DNA of 64,000 nucleotides. Source: Forficula auricularia (Eukaryota; Arthropoda; Insecta; Dermaptera; Forficulidae). The stretch is from contig JALMQS010000225.1 of the NCBI GenBank assembly GCA_024734495.1, forward strand, positions 2,877,650-2,941,649. Reading direction: 5' to 3'. The notes under the pieces are model-generated. The model did not search any database, was not told the DNA's origin, and saw only the letters and a program-made list of their open reading frames with translations. This document shows positions 1 through 64,000 of the stretch, in pieces. How positions within the stretch are numbered: the stretch's first letter is position 1; each line of letters starts with the position of its first letter. The position numbers were made by a program, and so were the translations under genes.

Positions 1-820
1 ATCAAAAAATTTAAGTAATCAACTACCTTTCTTTTTGAAATTCTAAAAATAATTCAACTGACTTTAATATATTACATAGATACTTATTTTAATTTTTAGA
101 TTTTTTTTTAATTTCATAGATTCAGATACATACTTTTAAAAATAAGTACATTCAGTTAATGTCTTTCTATATTCTTACAAATTATCTTTCAGTTAATAAT
201 TCATTAATTTTGATTCAAAATATTTTTTTTTTTCAATACATAATTTTCTATTGCATATTTTATAAAATTTTATTATTTTTAAAAACATTTTCCTATATAA
301 TAAATATTTATATTTTTAAAAATAAAAAAGTATAATCGGTATTTTTAATAGAAAGTTAACTAACAAATATTCAAATTAGATTTTATTTTTTGGTGCATTT
401 AATTAAAATAAATCTAAAAAATTATAGATAATCAACAAGTACCAAAATGATTTTAAATAACATCCCTTAAATTTCAAGAATAATTTCGATTTTATACTCT
501 TATCGTCTTATCAATAGCTCATAAATTTTACTTACCCTCTTTATAAAGGGAATACAATTTTATTGAAATTAAATTGAATAAATATGCTAAATTATTCAAC
601 CAAATTAATTGATATCTTTTGTAGAATAAACAAATAGCTAACTCAAGTTTCAATATCATTAATTGAAAATCCAATAAATATAGATAAATTACTTTCATAT
701 TTAGTATTATATTCACTTTGCAGTCATGTACAGTGGAAGGATCTCTAGTTTAAATAAATATGACACTTAACACCAAAAAATATATTCATTAATAAATAAT
801 CTTTGCCTTTTACTATATTA
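1..820. other. AT-rich intergenic sequence
   Basis: Low-complexity A/T-rich DNA with many short homopolymer runs. I see no terminal inverted repeats, coding potential or RNA motif. Short open frames here are chance products of AT-rich sequence. Confidence 0.6.
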
Positions 821-828
821 GTATATTT

Positions 829-990
829 CGAGGGTGAACCGCGATTGGAATTAAGTGTACACCATTTTTTTTGGAATTATTTGGAATTACTTTGGAATTC
901 ATAAGATAATCTATTATCATCTATTGTCTTCTACTTGGAAATGGAAGTCGAAGTAGGTGTACATGATTTTAACTCGCGGTACACCCCTCG
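829..990 (+). mobile_element. MITE-A copy 1 (hAT-like)
   Basis: Short non-autonomous DNA transposon of about 160 bp. It opens CGAGGGTGAACCGCG and closes with the complementary CGCGGTACACCCCTCG. It is flanked by GTATATTT (821-828) and GTGTATTT (991-998), an 8-bp duplication with one mismatch. Inside are repeated GGAATT motifs and the shared segment GGAAGTCGAAGTAGGTGTAC. Five other copies or fragments occur in the window. The 8-bp duplication suggests a hAT-type transposase in trans (inference). Confidence 0.85.
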
Positions 991-1424
991 GTGTATTTTA
1001 ATTGTCCAGCTTCTAATATCTTTAAATCCATTTACAGAAGAGGACTATCTAGTTGATATTTCTTGATTTATTCTTATTTATTTTATTTTATATTTTTAAT
1101 CAAATTATATATATTAATACGAAATAATTCCTGATAAATTGAATTAATGACATCCAGGTTGATTCTCTCAAGGGGCACATTGATAATGGTTACCCATTAT
1201 CTTTCCTAAATAATTAATTGAATTTAAATTATTATTTCTTTCTTTCAATTTTTCATTTTTTAGTTATTTTATGGCTTTTAAATATTTTTAAAATATTTTA
1301 AAATTAAAATTTAATTATTTAAGGGTGGCTTTTAATCTGAAGTGTGAATTTCTAATATGAAGGAGTTTCTTTATGGGCATTTAAGGGGATGATATTTTAA
1401 TTGGTGATTTTTGACCTTATTTAT
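991..1424. other. AT-rich spacer
   Basis: AT-rich spacer between MITE-A copy 1 and the first GC-rich island. Nothing recognisable apart from A/T tracts. Confidence 0.5.
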
Positions 1425-1720
1425 GTTTGGCGCCCAAAGGAGGCCATCACGGCGGGGGCGGTCCAGAGGGGCTAAGCCCCTCCTAGCACTTAGTCGCTGT
1501 CACGCGAGTGTCAGGCCAGGGGGGCGCGGGGGGCTCTAGGGGCCCCTGTGGGCGCCTCCCCCTGGCTGCCTATTGGCTCCCACCCGACTCCGTGTTTACC
1601 CAAGAAAAATTAGTCGAATCTATTAGAAATGACACTTGGGGCCCTGCCCCCCCTCGCGGCCTGTGCTGCCGCCAGGCGGAAGACCTGCCAACCTGAACTC
1701 GTGGTCATCCCTCTGACACC
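1425..1720. promoter_or_regulatory. GC-rich island, possible regulatory element
   Basis: Abrupt GC-rich block in AT-rich DNA, with G runs (GGGGCGGTCC, GGGGGGCGCGGGGGGCTC) and a CCAAT-type core (CCTATTGGCTCCCACCC, near 1568). The 62-codon open frame here is proline- and glycine-rich with no recognisable domain, as expected from stop-poor GC-rich DNA. It resembles other islands in the window, so a conserved regulatory block or unannotated UTR is possible. That function is inference. Confidence 0.35.
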
Positions 1721-2350
1721 TTGGTATAGATCCGTGGAAAATTCGAGAATTCCTCAAGACTTGATTAACTCCCCACCCCCATCCGCCATCTTAAGGTAAC
1801 CCAACTTTAATAGTTGCATGTCCAAAAATATTCACCCCCTCATCATAACTTTCTGCTTTTTCATGGCATCCTGCTTGCTTCTGCATTTATTTATTTATAT
1901 ATTTTTCTTCAACGTTGAAGGGCTATTTCAATCGAAAGAAAAAAATAATCATAAATCTTATAATTGATGAAAACTCACTTTATAGAAAATCAAAAAGAAA
2001 CCCTCTAACCAGCTTTTTTCTTGAATTTTGCCCAAATACTGATCAAAATATTATTTTTCTTCGTTTTTCAAGTCTTGGAATTGTTTCTTTTATCAAAATC
2101 AATAATATCTGTACATAGTTTTTGAATCCCTGTCAATAAATTATATTAGAAAATTTTTAAGTATAATTAATCTTCGTTAAGAAGATTTCTCAAAGACTTT
2201 ATTCATTAATTCTATTATTATTTGTGAAAACAAACACCAATTTTTATTTAGAATCTATAACTATACTTAATATAATAAATTAATATTAATTAATTATATT
2301 AATTATTAATATTACTTATTATTTAATAAATCTTATTTCCCAGATACAAA
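1721..2350. other. Intergenic sequence
   Basis: Mixed then AT-rich DNA. A 67-codon frame at 1915-2118 has no recognisable motif and lies in low-complexity sequence. Near 2275-2330 there is a run of TTAATTA-type palindromic A/T words. No gene supported. Confidence 0.5.
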
Positions 2351-3067
2351 ATATGTGATGGTGTCAAGGAAAAGGGCCCTTATCTTCACCTGGTCCAAAT
2401 CGAGCTAATGACATCCTTTGTTTCTAGAGAAAAAACTGAACAAAACACTTTTTGTCCATCCCAAAAATTCCAAAAATTGAGTCACTTATGAATTTTTGAA
2501 TATCTACAAGTAAAAACGTAGTTTTGAGTTATAGCTGTTTAAATTTTGACAATGTTTAAGCATTTAATTTTTAGAGAGTCTGGTGTTGGTTTCGAGGTAA
2601 AACATATTTTATTAAAAGAAAAGTAAAAATATATTATTTTTTTTTTGGAAAATTATTATTTACTATCAGTTATTCTCTAGGTCCCTTGTTTCACGTGTAA
2701 TAAATAAAAGGGAGAGTTTTCTCAATATATATATATATTTTGGACTGTGAAACCATCACCAGCAGATACAGAAAATATTGAGAAAACTCTCTCTCTTTTA
2801 TTTCTTACACATGAAACAAGTGACCTAAGTGAATAACTCATAATTTTCTAAAAAAATACTTTTACTTTTCTTCAATTTTTATGCAGACAAAAAAAAAGGA
2901 CATTTCTTCTATTTTTACCCTCGCTAATATTCTATTCCGTTTGAAAATTTGCTGCCGAATTCAAATATGTAATCAAAAATTATACCCAGATTTAACTCAC
3001 ATTTTTAACATTCCTGAAAAAACTGGTAGGTGAAGATAAGGTCCTTTTCCTTGACATCATCACATAT
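2351..3067. mobile_element. Foldback element E1 with hammerhead relic
   Basis: Large inverted-repeat element. Outer arms are 2351-2392 and 3025-3067 (ATATGTGATGGTGTCAAGG against its complement). A second pair of arms lies inside (about 2617-2732 and 2772-2872) and encloses a 40-bp centre. On the minus strand the centre reads CTGGTGA, a short spacer, then AAAA and a TATATA run, which looks like a decayed hammerhead core of the AUAUAU type seen at 50673-50717. The motif GGTGTTGGTTT near 2583 is shared with the 34.6 and 50.6 kb elements. Confidence 0.75.
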
Positions 3068-3068
3068 A

Positions 3069-3073
<5 letters not shown>

Positions 3074-3104
<31 letters not shown>
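3074..3104. repeat. (TA)n microsatellite
   Basis: Uninterrupted TA dinucleotide run directly after the right end of E1. It may have grown from a TA-rich target or element tail. Confidence 0.9.
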
Positions 3105-3106
<2 letters not shown>

Positions 3107-3699
3107 GACAAATGAGCATTATTCATATATAAACAAATTGTATTCAATTTTATTATTGACAACATAAGACATCCTTTCCGTTATTTCATGATTCTATCTC
3201 GAAAATTCTAATAATTTACAAAATATGAATTGTCCATAAAAATTCCTTCTATTTCAATTAAAAATTTCCTTCCACATTTTTTATATTTTCTCTCAAAATG
3301 AATATTCCATAAATCAAGACAATTAATTTCTATTTTTTTTAACTACCGAATGAGAAGATTCTTGATTCCATTTCCAATGTCGTTATTAATCTTCTTTTTT
3401 CCCTATCGAAAATCAATCCACAAATAAACAAGTTAAGCAGGGGACACAAAAGAACAAAGAAAATTAATCCCTCTTCACCCCGGATACTTCTTCTATCTAG
3501 GTATCTGATCATGTAGATTTAATCTCTCTACACTTAGCATGACTCGAATATTTGCACTTGGATTTTATCTTCACCTTTATGGCCAATTCTCTTAAGCAAA
3601 GAAATATCAAAGAATATTTTCACTAATTCATAAAAAAATTTCCTATATAAGTATCTACCATATATTCAATAATGATATATCATTTTGGGAGGATCTTTC
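3105..3699. other. Intergenic sequence
   Basis: AT-rich with a slightly more complex stretch around 3360-3600. No inverted repeats or coding signal recognised. Confidence 0.5.
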
Positions 3700-3955
3700 T
3701 TTTGCTCATCTTACAGATTTTTATTTTTCATTTTTCTTAAGATAATTATTAAATAAATAAATTTTATTATTACCAGTTCGTCTTTCTAAGAAAACAAATA
3801 AAATTAATAAAGTCTTAAGTAATTTTTAAAATTTAAAGTACTCATGTACACTTTGTAATTATAAATTTAAAAAGAATAAAAAAAAAATATATATTTATTT
3901 ATTTAATAATTATCTTAAGAAAAATGAAAAATAAAAATCTGTAAGATGAGCAAAA
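3700..3955. mobile_element. Foldback element E2
   Basis: Inverted arms of about 63 bp at 3700-3763 and 3893-3955 (TTTGCTCATCTTACAGATTT and its complement) enclose an AT-rich centre. It abuts the next foldback (E3) directly, so one element may have inserted beside or into the other. No ribozyme motif seen. Confidence 0.75.
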
Positions 3956-4145
3956 TAAGTAGGTTATAATGAAAGGCAGTCCAAATTATTTAAATTTTTT
4001 ATTCAAATACCGACATTTCGGGGAGCTTTTCCATCAATAACTATTTATTACCCTGAAGAAGGAGAGAAAAGGTCTCCGAAACGTCGGTACTTGGATAAAA
4101 ATTTTAAATAATTTGGACTGCCTTTCAATATAACCTACTTATTAC
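3955..4145. mobile_element. Foldback element E3 with hammerhead
   Basis: Inverted arms 3955-4020 and 4078-4145 (GTAGGTTATAATGAAAGGCA and its near-complement, continuing through AATTATTTAAA). The right arm includes the 3' part of a hammerhead motif read on the plus strand. The left arm carries only the matching GAAA-side remnant on the minus strand (CCGACATTTCGG). This is the same group as the elements at 45.4, 46.1 and 52.0 kb. Confidence 0.8.
4048..4089 (+). ncRNA. Type I hammerhead ribozyme motif (E3)
   Basis: Core strand CUGAAGA at 4053-4059 and GAAA at 4078-4081. One extra A follows the core, then helix II GGAGA/UCUCC with a purine-rich loop. Helix I is UACC (4049-4052) with GGUA (4086-4089). 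Helix III would be the palindrome ACGU (4081-4084) with C4085 as the residue before the scissile bond. ACGU has no loop, so it can pair only between two copies or after rearrangement. The pairing is read directly; activity is inferred. Confidence 0.68.
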
Positions 4146-4369
4146 TTAAGACCTTTTCTATTTATTAATTTATTTAATATATTTGCGAAAATCATAAATA
4201 AAATTGAAAAATCATCTTTTTGGAAACATGAAATTACCTAATTATATTGGTAGATAAGAAGACAAATTATTTATTTAGAGTTAAAATCTTAAACTCTTTT
4301 GAATAATAACAGAAAAAATATAGATATAATACTCATTATTATTATTGTTCAGTTCCATAATCACAGTAT

Positions 4370-4586
4370 TAGATATAACAAATCAGAGTGAAAAAAAAGG
4401 AAACAATTAAACACCGTGTTAAATCACACGACCAATAGCAACATTTCGTTAAATTATTGTAGCTTCATCAGTGATTCAATTGTAGTTATTTTTTGTATGA
4501 AGCTAAAATAAATTAGCGAAACGTTGCGATTGGTATTAACACAGTGTTTAATTCTTTCCTTATTTTGCTCTGATTTATTATATAAA
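4370..4586. mobile_element. Foldback element E4 with two decayed hammerheads
   Basis: Nearly the whole element is palindromic: arms about 4374-4472 and 4488-4585, sharing AATCAGAG, AATTAAACAC and the GTGTTAA region. The minus strand of the left arm keeps CTGATGA (4465-4471) and GAAA (4444-4447) but its helix II is broken. The plus strand of the right arm keeps helix II GCTAA/TTAGC and GAAACGTT but has lost the CTGATGA strand. The two arms have decayed in complementary ways. Confidence 0.75.
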
Positions 4587-5179
4587 ATACTCATTTTTAA
4601 AAATATTTTCACATCCATATAAATAATATATTTTATTCTTATCATTAAACTAATATTTCTCTTTCAAACAAAATTATAATTTTCAACCTATTATCTCTAA
4701 AATGCAGTGGCAAAAATCAAACTTTTATATCTACCTATTCACAACAAATAAATATAAAAATAAAGAAAATTTTTTAACTATCATACTTATTTTTTTATTT
4801 TATTTTAAATAGATACCTATATTTTTCAATTATCTTGTGAAAATTTTTAAAAATGTCATCTGAAATCTCTCAAATTAAATATAAAAGTTCAAATTGCCGA
4901 TAGTACCTATCTTCCTACTCAAATTTTAATTCAAAATAATTTCTTTATTTTTCTCAATTCATTTAATACTTATTTTCTTAAATATAATACTTAATTTTCT
5001 TGAATGACAACCTTAAGATGATTTATCATTTCCTTAAGCGATAGGATTCAATTTTTTGACTATAAATTTCAACTTTTTATGAACGTTCAATAGTTGTTTA
5101 ATCTCTCTTTTGATGATATGGTCAAAAAATCCGCTTAAAATAATGGTGAGGGCAAATCAATAGAAAATAATGCAAACAG
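4587..5179. other. AT-rich intergenic sequence
   Basis: No inverted repeat, RNA motif or coding signal seen. Confidence 0.5.
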
Positions 5180-5305
5180 ATTAGAATAGAATCCGCCTCT
5201 AACTCCAATAATAATATTATCATGTAAATGACCGGAAATCCATTTGCCCCTGGCCAACTGCAATCCGTCGATTGCCACCCGGCTGCTCTGGCAACCTCCG
5301 CCAAT
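5180..5305. promoter_or_regulatory. Small higher-complexity island
   Basis: A 125-bp block of balanced composition (around TGACCGGAAATCCATTTGCC and GCCACCCGGCTGCTCTGGC) within AT-rich DNA. No long frame. Possibly a conserved non-coding element; nothing here identifies a function. Confidence 0.25.
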
Positions 5306-6783
5306 TATTTTTTATTTTTATTCAAAAGAAAAATATAAATTACTATCACTTATTCAACTAAATATTATATAATCATTTTGGTATGAAGTCTCATTTATTG
5401 AAATGGTTTGTTTTCGTATCTCTTTCGTTTCGTTGTTGATATTTAAGAGCGAGTGCGCTTGCTTTCGAAATCGCTTCAACTCAGCCAATGTTTCTCATTC
5501 TTTGCCAAATGCCGATCAAATTGTTTTTCAAATTGTTGTATATTTTTTAAGATGATAATTATAAAATTTAATTAACCCATGACTCTTTGATGTAAATAAT
5601 AAATAAATCAAAGCTTAAATAACACACTATCGAAAAAAAGATGTTTAAATTCAATTCCTAAACTATTTCTTCTAAATAAAACCAGGTTTTATTCAAATAA
5701 TATTATCCATGATGTCCTTATTAAAAATCTTTTTCTTACTTTTACAAATCCATAGAAATGTCGGTATTATCATTTTATTCATACCTAAAACAACCCATGC
5801 ATCTACATAGAAGTGAATAACTAAAATAATAATATTTTCAAAATTAATTTATCTAAAATTTCCAAAAATGTTAATATACATATTAATAAATAAAATAAAT
5901 AAATAAATTCAATGAAAGTTAAAATTTCATTTATTTGTTCTTATGTTCACCAAATATTTGTTATTAAATATTTATTTATTAAGAAGAAGACGTTCTGACG
6001 CAATTTGTCTCATAGATCAGAAAATACAGGTCAGAAAATGAAATATTCAATTGATTGATTAATTTATAATACTTATCTATATATAAACTTGGAACCCACC
6101 TATAGTGTCGCAAAACTTTTAAATCAAAAATTAAAAATTGATGAATCGAGAATAATAAATAAAGATTAGAGAAATAAAGAAAATCAGTCATTTTGTGATC
6201 TTTTTATTATTATTTTATTATCACTGATTCATTATAGATGGGATGTAATTATTTATAAAAATGGCGAAATAGTTAAAAAAATCAATGCATAAGATTTAGT
6301 TGTTTTTTTCAAAGACAGTAGTAAAAATAACAAAAACAATAGCAAAAATATTAGAAGAATTGGTATCTTATACTATTAATTTAATAACCAGATTTTTATT
6401 ATGACAATTCTATTTTTTATTCCTTAATACTGTACGACAACATTTTATTCACCTATTTCTAATTTTAATAATAAATTTAGAAATTTGGAGCTCCTCAAAA
6501 AATTTTTTTTTAATAAAAAATATATATTAATAATAAAACTTTTATTAAAAACAATAGAAATCGTAAAAACACTTTACTTAATTAAATAATTAATTAAATT
6601 TTCAAATTCTTCAATTTCATAAACATAGTTAAAAATATATATTATTTATTTATTACTATTACACTATTTAGCGGACCATAAATAATAAATAACATGCAGT
6701 TCTTCAATTAGTTATTATTTCCTTAGTACATAGCCTATGACACAATCTAACACCTACCTTAAATATTATTACCACAAAATCAA
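5306..6783. other. AT-rich intergenic sequence
   Basis: Includes a short AAAT-type microsatellite near 5886-5910 and a moderately GC-richer patch at about 5440-5520. No coding or element boundaries recognised. Confidence 0.5.
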
Positions 6784-6845
6784 TGGATATGTATAATAAT
6801 TTAATTCTGAAAACTGGATATGTATAACAATTTAATTCTGAAAAC
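6784..6845. repeat. Two-copy 31-bp tandem repeat
   Basis: The unit beginning TGGATATGTATAA at 6784 repeats at 6815 with a single-base difference. Just downstream (about 6885-6910), AATCAACTCTGCTACTCTTGG matches the 3' end of the group 3 hammerhead elements, so a degraded element may end here. Confidence 0.8.
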
Positions 6846-6849
6846 TTAT

Positions 6850-7849
6850 GGCGAGTAATCAAGCAGTGGACTCGTTGATTTGTCCTTATGAATCAACTCT
6901 GCTACTCTTGGAAATCTAAATATTTTCATTGAATATATTAGGTAATTATGATTCAAAAAAATATTTATATTTATTTTGAATTTAATTAAATAATAAATTA
7001 ATTAATTTTTTGAAATTCTTTTAATTAACTTTTTTAACTAATAAATATACATTAAAACTAACCAGGTTAATTTCGAATATAAAGTTACTTATGTATTAGG
7101 TAGATAAATAATATACGAAATTTTGTCTGGAATGATAAATTTTTCCTGATTAGATTTATTAGGTAATGAAAATTAAAATGCAATTAAATATAATGATTGC
7201 GCATTTGTTTTTGTTAAACTAATGATTATCCTAATCTATCATTAATGAGGATTTAAAAATCTCTCGTCGACTTTCATATTTATAGAATACAATCCGAAAT
7301 AATTCATAGCGAGTGATAGCGGCGGAAAAATTATCTCAAAGAACATGGGAGGGAAAAAAAAATAGAAAAACATTAGAACATGTGTTAATGTATTTTTAAT
7401 TAATATTTTATTTATATTAAGACGGATGAACAACATATCAAATAATGGATAGAACATATAAATATTAATTTCAGTAAATAGTAAGGAATTTAAAAAAGTA
7501 AAAAATGTTTTTTACTTTACCTCGAATAATAAAATATTTTTCTCATTAGCTCATCTTTCTTAAAATATTTTAATTATTTATTTACAAAAGAAATTGATAT
7601 AATATTTTTTAAAGTAAAGTATATTTTCTAATATTTCTTTCAAAATTATTTTATGAAAATAACTAAATTAAATTAAGCTTAAAAGAACCGTGTTTTGGTG
7701 GCCCTATTTTTTATTTTAATGAATTACAGGCGAGTTATGGAAAAAAAGTTGAAATAAAATCCAACTAGTATTTAATACTTTATTTTTAAAATATAAATTT
7801 AAGTTGTTTATAAAATTAACAATTTCACAATTATTTTTTATGTGAGTTA
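6850..7849. other. AT-rich intergenic sequence
   Basis: No recognisable gene or element. Short frames on the minus strand are low-complexity and hydrophobic with no family resemblance. Confidence 0.5.
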
Positions 7850-9962
7850 GTACAAATTCCCAAAAAATCTTACCTTTTAAAATAATGATTATAAAATATT
7901 ATATTTAAAATATGAATTTTTAGTAATCACACATACTAATTATATAATTATTTATTGAACAAGATCAAATAATACAATACAAATTTACAACTACGTCGTT
8001 ATTCTGCGATCGAAACGTTCTATTGTATTATTTGTTCTTGTTCAAAAATAATTGTTATACTAATTATGTGTGATTTCACTAAAAATTCAAATTTTAAATA
8101 TATTATTTTTAAAAATTAAGATTTTTTTTTACAAATTTCTAATTACTTTGAAAAAATTATAGAAATTGTTAATTAAAAATAACTTATTCTGCATCGAAAC
8201 GTCGTTGGGGAATTGTATTATTTACTTATTCAATAAATAATTATAATGAATTATGTGTGATTTCACTAAAAATTCAAATTTAATCAAATAATCACAAAAA
8301 TAAAGCTTCAATAGCTTCATTACTAAATAAATATATTTTATTTTAAATAAATTATAATTTTTTCGTTAAATGTTCATATTTTATATTTTTTTTAAATACT
8401 TATATATTTATCACACGCATTTACTAAACTTATCTATAGTTAGAAGGGAATATTTTTTTTAATTTTTTTATTTTTTAATTAAATTAGGAAAAACTATCTT
8501 AATTTTTTACATAATTTTTTCTCGAAAATAAAATAATTATAATTGGTTCATTAATTTATTTTTTCTTGATTTGATAAAGTATGAATACTATGAATTGATT
8601 TATTTTTTTTTTTACAAAAAAATGAAAATTAAATTTTTTGAATGAATTTTTCCAAAAAATAATTTCTTTTTTCTAAAATAATTATAAATATCTATATTTT
8701 ATTTAAAGTATAGAAAATTTTTTGGAAAAAAATTTTTAGAAACTTTTTAAAATTTAAAATTACTATGTAGGTTTCACATAAAAAAATACTAAATACATAA
8801 AATAAAGATCATGCTTGTATACCACGATTCTATATATATTCTGTAAAGAAATAAATAGATTTTCGAAATATTTTTTATATATTTTTTGAAAATATATTAA
8901 AAATATAAAATTTTTGTGTTAAATTTATATAAAATTTATACTAGAGCGACATAAAATAATTTATTTTAAGAATATATCGAAAACATAAACTTTATATTAA
9001 TTTAACACAAAATTTTATATTTTTAATATATTTTCAAAAATATATAAAAATCATATTTCGAAAATCTATTTAGTTTTCATATAGTTTTGATATAAGCCTC
9101 ATCTCTTACTCTCGGTGTCCTTTGTGAACTCCTGAAGATGGGCTTATACTCTGAAATATATATTTATATATAGAGTCGTGCTAAACAAGCATCTGATATT
9201 TTATTTATGTGAAACCTATCTAGTATTTTATATTTTAAATTTCAAAAAGTTTCTAAAAAATTTCAAAAAAAAAATTTCAACAATTTTTTACTTTATTAAA
9301 TATGTTTCCCCAAGAACACTATTCTCCCTTAACAAAACATATTTTATTATTTATTATTATTATTTAATTTTTAATATATTTATTTCTATAGCGTACCATA
9401 TCGTCAAAAAATATAAAATATGAAGATTTAATGAAAATCATAATTTATTTAAAATTATTAAAAATATTTAGGTTAGTATTGAAGCTATTGAAGCTTTTAT
9501 TTTTGTGATTAATTTGATTAATATTTGAATTTTTATTGAAATCACACATAATTAATTATAATTATTTATTGAGAAACAACAAATAATATAAACAACTACG
9601 ACGTTTCTATCGCAGAATAAGTTGTTATTTATAAAATTAAAAATTTCTATAATTTTCCAAGTGAGTTATTACAGATTTTTTAAAAAAATAATTTTTAAAA
9701 TAATGATTATAAAATTTAAAATTTGAATTTTTAATGTAATCGCCACACAATTAATTATATAATTATTTTTTGAACAAGAACAAATAATACAATAGAACGT
9801 TTCAATCGCATAATAACGTAGTAGTTGTAAATTTGTATTGTATTATTTGTTCTTATTCAATAAATAATTATAATTAATTATGTGTGATTTCACTAAAAAT
9901 TCAAATTTTAAATATATTTAAGTAGAATCATTATTTTAAAAATTAAGATTTTTTTACAAATT
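7850..9962. mobile_element. Nested palindromic element complex E5 (over 2 kb)
   Basis: The left half (7850-8940) is matched in inverted order by the right half (8995-9962). Outer sections 7850-8290 pair with 9530-9962; both carry TGTGTGATTTCACT, CAAATAATACAA and GAAACGT words. Middle sections 8280-8360 pair with 9420-9540 (AAAGCTTCAATAGCTTCA). Inner sections 8755-8935 pair with 8995-9245 (AGGTTTCACATAAA). Non-matching stretches (about 8360-8690, 9290-9400) break the symmetry. The outer sections are themselves palindromic, so this is a foldback of foldbacks. A hammerhead motif lies at 9128-9176. Confidence 0.75.
9128..9176 (+). ncRNA. Hammerhead ribozyme motif with hairpin helix III (E5)
   Basis: Helix I ACUC (9128-9131) pairs with GAGU (9173-9176). 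Core CUGAAGA is at 9132-9138 and GAAA at 9153-9156. Helix III is a real hairpin: AUAUAU 9156-9161, loop AUUU, AUAUAU 9166-9171, followed by A9172 before the scissile site. Helix II (9140-9152) is the weak point, with GGG facing CUCU through G-U pairs. Unlike its relatives, this copy could fold in cis. Confidence 0.5.
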
Positions 9963-10084
9963 TGAAATAGAAAAAAAATGTATGAGTACTGTTCCTGAAA
10001 TAGAAAAACTAAATTTTAATAAAAACTTTGAAACTTGAATGATACTAGGAGTTTGATCTGCATGCAGTTTTGAAAATGCTTGTG

Positions 10085-10290
10085 GAAAAATTCTTGAATT
10101 GAGAGACGCGCAGTGCAGAGAGGTGCTCGACACGGCGCTGTCGGCGGCGGCAGGCTTGCTCTTTTCGAAAGCCCGGCCGTCGCTCGTAAATCTCTCGCTG
10201 GCATCGGCAACGTTTCGGCCGCGAACGGGCAACCAATTGGGCGGCGAAAGCGCCGGATCCGCCCACGCACCACAACCAAATACCATTTAT
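10085..10290. other. Isolated GC-rich segment of unknown origin
   Basis: About 200 bp of CpG-rich DNA between AT-rich flanks, with sharp borders. Several overlapping frames stay open on both strands (64-110 codons), which high GC alone explains. No frame gives a recognisable domain. It contains GGCAACGTTTCGGCCGCG and an inverted CCAAT (CCAATTGGGCGG). Possible sources are a promoter or first exon, a transposon fragment or foreign DNA; none can be chosen from the sequence. Confidence 0.4.
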
Positions 10291-10809
10291 TAACTCCAAA
10301 TGCATTTGAAATGGTACTCGACACTTTAAAAAGGAAGTACTCAATGAATTCCCTTTAGATTTAAAATTATAAATATTATTTCTAAATTGAAAATATATAT
10401 TCTATTAATAAAATTTTCAAATTCTATTTATTTTAATTGAAATATTATTTTTCGACAGATATGAATATTTCAAAATGAATAGATTCTGAAAGAATTTCGC
10501 TTGGAAAAAACGATTCCCATATTTTTACCTATATTTTTTTTTTTTTTTTTTATTAATTCATAAAAATGTTGCAAATATTTTATATTATTTAAAAATAAAT
10601 TAATTAATCTTAGTTGAAAACGCACACAAAAAACATTATATAAATATATGTAGTATAGAATTAATTCAAATTAAAATGCTTTTTTGCTAGACTATTATTC
10701 AAAATTATAATTTAAAGATTTTTCATCATAAATATATTTATTCAGTATTTAAAACTTCTGCGTTTTTAAGACGTTCCTCTCATTTTACATTTAATATGTA
10801 TATTTCATG
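10291..10809. other. AT-rich intergenic sequence
   Basis: Contains a T run near 10534-10550. No feature recognised. Confidence 0.5.
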
Positions 10810-10963
10810 CAAGGGGTGAAAACTGCGATTGGAATTAGGTATACACCATCTTTGGAATTATTTGGAATTCATTAAATAATGCCCCTTCATCTAGTAAGCT
10901 CTACTTGAAATGAAAGTGGAAGTGGAAGTAGGCATGCACTATATTAGGTCGATTCACCCCTCG
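10810..10963 (+). mobile_element. MITE-A copy 2 (hAT-like)
   Basis: Starts CAAGGGGTGAAAACTGCGAT and ends TCGATTCACCCCTCG. Flanked by ATTTCATG (10802-10809) and ATTTCATA (10964-10971), an 8-bp duplication with one difference. The interior matches copy 1, including GGAAGTGGAAGTAGG. Confidence 0.88.
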
Positions 10964-11164
10964 ATTTCATAGATACGTAGTGAAAATGAAAACTTTCTCT
11001 AGACTAAATTTTTGGCGATTTGGCAATTTTTTTCTCAGTGTTAGAATATAGTTACAAAATTCAGCACTGGCCCAAAGGTGTAGTTTAATAATACACCTTT
11101 TTCTACCCCATTTTTCTCTTCAACTCCTCAAATAACGATTCAGAATTTTTCTCATTTTTCAACC

Positions 11165-11415
11165 AATATTGCTTAATTGAAGGAGACAATAAAAGAGTGT
11201 GTCTTTTGCTGTAATTATAAATTTTTAATTAATTTATAACGACACAATAGTTTCGAGAGCTTTGCCCTCTTCATCAGTCTATTACAATTGATTCACAGGA
11301 ATTAATGTATGAATGGTAAGTGAGATTTACATGTGGACACACTTGTTTATTGTCTCCTTCAATTTATAAAAATTCTTCTACTCTCGACAAAGAACTTTCA
11401 ATTTAATATTGCTTA
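11165..11415. mobile_element. Group 3 hammerhead element E6 with 11-bp target duplication
   Basis: Element body 11176-11404. The left end ATTGAAGGAGACAATAAAAG is complementary to a matching block at about 11344-11363, and a tail to CTTTCAATTT follows. The body is bounded by perfect 11-bp direct repeats AATATTGCTTA (11165-11175 and 11405-11415). Close relatives are at 28.3, 52.4 and 56.4 kb. A hammerhead core lies on the minus strand. An 11-bp duplication fits a retroelement better than most cut-and-paste transposons. Confidence 0.85.
11241..11280 (-). ncRNA. Hammerhead ribozyme motif (E6)
   Basis: On the minus strand: CUGAUGA (complement of 11271-11277), one extra A, helix II GAGGGC/GCUCUC closed by AAA (six pairs, one G-U), then GAAA (complement of 11251-11254). 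Helix III is altered from relatives (CUAUUGUGUC instead of CUAUAGUC), leaving only an AC/GU pairing. Helix I is poor. Probably a decayed ribozyme with an intact core. Confidence 0.5.
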
Positions 11416-11609
11416 AGCTAAAAATTCTAAAATTTTATCGGATTTTCGTTTTAGTACAAAAATTTTGGCAACAGAACAAACTTAATATGAAATTTCATTC
11501 CCGCGTTATCATGGTTATCTTGGGTACCCGAATTCAAACTGACAAATACAAATCGTCAGAAAAATTACTTTTCTCCACATTTTTCACATTTCTAAGAATA
11601 AACAAGGAA

Positions 11610-11632
11610 AATAATAATAATAATAATAATAA
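11610..11632. repeat. (AAT)n microsatellite
   Basis: Perfect trinucleotide run. It makes an asparagine tract in an otherwise meaningless frame. Confidence 0.9.
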
Positions 11633-11639
11633 AAGATTT

Positions 11640-13879
11640 TTGAGTAGGCTACTGAAAAAACGATATAAATATTTATAGTTAAGAAATTATATTTGGTATG
11701 AATAGATAGTTAAGTTAATTATGGCGTAATCGGTCTCTGTTCAATTTGAATAAATGATATACGTATGATTTAAGTATTCTCATATTTTTGAAGCAGCTCT
11801 AGATATATTAATAGTTAAGATCCCGCTATTTGAACCATGCACCAATAAGTAAATTATGAAAATATTGTTATTTGAGTAAAATAGTGGAATTGTTAAATTA
11901 AATAGTTGGTTATTTAAATGGAATAATACGTAATTACGATAAGAAATGATATAAACTTGAATATTATTTATTTATAAGATGACTAGAAGATGAGTATTTC
12001 TTTGATGTAGAATCTATATTCAATCAAATTAATTATATAAATATTTATTTTAATTATTCATTTGACTAAATTAATTAGATAAAAATTTGAATTAATTATT
12101 ATTATTATTTTTATTGAATTAATTAATACATTTGATTTAAGGTACAAGAACCAATTATTTTACATGAATTAATGTATGCATTGTATTTAAGCTTCGACTT
12201 CGGAGTTTACTTCTCCACCATCGACTGTCCTTGATCATCTTTTTAGTCTTTGTTTTTAATAAGAGGAAAAAACTAATTAAAGAAAAAAACCACTTTTCCG
12301 ATAATTATTCCAATTCCATATTTTGGAATCCCCAAGCATCCATCATTTTAAGGTGCAAGAGAATCTAATTTTAATATATATTAGTATTTCTTATAATATT
12401 ATAGTGGGTTTTAAAATTAAAAAAAACAAACAATGTAAACACAAGTTTTGTTAAATTTTTTTTTTTTAAATATCTTAATTATTAAAATATTACTATTTGG
12501 GAAAAATCTAAGTTGTTTTATTATAAAAAAAACATTCGTTTAGATATAATAAGACACTAGAAGTAAGCAAGGCATTCATTTGATATTAAGAGATATCTAA
12601 TAGAATAAAATAGATCACTCAAGTATATAATTTATTTGGATTAAATACCTAAAAATTTGGTCATATTTGGAATGATTTCGATATATCTTGATTTTTAATA
12701 AAATATCTTTGGAACAAATAAGAGCTCATTAAAAATGCTCAACTCTATCAATATATTTATTATAAAGAAATTGCTTTTTCAGTGTAGGTTAATTCCGCCA
12801 AGAATTCCGGATAATTCAATGTATACCTATATTTATTATAAACCAAACTATTTCGTTTTCCCCCCATAGAATAAAATTCAATTATGACTATTTTTTATTT
12901 TCTTAATATTCATATGAAAATTATTTTATATTAGAATGAAAAAATCTTGTTTTCCCTAGTTCTAAAACTATTAAATTCTAGTCTTAAAAATATTTATTAG
13001 TAATAAAAGAAATTGATTCATTTTTAATTTATATTTAAGATGTTCATTTGTTCATTCACAAAGAACTTATAATCATTTCTTAACTACAATCGAATGCCTT
13101 AGGTCTATTTTCAACCCATAAGAATAAGTGCATATAATCAACTTCAAACATCAAATTAATTCAACAAAACACCTTGGATTTTTTTTTTCATTCATTTCAA
13201 AACTTGCTATTTGCAATGAATCTTTGATTTGTTTTTTTCCGTTCAACAAAAAATTTCATGTACTTTAGCAAATGATTAATTGAGTCTCCTGTTCTATGCA
13301 AATTATAAGTTTCTAAATTTATAGCATTAGAATTTTCTATGTACCTACTGTTTTACAGCTAGTCAGTTGTTTTGATTTCTAAACAAAATTGACGTCAATC
13401 TCCTCCAATATATCGAATTAATAATTACATTAAAAATCATCTTCTAATATCTATTGACAACTGCTGGGGCATTAGTTATCAGGGCATAAGCAGGCAAACA
13501 AACATATTCATTCTTACGGGTAAAAATATTTTTATTCTCAATAGCGCCTCTTATTTTTGACAATATATAATATAGTGTGTGCATAAAAGAATATAGCAGT
13601 ATTAAACAGGTTTAATTGCACTTTAACTGGACGTTACAATAAAAAGATACAAAGTAGAATATGCAGTAACATTTCTAGTTTATCTTATAAGTGTTCAATT
13701 TGAGCTCCTGAAATCAGATTGGGGCCCAGAAAGTTCTTATCACTATTTAATTAATATCTAAGTGTAGATTTTCCATTTTTTGAGTTTTACATTTTGTTTA
13801 AAATATAATTGGAAATATATTGGAAACTTCTTTGCAGCAAAGTATAGCTATCCTATTGAAATTTCTTCTCCCTTCTTAT
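11640..13879. other. AT-rich intergenic sequence
   Basis: More than 2 kb of A/T-rich DNA. I looked for inverted repeats, ribozyme cores and long frames and saw none. Confidence 0.5.
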
Positions 13880-14197
13880 GGGCCCCATACACTGTCAAAC
13901 AAATTGCGCAACACAGACCGTTGTGCAATTGTTTGACAGTGTATGGGAGTGTTTGATACGTTTTGACAAGTTTCAAAAATGTTTGAAATCTTTTGCACAA
14001 CGGGAGCGTTTGTGCAACACGTCGGGTTGTGTATGGGCGAGTTGCGCAATATTTCCAAGGGTATGATTATTAATGATGCGTTGTGCATCGCTGTTTTGTG
14101 CAATTTCTCTGACAATGTATGGGCCCTGGCAAACGATGCGAAACACAACGTTGCACAACACTTTGTTGCGCAATTTGTTTGACAGTGTATGGGTCCC
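13880..14197. mobile_element. Inverted-repeat element K with subterminal motifs
   Basis: Ends are CCCATACACTGTCAAACAA and its complement TTGTTTGACAGTGTATGGG, extending through TTGCGCAACA. The interior has many related words on both strands (TTGTGCAAC, GTTGCGCAA, TTTGTGCAAT, CGTTGTGCAT), plus a second ATGTATGGGCCC near 14117. Target duplication is unclear, so the superfamily is not assigned. The 121-codon minus-strand frame is only the repeat words read in frame and is not a gene. Confidence 0.8.
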
Positions 14198-14934
14198 TTT
14201 ACGGTTGATTTAACACAGACAGATCCCAAAAAATAAATCATAATTTTTAATATTTCTTACAGGAATAATATGGCTACAAAAAGATAATATACCTATACCA
14301 ATCTGGAGACTTGTTTTTGAGTAATAAATCTTTTTAACTTTTAACATATGGTTATATAATTGAGAAAACCACTGAAATCTTATTAAATTTGAAAAAAAAA
14401 ATTTTAACACATTGAATAAATAAATAAAATTGTTATAACTTAATTACAATTGTTTAATTTAGATTATCTACGTCATTGGTGAGTTGAATCAACAAATCAA
14501 TGTTAAAGATCTCACTGTTATTTATGACAACTATTCAAAGTAATTTGAAAAAAAAAAATTATTTAGACATGTACCTAAGTACCCTAGGGCAAGAGTAAAT
14601 ATCAAATTATATGGAGATGCAATACTTACTTATACGTAGGTACTATTAATATTTATTAATTTTATTCAATTTCCATAATTTCTTTATTTATCTTTAAAAT
14701 AGGGTGAGGTTCAGCCTCATACGTCAAGTCGTCATTTATCTAGGTAAAATACAAAAATGTTTTTCATTTGACATTGTAATCTATTAAATTTTGTTTTAAA
14801 ACACCTACTTATATGTTATACAGTACATAAATGAAAATAAATACTTAATTTTTAATTTTATTTAATATTTTTAAAATTCATATACCTATATATTAGTATA
14901 TATATATTAAATCATAATATTATAGATGAACCCC
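14198..14934. other. AT-rich intergenic sequence
   Basis: No element ends, RNA motif or coding signal seen. Confidence 0.5.
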
Positions 14935-15755
14935 TACGGTTCTAAGATGGATTCTGTATATTCTCTTCTAAAACGCCTATAAATCATTTTCCCCCCGACA
15001 TTTGAAAAGAAACTTCCTCCTCTATTCCAATTGAGGTTTCGAAAGCTTCTTATTGTTTTTCTTTCTTCAATCTCTATTTTGTATAATCGAATTCGATTAA
15101 TTTCATATTAAATGTGTATTTAAAAATATTGATTAATTATTATTGTTAATTAAAAAAATAAATAAAATAAAATATTTATTATTTATCAAACCTCTGTTTT
15201 GATAAACAACTCAACCTATATAATATAATATCAAATCTTTAATATAAATTATATTATAAATTAATAAATTTTGAAACAAAAAATAATAGAACTTAAAATT
15301 TGATTAATTTCATATTCAATTTGTATTTAAATTATTATTGGTTAAAAAATAAATAAAGGAAAATATTTATTATTTATCAAACCAATCAATGTGGTTTCAG
15401 CTGAAACCTCTGTTTTGAAAACAACTCAACCTATATAATATAATATCAAATCTGCAATATAAATTATATTATAATTTAATTAATGTTAAAAAAAAATTAT
15501 AGAACTTAAAATTTGAGATCTATTTCTATTAATAGAATTCTAAGATGTCTCATCTTTCTCTCTATAGCCGAATTTTGCATATTCTATACTGATTATAAAT
15601 CATTTTACCTGATATTGAAAAATTAACTTCCTACACATATATAATTTCCTCGATAACTGGGTGGTTTTCTCAGATTAGAAATTTTAACCTCTATTTTGTT
15701 TAAATGCCAGTCGAATTCGATTAATTTCAAATCAAATTCATTAGAAATATATTTT
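14935..15755. repeat. Complex local tandem duplication
   Basis: The block at about 14935-15130 (TTCTAAGATG, ATAAATCATTTT, AATTCGATTAATTTCA) recurs at about 15537-15750, roughly 600 bp on. Nested between them, a 207-214 bp unit occurs twice (about 15094-15300 and 15301-15515), each with CTCAACCTATATAATATAAT and AGAACTTAAAATTTGA. Copies have diverged, so this is not recent. Confidence 0.75.
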
Positions 15756-15769
15756 TTTTTCGTAACTTG

Positions 15770-16130
15770 AGTATATAGGGTGGTGGCGGGAGCGGTGATG
15801 GTGGGGGGTGTCACGAGTCAAAATGGAATTGGAGTATATCCCCAGAGGAGTTCGCGGTTCCATTTCATGGGATTCTATTCACTATTCAGTTAGAAAGGTC
15901 GAAACGAAAACCCCCGGCTCTCTGGTGACTTTCTAACCGTTTTCTGTTTTAATTAAAGATGGCTGATGTGACAGCCGCCACCCTTTATAATCTGTATATG
16001 CTCCAGAGGCTCGGAGGGTCAAATGAGTAAAGAACGAAGGGCACCATTTTTAAGCCGGGGGCTTGGTTTGCCCTTGGGCTCCCAGCTGTGATTCCCTAAC
16101 TTCAACTTCCCAATAAAGGCCTCATTCATT
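15770..16130. promoter_or_regulatory. GC-rich island, possible regulatory element
   Basis: Balanced-to-GC-rich block with GGTGGCGGGAGCGGTGATGG and GTGACAGCCGCCACCC and no sustained frame. It sits next to a second island (16190-17060). Regulatory identity is inferred from composition only. Confidence 0.3.
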
Positions 16131-16189
16131 ATTCGACACAGAATTTTTTTTAAATAGTTCTATCTATCTAATTTAATTTTTCAAAGTTT

Positions 16190-17060
16190 CCCCCGTCTTC
16201 TCGGATCCAATTCAACGGCCCTCTCTGTGTTTCCATCCAATCTGCCGCCATTGCTTGGTCCATTTCTGACAAGGAACAACATCTTTTGAAATTACACCGA
16301 AATAAAGACGCTACACATCCTTTGAAAGGACACGAACTCTCTCTGATTACAAGGCAACCACCTCATGAATATTTCGTATTGTTGATTTATCAAAATCACG
16401 CAAGATGTTCGAAATTAGTTTTTTTTTTTTTAATTTCAGTCCAATTATCTTCGTTTTCAGTTCTGACGTGTTTATTAAAACGATTGCCTTATGCGCCTTC
16501 CGATTGGTATCCGAGCTTCTAGGATATTAGATAACTAGCTACAAAAGCATGCGTGGATTATTTATAACAAGTTAAGCTGTCAAAAATATATTTATTGCCG
16601 GGGCGCCCGGGTTTAGGTTCATTGAGCAGCGACTGGGCAAAAAGGCGGATCTCTTTCTCTTCTCTATTAATCTGCTGATTAAACTGACCGAGAGGCAATT
16701 AGTCGCTGGTGGCTGGGCCCGTTATATCTGCATAGGCATCCATTTGAAAGAAAGGTCTCAGGACCTTCACCTGTCATCTGAATTCCGACAGGTATTTTGA
16801 ATAGCGGCGACTACCGGTCTTCATTGCATTTGTTCTTCTTGACATCGGCAGAAGCAGAGAATAATTTGAATGTGTATAGGTGAACGGTGGGTGTCCCGTA
16901 ACGGAAATGGGGCCGACATGACGGCGACATGCCCTCCCAAGAAAATACTCCCGCTCATGAGGTGGATGAGACCCGTTTTTGAATGTTTTGGGGCTCTTTT
17001 GTGCCAAGGCAGTTGCGTCAATCCAGGGCCACGACCAGACAAATAGGCTCAGGCCGGTGT
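16190..17060. promoter_or_regulatory. Higher-complexity island, possible enhancer
   Basis: Long stretch of non-repetitive sequence with an E-box CACCTG (16768-16773) inside an inverted pair (CACCTGTC and GACAGGT), homeodomain-type AATTAGT, and GC-rich ends. The minus-strand frames of 73-77 codons overlap each other and have no recognisable motif. Complexity and lack of repeats suggest constraint, but conservation cannot be tested here. Confidence 0.35.
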
Positions 17061-18531
17061 TTTCAATAGAACTCGACCTAACAATATTTAACCTACCGTC
17101 CCAAACTATGGACTCGAGAAAGAGACAAATCGCCCATTGATTTATGGCGTAGAAAAAGAATGCTATTCAAAAACAACAGCAAATTTTATATGAAAACAGA
17201 AAAAAATCATGCATTACTTAGGTATAAATAGGAACTAAAAATGTTAAAGTTGGAGAGGAAAAATAGTATTACAAACATACCATTTAAGCACTTAAAGAAA
17301 TAATAGAGTCATCGAAGTCATTAAAAAATCGCTTTAATGAAATTTATTATTTGCCAAAAAATTTTCCAATTAACCAGTAGGTATATTTCGGATTTTAAGA
17401 TTTTCAAAAAACATATAAATAGGGCGTATATAAAAATTTAAAATTTAATTATTTTAATTGATAGTTTAATTAAAAACAAAAAATAGCAATTCATTAATTG
17501 TTTTCAAAAATAAAAAAGTTATAGGCTAAACAAAAAACAAATCGCGTGACGTCAGAAATCTGCTTAGACACTTTTCTTCTATTTGCAAATATACAGAAGA
17601 CAGTTTTAAATGACCAAAAAAAATGATTATCAATTGTGTTTTGTTTTTAAAAACTAAATAAAATTTATAAATAATATGGTAGTATTTTGCCGCCGGGAAA
17701 TATAATACTTTAATAGTCCATTTTTTGTTTATTTGAAACAGTCTTGTGTACATTTGCAAATGAGAGAAATGTATTAAACTGACTCATGACGTCATTTGCT
17801 TTGTTTCTACTTACGAATATATTTTTTTTTTATTTTAAAAATAAAAATTACATAGGTATTTAATATATAAATTATACTACCTATTAATTTTAAATTCGAA
17901 TTTTTATTTACTTACCCCTTATTGCCTAATAACCAGTTTTTCAGAAGGGGGGGGGGCAGAATAGGCAAAAGTTCGTATTATAAAATTTATAATCTTGTAC
18001 CTACTCGTAATATCATAAAACAGACATTTATCGCATTTGTCTACGTTTTACAGTAAAGAAATGAAATAAGCAAATATAGGCGAAATCCACTTATGAAATT
18101 AATCTTCAAAGACGGAATAGATCGATGTCGTTTAATAAATATTCAATAACGAGGATACAAATGATTATAATATTTTATAGTAATTTAATATTTATTCGCT
18201 AACATGTATCATCTGAAACACAAATATTTGCATGTTTTTACTATGAATTATGATCTGATAATAGATATGATCCATCATTGGATAATCTGTCAAGAGTTTA
18301 TAGAAGTAAACAAATTTAATGTTGTTTTGGTTGTAAGTTGGAATTCTTTTATTCTGTTTGTTATTTAACACCTAATATTGATATCCACCATTTCATTGAT
18401 GGGGTGATAAAATGGTGATGTTTTATCTTCCTCTATGAAAATCTGAGGTAAATTGAAGGCGAATAAATAAATAAATAATTCCGTTAGATGAGTGATTGAC
18501 TCATATCGTGCGTTTAATTCAGTTCCCTCGA
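17061..18531. other. Intergenic sequence with two CRE-like sites
   Basis: Mostly AT-rich. GTGACGTCAG near 17547 and the palindromic ATGACGTCAT near 17787 are consensus-like cAMP-response/AP-1 family sites about 240 bp apart. A G homopolymer run lies near 17947. No coding frame recognised; the 77-codon frame between the sites is low-complexity. Confidence 0.4.
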
Positions 18532-18668
18532 GTATATATCATAGAATCAGAGAAATGACTGATGAATCATGTCGAAATTAAAACCAATTTCTGAAACAAT
18601 TCATCTTGAAGATCGATATCCGATCATTTTTTAAAATAATTTAGTCGTCTTCTTGTATAGTAGTCAGA
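18532..18668 (+). repeat. Local duplicated non-coding segment, copy 1
   Basis: About 135 bp matching 20736-20875 in the same orientation. Shared words include AACAATTCATC, CCGATCATTTTTTAAAATAA and TTTAGTCGTCTTCTTGTA. No element ends are visible at its borders. Confidence 0.8.
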
Positions 18669-20005
18669 TGTGATGCTGGCATGCTCACCTTCATTATTGT
18701 TTCTAATTTTTTAATCCCCGAACCAAAAATAAGGGTGTTATGTTCATATAAACGGAAAGTCTAATTGTCATATTGTTTTTCGTAAATCAAATAAATATTT
18801 CGTCAAAAAAAGTTTGAATAACTAGTACATTTATAAATAAAATTTCTGTTTTAAAAAAAGCAACAAATTAAATTATAGATTTTTTGTTTGTTTTTATTTC
18901 TTAATTCATTTAAAAATTATGAAAAATAAAATTAAATATTTAAAAGTTTCCCTTACAAATTAAATTTTTTTTGATTTTTCGTATCTAAGCTCAGCATGAA
19001 ATTGAAATACATCATCAACCCAAGTATTTAATTCCCTAAAAACTTTTTTTCTTTTTTGATTATTTATGTTTAGAAATGTCAAAAACCTGTAGAAAAGTAA
19101 TTTTCATGTATGATATTTTTTTAAATTCTTCTGACCAAGAATTCCAATACTTAAGATAACTCTAGAACGAAATATCATATTATGTTTTTTCTGATATTTT
19201 CGAAACGAAGAACTAATTAGATTTTGAGCTTCAGAAATTTTGGTTGAAGGATCGAGAACATCAGGAAAAATAGTATCCCTTTTGAACTGATGTAGATTAA
19301 TGAGTCGAAATTTTGTGCAAAAGTTTGTATTAATAAACTACCAAGTTTCTATCTATAGCTTACCTAACTGATAAAAAAATTGTCAAATTTTTAAAATTTG
19401 TCCAAAGTGTAGTTACCTAATCTTGGAAAATCCTTTAATATCTAAATGATCATTATCCTACAAAACTGTAATCAGAAAAACAATACGTGAATAGGGTTCC
19501 CTCTTTTCCTTCGTAAAACGTAACATTTTTAGGTATATTTAGGATGTACCTTCGAGTTTTTAATTCAGTATAATGACAGAATAAACCCTATAAAATGTAA
19601 TATTTTCTAATTTGATTAAGAATTAGCAACAGCACCCTTGCTGTATTGATTAACAGCATGAATATATGAGACTATCCCAATAAGATAGGTTTTGGAATAT
19701 CATTAAAGCATGGGTTTTCTTCTAATTGAACCTTGCAATTTTAGAGTGGGTAGTGTACTGCAATGTATTTGTTAATCGACTTCAAAAAAGGAGATTTTGT
19801 AGCTTATAGGATAATTTATAACAATTTAACAATTTTTCTTTACTTTTTTATAAAAGTTTAACTTTGCAAAGTTTCACCTTCCGTGATCAAAATTATGAAA
19901 ATAAATATTTATATAAATAATAAGACGGACCACCGTATGTCGAGAGTTCCGTACCCGTCTATAAGTCTTAAAATACTTGAAATATCGAATTCGTGTTTAT
20001 TTATG
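18669..20005. other. AT-rich sequence between duplicated segments
   Basis: Includes the motif CGACTTCAAAAAAGGAG near 19779, which recurs at about 20490 around the minisatellite and may mark an old retroelement. No frame supported. Confidence 0.4.
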
Positions 20006-20345
20006 TTGATTTAACATTTAATTAGCTGTTTTCATATTTAACTACGGTTTAAATACTTAACTCTAAATTTTCTTACTTATCTCCTCGTTTTCCTAATTAA
20101 CTCGCTGTTTACATACTTACCTTGTTGATTTCATATTTAATTAGCTGTTTTCATACTTAACTCAAGGTTTAAATAATTAACTCATGCTTTAAATATTTAA
20201 CTTTCAGTTTTCTTTCTTATCTCTCAATTTTCTTTACACCTCGTTTTCCTAATTAACTGCTGTTTATATACTTACCTTGTTGATTTCATATTTAATTAGC
20301 TATTTTCATACTTAACCACTGTTCAAATAACTTATGAGGAGAATT
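20006..20345. repeat. 20-bp minisatellite with higher-order pattern
   Basis: About 16 degenerate units of 18-21 bp, each like CTTAACTNNNTGTTTTCATA. Distinct variants recur in order: the pair CTTACCTTGTTGATTTCATA then TTTAATTAGCTGTTTTCATA appears twice about 150 bp apart, and CCTCGTTTTCCTAATTAACT also recurs. This implies a multi-unit higher-order repeat. One stray unit (TTAACCGAGGTTTAAA) lies near 20480. Confidence 0.8.
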
Positions 20346-20440
20346 TTCTAGGTTAGGTTTCACAAAAGGAAATATTAAAACAAATGTATGTTTTTTTGAG
20401 TTTGATTCACTCGATATATATTTCGGGTTATTATATTATT
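20345..20440 (-). mobile_element. Fragment of AUAUAU-type hammerhead element
   Basis: Minus strand reads AACCCGAAATATATATCGAG, matching the 3' half (GAAA, AUAUAU helix III, GAG of helix I) of the motif at 50673-50717. The CUGANGA strand is absent. GGTTTCACA near 20355 also occurs in related elements. Confidence 0.5.
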
Positions 20441-20735
20441 TTATATTTTATATTATTATTATATTATTATATCAAATACTTAACCGAGGTTTAAACCGAC
20501 TTCAAAAAGTGATTTCATGTAAAAATTTCGTCGTTTATTTGTAACTAAATTAGATAATTATTTTATTCATTTTAGTGCATTTGATTTTATTTTTAGTTCC
20601 TATTATTTTATTTGTTGCATTTAATTTTTTTGAAGTCAGTTTTATTTTTTTTCTAAAAATTATTTGTTTTTTAGGGTTGGTTCTAAAAACTAGAATGTAA
20701 GCCTCAACTTATATCCCGGTCTCTACATTGGTTCA

Positions 20736-20875
20736 GTTTATATCCTGAAATCAAATAAATGACTGATAAATTATGCCGAGATTAAAATCAATTTCTAAAA
20801 CAATTCATCATGAAGATCGAAATCCGATCATTTTTTAAAATAATTTAGTCGTCTTCTTGTAGTAGTAGTCGGATG
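20736..20875 (+). repeat. Local duplicated non-coding segment, copy 2
   Basis: Counterpart of 18532-18668, about 2.2 kb away, with scattered substitutions and small indels. It runs directly into the GC-rich island that follows. Confidence 0.8.
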
Positions 20876-20877
20876 GG

Positions 20878-21310
20878 TGTTTATCTGCCGGTCAGCTCGG
20901 CTCCATTATCGTTACTCGTTTTTTTGTGCCAACACTCAGCTCTCTGATCGATTTGATGGGGGTGGATGGCAGAGTTGAGGGGGTTGTTGAAGAGGGGGTG
21001 ATGATCCTGGGGGATCGAGTGCATCAGCAGCAAAAGAACCCGCGAGGAAGCCGCGCAGGGGCCATTAGCGTCCACATTTTCTGGCCTTCCTTTTTGCCCC
21101 TCGGGGCTCTAATCACTCCGTCACTGATACCAACCGACCGATGCTAACGATCCACCCTCTTACTAAAAAACCAAGGTTGCCATCATTACTATCTTACTGC
21201 GATAGTGTGCGGGTCTGATCTTTTGTTCCCTCGTTACAATCGTTACCTCCCGTGACGGACGATGCCAGCTTTGCTGAAAAAACATTGATGATGGCCAACC
21301 GAGGCTTTTC
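20878..21310. promoter_or_regulatory. GC-rich island, possible regulatory element
   Basis: Complex sequence, GC-rich at first, with GGTCAGCTCGGCTCC and purine-rich GTTGAGGGGGTTGTTGAAG. Frames of 64 and 73 codons on opposite strands overlap and look non-coding. Another CRE-like CAATGACGTC follows near 21410. Confidence 0.3.
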
Positions 21311-21955
21311 TCTTCTATTCTCTGTATGCTTTATCTAGTTAGCTATCTATTTATCTACTATATATAAAGCTTGACCATTTTAGAGAAAAGTTGAGCCAAA
21401 ATGGAATGCGCCAATGACGTCCTCTATGATTTATCTTCGTTCAAACAACCAAGGGATAACGTCACGGATGGCCGACCACTGGGAACACATGCATCGCATA
21501 TTCGAATACAGTCATGCGTTTTGAAAATCTAAAATTTCAACGATCAGTTTGTCAATTTTAATATTCCACTTGGAGGGTTCTCCATAAAAGCCCGTCATGA
21601 AGGGAATCGATTGTTGATTCAGGAAGTTTTTAGTTCATGGTGTTTAGAATCAGCCGCCCACCCACGATCCTTATTTAAACATTCAAAAAACCTCCAACTA
21701 TTGATTCAGATTAAAATTGTATATTTATTTATTTACTATATTTTATGTTGGTTATAGGTATATACATACAGGGTAATTGGTTTTATTTAACCCTTTCCTT
21801 AAAAGGGATTATTATATACCTACTCTATAGCTAATTTGGAGCAAATTTCACCCTATCAACTGAGGTTAAAAATTCATTGGTTTTTGAGTTATTGTAGATT
21901 TTTTTATATTTTCCGACGTTTTAATAAAAACTCCGAATTTAAAAAAATTAGTCTG
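21311..21955. other. Intergenic sequence
   Basis: Moderate complexity to about 21700, then AT-rich. ACAGGGTAATTGG near 21768 resembles transposon-end wording but no partner was found. Confidence 0.4.
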
Positions 21956-22305
21956 GCCACTGAACTGGCACATTTCTAATATCTGGCAAATGAGCGATTG
22001 CTTTGAAAAAATTAATGCCAAGAACATTCGTATAACTAGAAATAAAAGAGTCCTAAATTACAAGTTTTGAATAAAAATTTTAAATATCGTTTAACTCGAA
22101 AAATTGTAACGAAAATCGAGGAAGTTATCACTGTAATTTTTACGCCACGTTTAATAAAAAAAATTTGAGTAATCTTTTTCGATTTAAATATTTGTAATTT
22201 ATGATCTTTTATTTCTAGTTATGAATGTTCTTGTAATAAATATTTTTAAAGCAATCCCTCATTTGACAGCTATTAGAAATGTGCCAATTCAGTGTCCAGA
22301 GCGGA
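21956..22305. mobile_element. Foldback element with diverged arms
   Basis: Arms at about 21956-22070 and 22170-22305 share GGCACATTTCTAAT, GAACATTC and AACTAGAAATAAAAGA in opposite orientation. The centre is AT-rich. No ribozyme core seen. Confidence 0.7.
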
Positions 22306-22703
22306 TTGTTCATTGAATTTTACTAAAATAATTAACTCTTAATCTTAATATAGAACAACTAAATATGAAATTTGGTTTTAATATTCTTGTTTGTTTTTGA
22401 GTTAGGGCGGGCACACACTTTTGACAAGAGAGATTTTGAAAAAATTACTGTTTGGACCTTGAAACGTAAAAATCTGCAAAAAAATTTCTATGTTGTGTGT
22501 TAAAAGAAAAAATGCAGTTATTCTTCAATTACTTATAGTAGTACTGGACCGACATAAATTTATATTGATTAATTATTGAACATAGAGTGTTTTCCGTTGG
22601 AGGTTTCAATGCACTCATTATAATGGCTGCCTTAGAAACCTAAATAAACATATTGTAAACTAAAAGAGCAATGACGTCAGCATTGTCGTCACTGCTGTAC
22701 TGG
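22306..22703. other. Dispersed-repeat fragment and spacer
   Basis: Part (about 22330-22420) resembles a section of repeat C (AACTCTTAATCTTAATATA, TATTCTTGTTTGTTTTTGAG). The rest is unassigned. Confidence 0.35.
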
Positions 22704-22711
22704 GGTCCAAC

Positions 22712-22876
22712 CGAGGGTGAACCGCGGCCTAATATCGTGTACACCTACTTCCATTTCCACTTCCATTTTCAAGTAGAAAACAATAGATGAAGGTGCATTA
22801 TCTAATGAATTCCAAAATAATTCCAGATAATTCCAAGGATGGTGTACACATAATTCCGATGGCGGTTCACCCCTCG
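22712..22876 (-). mobile_element. MITE-A copy 3, perfect 8-bp target duplication
   Basis: Inserted in reverse orientation relative to the other copies. Ends CGAGGGTGAACCGCGG and GGCGGTTCACCCCTCG, flanked by identical GGTCCAAC at 22704-22711 and 22877-22884. This is the best evidence for the 8-bp duplication. The 64-codon frames here are shadows of the MITE. Confidence 0.93.
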
Positions 22877-22977
22877 GGTCCAACAGAAAAGTTTATTAGT
22901 ATTTTTAGACCGAATTCAAAACTACAAACAAATCTTTTTTTTATGATATTGATACAAGAAGAAGTTGCACCAAAAAG

Positions 22978-23006
22978 GTAAAACCTCTATAGTCCACGGT
23001 GGACCC
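22978..23006 (+). mobile_element. Fragment of group 1 hammerhead element
   Basis: AAACCTCTATAGTCCACGGT, continuing GGA, matches the arm of the 46.1-46.6 kb element, where CCTCTATAG and CCACCGTGGA are separated by about 20 bp. Only this remnant was found here. Confidence 0.45.
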
Positions 23007-23149
23007 TTGTATCGTGAAAATAAATCTGGTTGCGTTTGTATCTCTTCCTCCCTCTTTCTCACTATCATTGATATTTATTTCTACTTTACAAGAAGAATAT
23101 TAATTTGTTGAATTAAAAATTTATTTTCAATCAATCTCGCACTCCACGA

Positions 23150-23770
23150 TGGTTTATTTCCAAACGGATCAACGTGTTGTCAGAAATTGGGAAAATGTAT
23201 AAATCGCAACCAATTGACATGCACAAGTTGCTGCCGGCTCTAGTTCTGCTCCAGTGAATATTTAGTAACTGCTGGAGCCCCTCCAGCCCCCTTCCCACCC
23301 CCCGGGCTTATGATATCATATTGATTTCCAAGCATAAATAATTCGCGCGTCAAAATTTTCGAGGGCGGAGGGCGCCGCGTAGCAGGAGGCGAATTTCCAC
23401 CTCGTTTGGCGCATCCATCTTTATCGGTTGTCTCTATCCTGTCATTTATCAACCGGCTCCTCTCTTTCTCCCTTGCCAATTCGTTCGGCCTCTTCTTGCC
23501 AGCCCTTCGCTCCACTTTTTTTTTTTTTCCGCCCTTTCCCTTTCCCATTTTCTCTCTCTCTTTCTGTTCACGTCTCTCGATTCTATATTCTCTTTCATTT
23601 CCTACTCATTTCCTTTTCGTTTTTTGGCTGACGGATCTCTCTTGACTGCTGCCCCGCTACCCGCAATGTTTCTCAATGCATCTTCTTCCGCCTACCCTCT
23701 CTGGCTCTGACTCTGCCATCCACTCGCATTTCAAATTACACTACTTAAACTCATCCCAGTTTAGTTAATA
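23150..23770. promoter_or_regulatory. GC-rich island with polypyrimidine tract
   Basis: The first part (23230-23450) is GC-rich with CGCGCGTCAAAATTTTCGAG and a GATA-type TTTATCGG. The second (23450-23740) is a long C/T-rich plus strand (TCTCTTTCTC, TTTTTTTTTTCCGCCC), which explains the 67-102 codon frames. No coding domain recognised. Strand asymmetry could reflect transcription or a splice-site-like tract. Confidence 0.35.
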
Positions 23771-23886
23771 ACCCTGCACATATGCACTTCAAAACCTTAT
23801 TATTCAACTAATCATCTCATCTTTAACATTAGCAAAACAAAATCATAAAAAGATAAATTGCAAAATCTGGCTAAATAAAAAAATAA

Positions 23887-24705
23887 GCTGACGTCTTCTG
23901 ATGTGGCCATCCACTTGACTTTACCATACAACCTGGCCCCTCACTTATATTTAATATTTAATAAAATTATTTATAATCATGTAGGTGAGGGGGAGTTTTT
24001 GCATTTTTAGACTCCTGGGGGCCCACTGATTATGTATACAAAATTTGGTTGAGTTTGGTACAAGAGCCTATATTTTCATTTTTTGACCCCCCACCCATTT
24101 ACATTTTTAGATTACTGTTGGCCCACTGATTATGTATACAAAATTTGGTTGAGTTTGGTAAATGACCAAGATTTTCATTTTTTGACCCCCCCCCCCCCAT
24201 TTTGGGCGGTTAGTTTTTGCATTTTTAGACTTCTGGGGTCCCACTGATTATGTATACAAAATTTGGTTGAGTTTGCTCAAATGGCCTAGATTTTTAATTA
24301 TTAACCCCCCCTCCACCCCCCTTAATTTTGGGTCAATATGCACCAAAATCTAATCAGCTCTTAATCTCAATGGACCAAAACTACGTGTGAAACTTGGTTT
24401 CGATATTCACACTAGTTTTTGAGCTAGCTCGTCCAAAAAGATTTGGTAACGCATAGACAAGATAAATTGCAAAATCTGGCTAAATAAAAAAATTGTCATT
24501 TTGACAAAAAAATTATTATCTCGAAAAATATCATTTTTTCGTTGTTCACTTATAAGGGCTTTTTTGTAGAGCGAAATGCCATGGTTTCACACAATTTTTT
24601 TAATCAAAATAGTTTCAGCCGTTTTTGAGATATTTCGAAAAAAAGAAGGAAAAAAACACTTTTTTCATGCACGATTACAATACTTGACCATACCCTGTAT
24701 AGTAA
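23887..24705 (+). repeat. Dispersed repeat C, copy 1
   Basis: About 800 bp matching 33955-34497 in opposite orientation. It starts near CTTCTGATGTGGCCATCCAC and ends near CACGATTACAATACTTGACC. Inside, a block of about 110-120 bp containing GATTATGTATACAAAATTTG occurs three times (about 23990, 24100, 24205); the other copy has one. Poly-C runs separate the blocks. No frame survives. Probably an old transposon of unknown class. Confidence 0.75.
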
Positions 24706-24853
24706 AGTAAAAAAAAATGAGTGGATTAAATATTAGAGAAGAACATTTCTAAAATTCTGTAGGCTTTCTCAAATTTTAGTAATTCGGAAATTTTTTTGTC
24801 AGCAAACAGTATGCGTTATAAAGTTGAAATATAGCACAGAGATACAGTTTTTC

Positions 24854-25009
24854 CGAGGGGTGAACCACGATTGGAATTAGGTGTACACCGACTTTAGAAT
24901 TATTTGGAATTATTTTGGAATTCATTAGATAATCTATTGTCATTTACTTGGAAATGAAAGTGGAAGTGGAAGTAGGTGTTTATGATTTTAGGTCGCGGTT
25001 CACCCCTCG
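24854..25009 (+). mobile_element. MITE-A copy 4
   Basis: Starts CGAGGGGTGAACCACGATTG and ends CGCGGTTCACCCCTCG. Flanks AGTTTTTC and GTTTTTTC give an approximate 8-bp duplication in a T-rich target. Confidence 0.88.
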
Positions 25010-25170
25010 GTTTTTTCATACTGTCTGCTGATTTTCAAATCATTAGCTACAACAAACAGTTCAATAGTCAACCATTTACATTTGTATTTTTTTCAGATTT
25101 TCTGAATTTTTGAACTTAAGCTAGAAAATCTTAAATCTAATCAGTTATTTATTTTGAAAATACATTTTGG

Positions 25171-25490
25171 TAGGGGCCGTCCACAAATTACGTCACACAG
25201 TAAGAGGGGAGGGGCATCTCAGATTTGTATTAAAATGTGTCAGGTGGTCCCGGGGATCTTAAAAATTGTGATGTCACAAAAGTCAAATTAAAAAATTAAA
25301 AAAAAATTTCAAATATATTTTTTAGATTTCATGTTATTATTATTCCAACCTGAAATTTATAGAATATAAAAGTGATACTGTGACGTCACAATACAAGGGG
25401 GGCTCAATGAAAATGTGACAGAATGTGACACAGGGGAAGGAGGTCTAAATATCTTGAAATTCGTGTGATGTAATTTATGGACGGCCCCTA
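25171..25490. mobile_element. MITE-B copy 1, TA-flanked
   Basis: Terminal repeats GGGGCCGTCCACAAATTACG and its complement (GTAATTTATGGACGGCCCC), body 25173-25488, flanked by TA on both sides. The inner portions share GTGACATC and GACGTCAC words. A truncated copy lies at 38695-38830. The terminus resembles one widespread in animal genomes, but I do not assign a superfamily. Confidence 0.85.
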
Positions 25491-25650
25491 TGAGCTTTTT
25501 ACGACCTGTTTTTTCGTTATCATGATAGACAGAAAAACATAATTTTTGAATATACAATTAAAACAAAGATGCGAGTGTTTTTTTCATAAAATAAGATGGA
25601 ATTTTTTCAAAAAATCAACTCACTTTCGGAACCGTATTTAATATATTTCA

Positions 25651-25860
25651 AAAAAACACAATTCTATGGTTACAATAATTTAAGATTTTAATAGAAAATA
25701 TGTTTACATTTCATGCCAGAGGGCTTCATCCCCCAGGAGTTAAACCAACAGGTTAGTGCTCGGGTTCAACTCCTGGGGAAATTAAACCCTCTGAAATGCA
25801 ATTTAAAATTTTTTTCTACTAAAATCTTAGATTATTGTGACCAGAGAATTGTGTTTTTTT
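25651..25860. mobile_element. Foldback element with GC-rich tip
   Basis: Long hairpin with arms 25651-25746 and about 25761-25860 (CACAATTCT, TTAAGATTTTA, GCATTTCA against complements). At the tip CCCCAGGAGTT faces AACTCCTGGGG. The tip contains GGGTTCAACTCC, similar to a tRNA B-box, but no tRNA folds here. Confidence 0.8.
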
Positions 25861-26686
25861 TTTAATAATTTTTGAAAATCAATGCTGGCACTCGAAAATG
25901 ACAAACATCAAAATTTTCAACATCCACAAATAAATATTCACTTAATTAAAAAAAAATAATAATATTCATTTACTTGAAGTGAATTTGTATAAAATAGTTA
26001 ATTAATGACTGAATTTTTTTATTCAAAGTGACAGTACAATTCTAGTTTCAATTGTCTGGATTTCTCTATACTAGTTTTGAAAGCTCTCGCTCTTACAATC
26101 CAGCCTTTTATATTATCATTAATCATATTAAATATATATTCAAGTACAATACAATAGAAATTTTTTTATATATTCATCCCACACATCACATATTATAATC
26201 AATCGCAGAGAGATATTATTTATCTTTGAAAGAAGAAAAACATTTAACCTCCTATTCCGTCAAGGTAGGGGCAAAATCAAAATAATGATTGTATTTCGAA
26301 AAAGAACATCATCGTCTCACGATATAGAAAACTCCCTTCTCTTCCATAATATGAGATGAAATCACACAATAATTTTTCCTAATCTATTAAAATAAATAAG
26401 TAACTACTGAATCCTGAAATCAACACAAAAATAATTGAAATAATTTTAAATTTACATATTTTAATTTTTGCGAAATAACAAATCGTGTCTGTTCTACTGA
26501 ATAATAGCTGTCTATACTACCACTATAAACGTTCGATTTAATTAAACTACATTATTTTCTTATTGTTTAATGTAGAAAGTTATTAACCTAAGACTACAGT
26601 CGCTAACCCATCGTAAAAATTAAAAAAATATTTAATAACGAATGTTTATTTTAAAATACTTACATAAAAATAATTTTAATTTTTCT
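25861..26686. other. AT-rich intergenic sequence
   Basis: No repeat or coding signal recognised. Confidence 0.45.
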
Positions 26687-27160
26687 ATATAACTAAATAT
26701 AACTAAACTTCTTGAGGATACAAATTCTCATTTAAATAGGTGTTAGTTTTATTCTTTTTTGACAAAAAAAAACCCACATTTTTTTCATTTATTTTTCTTT
26801 ATTTTATTTTATTGTTACCAGGAACGTTTCGATTGGAAATAGAATTTGAATCTGACAGACGTTTGTGATATAGTTTTTAACTTTGAATGTTTATATAATA
26901 ATAATTGATGAACAAAAGAATAATGTTATATATTCTAATAATTTCGATGTGAAAATTTTTTTTACCATCTTTAAATTGTTCCAAGGCTGGTGATGACATA
27001 ACAGAAAATGTCAAAACGTTCCTGGTAACAATAAAAAAAAAGAAAATAAAGAAAAATAATTGATAAAAATGTGGTTTTTATTTGACAAAAAAGAATAAAA
27101 CCAACACCGATTTAAATGAGAATTTGTATCCTCAAGAAGTTTAGTTATATTTAGTTATAT
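26687..27160. mobile_element. Foldback element E26 with hammerhead relic
   Basis: Arms of about 150 bp, 26687-26836 and 27014-27160, begin with ATATAACTAAATATAACTAA and its complement and run through CTTCTTGAGGATACAAATTC to CCAGGAACGTTT. The GAAACGTTCCTGG end of a hammerhead is kept on the minus strand of the left arm. The right arm carries a fuller but mutated copy. Confidence 0.82.
26983..27025 (+). ncRNA. Decayed hammerhead motif (E26)
   Basis: Reads CCAAGG, then CUGGUGA (A6 changed to G), helix II GACAU/AUGUC with loop AACAGAAA, then AAAA (G12 changed to A), CGUU, and CCUGG, which pairs with CCAAGG with one bulge. The stems survive but two core residues are changed, so cleavage is unlikely. 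Confidence 0.5.
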
Positions 27161-27208
27161 GTTAAAATAAAAAAATTCCCAAAAACTAATCAAGAAATTA
27201 ATTTTTCT

Positions 27209-27720
27209 AGTTTTCATTTTTATAAGGGAATTCTAAAAATTATTGAATAGAAATTTTTTCAAATATTAATTCAAAAGAGCGCACAAAGTTATCCCCTACA
27301 TCTCATAAAAGCGAATGTCTTGATTTTCATTATTATTACGATTCAAATTATTAAAATTAAAATTCACATTTTAAATATTAAACATTTTTTATATAGTCCA
27401 TGGAGCTGTGGATGCTGTGGATGCGGCGCATCCCTAAAATTTCAAACATTTAGAGTATTTTCATAAATAACGACTACAAAATTTCAGAAGGATCAATTTT
27501 TTTAATTTTCATTTTTATAAGGGAATTTTAAAAATTATTTAATATAAATTTTTTCAAATATTAATTCGAAAGAGCGCAAAGTCAGCCACGACATCTCAGA
27601 AAATTCACATTTTAAATATTAAATATTGTTTATAGACTTTATGGATGCTGTGGATGCGGAGCATTCTTAAAATTTCAAACATTTAGAGTATTTTCATAAA
27701 TTTCAGGAGGATCTTTAAAT
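27209..27720 (+). repeat. Two-copy tandem repeat of about 290 bp
   Basis: Unit 1 (27209-27501) and unit 2 (27502-27720) share TTTTCATTTTTATAAGGGAA, GAGCGCA, ATTCACATTTTAAATATTAA, GATGCTGTGGATGCGG and ATTTAGAGTATTTTCATAAA. The second is shorter through internal deletions. Confidence 0.8.
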
Positions 27721-28099
27721 TTTCAAATTATTATTTCTTTAAAAAACATTTTTTGTTTTGAAAAGTATGTATATTGGCTCTCGAAATGAAATAAAATTGT
27801 TGCATAGTTTCAAGGGGCAATTAAAATGAATGCTTTTCCGAAAAGGGTACCGATTGAAGGTTTGTAGTCCCTATCTGGAATAATTATCTTCCAGTTCAAG
27901 CTTGTCTGAGACAACTCGAATAAAAATTGTTCTCACCGAGAACCTATTAAAATATAAATAATCCAAAAAAGAAATAAATAAAGATTATTGGAGAATCTTT
28001 AGACTAATCCATTTCTAACAACTCTCAATATATAAGATCGAAAATAACTAAGAGTAGGTACTATCCTAGTCATAGCAATATATATAGGAGAAATTTAAG

Positions 28100-28262
28100 A
28101 TTTTCTTATAGATATTAAGATTGGAGACCGCTGCCCTATGACCTGATTCCGAGCATCGGCAATTACTGTGTGGAGGATATCCCCTCCATTGTAATTTTCC
28201 TGGGGAAATTTTTCACATGGGTGGTTTCCCATTGCCTTCCCCTGAAGAGGTTTTAACTGGAA
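28100..28262 (+). repeat. SINE-like dispersed repeat fragment
   Basis: Contains GGTGGTTTCCCATTGCCTTC, a phrase I associate with repetitive DNA of several insects, in more GC-rich sequence than its surroundings. No A/B boxes or tail are clear. Classification uncertain. Confidence 0.35.
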
Positions 28263-28284
28263 AAAATTATTAATATGTATTAAA

Positions 28285-28605
28285 TAATTTTATTTAATAG
28301 TCTAAAATCGAAGGAGACCATAAAAGAGTGTGTCTTCTGCTTGAATTATAAATGTTTAATTATTTATAATTCCAACACACTCTTTTATTGTCTCCTTCAA
28401 TATATAAAAATTCTGCTAGTCTCGGCAAAAAAACCTTTCAATTTAATAGTCTGATAGTTAATTCTACATATCGAGAATTATTTAATTATTGCTTGAAAAA
28501 AATCCTGTCGAGTGCTCATTCATTTTTTTTTTCAAAAAATAATTAAATAGTTCTCGATATTTAGAATTATTAACTATCAGACTATTAAATAAAATTATTT
28601 AAAAA
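28285..28605. mobile_element. Nested insertion: foldback interrupted by element E28
   Basis: The outer sequence contains a long hairpin (28443-28505 pairing with 28530-28592, GTCTGATAGTTAATTCTA). Group 3 element E28 (28304-28444) lies directly upstream, flanked by AATAGTCT at 28296-28303 and 28445-28452. E28 keeps the terminal blocks GAAGGAGACCATAAAAG and CTTTTATTGTCTCCTTC but its ribozyme core is deleted. Confidence 0.75.
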
Positions 28606-28659
28606 TTTCGAGGTTCACTTAAATTAAAAACAAATTAAAATCAATATTTAAAAAAGTAT

Positions 28660-28684
28660 ATTTATTATTATTATTATTATTATT
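28660..28684. repeat. (ATT)n microsatellite
   Basis: Perfect trinucleotide run. Confidence 0.9.
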
Positions 28685-28685
28685 T

Positions 28686-29084
28686 TAAGTAAATATTTCT
28701 CAAATTTCAATTCTCTTCCAATTTTTTGAGTTGGTAATTCTTTCTTTCAACTTCATTCAAAATCTTGATAAACCACTTTTTTGATCACTCTTATGTTTCA
28801 TTAAGACCATGTGCTTGTAAAAAAACGAAATTCATTTTAATCGCCTATAATCATTCTACATTAACTACAACCCCAATTAGTTTATTGTTGTTTTTCAAAC
28901 AATCCGGTTTCGTTTCATATAAGATTGTAATCTCTTAACACCTCAAATTGCTTGTCTTAAATTTAAGAAAAATGTTAATTTTTTTTCGAGAATAATGATG
29001 TTATTATTTTGCGATAAATTACTTAATTTTCATTTATACAAGGTTTCGTTGTTTTCTTTTTATAGGTAGGTTATAATGAGAGCT
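28686..29084. other. AT-rich intergenic sequence
   Basis: Nothing recognised. Confidence 0.45.
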
Positions 29085-29480
29085 GATTAAAGAGAAACTG
29101 TGCCTCTCCGTCCGATCCATCATTGAATTTCGAGGTGAGTCACACAAACAACGTTCGTTTGCGGAGCGAATCGTTCTGAATCACCAACTCAAATAAGCTA
29201 ATTGGATCGGCTGGAGTCTGCATAACCGATCAAAAGGGACTTCCGGCAAGAAAGCCCGGCTGATTCCTTGCCGAGGGCGGCGGGTTCCGTGACAGCCACC
29301 CCCGCAGCATCGTCTCCACCCCCAGCTCACTCACTGTACCCTATTTATTTTCTCTGACATGCTCTTCAGGGTTCTGGCCACATAAATCTTTTTTCTCTCC
29401 TCCCCGTGGACATGGGCGGCCGAGGGGGCTCAAAGCCCCCTGCTATCTTCTTACGTCATTTTTGGGTCTGGGATTCTCTT
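29085..29480. promoter_or_regulatory. GC-rich island with consensus splice-donor-like site
   Basis: Complex, locally GC-rich sequence (GAAAGCCCGGCTGATTCC, GAGGGCGGCGGG). CGAGGTGAGT at 29131-29140 matches a strong 5' splice-site consensus, and the upstream 40 bp (GCCTCTCCGTCCGATCCATC) could be an untranslated exon. There is no long frame. Either an unannotated non-coding exon or a regulatory block. Confidence 0.3.
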
Positions 29481-29504
29481 CAGGCCACGTTCCATCAAAC
29501 AATC

Positions 29505-29632
29505 ACAACATAGACATATAGCCATTTGCATTTCAAATTTCCGACTAGCATGACAATTCTAATGTTAGTTTAATTGAACCCCGTGTAAATCTCACCACAT
29601 TTTCAATTCACCGCGAATATCATTAGCATTCT
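29505..29632 (+). repeat. Paralogous non-coding element, copy 1
   Basis: About 125 bp matching 32262-32390 in the same orientation: CTAGCATGACAATTCTAATG, GTTTAATTGAAC and CCGTGTAAATCTC. Each copy adjoins a GC-rich island, so this looks like a duplicated regulatory element rather than a transposon. Confidence 0.75.
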
Positions 29633-29840
29633 GATTTGGTTCACCGCTGCTATAGCTTATACAATTTATTATGATAAATTAAAAATTACAAAATTAGTAA
29701 AAGTAATAGATATTTAACAAACAAATATATTGTGATAATATAAGGCAACCGCAAAATTAAATGGGTTGCCGAATCTATGTCTAATCACTTGACTATAAGA
29801 CAACGTTGGGCAACTATCGAAAACTAATGATTATTAGTAA

Positions 29841-30170
29841 GGTGTAACCTTAGACCATAAACTATATAGACACGCCCTCTGCTACTCTCCACACAGAGTG
29901 AAGTGAGGCCAACATCACCTACAGATGACGTCACGTTCTCGCATAAATATTTTGGTTATATTAATTTAATATTAATTTGCGATTATTAGAATCCAAAATA
30001 AATAATCTAAACTACGATAAATTTATCTCAATGTATAGTAATTCCTATAGTGGCTATGCTATTTCTGGGTGTTCCTACCTACAGATGACGTCAAGTTCTT
30101 TAGGAGATGTTGGCCTCACCCAATCGACACCAGGGCGTGTCTATATATTTCATGGTCTAAGGATGTAACC
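29841..30170. mobile_element. Foldback element with CRE-like inner sites
   Basis: Arms start near CCTTAGACCATAAACTATAT (left) and the complement of ATATATTTCATGGTCTAAGG (right). They continue through AGACACGCCCT, GTGAGGCCAACATC and CTACAGATGACGTCA. Both arms carry TGACGTCA. The 63- and 71-codon frames here come from the arms. Confidence 0.8.
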
Positions 30171-30929
30171 CAGGGGATATTTGATGGGATATACAACTCG
30201 AAAGAAATTCAAACTACTAGGATTTTATTGCTGAATTATGAGATGGTAAAGGTTATCTGCTTCGAGTATATACAACCCATGTAGTTTGAAAAGGATATAA
30301 TCCCTTTCTTATTGTTACTGCAATATAGGTTAATTAATTTATACAACCGATTCAAGGAATGAATTAATAAAAGATTGTATTTAATAAAACAAAATTTATT
30401 AACGAGATGAGACTAAATTATTTTATACAATCAAGAGAATTATTTGAATTTTTAATTAATTGATTATTTCTGAAAAGTTGTTAAGTGACGGAACGTGTGA
30501 CGGAACGCCTTAATATATATAAATTGGAAGAAAATAGTAATTTATTTTATATTTTGGCAATATTTCACCAATTTTGTATTCATCTAAAAGTTTAAACTAG
30601 AAAGCTAAAACTTAACACAAAAGTGCATTTTATTAAGATCAAATTTTATATTAAATTTCAGTTTATTAGCCCCACCGTTCAAATGCTCTTAAAATAAAGA
30701 TTTGATTGTTTTTCCGAATTTCTGAATTTTTGAAGCTGAAGACAGAAAACCCAATATCAAATGAGTTTTTCGTTTTGAAAATGAGAAAATTTTGGCACCA
30801 GAATGAAATTTCTAGGATTTTTTGATCTTGGGTTATCGGGGGTATCGGAATCCAGAGGGAATTACAGGAAAAAAAATCATTTTTCTTCATTAGATTGTAG
30901 CTGTTAATGCTTGTATTTGTGATTAAATT
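30171..30929. other. AT-rich sequence with dispersed-repeat wording
   Basis: TTCTGAATTTTTGAAGCTGA near 30719 resembles phrases at 25.1 and 51.8 kb, suggesting an old dispersed repeat. No gene. Confidence 0.35.
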
Positions 30930-31040
30930 TATTAAGAGTTGAAATTTTGTTTAAATCGCACATAATTAATTATAATTATTTATTGAACTCAATGAAATAA
31001 TACATCATAACTACAACGTTTCGATATTGTTAAATCAAAA
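30930..31040. mobile_element. Fragment related to E5 outer repeat
   Basis: Contains ATCGCACATAATTAATTATA, ATTATTTATTGAAC and ACAACGTTTCGAT, matching the outer units of the palindrome at 7850-9962. Confidence 0.6.
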
Positions 31041-31627
31041 TCAAGTTTAATTGAAGAAATTGTATTTTATTTATTTATTCGATAGCCTGTTAGTTTTTTA
31101 AAGGATAAAGTGTACTTGTATGCTGCTTAGATTGATGAACCTTAGAATTATGTCAGCTAATAAAATCAATAGTCCCGTATAGAAATTTTTACAATTAAAA
31201 AAAAAAAAAAACTAGAAACAAATAATTTGCAAAATTAAAAAGAAGAAAATATTTTTTAATCTTAATAAGATCTCTCGTTTCCAAATTAAGATATTGGAAT
31301 AAAATATTTTATTTGATATTATAGTCAGTTCAAGAAAAATGTACTGATGCTTTAATGTTTTCCTTATATGTATATTGTTAGTATTATTACTATTTTTATT
31401 ATTATATGAATTAATGCATTTTCTTCAGTTCGGGCTGGTAAAATTTCACATACCTATTTCTTTAGATTTCTTTTGGGATGGCTCGATCGATGTGGAAAGG
31501 GAAATTTACCTGATAATTTTAAATCAAGAAACTTGCTTACTCTGTGATAGGTTTATAAAATTGTCACCTCCTGTGTGTTTTTCAGAATGTAGTTCGGGAA
31601 ACCACGTTTCTCAGTAATTTTCTGCAA
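31041..31627. other. AT-rich intergenic sequence
   Basis: Includes an A run near 31197-31211. The 80-codon plus-strand frame ending at 31617 is rich in leucine and phenylalanine, with no recognised motif; not supported as a gene. Confidence 0.4.
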
Positions 31628-31935
31628 GTTTGATGGATAAAGTAAAAATGTGGAATGGCTTCCGCCTTTTTTTTTCAGGGTAGGTATACCCTTAACTGAC
31701 CAGCTAATTCGGTTGTCTAAATCGCAGGGGCTATCATTATATGAGGTGTGGCTTTAAATGACCGGGCTGATGCTGCTACTCTAAACGGCGACATTAACCT
31801 CAATCTTCGTTTATATTTTCCGAATATCTAACTAATTATTAAGTCTAATGAAAAAAAAATCAATCACTAATTCCCTTGGTTTTTTTTTTATCACTCTATA
31901 ATTTAAATTTATCTTTATTATGAATTACTTTATTA
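31628..31935 (+). repeat. Dispersed repeat H, copy 1
   Basis: About 300 bp matching 41850-42275 in the same orientation. Shared words include GATAAAGTAAAAATG, TTTCAGGGTAG, AATCTTCGTTTATATTTTCC and ATTATTAAGTCTAATGAAAA. Copy 2 has extra sequence in the middle. Class unknown. Confidence 0.75.
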
Positions 31936-32048
31936 AGAAATTTCTGAGGATATTACCAGTGGATATATGGTGGTAGCCTCCACATATCTTTGAATTACCA
32001 TGCGAGATCCTCATACTTAGACCTCTAATTATAGCTGATTTATTATTG

Positions 32049-32050
<2 letters not shown>

Positions 32051-32080
<30 letters not shown>
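32051..32080. repeat. T(30) homopolymer
   Basis: Thirty consecutive T residues; possibly a minus-strand poly(A) tail of an old retro-insertion, though no source sequence is recognised alongside. Confidence 0.9.
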
Positions 32081-32082
<2 letters not shown>

Positions 32083-32261
32083 ACGTATAAATCAAAAATC
32101 ACAGTTAAGAATTATAAAACTTGAATATTTTTAAATTAGCCATTAAAATAAATCTTTGTATAACCATAGCTCGATTACTCTCATGACTCTCATTCAATCA
32201 CAACAAGTATACAGTATTTTTATTTATTTTATTAAATTAGGAAATTTTAACCAAAGCATAG

Positions 32262-32390
32262 GTAACCTATATAGCGATTTACATTTCAAATTCCCTACTA
32301 GCATGACAATTCTAATGTAGGTTTAATTGAACTCCGTGTAAATCTCGTCATCCGCCATATTTTCAACCCGCCGCTAATGACATTAACTCT
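32262..32390 (+). repeat. Paralogous non-coding element, copy 2
   Basis: Counterpart of 29505-29632, about 2.76 kb downstream, with small differences (TCATCCGCCATATT added). It leads into the island at 32430. Confidence 0.75.
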
Positions 32391-32429
32391 TCGAGCAAAA
32401 TTAATGATCTGTAAACTATCATCAGCTCT

Positions 32430-32830
32430 AATATTTTATTTTGGCCATTTGCTTTTGGAGTATTTTTCAGGCTATTTATGATTTCCTGGCTGCGTCGCTG
32501 CATTTCTACATTTCGCGGCTGTTTATCATTTTTCTCTTCGGGCTCTCTCGTCCATTTTCTTGTCCCGTTAATAATGTGTCGTGTCCCCGAGCAGGGTAGG
32601 GTCTAGGGTCTGCAGCAGCAGCAGCCCTTGTTGCTCTCTTGCAGCCGCCATTGGTCAAACTCCCGCCCCCCAGAACCCACTCCAACATCTCAATGTTTCA
32701 CTTTAATTAATTATTTCTGAGCTTTCGTTTTCCAACAGAAGCGCTGCCCTGCCCAGCCATTGATAAAGTCATTAATTTCCACCGGTGTGGAGAATTGTTT
32801 GCGATTAATCAAGAATTAACTAAATGGAGC
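32430..32830. promoter_or_regulatory. GC-rich island with short CAG run, possible enhancer
   Basis: Complex sequence with GCTGCGTCGCTGCATTTC, a short CAG repeat (about 32611-32624), an inverted CCAAT (GCCATTGGTCAAAC), and homeodomain-type TTTAATTAATTATT followed by GCGATTAATC. No convincing frame; the 60-codon minus-strand frame is not recognisable. Dense TAAT cores suggest an enhancer, as inference. Confidence 0.35.
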
Positions 32831-33954
32831 CCTTCCGCAGTCGGGCATATTTTCAATTTAAATATAAAAGGTCAATGAAACTGGCCCAGAATCGATAACA
32901 TTTTAGGCTAATCGAGGAGATCGAAATATTAAATTCATATTTCATTTAATTTACCAAAAATATCAACTTATCCCCCTAGATAAACAAATATCTTTTATCA
33001 TTAACAGTCCACACTGAGCTCAAATACACACATTATTTTATTTTAACCTTGTAAAAAAGCGACTTAAGAGTATTTATATATATATTTATATATGCAGGAA
33101 GGAAACGGTTTAACTAAATAATTCCCATCACATTCAAATCAGATAAAATATTTTCATTTATTCCTAATTATAGGTTATTATATTAAAAGCCTCCATTGCA
33201 ATCGATCTTATTTTGTTTTCTCCTCATAATCGAAACTAATCTATTGATCCTTTATTAAAGGAAATATTCTTCTAACAAATTATTTTCACTAAATCATTTA
33301 TGTCCAAAACAAACCGAGAATATAATTTTATAAAAATGGCTAAAAAAAAATAAAAATAAATTAAACTCATGATGCATGCAGGTGTTTTTCTACATTTCTC
33401 GTGTTTCTTTTAAAAATCAGTTAAAAAATATAATAACTTCATTAATTTACTTTACTTAATTTAAAAACTAATTATAGGAGCTGGAGAAAATTTTTAAAAT
33501 TAAAATTCAATGATCTTAATCTAAATAATGCTATTCCTCTTCTTGACTGGAAGATTTCAGAACAAACAAAAGTATTACTAATTTATACCTATATCAAGAT
33601 TATAGTAGATTCATGTGATACCTATAATAATCCGATGATTAAACTAACATTTATGTATCTGCAATTTTCTTAATTTATTACTCCTATGATTTATTAAAAG
33701 AATTGACCCGCTCAATCAAGGCTGGAGAGCAGAACATCAGAGAGGAACTTCGGCAAAAGAGTAAGGTCGCGTTTGGCCATCGTGCTAACCAGGTCATCGC
33801 TTCTAAATTGTTGACAGCTACAATATTGCAGATTTCATTAAAATGAATATTGAAATACAATAATTAATTACAAAAATTCAAATTTTAAATTACCTATAAT
33901 TAATAGAGAATTTAAAGATTAATGATTTAGTTTTTTTTGTATTTTTTCTTTACC
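32831..33954. other. Mostly AT-rich intergenic sequence
   Basis: A short complex patch at about 33700-33830 (GGCTGGAGAGCAGAACATCA, GTCGCGTTTGGCCATCGTG) may be a degraded coding or transposon piece, but no sustained frame is visible. Confidence 0.35.
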
Positions 33955-34497
33955 ATTCAGGCTATGGTCAAGTATTGTAATCGTGCATGAAAAAAGTGGT
34001 TTTTTTGCTTCTTTTTTTCGAAATATCTCAAAAATGGCTGAAACTCTTTAGATTAAAAAAATTGAGCAAAACCATGGCATTTCGGTCTACAAAAAAGCCC
34101 TAATAAGTGAACATCGAAAAGATTATATTTTTCGAGATAATAATTGTTTTGTCAAAATGTCTGTTAATCCGTTAGTGTGTTAGACTGTGCGTTACCAAAT
34201 TTTTGTGGACGAGCTAGCTCAAAACTAGTGTGAATATCAAAACCAAATTTCACAAGTAGTTTTGGTGCATTGAGATTAAGAGCTGATTAGGTTTTGGTGA
34301 ATATTGATACAAAATTAGGCCATTTGAGCAAACTCAACCAAATTTTGTATACATAATCAGTGGACCCCCAGAAGTTTAAAAATGCAAAAACTAGCTCCCT
34401 AAATTATTATAAATAATTTTGTTAAATATTAAATATAAGAGAGAGACCAGGGTGTATGATAAATTCAAGTGGATGGCCACATCAGAACGTGTCAGTT
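33955..34497 (-). repeat. Dispersed repeat C, copy 2
   Basis: Reverse-orientation counterpart of 23887-24705. The TATACATAATCAGTGG block occurs once here. Both ends match (CAAGTATTGTAATCGTGCAT on one side, GGATGGCCACATCAGAA on the other). Length differs mainly by the internal block number. Confidence 0.75.
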
Positions 34498-34624
34498 TAT
34501 TTTTTTTTTTTATATTTTTTACTTGTTAAATAATAATAAATATAATAATCAATTGAAGGTTATTAGGAAAAGATTATTCACCCTCGAATTTTCATAATAC
34601 ATAGAGATGGATGGTTTGAAACAG

Positions 34625-34813
34625 AAAATATAATTATATCAATTAATAAAGTAAAGGGTGTGTAGTTTCACAGTGAATGAAATAAAACTCAAAGAGGTTT
34701 ATACAAACTCAATATATTTCGGGTTATTCAGGGACACCCTTTACTTTATTAATTAATATCATGTTTCACCTAAAACCTACACCACTTTCTCTAAGTAAAA
34801 TATAATTATATCA
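34625..34813. mobile_element. Hammerhead-related element E34 with 17-bp flanking repeats
   Basis: Body 34642-34796, bounded by perfect AAAATATAATTATATCA direct repeats (34625-34641 and 34797-34813). Inside, TAATAAAGTAAAGGGTGT faces ACACCCTTTACTTTATTA. The minus strand has CTGAATAACCCGAAATATAT, a hammerhead relic with the core changed to CUGAAUA and almost no helix II. It belongs to the AUAUAU type. Confidence 0.75.
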
Positions 34814-34944
34814 CCTGAGTTCCAGGATCAAGAAATTTTTTCCACAAATTCCAAATGATTTCTTTTATTGAAAGAAACATTTTTACAAGGTAGAAATGAC
34901 ATAAATATATCATAAAATTGATCAATTAATTAAAATGAAATTCG

Positions 34945-35065
34945 GGGGTCAGGTTGATCGAGTGGATAACGTAAGTACATACCTTCTAATCAAGCTAGCG
35001 CGGGTTCAAGCCTGATTCGCTAAAAACCGACTTTAATCTGATCCCTACATAATAGAGAAAAAATT
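34945..35065 (+). mobile_element. tRNA-derived SINE-like fragment
   Basis: A-box-like TTGATCGAGTGGATAACG (near 34954) and B-box-like GGGTTCAAGCC (near 35011) are about 50 bp apart, as in tRNA-derived SINEs. The T-arm pairs poorly and the acceptor ends do not match, so this is not a functional tRNA. An A-rich stretch follows near 35051. Confidence 0.5.
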
Positions 35066-35544
35066 AATTAATATAAAGTATCGTAAAATGGCTAATTGTT
35101 GAATCTGAAAAATCCAAAAAAAAAAAAAATAATTTGAATTAACTATTTTCTTAGTAAATTATTGCTACATGTAATTGTTGGTTTGTTTTCGATCTTATAA
35201 CTTTTAATTCTCTATCTTTTAGTAAAATGTACTGAAAATAAAATAGATAGTATTGTATTTTCATTACCTACCAAACAACAAATAGTGTTTCTAATTTAAT
35301 GTAGAAATAGAAATATAATTTTCGTGAAAAAATTTGAAGCTATGGTATTTTTTGCGTTATTAATGAGAGAAATATATGTACTTCTTTGAGGAAAAATTTT
35401 GTTTTCTATTTACTTCATAATATGATGTATTTAATAAGATAACTTAGAAATTTTTCCAATCTACGTTCAATGTTCAATAATATATATACTTCTTACTTCA
35501 TACTTATATTTACATACGAATAACTTTTCTCTAAATCAAAGGTG
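35066..35544. other. AT-rich intergenic sequence
   Basis: Nothing recognised beyond A/T tracts. Confidence 0.45.
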
Positions 35545-35865
35545 GACTGTGAATTTAAGGGACCTTGCGCTAACACTACTTGGAGGCCTACTTAATTAAT
35601 CAAACTAATTGCAAATTTGTCAAAAAACTGTTTTCCATAATGATGTATGCCGTACAGGAAAAAAATTAGGAAAATCAAATATTTTATTTATTTTATATGA
35701 CTTAGATACATAAATAGATGTGGTTGGAATTTTTAGAATTTTAGATTTTTTTTTTTTTAATTCCCAATATTGTCTATTGTCTTTAATGGGGGCCCTTTAT
35801 AACCACGGGCGGGGCCCTGAGCTGTAGCCCAAAAAACTCATAAATAGATCCGCCCCTCCCCAGCC
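35545..35865. mobile_element. Possible degraded hAT-like element
   Basis: Left CAAAGGTGGACTGTGAATTT and right AAATAGATCCGCCCCT resemble diverged terminal repeats (complement of the right end reads AGGGGCGGATCT), with GGGGGCCCTTTATAACC and GGGCGGGGCCCTG inside. No clear target duplication. Confidence 0.3.
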
Positions 35866-37009
35866 CTGAATTGAATCAGTAAATCATTTATTTGAATATT
35901 TGATGAATGTTTTAAAAAAGAATTGATACTAATACAAAAGTAAAATCAATTTACCTTGTCTTCATATTATTAATTATGAGTAAAAAAATGGAAAAAGAAA
36001 ATAATAGATAATATAATTTCCCACATCAATTATTTATTTCTCTTATCCTAATAATCTTTACAAGAAGATTATTATTTTTTTGATATTGACCAATCATATA
36101 AAACCACTTTTATTTCGTAAGGTTTTCGTGACAAAATATCATCAATTGATTTGGGCTTCGTGAGTGAGAATAAATTTGCAATAACAGAAATCTTCGTAGT
36201 TGATGATTAGTTAAATTAAGACAACAAAACTCAAAATTGATTACTCAATTGATAAATTGAAAAATTAAAAGTTTTAGATCGATTATTTATATCGAATGTC
36301 GGTAGGTATAGGTATTATTTAATTACAAATTTTTGTTTACTTTTATCCTCTATTTCATTATTGCTGATTTATTTTTTTTATTATTCTTCTTTTGATTATT
36401 GGCGATTACCAGTGCAGTGTCAAATTATTTTATTAGAAATTTATACCTAGATCCGGTTCGTCCATCTATATTAAAACTCATGAATATATTTGAATGGCAG
36501 TCAGGGATCGGATTGGATGTTGCCTGAAGGGTGTTCTGATTCGTGAAAGTAAGAACTTTTGTTGTGAAATATTAGTGTAATATTACAGCGAACTTCATTA
36601 TGTCTTGTGTAGCTTTGTTTTTATATTCTTTGAAAATACTAGTAAATTATATATCTATCTATTTTTTCCCGTCTCAAAAACCTTGTGATTTCAAGTTCGA
36701 GTTCGTGAAATTTTCATTTTTAAGCCCTACTGTGAGAGAAATGAGCTAACCATAAATATGTGTTCAAATCCCCTAAAGTTAAAGCCACAAATTGCCGCAA
36801 TCTAAAGCGATATAATATATAAGTCAAAGACTAAAAATATCCTCCAGTAGTAAAGTAAAATATACCAAACTGGTGGAGGACAAACATGAAAGTAGTTTTG
36901 TTATTTTCAGAACTAAACTAAATAAAATAAGGTGTTCTGTTCGATTGGTTGTAGAGGGATCGATCTGGGATGCTCTACCTGAAGGGTCTTAAAGATCAGA
37001 AAGAAAACT
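35866..37009. other. Intergenic sequence with a short direct repeat
   Basis: GGGATCGGATTGGATGTTGC then CTGAAGGGTG (36507-36536) resembles GGGATCGATCTGGGATGCTC then CTGAAGGGTC (36957-36990), about 450 bp apart. The rest is AT-rich. Confidence 0.4.
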
Positions 37010-37440
37010 TTTTTAATCATCATTCTCAATTTCTGAAGAAAATTTCTCAAGAAAATATCTAAAAACTTTTTCAAAGTTTTTTAAACTATTTTAATCATCA
37101 AAGAAAATTTCTCAAGGAAATAGCTAAAAACATCTTTTTAAGACTTTTTTAAAGTCTTTTAAAGTTTTAAAAAAAATTTTAAAGTTTTTTAAGCTTTTTT
37201 AATAATTTTTCTCAATGTCTGAAGAAAATAGCTAAAAACATCTTTTTAAAACTTTTTTTTAAAGTTTTAAAAGGGTTTTTAAAGTTTTTTAAACTTTTTA
37301 AACTTTTTTAATCATCATTCTCAATTTCTTAAGAAATACCTAAAAACTTTTTTAAACTTTTTTCTTCATCATTTTCAATTTCTGAAGAAAATTTCTCAAG
37401 AAAATATCTAAAAACTTTTTACAACTTTTTAAAACATCCT
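37010..37440. repeat. Degenerate tandem array (TTTCTCAAGAAAAT/CTTTTTAAA)
   Basis: Several diverged units built from TCAATTTCTGAAGAAAATTT, ATCTAAAAACTTTTT and runs of AAAGTTTT. It is strongly biased and low-complexity, and grades into the next minisatellite. Confidence 0.75.
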
Positions 37441-37640
37441 AAAACAATTCATAACATCTTAAAATGCTTTATACCATTTTAAAACATCTTAAACCATTTT
37501 ATAACATCTTAAAACATTTTAAAACATCTTAAAACATTTTAAAACATCTTATAACATCTTAAAAACATATTATAACATCTTAAAATATCTTTAAACATCT
37601 TATAACATCTTTAAACATCTTATAACATCTTTTACATCTC
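37430..37640. repeat. 10-11 bp minisatellite (TTAAAACATC)n
   Basis: About 20 units such as TTAAAACATC, TTATAACATC and TTTAAACATC. It ends exactly where the protein-like fragment begins. Confidence 0.85.
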
Positions 37641-37843
37641 ATAAAAATCTTGGTATAGTGAGCAATGAGCTTGGGGAACACTTTCATCACGATATTTCAG
37701 CTATGGAAAAGAGGTATCAAAGAAAATGGAATCCTAGTATGCTCGCCGATTATTCTTTGATCATCAATAGGAATGTTCTACAGATGAAATGTAGCATCAT
37801 TTCTTACTTTCTAGGTGACTCAGACTCTTTGAAGATTGTGTAG
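37640..37843 (+). pseudogene. Fragment of an arthropod repeat-family protein
   Basis: Frame read from 37643: KNLGIVSNELGEHFHHDISA, then MEKRYQRKWNPSMLADY, and stop at 37841-37843. From memory this matches the C-terminal part of an uncharacterised multi-copy arthropod protein with the pattern NLG-VS-E-GE-FHQDI--MEKRYQG-W-P-MLADYCW. The usual CW after ADY is lost here and similarity fades. The upstream side is replaced by a minisatellite, so this is a 5'-truncated relic. Known members look mobile-element derived; function is unknown. Confidence 0.6.
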
Positions 37844-38444
37844 TTAAGAATTTAGAAAGTATTAAAATGTTTGATATTATAAATGCCTGTCTCTCTGAAA
37901 AAAAAACCGATTTCATATTTGAATTAAGGAGAAAAAGTACTATCGAATCATATATTTTTCTTTCTGAGACAAAAAAAAAGAAATTCTTATTTGTTCCTCA
38001 GAGTTATTGTTTTTGACTTCAGAGAATTAGAAGTCGAAACCAAGTGGAAAACGCGAGAAAATTGTAATAATTATTGTAATTTAGCAATGGAAGATTTTTC
38101 TATTAAATATTAAAAAACACTATTGTTGCCCTAATATTAATATTTACGATTAATAGGTTCATCTAATGGATTGGCGGTTGTCTAAACGTAACGGGTAATT
38201 TCTTACTGTTTTGTTTATGTTGTTGAATGGATTGAAATGGATCCTTGGCTAATAGAACAGTGATACGCAACACAAATACAAATACATTTGAAAAGTCAAA
38301 GCGTGTCTGTGTCTTTATATTTTAAAAAGTTACAACAAAAATAAATTTAAATATAAAATTAAAGATTTGAGCATCTTTTTTTTGAAAATAGTTGGAATGT
38401 TTTTCAAAAAATCAGCTCGGGTTAACCAATGTATACTTATTAAA
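37844..38444. other. AT-rich intergenic sequence
   Basis: No feature recognised. Confidence 0.45.
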
Positions 38445-38610
38445 AAAAAAGAATTTAATTTTTAGGACAAATTTTCTAGAATTTTAGTAGAAATATTTTT
38501 ATATATCGATATCAGAAAGGATACATCACCTCTGATATCGCAATATAAAATTATTTCTACTAAAATTCTAGAATTTGTGCTAAGAATTAAATTCTTTCTT
38601 TTTTAATAAA
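38445..38610. mobile_element. Near-perfect foldback hairpin
   Basis: Arms 38445-38515 and 38530-38610 (AAAGAATTTAATTTTTAGGA, TCTAGAATTTTAGTAGAAAT, GATATCAGA with complements) with a loop of about 14 bp. It lacks a hammerhead core. The TCTAGAATTTTAGTAGAAAT arm recalls the 25651-25860 foldback (TTTTTTCTACTAAAATCT). Confidence 0.8.
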
Positions 38611-38694
38611 TTTAAAGTTTATATAGTTAAAAGATTGCAGTTTTCTTCATGCGACATTTTTTAGTGACACTTCAAATCAAACTAGGCATCAGGG

Positions 38695-38830
38695 GCCTTC
38701 CATAAATTACGTCACACGAATTTCAAGACTTTTAGACCCCCTGTGTGTCACATTTTGTCATATTTTATTTGAGCCAGAGGGGCCTGTATTGTGACGTCAT
38801 AATACTCTATAATTTAATAATTGTATACTT
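38695..38830 (+). mobile_element. MITE-B copy 2 (truncated)
   Basis: Starts AGGGGCCTTCCATAAATTAC and matches the minus-strand half of MITE-B copy 1 through GAATTTCAAGA, GTGTCACATT and TGTATTGTGACGTCA. The opposite terminus is missing. Confidence 0.8.
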
Positions 38831-38924
38831 CTACTAAGGGTTCGATGCGGGCTTGCCTGTGGCTTGTGCTCATCCGCATATATCGGCGCGGCGCGATCCG
38901 CAAAACAACAGACCATAAGGCACC

Positions 38925-39115
38925 TTAAGAATATTTAAATAAAGCACTTAATATTGGATAAGATAGTAAACAAAAAACTAACAATCAATCTTGTTTGTAT
39001 TTGTTTTTTTTTAAATAATTTTCTTTATACAATAAAAATAAATATGACCCGAATGTGTTAGTTTTTATTTTGACCACCAGTTAGCGCTGTTTACCAACGG
39101 ACAAATACCAATATT
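38925..39115 (+). repeat. Dispersed repeat G, copy 1
   Basis: About 190 bp matching 53925-54125 in opposite orientation: ATTTAAATAAAGCACT, TTTCTTTATACAATAAAAAT, GACCCGAATGTGTTAGTTTT and TTGACCACCAGT. An unclassified old repeat. Confidence 0.75.
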
Positions 39116-39343
39116 AATACTTCTTTTATATCTAATCACTTTGTATCATGAACAAAATAAATTTAAAACTTTATCTAGAGAAATTTTATCTTCGAGTACA
39201 TAACCACTGACCACGAGTATATCTCTCATTAAAGAAAAAATCCCGAAATACAGTTTTAGAAGACAGATAATATTGAATCTTCATTTTATTTTTACTAATT
39301 TATCTTATCTTCTTCCACTTCTTGTAGATAATGTTTATCAGAG
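39116..39343. other. AT-rich intergenic sequence
   Basis: No feature recognised. Confidence 0.4.
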
Positions 39344-39586
39344 CTAGACGAGAGGTGGAAGGGTGGGGACAGAAAACAGATGATGTAGCCGATGCTTGTG
39401 TAATTTCTCGAATAGGAACTTCATTTGCATATACCAAACATGTTTAGTAAACAGCGTGTTGTTTGCATTGTCCAGCAACGGCATACTCTTAGCAACGTAC
39501 TTCCCAATCTCATTAATATATTTTGAATACAGATTATGAATTATCACGGAATTAAAGGCCTTGCGTTCTACATCGCAACTTCTTTT
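39344..39586 (-). pseudogene. Candidate exon or coding relic, unidentified
   Basis: An 80-codon frame between stops on the minus strand, less A/T-biased than nearby sequence and with ordinary amino-acid use: it includes VERKAFNSVIIHNLYSKYIN and KHVWYMQMKFLFEKLHKHRL. I do not recognise the family. Complement TGTAG near 39570 could be a splice acceptor; there is no obvious donor before the stop. It could be a real exon, a transposon or gene relic, or chance. Confidence 0.3.
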
Positions 39587-39769
39587 CTAATCGCATAAAT
39601 CAAACTTTTTTTTTTCTTAAATCAAACATTAAAGAAGACTGAGCGATGGTGGGAAACTAGTTCTTTAATTCTACATTTTATCCTGTTTCATTTTCCATAA
39701 ATTAATATAAGAAAATGATTTATCTATTTACATCACGGCTATTTAATTTAAAGGATATCTCGTCCTTTT

Positions 39770-39930
39770 TTAAATTCACGAATGCTGGATGGGGGACATT
39801 CATAATTTATGCTTCATATAAAAATAGCGAGCATATTTGGCACAGGCATCAAAAAACGGCTGAATGACGGAACCAGGCTGCTCTGCTTGGCTCCCTGGCT
39901 TAATAGCTGATTTATAATTTTTTTACTTAG
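39770..39930. promoter_or_regulatory. Small higher-complexity island
   Basis: CAAAAAACGGCTGAATGACG and CTGCTCTGCTTGGCTCCCTG in otherwise AT-rich DNA. No coding signal. Confidence 0.25.
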
Positions 39931-40239
39931 GGATGAAACGACAACGAAAGTTCATCTTGATGTGGAATTGAAAACCAAAACTTGGCTACATCTATATAGT
40001 GGAAGCGGTAAGAATTCGAGAAAAGCCTAGAGGGAGACTGTCTAGGTGGCAAATGATTTATCGTCTAACGTTAATTTATATGATACAAGTATTCAACTTC
40101 TGTTGGTGTAGGATTAGGATGTAGAGATTTCTCTCTTTCTTCTTCTCGACCACATGATTATTCCAATGCCAGCCTCCACTCGTATCCATTTTATTTTTTT
40201 TTTCATCTCCTCGTGCTGCAGGTTTTTTTTTAGAACAAG

Positions 40240-40400
40240 AAAGTCGCACGCTGTTTATTGACATTTCAATCTTGCGGACATTAGATTCACATTATCTGCC
40301 GAAAACATTTGGCTTGCGACTCATTTTTTGCCCGCGATTAATGGATTTTCCCTCGGGTGTTGTTCCCTCAATGTCAAATGACAATTATTTTCAGATTTGT
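40240..40400. promoter_or_regulatory. Small higher-complexity island with homeodomain-type site
   Basis: GCCCGCGATTAATGGATTTT is a homeodomain/bicoid-class-like core, followed by CAATGTCAAATGACAATTAT. Regulatory role is inference. Confidence 0.25.
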
Positions 40401-40652
40401 TAATATATACATGCAGAGCAGCAGCATGAAAAATATACCGTCATTTCTATTTTTTTTTTTTTTTTACATAATCGATATAAAATCTAATATTAATCCAGTG
40501 AAATATTTACTTTCGATGCAAACCAACAGAATGAATCTACACTTTTGATTATAAAAATACATATAGATGCATAAATATTTATTTAACATCAAATTTAAAT
40601 ATCTATATTTCTGGGACTTTATTTCAAAAACATACCTGTAGCTCATTGAAGA

Positions 40653-40868
40653 CATATAAGTATATATGTAGTGGGTTGAAGGAGTTATTCAGCCAAAGCA
40701 AGAATGTACCGGGTCCAATAAAATTCCCAGAATAAAGACGTTTCAGCCTGAATTTATCGGGCCATCTTCAGTTTATTGGACCCTGTGCATCCTTGCTTTA
40801 GCTGAATAACTCCTTCAACCCATTACAAATTAATCACTCCCACGATCTCCAACAGCATATAAGTATAT
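40653..40868. mobile_element. Group 2 hammerhead element E40 with 13-bp target duplication
   Basis: Body 40666-40855, bounded by perfect CATATAAGTATAT direct repeats (40653-40665 and 40856-40868). Arms TAGTGGGTTGAAGGAGTTAT, TCAGCCAAAGCAAGAATG and complements enclose a hammerhead on the minus strand. The right end ATCTCCAACAG is matched by the start of E47. Confidence 0.9.
40731..40777 (-). ncRNA. Type I hammerhead ribozyme motif (E40)
   Basis: Minus strand: helix I AAUAAA (complement of 40772-40777) pairs with UUUAUU (complement of 40731-40736), six Watson-Crick pairs. Core CUGAAGA (40765-40771), one extra U, helix II GGCC/GGCU with an 11-nt loop, then GAAA (40741-40744), palindromic ACGU and C at the cleavage position. 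One of the best-preserved motifs in the window. Helix III again has no loop. Confidence 0.72.
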
Positions 40869-40907
40869 CTTCAAACATCCGCAGAGGGGAGAAAAAGTAA
40901 ATGTTCT

Positions 40908-41090
40908 ACCCCCCCCCCCCGGGATCGAATAAAAAATTCTGTAACAACCCTGACCTCCAGCCCAGTCTCACTAAACTATGTATAAAATACCGTATGTGTT
41001 TTTGTATTTAAGCACTAATGTCTTCTACTTTAATTTTTTTGTCGTAGGTGAAGGGGTAAAAAATATCCTAGTCAGCCCCCCCCCCCGACC
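40908..41090. repeat. Poly-C runs
   Basis: Two C homopolymer runs (about 40909-40920 and 41076-41085) in a C-rich stretch. The 101-codon frame 40978-41283 crosses the second and has no recognised domain. Confidence 0.7.
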
Positions 41091-41369
41091 CGCTTTTGAA
41101 TTACAGCCGTTTCTACGCTGTTATCAATCATATCTTATTTTAATATTAAGGATATACATACCCCTCATTTATTGTTGGATTCTCATACTCTCATACCTAT
41201 TTGTAGGAATTTTCATCCATCCATTTCCACGGGATATTTATATTGACCATGAGTTATGTAAATTATACCCATTAAATGAATAAATTTTAAATAATTTTAT
41301 AAAAGTATGTACTAATCTTACTCTAGTGTAAAGTACTTTAAAAAATAATTTGATTAAAATCATTATTTA

Positions 41370-41735
41370 ACATTTTTTTTGGTGCTCAAGGAACTTAATT
41401 AGAATATTAAATTTCATCAAAATTGGTTAAGTCTTTTTCAAGATATTTAGGAAAAATTAAAAAAGTACTGGAATAAAGTACTAATGTTTGTGTCCCAATA
41501 TGTACCAAAAACTAATCAGCGCTTCATTTTATTAAAGTAATGGTAAGTTTTCAATTTCATTTCACTCGGATGAAAGGTGTGGAAAAAATCGTTGACATCA
41601 AAAAGAGTACCATAGGTACAATACGTACATCCATCCATCAGTCTTTAGTCAGTAAACAAAAAAATCTCACTTTTTGGCCTCTGGACGAGACATCATGTAA
41701 TTTTCAAAACCGAAAAATGCTAAAATAAACATAAA
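41370..41735 (+). repeat. Diverged relative of dispersed repeat C
   Basis: CAATATGTACCAAAAACTAA then TCAGCGCTTCATTTTATTAA parallels the part of repeat C near 24335-24370 (AATATGCACCAAAATCTAAT). The 62-codon frame inside is unremarkable. Confidence 0.4.
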
Positions 41736-41849
41736 TGAATATTACAATTTGGGGATTTGATTGAGACCATGGGTTCCGTAGTCTTTACCTGGAAACCTTT
41801 TGAAGTCGCTCTTGGCTCGAGACCGATCCAATACTTTATCTGCTTCGCA

Positions 41850-42275
41850 TTTGATAAAGTAAAAATGGGGAATGACTTGCGCCTTTTTTATTCAGGGTAG
41901 CCATACCTTTAACTGATGTGGTAATTCAGTTGTCTAAGTCGCAGGGACTCCCATTATACGAAGTGTGCTATTAAATGAGCTACTGATACTGCTACAGCCG
42001 TGATATTTGAACATGATTGTGTCTGCTGATTCTTCCGCCACTCTCTGCTAAAAAATATTACTTATACTATATCCATTAGAAAATTCTTTATAAAAATTTA
42101 ACAATCTTTATTTAAATTACTTTTTAATGGTGTGTATAATCTTCGTTTATATTTTCCGAATATCTAACTAATTATTAAGTCTAATGAAAAAAAAATCCAT
42201 TACTAAATCATTTCGTTCTTGATCCTCTCTCTATAATTTAAATTTATCTTTATTATGATTTACTTTTTTAAGAAA
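41850..42275 (+). repeat. Dispersed repeat H, copy 2
   Basis: Counterpart of 31628-31935, about 10.2 kb away. It contains roughly 120 bp of extra sequence near 42005-42127. Confidence 0.75.
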
Positions 42276-42592
42276 TTAAAATTGAAAAGAGCAAATACAA
42301 ATTTTAAGCCTTTTAAATTAAAATCAAACAGAATTATCAGCTAATCACTATCACCTTTTGAGCCTTCTTCTTTCTTCAGAAAAGATGAAGTATTATCTAT
42401 AATTTGGACTGATTACATTTAATAATAAATAATGATTGATTTTCAGGATTTTTAATATTAGACCACCCAAAGTGGTTTTCAGAAACACTACGTTTCGGCT
42501 TATATTTGTGCCTTGTTTTTAATTTTATTTAATTAATCGATAAGACAGCTTTGCGATGAAAAAAATTGTTTTAATAATTTTATGTGATTACT
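42276..42592. other. AT-rich spacer with hammerhead 3' relic
   Basis: On the minus strand near 42488-42530, GGC(10 nt)GCC then GAAACGTAGTG keeps helix II, GAAA and ACGU of a hammerhead, but the CUGANGA strand is missing. Confidence 0.4.
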
Positions 42593-42875
42593 AGCTGCAA
42601 GGCCCGCCTTCTGCGGCCCTTTTGCTAACCAAGGGGCTCGTCCCCTGGACTCCCACCTCTCGAACCCCCCCTCCCCGAAACCCACCCATCACCCGCACCC
42701 ACACCACCACCCCAATTTACAGACAAAAACTTAATTTTTACATATAGATATTATCATTTAAATTGGTAACCATGACGGCTGTTTTTGTTGGGGGACGGAC
42801 ATAGGTACATACATAGGTAAGTACATATAGAGGCAGGCACAAATGGGCTTTAGTAGTATAGGATTATAGATTTTC
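42593..42875 (+). mobile_element. LINE-tail-like fragment
   Basis: ACTAGCTGCAAGGCCCGCCT at the start and TTTAGTAGTATAGGATTATA at the end resemble short retroelement tails (RTE-like) of arthropods. A C-rich stretch (CGAACCCCCCCTCCCCG) lies between. No frame. Assignment is by wording, not alignment. Confidence 0.4.
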
Positions 42876-43729
42876 TGCTTATGAATCCGAAAATAAATTT
42901 CGTTTATATGTATCACTTCGCATTTTTTAGCAAATCAAGAAATATTTCCGATAGAAGTATAAAAGACCTTTAACCAAAGCATATAAAAATATTTGAATAT
43001 GCAATTTCGAAAAGGGCACTTTATAACTCAACCAATACATAATGTTATTATATAGAATTTGAAAAGGATGAATACGAATTGATTTTCAGCTGATTCGTAA
43101 CTATTCAAATATTCTTTGCTAATTTTTCTGATAATCTCTGAAATATAATTATATTTATTTCTCATTTGAGTTTCTGTTCAAATATTCAATCCCTCATCCG
43201 AGGATCAATTTTGGTCCCCATTTGTTACGAATACAACAGTATCTTTCAATTATTCATTGTTATCGAATACTTTTTCCTTCGAAAGATCTTTATCTCATTT
43301 AATGACATCTATGACGCTATGGCGTCAATTATACATCTATATTTTATTGAAAATTCTGCTATTAAATATTGTTTCTTATTCGGTGATTCAATCGACTCAC
43401 TAATCAATTTTTTCATTTGAAAAATAAAGTGATCTAAAGAATATTTATATATTGGCCTCGAAAGTTAAATTATTACTTTTTAATCAAAACTTTAAATTCA
43501 AAATTGCATAGTTATCGGCTCAATTGTTAACTACCCCCTTCCAACCCACAAAGATTCTAAAAAATATCTTATTCAGGTGACCTGAATTCTAAAGAGATTT
43601 AAAAATCTTAATTTTGAATTTTTTTGCAAATAAATATACGCCTATAAATGAATCAATATTTACGTATATTTACCTATATATTGAAAAATAGAATTGATTA
43701 TTTTATATTGAAAATAAATACAAACCTTT
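42876..43729. other. AT-rich intergenic sequence
   Basis: The 84-codon frame at 43166-43420 is isoleucine/phenylalanine-rich and unrecognised. No element found. Confidence 0.4.
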
Positions 43730-43785
43730 AATAAAACCGAAACGTTTTGGGAAAAGTTTTCCCTTTATCAATGGAATTTTCAAAT
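43730..43785 (-). ncRNA. Decayed hammerhead motif
   Basis: Minus strand: UUGAUAA in place of CUGAUGA, then helix II GGGAAAA/UUUUCCC, AAAA in place of GAAA, CGUUUCGG. Helix II is strong but both core strands are mutated. Confidence 0.4.
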
Positions 43786-43844
43786 CCTTAAAAAATAAAA
43801 AAAAGTTGCTTTATATAAATATATATTACTAGCTGTGAAGCGCG

Positions 43845-44540
43845 CCTTCGGCGGGCTTTTTGCTAGCCAAGGGACTTAGCTATTCTATATCAGAGATTAT
43901 AAGTTAGAAGACATCTAATCCAAATAAAAATTTTCATAAGAATATCTCCAGGCGTTTTTATGCCAATTGCGGATGGAATTTCAATTTTTTGACCCCCTCC
44001 TCTCTCCCCCATTTTGATTGGAAAAATTTTACATTTCTAGTATTTTGGGGGCCTACAGATTATGTATACAATTTCTAGTGGAGTTTGGTTCAAAGAGCTA
44101 TAATTTTCATTTTTTGACCCCCCCCCTCCTATTGGATGAGTTTTAGGGGAATTTTTCAAAGATAAATTTCTGAAATCACATCCTTTAGAACTTTGCTTCT
44201 GGCAAAATTTGCCGTAGAGTTAATACTATAGGTGTTATTTTATAATTTTCATTATTAACCCCACAAAACCCCCCAAAACACCCTTTTGGGGTCAAATATC
44301 AAAATCTTCTATATCTCAGAATCTAAGTTAGAAGACATCTGATTCAAATACAAAATTTCATAAGAATATCTCAACCGTTTTTATGTCCACTGGACACAAA
44401 AGAGCGCGGACAGACAGAAAATAGACAGGAATTTTTTTGAAGGTGTTTTCTTTGATAACTTTGCTTGAAACGTGTACATCCAAAATTTGAGGCGATTTGG
44501 ACCAATGTACAGACAAAACATTAATTTTATAGATATATAG
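43845..44540 (+). mobile_element. LINE-tail-like fragment, longer copy
   Basis: Starts ACTAGCTGTGAAGCGCGCCT, like 42593, and ends near TTTTATAGATATATAGATAT. The inner part repeats GTTAGAAGACATCTAATCCA and GTTAGAAGACATCTGATTCA (about 43910 and 44330) and contains GATTATGTATACAATTTCTA, related to repeat C. CAGACAGAAAATAGACAGG is typical non-LTR tail wording. No frame. Confidence 0.45.
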
Positions 44541-44629
44541 ATATTTGTTTTTTGGGTTCATGGGTGTAAAAGCAGTGGATCATTACTTTTTAACAAACAA
44601 TGCATTAAACATAAGTGCAGGTATATAGA

Positions 44630-44690
44630 GAACACCCTCATTGATTTCCTCTCAAAAATTAACAACTCTACTACTCTCGACAAGAAAATC
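44630..44690 (+). mobile_element. 3' fragment of group 3 hammerhead element
   Basis: AACAACTCTACTACTCTCGA then CAAGAAAATC matches the 3' end of E56 and E6 (CTGCTACTCTAGGCAAAACA). The rest is lost. Confidence 0.5.
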
Positions 44691-45104
44691 TTTTCTAATT
44701 TGTTTTTTATTTTATCCCTTTTATGAGATTTCTATTAATTCGTCAAAAAACAATGGCTTCTATTTCAGGGATAATGAAAATAAAATTGATACAATGTTTG
44801 ATTGAATTTTATGAAAAGATAATTCCCTAAATTTATGCAATTTATCTTGCCCAGTGAGTGGATTGCTCAGATGTTAAATCAGTGAGTGAATGAGGCAGTT
44901 GATTCAATTTCTATGCAAGGATTACTTCAACCTGGCGTTGCTTATTAAAAGTGTTAAGACCCGCTTTGGTGGGGAGCAATGGTGTAATCCACAGTGGAAT
45001 CCAATGGATTTACATAGTAATCATAGAAAGGGAGGGTGGATATTCATATCTATTCCCTTATCTTATTAGTGGTTTGACAGCCCCTCTGAGGTTTTTGAAC
45101 TTTA
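44691..45104. other. Intergenic sequence, moderately complex
   Basis: From about 44920 the sequence is more balanced (CAGTGGAATCCAATGGATTT). It leads into the candidate exon through a pyrimidine-rich stretch ending GAACTTTAG. Confidence 0.35.
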
Positions 45105-45105
45105 G

Positions 45106-45345
45106 TTGAGCCTCGAGTTGCTACTCGCTGAGCTACAGGCTGCGAATCATTATTACGTTTGCAGACAACTTCAGGAGGCTGGATCGATGGCCAATAGAGC
45201 CTCATCTAACGTTCGCACAGATACAACACTAACATTGCAAATCCTCCGAGACTTTAACTACGATCTGCGCCCCTTCTTCGAACATGCTTCGGCAATTTTC
45301 TCAAATTATGAATTATTTATTTCTCATCTTCTAATAGATCTCTGA
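45106..45345 (+). pseudogene. Candidate exon or coding relic, unidentified
   Basis: A 79-codon open frame in better-balanced DNA, e.g. LELLLAELQAANHYYVCRQL and LQILRDFNYDLRPFFEHASA. It is preceded by TTTTTGAACTTTAG, acceptor-like, immediately before the frame. I do not recognise the protein, and no donor is evident before the AT-rich 3' end. Could be coding, a relic or chance. Confidence 0.22.
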
Positions 45346-45493
45346 AATTGAACGCCATTAATAATCCAATCTGTATCTACAAATTTCAAATTCTCTGGTT
45401 GAATTGGGCTAACCTCCTAAAAAACACTATAATAAGTGGATATTGATGAGGCAGTCCAAATAAAGAGAAGATAATTTAGACTATCTTTTTATT

Positions 45494-45539
45494 CATAAGC
45501 CGACGATTCGGTGGCTTATTACCTCCTTCTTCAGGGTTT
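45494..45539 (-). ncRNA. Hammerhead relic, left arm of E45
   Basis: Minus strand: CUGAAGA (45528-45534) is intact, but GAAA has become GAAU, helix II is disturbed (GGAGG against CCACC), and helix I has a mismatch (AAACC against GGCUU). Probably inactive. Confidence 0.5.
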
Positions 45540-45904
45540 TGAAAAGTCGGTGAAAGAAATCCAATGCGACTTTTTTCTCTGTGTCCTCTTTCAGTTGGAG
45601 TAACAATAATATTATTGGATAAAAAAATACTTGGTAGGTTTCACATTAAGATATAAAAATAAATTGCATTTAATTTTTATATCTTAATGTGAAACCTACC
45701 AAGTATTTTTTATCCAATAATTTAAAAAATGTTTCACCAAGCACCAAATTTCTTAAAAACTATTGAAGAGTTTATAAGAAATTTGGTGTTGGTAACTTTA
45801 TAACATTTTTTATCCAATAATTTCTATAAAAACTATTTAACAATAATATATTGTATATCATTCTCAGCAGAATGTCGTACTGGATTTTCTTCCCTGACTT
45901 TTCA

Positions 45905-45948
45905 AAACCCTGAAGAAGGAGGAGAATAAGCCTCCGAAACGTCGGTTT
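45905..45948 (+). ncRNA. Type I hammerhead ribozyme motif (E45)
   Basis: Helix I AAACC (45905-45909) with GGUUU (45944-45948), five pairs. Core CUGAAGA 45910-45916, extra A, helix II GGAGG/CCUCC with loop AGAAUAAG, GAAA 45936-45939, palindromic ACGU, C45943 before the scissile bond. All core residues are present. Confidence 0.73.
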
Positions 45949-46053
45949 ATGAATAAAAAGATAGTCTAAATTATTTTCTCTTTTTTGGATCATGTCTTTA
46001 TCCACTCAATCCACTTATCAGTCCGTCTCTAAAAATTTCTTCAGTCTTAGTAT

Positions 46054-46632
46054 CTATAATGTAGGTGAACGTTGATGGCGTCCGCGGTGGTTGTGCAAAA
46101 ATCAAGACTATAGAGGTTTTATTATTTTATCATTTATTTGTTAAACCGACGGTTTCGAGATTTGCTCTCTCCTTCTTCACTGGTGCGCAAAAAGTCAATG
46201 AAAAGTAAGTTCTGAAAATCAGTTGCTTTCTGTCTCATGACAATGCCAAAACACATTATAAAAGTTCTTTTTCATCTCGAATAGAAAACAAGTAAAAAAC
46301 AATTGATGATCCATATCTCATTAACATATGGATCATCAATTGCTTTTTACTGTTTTCTATTCGAGATGAAAAAGAATTTTTACAATGTTTTTTTGGCATT
46401 GTCAAAGGAGACAGAAAGTAACTATTTTTTGAACTACTTTCATTGACTTTTTTGTTACCCTGAAGAAGGAGAGAATAAATTCCGAAACGTCGGTTTAACA
46501 AATAAATGTAAAATAATAAAACCTCTATAGGCCCTATTTTTTACAACCACCGTGGACTGCTTTCATCAACATCCAATTACATATTTATACCAGTCCGTCT
46601 CTAGAAAATCTCTATCAATCTTATACTATAAT
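46054..46632. mobile_element. Group 1 hammerhead element E46, tandem to E45
   Basis: Body about 46061-46625 between CTATAAT copies at 46054-46060 and 46626-46632; the first is also the right flank of E45. Arms of about 230 bp include GTTGATG, CGGTGGTTGT, CCTCTATAG, ATTTGTTAAACCGACG and GGCATTGTC. The centre is a near-perfect hairpin on CAATTGATGATCCATAT. A fragment occurs at 22978. Confidence 0.85.
46453..46500 (+). ncRNA. Type I hammerhead ribozyme motif (E46)
   Basis: Helix I UGUU-ACC (46453-46459) pairs with GGU-UU-AACA (46492-46500) around a small bulge. Core CUGAAGA 46460-46466, extra A, helix II GGAG/UUCC, GAAA 46484-46487, ACGU, C46491. The left-arm counterpart (about 46141-46185, minus) has GUGAAGA instead of CUGAAGA and is likely dead. 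Confidence 0.65.
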
Positions 46633-47215
46633 AAATTATCTTTTATTAATTTTTAATTCTAAAATTTGTTCTTCTAAAAAACTAATAATCATTTCTTTAC
46701 TATTTTGTTGGAGATCGTGGGTGTGATAAATTTGTATTTATTCAGCCAAATCAAGGAGGCACCGGGCACATTAAGATTCCTAGTATAAGACGTTTCTTCA
46801 GTTCAATGGGAATTATACACATAGGAGTAGGTAATATGGTAAATAATAATCCATAAAAACATAATATTTATATAATTATTATATTTATAAATTTAAGAAT
46901 TTTAGAGTCTTTTGTCAATCCTCTTAAGGGGGGAAAAATTGTATTTTTATAAATTTAATAAAATTTAATTTATTTATTTGTTATTTTAAATTTCAATTAT
47001 GTACTCTTTATATTTATTAGGTTAATCATGTTAAATATATTTTTTTAAATATGTATTAAAAAGATCGATAAAATTAATTATTTATTTATTATTTTGATAT
47101 TTGATAGGTACTTTTTGTCTTAATTAGGTTAATATAGTCAATAGATAGTATATATATTTATGCAAATATCAAAAAGGTTAATAAAAAATCATAATTAAGC
47201 CTGAATTTCAAATGC

Positions 47216-47336
47216 CGGGATTTTGGGTTGTCGGGATTTTAGCTGTCAGGATTTTGGGTTGTCGGGATTTTGGGTTTCGGGATTTTGGGTTGTAGGGATT
47301 TTGGGTTGTAGGGATTTTGGGTTTCGGGATTTTAGG
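47216..47336 (+). repeat. 16-bp G-rich minisatellite
   Basis: About eight units of GGGATTTTGGGTTGTC and variants (GGGATTTTGGGTTTC, GGGATTTTAGCTGTC). Repeated GGG pairs on one strand could form G-quadruplexes. Located inside element E47. Confidence 0.9.
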
Positions 47337-47371
47337 TGCCACCCACTTACGGTAATATATGTATAATTCCC

Positions 47372-47417
47372 AATAAACTGAAGATGGTCCGATAAATTCA
47401 GACCGAATCGTCTTATT
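47372..47417 (+). ncRNA. Near-intact hammerhead motif (E47)
   Basis: Helix I AAUAA against UUAUU, core CUGAAGA 47378-47384, extra U, helix II GGUC/GACC (perfect), then GAAU instead of GAAA, CGUC. Relative to E40, helix II has changed on both sides yet stays paired. The A15.1 to U change likely weakens or abolishes cleavage. Confidence 0.6.
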
Positions 47418-47624
47418 CTGGGAATTTTATTGTACCCGGTGCATCCTTGCTTTGGCTGAATTTTTCCTTCAACCCACTACAATTTCTTTTTTATTACATA
47501 GCTTTTAAAATTAAAATAAAATTCATATAAAATCCAAGAATCGAAACTTCTCTTGAGGTTAAAATAAGTATTTATTATACTTTGTGAATAGATTTATATG
47601 GTGTGATATAATATTGTATATTGT

Positions 47625-48001
47625 TTTGTAAGATCTTAGGCAATTGGATTAATAAATTAAATTCAGAGTTCTATATTGAATAAAACGGACGTTTCGTAAC
47701 TATATTTGCGACTTCTTCAGCGACTTATTCTCCTGCTCAATTGATGTCTGATATTATTACGAAACATTCTATATAAGATAAATAGATCTGATTGTGCTTT
47801 CTATGGTTCTTAGTTTTATAACTGTAATGAAAAATTAATGTGTTTAAGAATAAGAAAAATTAAAAAAGATAGAATGTTTCGTAATAATATCAGACAATTG
47901 AGTTGAAGAATAAGTCACTGAAGAAGTCGCAAATATAGTGACTTATTCAATATAAAGCTCTGAATTTAATTTATTTATCCAATTTCCTAAGATATTACAA
48001 A
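47625..48001. mobile_element. Group 5 hammerhead element E47b
   Basis: Arms TTGTAAGATCTTAGG, TTAAATTCAGAGTTCTATAT, GATATTATTACGAAACATTC and complements, total about 375 bp. The left arm carries a hammerhead (minus). The right arm keeps CTGAAGAAGTCGC but has lost the GAAAC segment. Confidence 0.82.
47682..47726 (-). ncRNA. Hammerhead ribozyme motif (E47b)
   Basis: Minus strand: helix I AAGUCG with CGUUUU (four to five pairs including a G-U and one mismatch). Core CUGAAGA (complement of 47714-47720), extra A, helix II GUCGC/GUUAC with one mismatch, GAAA (47692-47695), ACGU, C. Core intact, stems weaker than in groups 1 and 2. Confidence 0.6.
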
Positions 48002-49119
48002 TTAATTAAATTATGGATACCATTCACCAAAAAATTGTGCATTTAATTTAGTCCTCGCCTAAAGAATTGTTGTGCAGAAAACGTCACGACATTGGATTGT
48101 CATATAAAATATGCTGATACTCGTAATGAGGGTTTGTTATTCTAGAGTGAGTAAATGATTAGTACATTGGGTTGTTTTTGCAGACATTTTTTTTCAATGT
48201 TAAGGAGGTTTTTTCACGACAATTCACACAAAAAGTTTTGGCCTCGTAACCACTCTATAAATATGAACGAAACTAAAATTTTAGGTTATGTTTTTTTAAC
48301 GTGACTGTACCATTCACACTACGAAATCTCTATATGGATAGACACATACTTGCCGGATCGTTTCCAAGCCATTGATCTTATATTTCCTCCACTAAAAATA
48401 GTCACCCAAATATGTTTTTTTTGTTTTTTATCAAAACTAAGAGGTAAATAATTTCAATTTTTTTTTTAAGTTACTCCGAATATATTATTCTAATAAATAT
48501 TAGTTTTTCATCAAGATGGTGAAAGTCCTTCAATGAAAAAAATAAAATAATTATCATTTCTCCACCCTTTCCCTATTTACCCCATGTAAAAAATGTCATT
48601 TTTAATTGCAATTATTTCATGTTTGGTGTGGTAAATCGTCTTCAAATTTTAATCAGTGTGTTTATTATGCTTTCAATGACTTATATTGCAAGTTTCAAAG
48701 ACTTTTTGAATTTTTCCATTTGTGAAAGAACTGCCTTAAATATATTATATTATGAAATTGATCTGAATACTTATTCCAAATGAACATTTTCAAGAAAGCA
48801 GAGTCCTAGTTCTTGTAGGACTTTACCTCTTCGTACTTGTATTTTGTTGTCTTGTTTTTCTCCAACTTGTTATACAAGACTTGATGTGATAAATCATATT
48901 AAGTCTACTTAAATCTAAAATATTACCCAGCTGAATTTAAGTTTATACACAGATCTAATCCGTCATAGTCATCAGACGAAGCCCATTACCATTTAGGAGA
49001 TTTAAATTGAGATTAGTAATTATTCAGAAATATAGATTATTATTATATGGGCCAAGAGTTAAAAAATTATTTCTCATATTTACACTTGGGAGTTAAAATA
49101 TGGATATGTATTCGGTGTG
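48002..49119. other. AT-rich intergenic sequence
   Basis: No element ends, coding frame or RNA motif recognised. Confidence 0.45.
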
Positions 49120-49490
49120 TTTCCTTTTCTCGCCGAATCCAGGATCTTTCCAGAATGACATTGAATCATAGGACCAGTTGTATTCACGGATAGCTAATCC
49201 CGTTGGTCGCGCCAAGCCGTATATGTAAATACCTGTGTTGTTTTAATACATCTGCGCGTGTGTTGGTGTGTACATCACGAGTGACAAGCAAGTGTGCCGG
49301 GAAACGTCACGGGCTCCCCAAAAGCGTACCCAGGGCCAGAAATTAATGCCTGTTTCGCCTTGTGAATCCAAATGCGTAGCAGCCGTGGGCTTGCTTGCAT
49401 ACTAAAATGAAGCCCCTCGCCGTCCCGCTTGTCTCGCAATTGGCCAGTCTTGCTAATCCACTGTCCAATTCGATATCCCTCATGGAAATT
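49120..49490. promoter_or_regulatory. Higher-complexity island
   Basis: Balanced, non-repetitive block with GTTGGTCGCGCCAAGCCG, GGAAACGTCACGGGCTCC and an inverted CCAAT (GCAATTGGCCAG). An 85-codon minus-strand frame begins outside it and is not recognisable. Possible regulatory block. Confidence 0.3.
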
Positions 49491-49874
49491 TAATTTATTT
49501 CTACGATCAATGCAAAATATAAATATATACACACATGTAGTGGAGCTTTGAATTTGAAAATGAACTCGCTGAAAATCTCCTTAAAAGCAACATCAGGATT
49601 TATTGCTTGCCTCGATTTGGTAAAATTATTTTGGGAAAAACACATTAGAGAATCAAATATAGACCCGAAACGCGATTTATTTATCAACGTATTTTACAAA
49701 TATTATAGCATTTCATTCTTGACTAAATTTTGTATATATATAGGTATATTATATTGTTGAAAATATACTTTAATTATAATATCCTATTTCATATTAATAC
49801 AAATAATCTAGATAGTTATTGCAAAATTATTTTTAATGAAAAAATAATGACAGATTACATTTGTTAGGGTACGA

Positions 49875-50040
49875 CTAGGGGTGAACCGAGATTGTAATTA
49901 GGTGTACACCATCTTTGGAATTATGTGGAATTATTTTGGAATTCATTAGATAATGCCCATTCATCTATTGTCTTCTACTTGGAAATGAAAGTGGAAGTGG
50001 AAGTAGGTGTACACGATATTAGGTCGCGGTTCACCCCTCG
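49875..50040 (+). mobile_element. MITE-A copy 5
   Basis: Starts CTAGGGGTGAACCGAGATTG and ends CGCGGTTCACCCCTCG. Flanks GGGTACGA and GGCTATTG match at only four of eight positions, so the duplication has decayed. Confidence 0.85.
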
Positions 50041-50100
50041 GGCTATTGTAGATCAGCCATAAGAAATACGGGTTCGAGCCCTGATCGGAACCTTGTCTCT
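50041..50100 (+). mobile_element. tRNA-derived SINE-like fragment (3' half)
   Basis: B-box-like GGGTTCGAGCCC near 50070, with CCCTGATCGG after it, resembles the SINE-like fragment at 34945-35065 (GGGTTCAAGCCTGATTCG). The 5' half is absent and MITE-A copy 5 abuts it, possibly because the MITE inserted into the SINE. Confidence 0.4.
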
Positions 50101-50559
50101 GTCATTCTCTTTTTCATTAAGGACGTTCCCTAATAAATCAATTTTCTGGCAATCCCTTTAAAACTTTGAATACACATATTTATAAGTGTCCTTTATACGA
50201 AGAAATTTTTTCAATAGTCCTTGCGGCACTAAATTTGTAAATATTGACCATTGAAATTTGCATATTTAACACGCGAATCCTATCCCGATTGATGTCAAAT
50301 AACAATCGTAATTTTCTTGATAATATTTTGAAAAACTTAGAATCATTAACTGAAGATATAACAAATATTTTCCTGTTAAAATAATCGTATCAAGCGGTAT
50401 TCGTTTTGTATGAAAAATGCTAAAAATTATGTACTTTTGATGGTTTTCATTTTTTTCTCATGGCATGGCAAGTGAGAGAAACGTCGCACTAAAATCACTC
50501 AATTTTTCCATATCTAAAAAACTTCTGGAGCTGGTGTATTTGAGATTTTTAGCTAATTC

Positions 50560-50730
50560 TCTCAAATTTAAGGATCGCGGTGTTGGTTTATAGTGAAACA
50601 TTGTTAAAATTAAATTAGGTTGGAGTTGGTGGTGTTTCACAAAGGAAAAATTAAAATACAAAGATTTTTTTAGTTTACTCTATATATTTCGAGCTCTTAA
50701 CTCATCGTCAGGAGAACATTGACTAAAGAT
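50560..50730. mobile_element. Group 4 hammerhead element E50
   Basis: GGTGTTGGTTTATAGTGAAA near 50578, repeated in altered form as GGTTGGAGTTGGTGGTGTTT (50619), matches phrases in E1 and E34. A hammerhead follows on the minus strand. Element ends are not defined. Confidence 0.55.
50673..50717 (-). ncRNA. Hammerhead ribozyme motif, AUAUAU type (E50)
   Basis: Minus strand: helix I GUUCUC with GAGUAAAC (CUC/GAG plus GUU/AAC around a bulge). Core CUGACGA (complement of 50705-50711), extra U, helix II GAGUU/AGCUC with loop AAG (five pairs, one G-U), GAAA, palindromic AUAUAU, then A before the scissile bond. N7 is C here, which the consensus allows. Confidence 0.65.
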
Positions 50731-51998
50731 AACATAAAATAATGAACAGAATTTATTTTAATATGATGGACTGTTATTTATGACTAAGTGTAAATATGAA
50801 AGAATTATCAGGGGATGGTATGGCCTTAGAGCCGAAAGATTCTCTCAACCTAACTATACTGTTCTCATCTGGAATTTCGCATTGAGCTGTTTATGAAGTG
50901 TTTTTTTTTATTCTTTGTCTTTTAGTATCCGTAGAAATTACAGCCCTGCTATAGTACAAATTCTTATGAGCATTAAAATATATTTATATACAAATAACAT
51001 TTGTTAGATTTTATCCTGTTGTCAATTTTCTTCCTTATTCTGAAAAATATAATTTTAATTTCAAAATTAACTTTGAAAATAACGAACAAGAGTCTTTTCT
51101 CTAATTAAGTAATTAGACATCAAGGTTCTCTAATTAGATCATTATCTAGAAATGTGTAGTTCTTCATTATCAAGGCAACTTTCTCATATACAAAATTAGG
51201 ATAATTACACAATTCTAGAATTAATTTAAATTTCCGACCAAGTTGGAAAATTTTACGAATTCATCTCTTTTTTGAGAAAATATAATAAAGATTAAACATT
51301 CGAAGTTTTAAGCTCGGTACAGAAGCATTTTGAAGAGAATAGGGGAAATAAAATGGAGAGGGGTCAAAACTAAATCCTATTTATTTATTTAGATATTTTA
51401 TTTTAAGATTAAGAGATCATTATATTTTGGTGGAAATCAGACCAAAAATTAGGCGAAACACGGAAGTTAGAAATTTGAACCCTTTTTCCGATTTGAATCA
51501 AATTTTGAATATATACGAGGGGGGATGCAGATGTATGATTAAGACACGAGAGGACCACATCACATTTTTTTTAAATTGAAAAACTCACTTGCTTTTGTTC
51601 TCAATAGTATTTGAAAGATATGTGTGGAAAATGTGAAAACTTTTTTAAAACTCAGTGCACTTTCCTCAAATTTAAATGATTTTACAATTTTTCGTCAGAG
51701 AACGATTAAGCCTATAAAGTTGAAACCTGGCAGAAAAGTGCAGCATTATTAATATAGACTTAACCCCCGAATTTCCCCTCATTAAAAAAAAAACTTTTCG
51801 TTTCTGATTTTCTGTATTTTTGAACAAGGAATTTTGAAACTAAAAATCCCCAAATTCAATCATATCTTGGTTTTGGAAATAGTATAAACATTCTCAAACA
51901 CAAAGAAAGTTTCTACAATCTTGTTTTTGAATTATCACAAGTGTCAGAATTAATAAAAAGATTGACACTTTGCCAAAAAAAGCATGCTTGAAAACAGT
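50731..51998. other. Intergenic sequence with dispersed-repeat wording
   Basis: About 51480-51950 shares phrases (TTTCTGATTTTCTGTATTTT, TATAAAGTTGAAACCTGGCA) with 24.8-25.1 and 30.7 kb. Probably an old repeat. No gene. Confidence 0.35.
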
Positions 51999-52340
51999 TC
52001 TAGAATGAGTGGATTTTGATGAGGCAGTCTAAATTTCAAAAAAGAGAGATAATTTAAACTATCTTTTTTATTCAAAAACCGACGTTTCGGAGGTTTATTC
52101 CCACCTTCTTCGGGATTTCGAAAGGTCAATAAGGAAATTCAATGTGACATTCCCCTCTGTCGACCTTTCTAAACCCTGAAGAAGGAAGGAATAAACCTCC
52201 GAAACGTCGGTTTTTTAATAATAAAATATAGTTTAAATTATCTCTCTTTTTGAATTTTACACCTCATCATCAAAATCCACTCAATTCACTTATTATTCCG
52301 TCTCCAAATACCACTTCAATCTTATAGTTTATAGTCTAGA
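51999..52340. mobile_element. Group 1 hammerhead element E52a
   Basis: Body about 52005-52334 with TCTAGA on each side (51999-52004, 52335-52340). Arms AGTGGATTTTGATGAGGCAG, AATTTAAACTATCTTTTTTA and complements. The right end CCGTCTCCAAATACCACTTC is shared with E45 and E46. The left-arm ribozyme (about 52076-52118, minus) has CCGAAGA in place of CUGAAGA. Confidence 0.82.
52171..52213 (+). ncRNA. Type I hammerhead ribozyme motif (E52a)
   Basis: Helix I AAACC (52171-52175) with GGUUU (52209-52213). Core CUGAAGA 52176-52182, extra A, helix II GGA(A)GG/CCUCC with a one-base bulge, GAAA 52201-52204, ACGU, C52208. Core residues complete. Confidence 0.7.
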
Positions 52341-52423
52341 TTTTTGAAATCTCTAATCACTATGAGAAAAATAAATTATAAAATTTCGAGTGAATTTAAT
52401 AACGCCTGCCGAGGGTACCGAAT

Positions 52424-52700
52424 AATAATTAATTATTGAAGGAGACAATAAAAGTGTGCGTCTTCTGCTGGAATTATAAATTTTATTTATAACGAGACTA
52501 TAGTTTCGAGGGCTTTACCCTTTTCTTCAGTCCATTAAAATTGACTCACAGGAATTACTGTATGAAATAATGCCCTCTAAACTATATTCGTTATAAATAA
52601 AATTTATAATTCCAGCAGAAGACACACTCTTTTATTGTCTCCTTCAATATATTAAAATTCCGCAACCTCGGCACAAAAACTTTCAATTTAAAAATTAATT
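52424..52700. mobile_element. Group 3 hammerhead element E52b with 11-bp target duplication
   Basis: Body 52435-52689 between AATAATTAATT (52424-52434) and AAAAATTAATT (52690-52700), 10 of 11 identical. Ends ATTGAAGGAGACAATAAAAG and CTTTCAATTT match E6. The arm block CTTCTGCTGGAATTATAAAT is palindromic with its partner near 52590. Confidence 0.88.
52493..52533 (-). ncRNA. Hammerhead ribozyme motif (E52b)
   Basis: Minus strand: core CUGAAGA (52524-52530), extra A, helix II AGGG/CCCU with loop UAAAG, GAAA (52504-52507), then palindrome ACUAUAGU (52497-52504) and C at the cleavage position. Helix I is only GA/UC. ACUAUAGU could pair with a second copy over eight bases. Confidence 0.6.
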
Positions 52701-52909
52701 ATGTCGTGTAAATGAAATTTCCCTTATTTAAAAGTAAAGTTATTTTAAATTATTTAAATGGGTTTCTTAGAGAGTAAAAAATGTCTCAAATCTTTTTTTA
52801 AATTCATTAATTAACTCTGAATGCCGTTTTAAGTATTATTAGCTCTTTCAGAACAAATATCGTACACTAGTTTCTAGAAATTCGAACTAATTGTAAAGTT
52901 TGTTTCCAT

Positions 52910-53480
52910 TTCCGTCGGGAGGATGAGGGAGCTCATTCTTCACTCAACGGAATTTTTAATTTAAATGTCTAATTAATTGTGTCTGTTGTTTGACCCCGTC
53001 CAGATCGAGAGGCTGTGTCCATGGATGGGTCTTGGCTACAGTGGTGAGTTTCCAGCTTGCTTAAGCGGGCTTCCCTTTTGATCGATGTCCAATCAGAGGC
53101 AGCCACTGGCCAATCACACACTTGACTTGGTTGTATAATTGTCTGCTTACCAATTAACAATTACCGCCCCGAGAGGTCTTCGACGAAACCCGGGTTAGTG
53201 GGTGGAGGGCGCGGGTAAGGGTAGCTCGGGGTGGAGTCGCCCTTCCCTCTAGGAAATGTGCCGCCCCGTGGCGTCGTTCCGAGATTGCAGGCATTCGTCT
53301 CGTGACAAGATTGACACTTTTATTAATGTCTATTCGCTGAGGTATCCCATCCTTTTTCTATTTGCGCCCTTGCTGCTGTGTGCGCCCCCGAAGCGCGCTC
53401 TCTCGTGAAGGGAGGCGGAGAACAAAAATAAAATAAAAAAAAAACTTTTTACCAGAGTGACAAGGATAGAGAGAGAGCAT
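52910..53480. promoter_or_regulatory. GC-rich island, strongest regulatory candidate
   Basis: Complex block with two CCAAT cores (GATGTCCAATCAGAGGC and CTGGCCAATCACACAC), homeodomain-like CCAATTAACAATTACC, then GC-rich GGGTGGAGGGCGCGGGTAAG and GTGCCGCCCCGTGGCGTCG. Frames of 63 and 78 codons are unrecognised. Clustered CCAAT boxes beside a GC-rich stretch would suit a promoter, but no TATA box or initiator could be fixed. Confidence 0.38.
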
Positions 53481-53924
53481 TTTCTATACCGGTGAAAAAT
53501 CCCGTGGACATTTGAAAAATTACATCCACCTCCTTTATTCCGTATTTTCTTTCCCTTAAAAACCATCCACTCTAACTGAGCATTTTCATCCTTTTCATAT
53601 AGAAAAAAGAAAAAAGGCAGCTCATCCCCCGGTTTGTTTGTCTTGCCATGCTAAAAAATGTCCCATGTCACGTTATCGGGAGAGCTAAGATACAGGTCCC
53701 AGGTCAATCGCTTAAGGCTCCACGCCCTCAAGATCCACTCCTGGGAATCGGCTCAGATTAAATCTCAATTAAAAAAATATTTTTCCGGGTTTACTGCTCA
53801 CCACAATAATACAAGCCATTAAAATAAATGAATTAAAAGTAATGTATTTCTTGGGTGGCATACTCGCTTTGGCGAATTTTTAAAAATTATATTTATGTGC
53901 GATGAGGTTACACCAAGAAGGCAC
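53481..53924. other. Intergenic sequence
   Basis: Moderately complex to about 53770 (GTCACGTTATCGGGAGAGCT), then AT-rich. No feature defined. Confidence 0.35.
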
Positions 53925-54125
53925 TTCTATTGGTATCTGTTCGTTTGTAAACAGCGCTGACTGGTGGTCAAAATAAAAACTAACACATTCGGGTCATATT
54001 TATTTTTATTGTATAAAGAAAATTATTAAAAAACAAACAAACAAGATAAATTATTATTGGTTTGTTATCTTATGCAATATTGAGTGCTTTATTTAAATAT
54101 TCTCTTATTTAAAAAATTATCCTAG
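53925..54125 (-). repeat. Dispersed repeat G, copy 2
   Basis: Reverse-orientation counterpart of 38925-39115, sharing ACTGGTGGTCAAAATAAAAA and ATTTTTATTGTATAAAGAAA. Confidence 0.75.
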
Positions 54126-55129
54126 GCATGATTGATGGTTGTGCAGCTGATCCGAGTAGTTTAGTTATATTTTTGTCCCCGAGACTGCGTAGTGCCAAGA
54201 ACCACTTACCAATTAGACCTGGTCTCCTTAGATTAAAAAGAACATTTAAAAGAATGAGAAACGGAAGTGATTTTATGGGCTAGTTTGGAGTAGAAAGCTG
54301 GCCTTGAACACCTGAAGGTTGTAGGTCATAGGGATAAACGATTTGGCAAAATTGTTGGTTCGTTTTTTTATCAAATTTGACAGAAATGGGGTCTTAAGAT
54401 TTCGAAAATCGCTTGTTTCTTACAAATTAGGTTGTTGGGGGATTATCGACTAAAACTCGCCATTGTTCAACTTCCTCTATTCGACCAATTATTAAATAAA
54501 GAATTGGAGAACGATCATCGATGTCTAGATACAAGTATTAAAACTTGTACTAGACGGTCTCACGCTCTGAATAGAGGAATACAACTCATCTTCGAAGTTG
54601 AATGTTTCTATTCGATTTTGCAAAAGAATAGTGAAGATATACTACAGAAATGATCCTGTGAAGTATGATATCCTACAGGGAATGGACAGAAACGGTTCTA
54701 CGGTGAGCTAGGGAATTGTGTGAGTGAGATTTGGCCCAGTCTCCTATTAGGGCTCTCTTCTGAATTGCATTCTGAGTGGAAAATGAATACTTGGATAATT
54801 AATTGGAGTTTCAAATTTCTTAGATTCACATACCATTTTTGAGTAATTACAATTGTTCCGGGTCTAGACGTTACAAACGGCAATTTTTGTTCAAAATCCT
54901 TATTTTTAACTATAAAGGTATACATCTAATTAGAACACAAAAGTTGTAAGTAATATCTATAATTTTGTAATTAAAAGATATCAAAAAGTTCATTTCCGGT
55001 GATGAATTTCCAATACTTCACTTATTCTGACTAAGTTAAAGTAATATGATTAACCCAACAACTAATAAACAGTAAGATAAATGAGCGAACAGTTTTAATG
55101 GGAAAAAGTACCTTTCAACCCCAATCTCT
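54126..55129. other. Intergenic sequence, possible coding relics
   Basis: A plus-strand frame open from 54381 to 54653 is less biased than its surroundings but matches nothing I know. No splice sites or partner frames support it. Confidence 0.35.
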
Positions 55130-55770
55130 CCGTTTCCTTGCCTGACTTCATGGTCATCTTCGAGTTGATGATTAATGTGCTGATAATTGTGATAAATTTA
55201 ATTAAATCCCAAAATGACAAATTGGTGTCATTATATAAATTGCTTCTTTACAAAAATCGAGCCGTGAATTTTTGCTATGAAAATCGGCGCCGCTGCAAAC
55301 ATTTTCTAATAATAACCCAAAGATTAATTAAATTACCTAAACTAATTACTGACTTATTAAACCCCACACAATAATAATAATAATAATAATAATATTCATG
55401 TAAATTGTTTGGGCTGATGACTTAATTCGGCGCTCTGCGCGAACGTCTTGGCCCCCCACTCCCATAATTAATGATGATTATGATTACATTCATATGTCTT
55501 GAGAGAATTTCTCTAATAAAATGACGACAAGACGGTGCCTGCTGACTAATGACGTAATCAACGCCAAGCAGAAAGCTCGGGCCAGGATATACTCGCGGAA
55601 AAATTGGCGTTAAACATTCCGCATTCTCAAGGGGCCATTGGCGGAGCCCGAGAAATTGGGCGCCCCTTGAACGAGGCGCCAAGTTGAATGGGCGCAAACA
55701 GCCAGCCACTGAACATTGCATGTCCGAACCCATCAGCAGTTCACCTTTGTTAATTATATTCCATAATTGA
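55130..55770. promoter_or_regulatory. Homeodomain-site-rich block and GC-rich island
   Basis: The first half (55160-55380) has many TAAT/ATTA cores (GATGATTAATGTGCTGATAA, AAATTTAATTAAATCCC, ACCTAAACTAATTACTGAC). A short (AAT)n run follows, then a GC-rich half with TAATGACGTAATCAACGCC, AAGGGGCCATTGGCGGAGC and CCTTTGTTAATTA (HMG-like). Frames of 78 and 117 codons are unrecognised. The mix suggests an enhancer; inference only. Confidence 0.38.
55370..55393. repeat. (AAT)n microsatellite
   Basis: Perfect trinucleotide run within the regulatory-like block. Confidence 0.9.
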
Positions 55771-56401
55771 GACATTTCATGACTAAAAGTTAAACTTTAC
55801 TAATAAATGCTGCTAACATAAAAGAATTATGATTACCGGACTTATTATATTATTTATCGTCTAATTTGTGATTTATATATGGGTTGCACATGTTGGATTT
55901 GTGAATCGCCGGAACCTGATAAGAGGATAAAATGTTCAAATTAGATCCGATTTGAATCTTTAGATTAGTCAATTTCCCACGAATAAAGTATTCTAACCTG
56001 TAAAGTCCATACTAGTTGATTTTCATTAACACATATTAATAATTAACTAATGTGAAATTAAAATAATTAGAAAGGTCCTTTCGCCACAAGTGTTAAATAA
56101 AAAATATTAGATTATAACTATAACTTAATTTTTTATAATAGTTTAAGTCTCTCTCTATGCTTTGGTGAAGTTTCAATCACACATTAGTGAGCAAATTTTT
56201 GAAAATAAAATTTTTTAAAATGTAAATATTTTTCTCAAATGCTTATAGAAAATTAAGATCTTGACACTTTCTCTTGAATTATAGTACTATTAGTTGATTA
56301 TATAAAGTTAAAAAAACTAATAATTAGCTTTTGAAACATGCAGGTTACTTTTTTGCAAAAAATATGTCATTGACCGGGAAATTTACTGAGAAATTTACTT
56401 T
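55771..56401. other. AT-rich intergenic sequence
   Basis: No feature recognised. Confidence 0.45.
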
Positions 56402-56773
56402 AAAAAATCACAAAGAGAAACAAAGAGGTTGTCATCTGCTTGATGCAAATAAACATACACACATATATATCGAGATGATATATCTGTATATATATTATTT
56501 ATTTGTTTGAGACTATAGTTTCGAAGACTTGGTCTTCATCATCAGTCTTTTTTTAATTATAAATGTTTTTCAGTGAGTCAATATCGTATGGATATTGAAA
56601 ATTTGGTTTTCCTTCTTCACTGGTGGTCAGCTTAGAACTAAAGAACATTTCATCTCGATATATATGTGTGTATGTTTATTTGCATCAAGCAGATGAACCT
56701 CTTGTTTCTCTTTGCGAATCAACAACTCTGCTACTCTAGGCAAAACAAAAACTTTGCAATTTAAAAAATCACA
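56402..56773. mobile_element. Group 3 hammerhead element E56, perfect 11-bp target duplication
   Basis: Body 56413-56762 between identical AAAAAATCACA (56402-56412 and 56763-56773). The 3' end CTGCTACTCTAGGCAAAACA to CAATTT is shared with E6, E28 and E52b. The arms differ: ATCTGCTTGATGCAAATAAA and ACATACACACATATATATCG with complements. So one family 3' end carries different arm sequences. Confidence 0.9.
56509..56547 (-). ncRNA. Hammerhead ribozyme motif (E56)
   Basis: Minus strand: core CUGAUGA (56539-56545), extra U, helix II GAAGAC/GUCUUC with loop CAA (six perfect pairs), GAAA (56519-56522), palindrome ACUAUAGU (56512-56519), C at the cleavage position. Helix I near the core is only GA/UC. 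The best helix II in the window. Confidence 0.68.
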
Positions 56774-58082
56774 TAAATGCTAAGGTTTGGGTGTAAACAT
56801 AAAAAGTATTAATACAACACATTGCCAAATTATACAAGAGTTATTATCAGCTAATTTGAATAAATCAAACTAACTTTTGTATTTAATTATTTTTTTATAA
56901 TTGTTTTTATTTCAAATATTCAAATATCATACTATTTATTTTTTAATTCATCATTTCTATTTTAACTTATTTTATTAAATATTAGATACTACACTTCTTT
57001 TGACTCAACTGGAGCAAAAGGACCTCCTTAAAAGTAATATTCAAAATTATTATAATTAACTAATAATAATTTATTTATTTACAATATGCAGATTAAAAAA
57101 TGAATAGTCTTAGGACTTTAAGAGTTCCTAGACAATTCTCTTAGACATAAGATTATTATAAAAATTATAGCCAATAATGAAAATAGTAGTCTTGATAAAT
57201 AATTATTATTTTTAAAAATTCGTTACAGTCGTTTTTCATAACGAAAAAACCCTAAAGATAAGAAAGCCTTAAAACGCCATTAGTAAATAGGTTCTATCGG
57301 ATAGTAATGCATTTATTTCGCTTTGAATTCCATGTAAATATTTTTTTTTTTTTTTTTTTTTAAATCTAAAAGCTGCCAAAAAAAGAAATTAAAACGCAAT
57401 ATCAAAGATCTTATTAGATATGATTGGCTTAGATGTCATAAAGATTCACACCTCCCAGGGGGTCGATCCTAAGTGCTAAGGAAAATACAGCTTGAAATAC
57501 AGCTTGAAAATTTCACACAAAAATGATAGTAAAAACGTATACGCTTTATTTATTTATTTATTTATAATTTATATATTACATATATTTAAGTTACTCGTTC
57601 CTCAGGTTCATTATAATAACAATGCCATTATAATTTCAATAATTTTTCCATACTATAGTATTGTGAGAAAATTAAAGAAAATATCTCCCCAAGCTCTCCC
57701 CCCACCCCTTATATTCTTATTTTATGACTTATAACTGTCTTAATTTTCTTGTGAAATCAAATTTGTTCTTATTTGCTGGTGACAAGGAGAGAATGAGTGA
57801 ATTTCTAGATTTTTTTCCAAAATTTTAAGTCAAATCTTTTCTAAACACCACCAAGTATAAAAATCGTCTAAAAGAGCTTTCTTATACAACGTCATTTTAA
57901 ATTATAATACATTTTAAAAAATTAAACCGAATTTTCCTTAAATAGATCTTTACTTTCACATACATTATATGATAAAAAAACATATATTTATATTTTTGAT
58001 CCAATATATAATTCGACCAACTCTAAAATAATCATTTGATTAATAGGATTTTTCATTTATAATATGTGGAAATGTGGAACAT
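56774..58082. other. AT-rich intergenic sequence
   Basis: Includes a T(21) run at 57341-57361, ATTT repeats near 57545, and a short direct repeat TACAGCTTGAAA near 57487. The 80-codon frame 57492-57734 is low-complexity. Confidence 0.45.
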
Positions 58083-59053
58083 GTGTGCCCATAATGATGA
58101 ACGAGGTCTATGGTATTTATTGCTAGTTCCAATATATTTAAAGTTTTGTAAAATAAACAAGATTGAATACTGTATGTATAAAGACCTATCTAGAATACCA
58201 TTTAAGGTTACAATTTAATGCGATTTTGAAAAACTGATATCTCATTAATGTACTTTAAGGAGGTTCGGGACTGTAATCAGTTTTATAAGAAAATTCTCCA
58301 ATTTTTACCATCGAATCATTGATGCATTAAATATTTATTACCGAAATTTGGGATCGTCTGACTCATTACCATGAAATAAATTATTGAAAATTGTCCTTTT
58401 AGCATGGAAGTAAATGGTCCGGGCTATAACTTCTATGCAAATTATACCATTTTCAAAAAATTTATAGAGATCAATAATTCAACTTTTATTAATCGAATGT
58501 TACATTTTTCATTAGATTTGACAGTCTAGTTAATTAGTTATTAATAAATGTAAAAATAAAAAGTTATTTGCAGCCAACAGAATATGGCAAAAGCACTAGT
58601 GTAAAATTCTATCTCTATTTGTTGAAATCGTTTTTGTGTTAAATAAATGATTTTATAATGAGAAAAAATTTATCTCAATATTCTTTTTATTAATATTATC
58701 AAAACAAAGATTTTTATTCGAAATTAACCCCATTATTAAAAATTTAGTAGGCAGACGTTGTCACTCTGCAGAAATACAAAAGATTTTTCAACCTAATAGA
58801 TAAGCTGTCTCGAACCTCTTTAAGAACGTGAACTAAGGTATTTATTGCTAGTTCAGTGAAATTTAAAGTTTTGTAAAATAAATAAGATTTAATTCTGTAT
58901 AAAGAAACATCTAGAATTCCATTTGAGGGTAGGTACAATTTAATAGGATATTGAAAAATTGATATCTCATCAATCTGATTTATATGGATGCAACACAAAA
59001 TATAAAAAAATTCAATTTTTTGACTGTGACCACTTTCATAATTATGGGCACAT
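58083..59053. mobile_element. Element with short terminal inverted repeats and internal direct repeat
   Basis: Ends TGTGCCCATAATGATGAA and its near-complement TTCATAATTATGGGCACA. Inside, a 150-bp segment occurs twice in the same orientation (about 58105-58255 and 58834-58980: GGTATTTATTGCTAGTTC, AAAGTTTTGTAAAATAAA, AACTGATATCTCATTAAT). No coding frame; perhaps a non-autonomous DNA transposon. Confidence 0.6.
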
Positions 59054-59329
59054 ATGAAGTAAGTATACTAAACATCTAAATTTCAAATTTTATTAGGTAT
59101 CCTATTTAGTGTACGATCTACAATGCTTTGATAGAGGAGGAGACAATTAATATTGTATAGTGTCAGGGTCACTAATAGGGCCCCGTTTAACTTTGTAAAC
59201 TGAATTCTAAAAAACATCAAATCATCTGTTTATTCTTCAAGGATCAGTGAATAAATGAGAGACTTCATTGAACTGAGTATATAGAATAGTCTAAATATAC
59301 AAGCCTTGTATTAGGGCAGCCATTTCTAT

Positions 59330-59660
59330 CAGCGCTGACCTCTTTCTCAGCTAAATAAATCCTCGCGAGTACCTTGCACTTGTACGCCCACGCGTGCACT
59401 CTAACAGCGTCGACGACACGCACGCACGAGCACACAAATCATTTGTCCAAGATCAGTAGAAACTCTCAATTGGAATTAAATAAACACTCTTTCATTGTAT
59501 CATTTGATATCGATAAATGGGCGACATTTTAATTACAGCTTGGACGGCAATGCAAACGAGAATTACAGGCACAGTTTCAAGTCGTTGAACGCCAAGTTGG
59601 CAATTGTTGTCGGGGTGAGAGAGCAACAACGTGCGCGAGGGTCAGCGAAAACAAACTTAA
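59330..59660. promoter_or_regulatory. Higher-complexity island, possible conserved element
   Basis: Complex non-repetitive block: CACGCACGCACGAGCACACA, TTGATATCGATAAATGGGCG, ATTTTAATTACAGCTTGGAC, GGCAATGCAAACGAGAATTA. Contains homeodomain and octamer-like words. No frame. Looks like a conserved non-coding element by composition. Confidence 0.35.
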
Positions 59661-59799
59661 TTATATGTTAAGGGAATGAATGTTCAGCTAGAAATCCGGC
59701 GGTTCATTAAAGGAACTGGTTCATTAACATTAGGCCTGGAGAAATTTCAATCAAAGACGTATCTCTGAAAATGAACGAAAAATATTATTCAATAAAATA

Positions 59800-59970
59800 T
59801 TGCCGTAAGTAATAGGAGGAAATGACAAGAGGTTGCCATAACGAAAATATATATTTTAAACTCTATAAAATATAGTATTTAAAATAAGTTTAATTTTTTC
59901 AATATTAATATTTTATTTTTCGTGAAAATTCTCAATTATGTTGATAAGGGTCACCATTTTGCATCACTTA
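59800..59970 (+). repeat. Displaced unit of the 134-bp satellite
   Basis: ACGAAAATATATATTTTAAA then AATTTTTTCAATATTAATAT and TTGATAAGGGTCACC match units at 62660-63430, separated from them by 2.7 kb of other repeats. Confidence 0.75.
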
Positions 59971-59973
59971 CCC

Positions 59974-60170
59974 CGAGGAGTCAACCCCGATTGGAATTAG
60001 GTGAACAGCTATTTGGAATTATGTTGATTTATTTTGGAATTACTGGAATTACTTGGAAATATTTGGAATTACTTGGAAAATTTGAATTATGGAAAATTTG
60101 GAAATGGAAAAATTTGGAATTAGATGGAAATATTTGGAATTTAATGGAAATATTTGGAATTATATTATCC
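59974..60170 (+). mobile_element. MITE-A fragment with expanded GGAATT tract
   Basis: Starts CGAGGAGTCAACCCCGATTG and GGAATTAGGTG as in MITE-A, but the 3' end is missing. The internal GGAATT motif is repeated many times (TTGGAATTACTTGGAAATAT pattern), giving the 94-codon frame rich in W, L, E and K. A local expansion of MITE sequence. Confidence 0.7.
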
Positions 60171-60189
60171 CTTTTTTTTATTATTATTT

Positions 60190-62640
60190 TCTATATATCG
60201 CTGTAATAGTGGTTTCATTGGCGGAAGGAAAGTACACTCCTGTTCGATCCTGATTTCAGGATAAAATTTTTAAAAATTTCAAGAAAATCAATCGTAAACG
60301 CTTGCGCGCTGTAATAGTGGCATCATTGCCAGATAAAAATTATACAGATTAAAAAATATGTTCATTGACTATGGGAAAACTCGAGAAGAAAAAATTGTTC
60401 AAAAAACCATATGAAAAGAAACGATGATTCGTGAAATGAAACTCGATTCTACAGCTGCTTACTGATTTCTTTCATTTCACATACTCATGAGATCGACAAA
60501 ATTATTGTTGACCAAAAGTCGATGGAAATTAAATTGGCTGGAAGGAAAGTACACTCCTGTTCGCTCCTGGTAACCGGATAGAAATTTTAACAATTTTAAG
60601 AAGATCAATCCTTAACCCTTGATTTCAAGCTTCCAGTTGACCCGCTGTAATATGTATAACTTCATTAGCAGGACGGAAAGTACACTCCTGTTCGCGCCTG
60701 GTATCAGAATACACATTTTAAAAATTTTAAGAAAATCAATCGTTAACGCTTGATTTCGCTTGGCTCGATGTAATAGTGGCTTCATTGGGAACTCAAATTA
60801 TACAGATTAAAAAAATATATTCATTGATCTATTGGAAAACTCGAGTTGAAAAAATAGTTCAAAAAACCATATGAAAAGAAAAGATGATTGGTGAAATGAA
60901 ACTCGATTCTACTTCTGCTTACTGATTTCTTTCATTTCACATACTCTTGAGATCGACAAAATTTTTGTTAACAAAAAGTCGAGGGAAATTAAATTGGCGG
61001 GAAGGATCGGTTCTTTTCATATGGGTTTTTTGAACATTATATTCTACTTGAGTTTTCGAATAGATCACTATATATATTTTTTTAATCTGTATAATTTGAG
61101 CTTGCAATTAAGCCAGTATTACAGCGCGCAAGTGGAGCGTTGAAATGAAGCGTTAACGATTGATTTTCCTAAAAAAATTTTAAATTTGTATCCGGATACC
61201 AGGAGCGAACAGGAGTGTACTTTCCTTCCCGCCAATTTACATTTCATCGGCTTTTTGTGAACAAAAATTTTGTCGATCTCAAGAGTAGGTGAAATGAGAG
61301 AAATCAGTAAGCAGAAGTAGAATCGAGTTTCATTTCACCAATCTACGTTTCTTTTCATATAGTTTTTTGAACAATATTTTCTACTCGAGTTTTCGAATAG
61401 ATCTATGAATATATTTTTTTAATCTGTATAATTTGAGTTCGCAATGAAGCCACTATTACAGCTAGCCAAGTGGAGGCTTGAAATCAAGCGTTAAGCATTG
61501 ATTTTCTTAAAATTTTTAAAATTTCTATCCGTATGCCAGGAGCGAACAGGAGTGTAGTTTCCTTCTAGCCAATTTAATTTGTATCGACTTTATTGAACGA
61601 AAATTTTGTCGATCTCAAGAGTTGGTGAAATGAAAGAAATCAGTAAGCAGAAGTAGAATCGAGTTTCATTTCACCAATCATCGTTTCTATTCTTATGGTT
61701 TTTTGAACAATTTTTTCTGCTCGAGTTTTCGAATAAATCACTGAAAATATTTTTTTAATCTGAATAATTTAAACTTGCAATGAATCCAATATTACAGCGT
61801 GCCAAATGGAGCATTGAAATTAAGGGTTAACTATTGATTTTCTAAAAAATTTTAAAATTTGTATCCTGATACCAGGAGCGAACATGGTTTACTTTCCTTC
61901 TCGCCAATAAAGCCACATTAGAGCGAGCATTCTGACCGTTGAAATCTATCGTGAAGCTGATTTTATTAAAAATTGTAAAATTTGTACCCGGATAACAGAA
62001 GCGAACAGGAGTGTACTTCCATTCCCGCCAATTTACTTTTCATCGACTTTTTATGAACAAGAATTTTGTCGGTCTCAAGAGTATGTGAAATGAGAGAAAT
62101 AAGTAAGCAGCAGTGGAATCACGTTACATTTCACGAATCATCGGTTCTTTTCATATGGTTTTTTGAACATTATTTTCTGATCGAGTTTTCGAATAAATCA
62201 CTGAAAATATTTTTTAATCTGTATAATTTTAACTTGAATCCAGTAATAGAGCGAGCTAAGTGGAGACTTGTAATCAAGCGTTACCGATTGATTTACTAAA
62301 TTTTTTTAAAATTTGTATGCGAATACCAGATGCGAATAAGAGTGTACTTTCCTTCCCGCAAGTAGAGCCAGTACTACAGCGAGCAAATTTGAGCGTTGAA
62401 ATCAAGCGTTAAACGTCAATCCTTAACACTTGATTTCAATGTTCCACTTGGCTCGCTGTAATAGTGGCTTCATTGCGAACTCAAATTATTCAGATTAAAA
62501 AATATATTCATTGATCTATTGGAAAACTGGTATAGAAAAATTTATTCTAAAAACCATATGAAAAGAAACGATGATTTCTGAAATGAACTCGATTCTACTT
62601 CTGCTTTTTGTCTTTAAAATCTTTAATCGTATCTACGTAA
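60190..62640. repeat. Satellite F with inverted blocks
   Basis: Units of about 338 or 455 bp built from ACTCCTGTTCG, TACAGATTAAAAAATAT, GAAAACTCGAG, ACCATATGAAAAGAAACGAT, ACTCGATTCTAC, TTTCATTTCACATACTC and GAGATCGACAAAAT. Plus orientation runs to about 61012, then reverse to about 62400, then plus again. Repeated landmarks in the reverse block at about 61080, 61418, 61757 and 62213. No coding frame. Confidence 0.85.
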
Positions 62641-62659
62641 ATTATGGTATGAGAGACTG

Positions 62660-63430
62660 AAAATAATCAAAATTATGTTGACAAGGGTCCCTCCTTTGCA
62701 TCTCTCTACCTTTTAAGAGAGGGTTCAAAATGTAATTTTTTTCGAGATATTCAAACGAAAATATACTTATATTTTGAAATCTCTATAAGATATACTATTT
62801 AAATTAAGTTTAATTTTTTTAAAAATAATATTTTATTTTTCGTAAAAATCCTCTTTGCATCATTCTACCTTTTAAGAGAGGGCTCAAAAAGTAATTTTTT
62901 TCTAGATATTCAAACGAAAATATATATTTTGAAATCTCTTTAAAATATACTATTTAAAATTTCTCAATTATGTTGAATAGGGTCCCCTTTGCATCACTCT
63001 ACCTTTTAAGAGAAGGCTCAAAAAGTAATTTTTTTCTAGATATTCAAACGAAAATATATATTTTGAAATCTCTTTAAAATATACTATTTAAAATTTCTCA
63101 ATTATGTTGAATAGGGTCCCCTTTGCATCACTCTACCTTTTAAGAGAAGGCTCAAAAAGTAATTTTTTTCGAGATATTCAAACGAAAATATATATTTTGA
63201 AATCTCTATAAAATATACTATTTAAAATTTCTCAATTATGTTGAATAGGGTCCCCTTTGCATCACTCTACCTTTTAAGAGAAGGCTCAAAAAGTAATTTT
63301 TTTCGAGATATTCAAACGAAAATATATATTTTGAAATCTCTAAAAAATATACTGTTTAAAGTAAGTTTAATTTTTTGAAAATTAATATTTTATTTTTCGT
63401 AAAAATTCTCAATTAGTTTGATAAGGGTCC
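62660..63430 (+). repeat. 134-bp tandem satellite
   Basis: Near-identical units start at 62963, 63097 and 63231 (CTCAATTATGTTGAATAGGG, CTTTTAAGAGAAGGCTCAAA, CAAACGAAAATATATATTTT), exactly 134 bp apart. Flanking units (from about 62670, 62850 and 63408) carry an extra TTTAATTTTTT block. Confidence 0.92.
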
Positions 63431-63659
63431 CTCCTTTACATTACTGTCCCATCCATTAAGGGAATTTTTCGTTAATGTTATAAAAAATAAAATTTTATTT
63501 TATTTTAATGCCTATGATGATCACAAGGGAAATAAATTTTACCAAAAAATCTTAATATCAAAATACCACTACTAAGGGTAAAGAAAAATTCGATGTTGAA
63601 TAATATTTTTTTAAACACGACCTTAAAAATGATTGTATTATATTAATGGAAGATAAATG

Positions 63660-63965
63660 ATAGAACCGCAGAATGATGGATTGTTTTGTTTTTCCGAACT
63701 GAACACATGTATTGTGTGGGGACTACCAGATTGTTAAGGTGTTCAATTGAGTGGCTGAGGATCTGTGGTGCGTCAATAAATAATAAATGGTTAATCTCCT
63801 CGAAGTGGTGGGATCCTTCCCGCCCACAAAGCAGGGTATGATCGTTAATTCGCCTTCAGGGGTGATTTGGGGTTGATGGTGACGACGGCGCCGAAGGGCG
63901 TCGCGACGCTAATGAAAGAAGCGCCGGGCGTCCGTCGGTCCGTCTTAGCAAACCTCATCCCCTGG
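63660..63965. promoter_or_regulatory. GC-rich island at window end
   Basis: Complex block ending in CpG-rich GTGACGACGGCGCCGAAGGG and CGTCGGTCCGTC, with GGTTAATCTCC and CGTTAATTCGCC. No sustained frame. Resembles the other islands. Confidence 0.3.
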
Positions 63966-63969
63966 CCAT

Positions 63970-63992
63970 ACACACACACACACACACACACA
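63970..63992. repeat. (AC)n microsatellite
   Basis: Perfect dinucleotide run followed by CAAACAAACA to the window end. Confidence 0.9.
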
Positions 63993-64000
63993 AACAAACA

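Follow-up and report, generated by a model that had tools for sequence, protein, structure and literature searches.

Minimal hammerhead ribozymes of Penelope-like elements (PLEs) are reportedly the subject of work by Cervera and de la Pena (2014) and by Lunse, Weinberg and Breaker (2017), the title of the latter being said to refer to dimeric action. As described in PMC6155905 and PMC7761336, these ribozymes have a type I topology without helix III, are tied to the PLE pLTRs and are dispersed in large numbers in non-coding DNA. The Adineta elements and the Anolis element PAc possess an ORF with GIY-YIG and reverse transcriptase (RT), pLTRs, an optional tail of ~30–40 bp and AT-rich targets (PMC3846280, PMC11167929); the account of Adineta vaga Penelope adds head-to-head inverted pLTRs, palindromic junctions and target-site duplications of 8–10 bp (PMC3846280), and for PAc a hammerhead is described where its ORF begins (PMC11167929). 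Metazoan retrozymes are small and non-coding, with type I hammerheads and direct repeats of hammerhead-bounded units (PMC7229834, PMC7761336). PLE transposition is described as relatively little known (PMC11167929), and the role of PLE hammerheads was called a mystery in a 2020 review (PMC7761336).

The 64-kb window analyzed here, a stretch of 64,000 nucleotides from the genome of Forficula auricularia, contains type I, helix-III-less motifs which agree with the minimal PLE hammerheads in their association with pLTRs and in their many dispersed copies. This genome also has elements with a GIY-YIG and RT ORF, pLTRs, a tail and AT-rich targets, similar to both Adineta Penelope and PAc, with head-to-head pLTRs and duplications as in Adineta and a hammerhead at the ORF start as in PAc. 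In contrast to those elements, the window units consist of two pLTR ends only, without an ORF, and are characterized by one strong tail (25 of the 25 best-scoring genomic copies of one type) and a very high copy number. Hammerheads, the tail and inverted pLTRs are already known PLE traits. We consider it quite probable that the window motifs are minimal hammerheads from PLE pLTRs located on short head-to-head, ORF-less insertions, and that these insertions were generated when target-primed reverse transcription took place on both strands.

Hammerhead sites in the window

An earlier note on this DNA had claimed eleven hammerheads retaining CUGANGA and GAAA, and a pattern search of the window found CTGANGA...GAAA at all eleven. 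The bare pattern is unspecific, with 20 matches in the window, including nine outside the list, one of which (4471) we take for a decayed hammerhead. With a strict descriptor, requiring helices I and II in addition to the CTGANGA/GAAA core, nine window sites scored at least 14, whereas 100 Markov sequences gave 0.59 such sites on average (maximum 4); a score of at least 20 was reached by four window sites against 0.01. Six of the nine were listed sites (4048, 40731, 45905, 46453, 50673 and 52171), the others being the mirror arms at 52113 and 45534 and a match at 9407, which is probably due to chance. Five of the eleven listed sites did not pass the descriptor (9128, 11241, 47682, 52493 and 56509): 11241, 52493 and 56509 are regarded as supported because they match pLTRs of GIY-YIG loci, and 47682 because of the helix covariation in a nine-arm set and its own palindrome. 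The candidate at 9128–9176(+), with a helix II made of G-U wobbles and no PLE match, is not supported. The candidate at 50673–50717(-), located outside every palindrome detected and without a PLE match, was for these reasons left uncertain despite a descriptor score of 19 (null mean 0.09 at a score of at least 17). Nine of the eleven claimed hammerheads are, therefore, supported.

Of further decayed sites, at least eight according to the earlier note, four were located at 45534(-), 52113(-), 47378(+) and 4471(-), and a covariance model built from the A and C arms detected four weaker ones (E 0.015–0.1) at 42482–42520(-), 47912–47949(+), 46782–46807(-) and 46148–46179(-). Two more arms begin within the ribozyme, near 4030(-) and 52565(+).

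Ribozyme architecture

Judged from their sequence, the sites are likely minimal type I hammerheads without a monomeric helix III, for which self-cleavage is predicted. The helix III of a canonical type I hammerhead is absent, and the motifs correspond only to the minimal PLE variant. None of the Rfam hammerhead families matched the window at the gathering threshold or at E ≤ 10, formally the outcome that the earlier note had named as refuting its claim, but one to be expected because the motifs lack helix III. Helices I and II covaried on nine arms from families A and C (0.444 versus 0.150 in shuffled sets, 0/500) and 83.8% of the cells were paired versus 67.0 ± 3.5 after shuffling (0/500), all slid registers of the same arms scoring lower than the true one. 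One extra base after CTGANGA was needed in 38 of the 40 distinct helix-II strings, and in 33 of the 40 the link in place of helix III was ACGT or ACTATAGT, with GAAAC running straight into GUC/GUU or UAUAGUC; in both features the motifs here may differ from the minimal PLE hammerheads described earlier. An additional core base is also reported for a viroid hammerhead (De la Pena and Flores, 2001), in which it is said to follow A9; the viroid is otherwise unrelated.

The link is self-complementary, and the modeled energies of a possible two-strand helix III (-1.7 kcal/mol for ACGU and -7.2 kcal/mol for ACUAUAGU) suggest that the ribozyme may work as a dimer. Helix I energies were weak on single arms, with only 2 bp adjoining the core in unit B3; in the B family, helix I is weak and helix II varies with its pairing kept. 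Since the best match of the A/C-based model to a ribozyme of the B family had an E of just 0.3, a shared PLE context links the families more strongly than a common profile does. Folding of eight units predicts that in six of them the ribozyme is masked by the opposite arm; its presumed place of action is therefore the source elements and not the scraps.

Genome-wide abundance

Two exact ribozyme 16-mers occurred 35,097 and 19,412 times in the genome, giving more than 54,000 exact ribozyme pieces, while the reversed patterns were absent. Accordingly, the cluster, previously taken as unusual, is ordinary for its genome, six exact 16-mers being present in the window against 3.3 predicted from the genome mean. 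Together with the shuffled controls and the covariation, the absence of reversed patterns refutes, for the supported sites, an origin by chance matching in AT-rich DNA; 9128 and perhaps 50673 may qualify for it, as the 20 bare-pattern matches with nine off the list would allow, but as a general explanation it is next to impossible.

When the first 100 places listed for either 16-mer were examined, neighbors at up to 1 kb were head-to-head in 17/18 and 18/21 cases, and same-strand adjacent pairs made up just 1/18 and 2/21. The retrozymes, also raised in the earlier note, share smallness, a non-coding state and type I hammerheads with the window units, but they do not fit, because their repeats are direct while the neighboring ribozymes here are head-to-head with a one-sided PLE tail. 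Locus L024 holds three same-strand copies.

B units and their source elements

Four units, B1, B2, B28k and B3, were identified by sequence identity as pieces of PLE pLTRs. Unit B3 (56399..56773) is a head-to-head pLTR pair with a right-side tail, bounded by a 14-bp duplication TTTAAAAAATCACA at 56399 and 56760. Its arms share 91.9% (234 bp) and 90.1% (121 bp) identity with the pLTR from the full-length PLE locus L064, which has an 858-aa stop-to-stop frame with RVT_1 (1.6e-16) and GIY-YIG (8e-6) domains and carries the B3-type ribozyme; core, helix II and link of this type were alike in nine of ten fetched 10-kb PLE loci. The B3 tail corresponds to the stretch with which the open frame of the PLE begins at its 5' end, upstream of the first ATG. 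The B3 hammerhead at 56506..56550(-) (listed as 56509–56547) has a helix II GAAGAC/GTCTTC, the link ACTATAGT and a predicted cut after 56511.

The remaining three match the pLTRs of a second GIY-YIG family (L047, L049 and L060, assigned by the GIY-YIG domain alone), in which the corresponding ribozyme lies on the GIY-YIG strand. Unit B1 (11165..11416), with a 12-bp duplication AATATTGCTTAA at 11165 and 11405, has the ribozyme on its left arm and a 5'-truncated right arm bearing the tail; it is 91% identical to L060 over 149 bp and also similar to L049 and L047. Its hammerhead at 11238..11282(-) (listed as 11241–11280) has a helix II GAGGGC/GCTCTC and a decayed link with G at position 17. Unit B28k (28292..28452) has a 12-bp duplication ATTTAATAGTCT and a right-side tail; no ribozyme is left in it, both arms starting downstream of its expected place. 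In unit B2 (52407..52692; 88% identity to L060 over 138 bp) the ribozyme is on the left arm and the right arm is truncated within loop II; it has a right and a partial left tail, and its duplication is uncertain. The B2 hammerhead at 52491..52535(-) (listed as 52493–52533) has the link ACTATAGT and a predicted cut after 52496. A strict hammerhead was present in 25 of the best 30 of 150 scored GIY-YIG loci, without exception on the same strand as GIY-YIG and downstream of it at a few recurrent distances. For the four B units, the identity of their arms to pLTR sequence next to GIY-YIG domains bears out the suggestion that type I hammerhead-like motifs are located here on short, Penelope-related retroelements with inverted repeats.

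The window units are non-autonomous fragments without their own RT/GIY-YIG coding sequence: 72 frames of at least 70 aa gave no Pfam matches, and read-through frames of five 4.5–4.9-kb regions gave no RT or GIY-YIG and one weak unrelated match, the 28-kb and 56-kb regions being covered by the 72-frame scan only.

A, C and D units

The A and C units are likely PLE-derived, judging by the shared plan. Unit A4 (51995..52342), a head-to-head pair with a right-side tail and no clear target-site duplication, belongs to a genome-wide family of ~315 bp. Its hammerhead A4R at 52171..52213(+) has a helix I AAACC/GGTTT, the link ACGT and a predicted cut after 52208, and the mirror copy A4L at 52074..52119(-) has the core changed from CTGA to CCGA. 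The adjoining units A2 (about 45435–46053) and A3 (about 46054–46625), together 45426..46634, have a right tail each and are flanked as a pair by a 10-bp repeat ACTATAATAA at 45426 and 46625. Hammerhead A2R at 45905..45948(+), with a predicted cut after 45943, has the top score in the window, its mirror copy A2L at 45497..45539(-) having GAAT for GAAA; A3R at 46453..46500(+) has a predicted cut after 46491 and a decayed mirror copy, A3L, at 46148–46179(-), matched by the covariance model. A 13-bp repeat to the left of A3 was rejected as a target-site duplication, being tail sequence common to A2 and A3. Hammerhead A1R at 4048..4090(+), with a predicted cut after 4085, is located within the palindrome 3954–4143, whose mirror arm begins within loop II. 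No autonomous source element for the A family (4/11 sites) was found in the genome; L063 and L072 were not assigned as its partners because their A-type ribozymes lie apart from the loci's own ribozymes.

Unit C2 (40653..40868), with a 13-bp duplication CATATAAGTATAT at 40653 and 40856 and a right-side tail, has a single central ribozyme, and its palindrome closes at AATAAA; it is 79% identical to L058 over 100 bp and 88% to L067 over 50 bp. Its hammerhead at 40731..40777(-) has a helix I AATAAA/TTTATT, a helix II GGCC/GGCT and a predicted cut after 40737. Another hammerhead of the C2 type, located on a lone arm at 47372..47418(+), has the compensatory helix II GGTC/GACC and a core changed from GAAA to GAAT. 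The head-to-head pair C3 (47592..48035) carries a ribozyme at 47680–47726(-) (listed as 47682–47726) and a mirror copy at 47912–47949(+) without GAAACGTCCGTT; neither a duplication nor a match among the PLE loci was found. In the palindrome D1 (4365..4591), with the decayed hammerhead 4471(-), the mirror side near 4495(+) has a helix II GCTAA/TTAGC and GAAACGTT, resembling, by eye, the GAAACGTT-type ribozyme of the GIY-YIG loci L036, L037 and L044; BLAST of D1 against the PLE loci gave no match.

Tails, junctions and the mode of insertion

Most units are head-to-head, ORF-less pLTR pairs with the PLE tail on one side: in the window this applies to B1, B28k, B3, C2, A2, A3 and A4, and to B2 with its partial second tail, the set excluding A1, C3 and D1. 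Exact repeats of at least 12 bp bounding the unit plus the right tail were found in 4 of 23 tested palindromes (B1, B28k, C2 and B3; 12–14 bp), all from hammerhead families, and in these one end runs 25–42 nt past the palindrome; clear duplications were missing in A1, A4, B2 and C3. The head-to-head pairs, one-sided tails, target-site duplications and genomic source elements had been missing from the earlier note. The window also holds palindromes without hammerheads.

DNA foldback transposons or MITEs containing a hammerhead-like sequence by accident would likewise be short, palindromic and ORF-less in AT-rich surroundings, and hammerhead-free palindromes would suit them; however, the tail extends beyond the palindrome on one side and symmetric ends reaching both duplications are absent, which makes this origin very unlikely in general, and for the B units it is contradicted by the B3 tail within the PLE open frame and by arms identical to sequence beside GIY-YIG domains.

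Genomic A4-type copies, taken as best-scoring matches and hence biased toward an A4-like structure, all had one strong tail (25/25; L028 also a partial second). Flush duplications of at least 7 bp were present in 13/25 of them versus 18/2000 controls, no clear duplication being found in the other 12. Such a structure could be produced if one staggered DNA cut led to target-primed reverse transcription on both strands: the element would likely be copied into both ends of one break, giving the mirror pair, and priming from two different RNA start sites would probably leave the tail on one arm only. For PAc, cleavage and extension of both strands are described, with starts at RT sites that lie internally and are separated by the interval forming the tail (PMC11167929). 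Both-strand priming in the earwig units is what we infer from their structure.

Alternatively, a master palindromic RNA might have been inserted whole in trans by the PLE enzyme, SINE-like, so that no palindrome was made at insertion. The uniform length of the A4-type copies (296–342 bp) and the near-complete coverage of the query by 39 of the best 40 B2 matches (the window's own included) are in line with this, and so is the nearest neighbor of an arm, which was the same-side arm in 30/50, the other-side arm of another element in 15/50 and the sister arm in 5/50 cases. However, 22 of 24 mappable A4-type junctions were distinct, the arms extending 0–56 nt (left) and 10–61 nt (right) past the ribozyme core with 3/24 mapping poorly, at a 60% majority none of the columns told left arms apart from right ones, and window units of one family differ in truncation. 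Although distinct junctions could stem from central deletions in a unit-copied palindrome, we regard this alternative as rather unlikely.

In self-priming, an antisense RNA or the first cDNA would fold back on itself and serve as the primer for its own copy. For Adineta, palindromes at the inverted junctions led to the proposal of such priming with an antisense template (PMC3846280), and some junctions here fall in short self-complementary stretches (B28k; the A4-type center AATGTGACATT). Fold-back predicts a matched 3' extent, against which stand the strong tail on one arm only in all 25 copies, one with a partial second, and the separate 5' ends of the arms, making it an unlikely explanation.

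Within the preferred model of two-strand, two-site priming, the helix-III-less hammerhead might act mainly as a dimerization tether: the ACGU/ACUAUAGU link would join two RNAs in one PLE particle, and at one cut each strand would be primed, with RT site 1 used on one of the RNAs and site 2 on its partner. Every insertion would then be head-to-head and one-tailed, and retention of the motif, although cleavage is dispensable for insertion in vitro, would be explained; we put this forward as a long shot.

Significance

Beyond the known PLE traits, the point of interest is the one-tail asymmetry. An Rfam hammerhead model can overlook a very abundant class of hammerhead-like RNA. PLE pieces with a ribozyme number in the tens of thousands in this genome, and many are small with clean boundaries. 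Each integration event can be read individually from the one-tail asymmetry, the distinct junctions and the duplications; therefore, both-strand, two-site priming becomes directly testable, and the window represents a useful fossil record of PLE insertion.

Hammerhead motifs in the window

Both core strings were present in all 11 hammerhead sites listed in the earlier note (4048, 9128, 11241, 40731, 45905, 46453, 47682, 50673, 52171, 52493 and 56509), but the bare pattern is unspecific, with 20 matches in the window. A strict descriptor, allowing at most one core mismatch and demanding helix II and a helix I set against the base that follows the cleavage triplet, was therefore compared with 100 order-2 Markov sequences: nine window sites scored at least 14, where the null sequences had 0.59 such sites on average and never more than 4, and four scored at least 20 against 0.01 in the null. 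The nine comprised six listed sites, two mirror arms and a site at 9407, which is probably a chance match; in eight of them the fit was best when CTGANGA was followed by one extra base and GAAA was separated from the cleaved UH pair by two. Five listed sites failed the descriptor: 11241, 47682, 52493, 56509 and 9128. Despite this, the first, third and fourth of these are supported by matches to sequence beside GIY-YIG domains, and 47682 by its palindrome and by its helices in the covariation set described below; for the supported sites a chance-match reading was rejected. The site at 9128-9176, whose helix II is made of wobbles and which matches no Penelope-like element (PLE), is not supported, while 50673-50717 scored 19 with the strict descriptor but had neither a detected palindrome nor a PLE locus match and is uncertain as a hammerhead.

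The Rfam covariance check proposed in the earlier note (cmscan) gave no hammerhead in the window, either at the gathering threshold or at E≤10, and the sub-threshold matches were mostly miRNA families on hairpins. The sole window match over gathering was a U3 snoRNA gene at 54467-54672 on the minus strand (106.7 bits). GUC or GUU follows GAAAC directly in ribozyme families A, C and D, and UAUAGUC follows it in family B; a real monomeric helix III is absent from the window motifs. Passages of two reviews (PMC6155905, PMC7761336) describe PLE hammerheads as usually without one. The helix-III link is self-complementary, with predicted self-duplexes of -1.7 kcal/mol for ACGU and -7.2 kcal/mol for ACUAUAGU, so that helix III could be built from two RNAs.

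Covariation was scored over nine pairs in nine window arms (six A, two C2-type and one C3). Paired cells amounted to 83.8% against 67.0 ± 3.5% after shuffling and the covariation score to 0.444 against 0.150 (each 0 of 500 shuffles, a count that is not a probability because the rows include related arms), and slid registers all scored lower. Helix II read GGCC/GGCT in one C2-type copy and GGTC/GACC in the other, and the B-type variants in genomic loci were GAGGGC/GCCCTC, GAGTGC/GCACTC and GAGGAC/GTCCTC. Among 91 instances from the window and the loci (overlapping loci doubly counted), which gave 40 different helix-II strings with many from A-family copies, exactly one extra core base gave the best pairing in 38 strings, none in one, and registers tied in one. 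A covariance model built from the nine arms (R1) recovered those nine at E≤5.2e-12 and yielded no new confident site in the window, the next match having E 0.015; the only B-family member in its output was B2 (E 0.3).

Anatomy of the palindromic units

The window below 60 kb holds 25 inverted-repeat clusters. In those with supported hammerheads (units named A1 to D1 after their ribozyme family) the arms stand head to head and the ribozyme reads outward in one or both, except that C2 has a single central ribozyme and its palindrome closes at AATAAA; a hammerhead at 47372-47418 lies on a lone arm. Arm 3' ends are constant within a family and 5' starts are variable: the right arm of B1 starts well downstream of the ribozyme, that of B2 inside loop II, and both arms of B28k a few to ~20 nt downstream of the predicted cut, as read by eye. 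An extension beyond the palindrome on one arm only, the tail, is found in B1, B28k, B3, C2, A2, A3 and A4, and B2 has a partial second tail; no tail could be assigned to A1, C3 or D1. The B3 tail reads as the opening residues of the stop-to-stop frame of the PLE (INNSATLGKTKT), before the first ATG at residue 32. All seven one-sided window tails are at the right-hand end of their units and the tails of 25 genomic copies divide 12 to 13; the shared side in the window is probably chance.

Among 23 palindromes tested for an exact repeat of at least 12 bp flanking the unit plus its right tail, such repeats were found at B1 (12 bp), B28k (12 bp), C2 (13 bp) and B3 (14 bp), while palindromes unrelated to hammerheads had no more than 8 bp and only 1 of 300 random interval pairs reached 12 bp. 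No clear duplication was found at A1, A4, B2 or C3. A2 and A3, of different A subfamilies, adjoin at 45426-46634 with CTATAAT at the left, middle and right and a 10-bp repeat bounding both jointly, as if the second had used the duplication of the first as target. A 13-bp repeat left of A3 was rejected as a duplication, being tail sequence common to A2 and A3. A distinct inverted-repeat element lies within the A2 centre (45607-45763) and is 90% identical to a stretch in another genomic locus, L073.

Eight further palindromes (2616-2872, 7800-8186, 9667-9969, 17426-17911, 21952-22300, 25650-25860, 26674-27173 and 38437-38609), which showed neither a hammerhead core nor flanking repeats longer than 8 bp, are other foldback families. 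Complex satellites, which include inverted copies, occupy 60350-63450 with periods of 336 and 134 bp. A Pfam scan of the window frames gave nothing relevant. A reading of the hammerhead units as foldback DNA transposons was rejected, given their one-sided tails.

Source elements in the genome

The genome comprises 845 contigs and 1,061,512,967 bases. Searching it with GIY-YIG produced 3,423 first-look candidates; the 150 that were scored all exceeded the cut-off, and several had open frames of 825-864 aa. One of these loci, L064, carries RVT_1 and GIY-YIG in an 858-aa frame and same-strand copies 2,909 bp apart; the ribozyme of its pseudo-LTR (pLTR) has the core, helix II and link of B3, whose arms share 91.9% (234 bp) and 90.1% (121 bp) identity with this pLTR. 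The B3-type ribozyme was present in nine of the ten 10-kb PLE loci that were fetched, and the tenth had another type. When the best 30 of the 150 scored loci were taken with 1.5-kb flanks, 25 contained a strict hammerhead (13 of B3 type, nine of GAAACGTT type and four of B1/B2 type, with two types in L054), and in all 25 one hammerhead lay downstream of GIY-YIG on the same strand at recurrent distances. The association rests on this fixed strand and these distances, which stand in for a random-locus control. Since the downstream same-strand hammerhead of L054 is of GAAACGTT type, a link of the B1/B2 type to GIY-YIG holds only for L047, L049 and L060; B1, B2 and B28k match these three loci at 83-92%.

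A PLE partner of the A family was not assignable among 40 GIY-YIG loci; L063 has, in addition to its own B3-type ribozyme, one of A type that lies 1.4 kb past the GIY-YIG match, and L072 has a decayed A-type copy. Three same-strand A-type ribozymes spaced 165-175 nt apart (L024, positions 1665, 1830 and 2005) form a tandem pLTR array, which could provide a ribozyme dimer within one RNA. L068 (9332/9112) and L070 (2794/2515) hold a further ribozyme family in head-to-head order, which has a strong helix I (GGGCCA/TGGCCC) and no member in the window. In L071 a 322-aa open frame on the minus strand (2994-3959) adjoins a PLE and presumably resembles a Tc1/mariner-type transposase.

Abundance and orientation

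An exact 16-mer of the B ribozyme 3' half occurred 17,358 + 17,739 times in the genome and one of the A ribozymes 9,745 + 9,667 times, with no occurrence of the reversed controls. From the genome mean, 3.3 such 16-mers would be expected in the window; it holds six and is thus ordinary, not the unusual cluster that had been claimed. Among the first 100 places listed per 16-mer (contigs C1-C4), neighbours within 1 kb were head to head in 17/18 (B) and 18/21 (A) cases. A retrozyme reading was rejected. The ribozyme patterns gave 0 loci in viral contigs and three isolated matches in prokaryote genomes, which were taken for chance.

Junctions of A4-type copies and a proposed insertion mechanism

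A search with A4, in which 40 of 4,454 first-look candidates were scored, returned 30 loci. After exclusion of four loci that showed the same unit a second time and of L020, which has the same ends as L021, 25 copies were used, window A4 among them. In every copy one side had a strong tail and the other a far lower score, the weaker side of L028 having a partial tail. Flush duplications of at least 7 bp bounded 13 of the 25 copies, compared with 18 of 2,000 random placements, and were absent in 12. With L018 left out, as its left core was not recognised, junctions mapped in 24 copies, accurate to a few bases and poorly in L011, L014 and L016, were of 22 distinct kinds. Past the core, left arms extended 0-56 nt and right arms 10-61 nt. 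The choice of copies for A4 similarity narrows their total length.

For the Anolis PLE (PAc), sections of one study (PMC11167929) report that the protein cuts and extends both strands, that reverse transcription begins at internal sites, the interval between which equals the tail, and that the start site did not differ between strands. In the earwig, priming would use the outer site on one target strand and the inner site on the other, a step that we infer from the 25 A4-type copies, and the two cDNAs would join via short microhomology (0-5 nt at the mapped junctions). Such an insertion would have head-to-head arms, just one of them tailed, a junction of its own and a short duplication, as in the units. 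Self-priming, proposed for Adineta in part of another paper (PMC3846280), does not by itself produce the tail asymmetry. The strongest rival, copying of a master palindrome as a unit, is judged unlikely; the genomic matches of B2, known without their sequence letters, do not distinguish it from two-site priming.

In these copies, selected for A4 similarity, 47 of 48 arms extend across the ribozyme, so that their template was uncut there. This fits, with the same caveat of selection, the finding of the PAc study (PMC11167929) that insertion in vitro does not need cleavage.

Ribozymes in the units and significance

Minimum-energy folding of eight complete units had the ribozyme paired mostly with the opposite arm in six (A1, A2, A3, A4, B2 and C3) and folded on itself in two (C2 and B3); RNA reading through a typical unit is hence predicted to form a hairpin in which the ribozyme is masked. 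Putative ribozyme work, if any, is more likely in the source elements, with their same-direction copies 2.9 kb apart.

The hammerhead-bearing units are real, the B family being well explained and the others by the shared plan. Confidence in the overall reading is high, if marginally reduced on two counts: four supported sites out of nine do not pass the strict descriptor, and no source is assigned to the A family. Hammerheads, tail and inverted pLTRs are already known PLE traits. The units are common in the F. auricularia genome, and what makes them valuable is the wealth of insertion events that can be read, together with the one-tail asymmetry.
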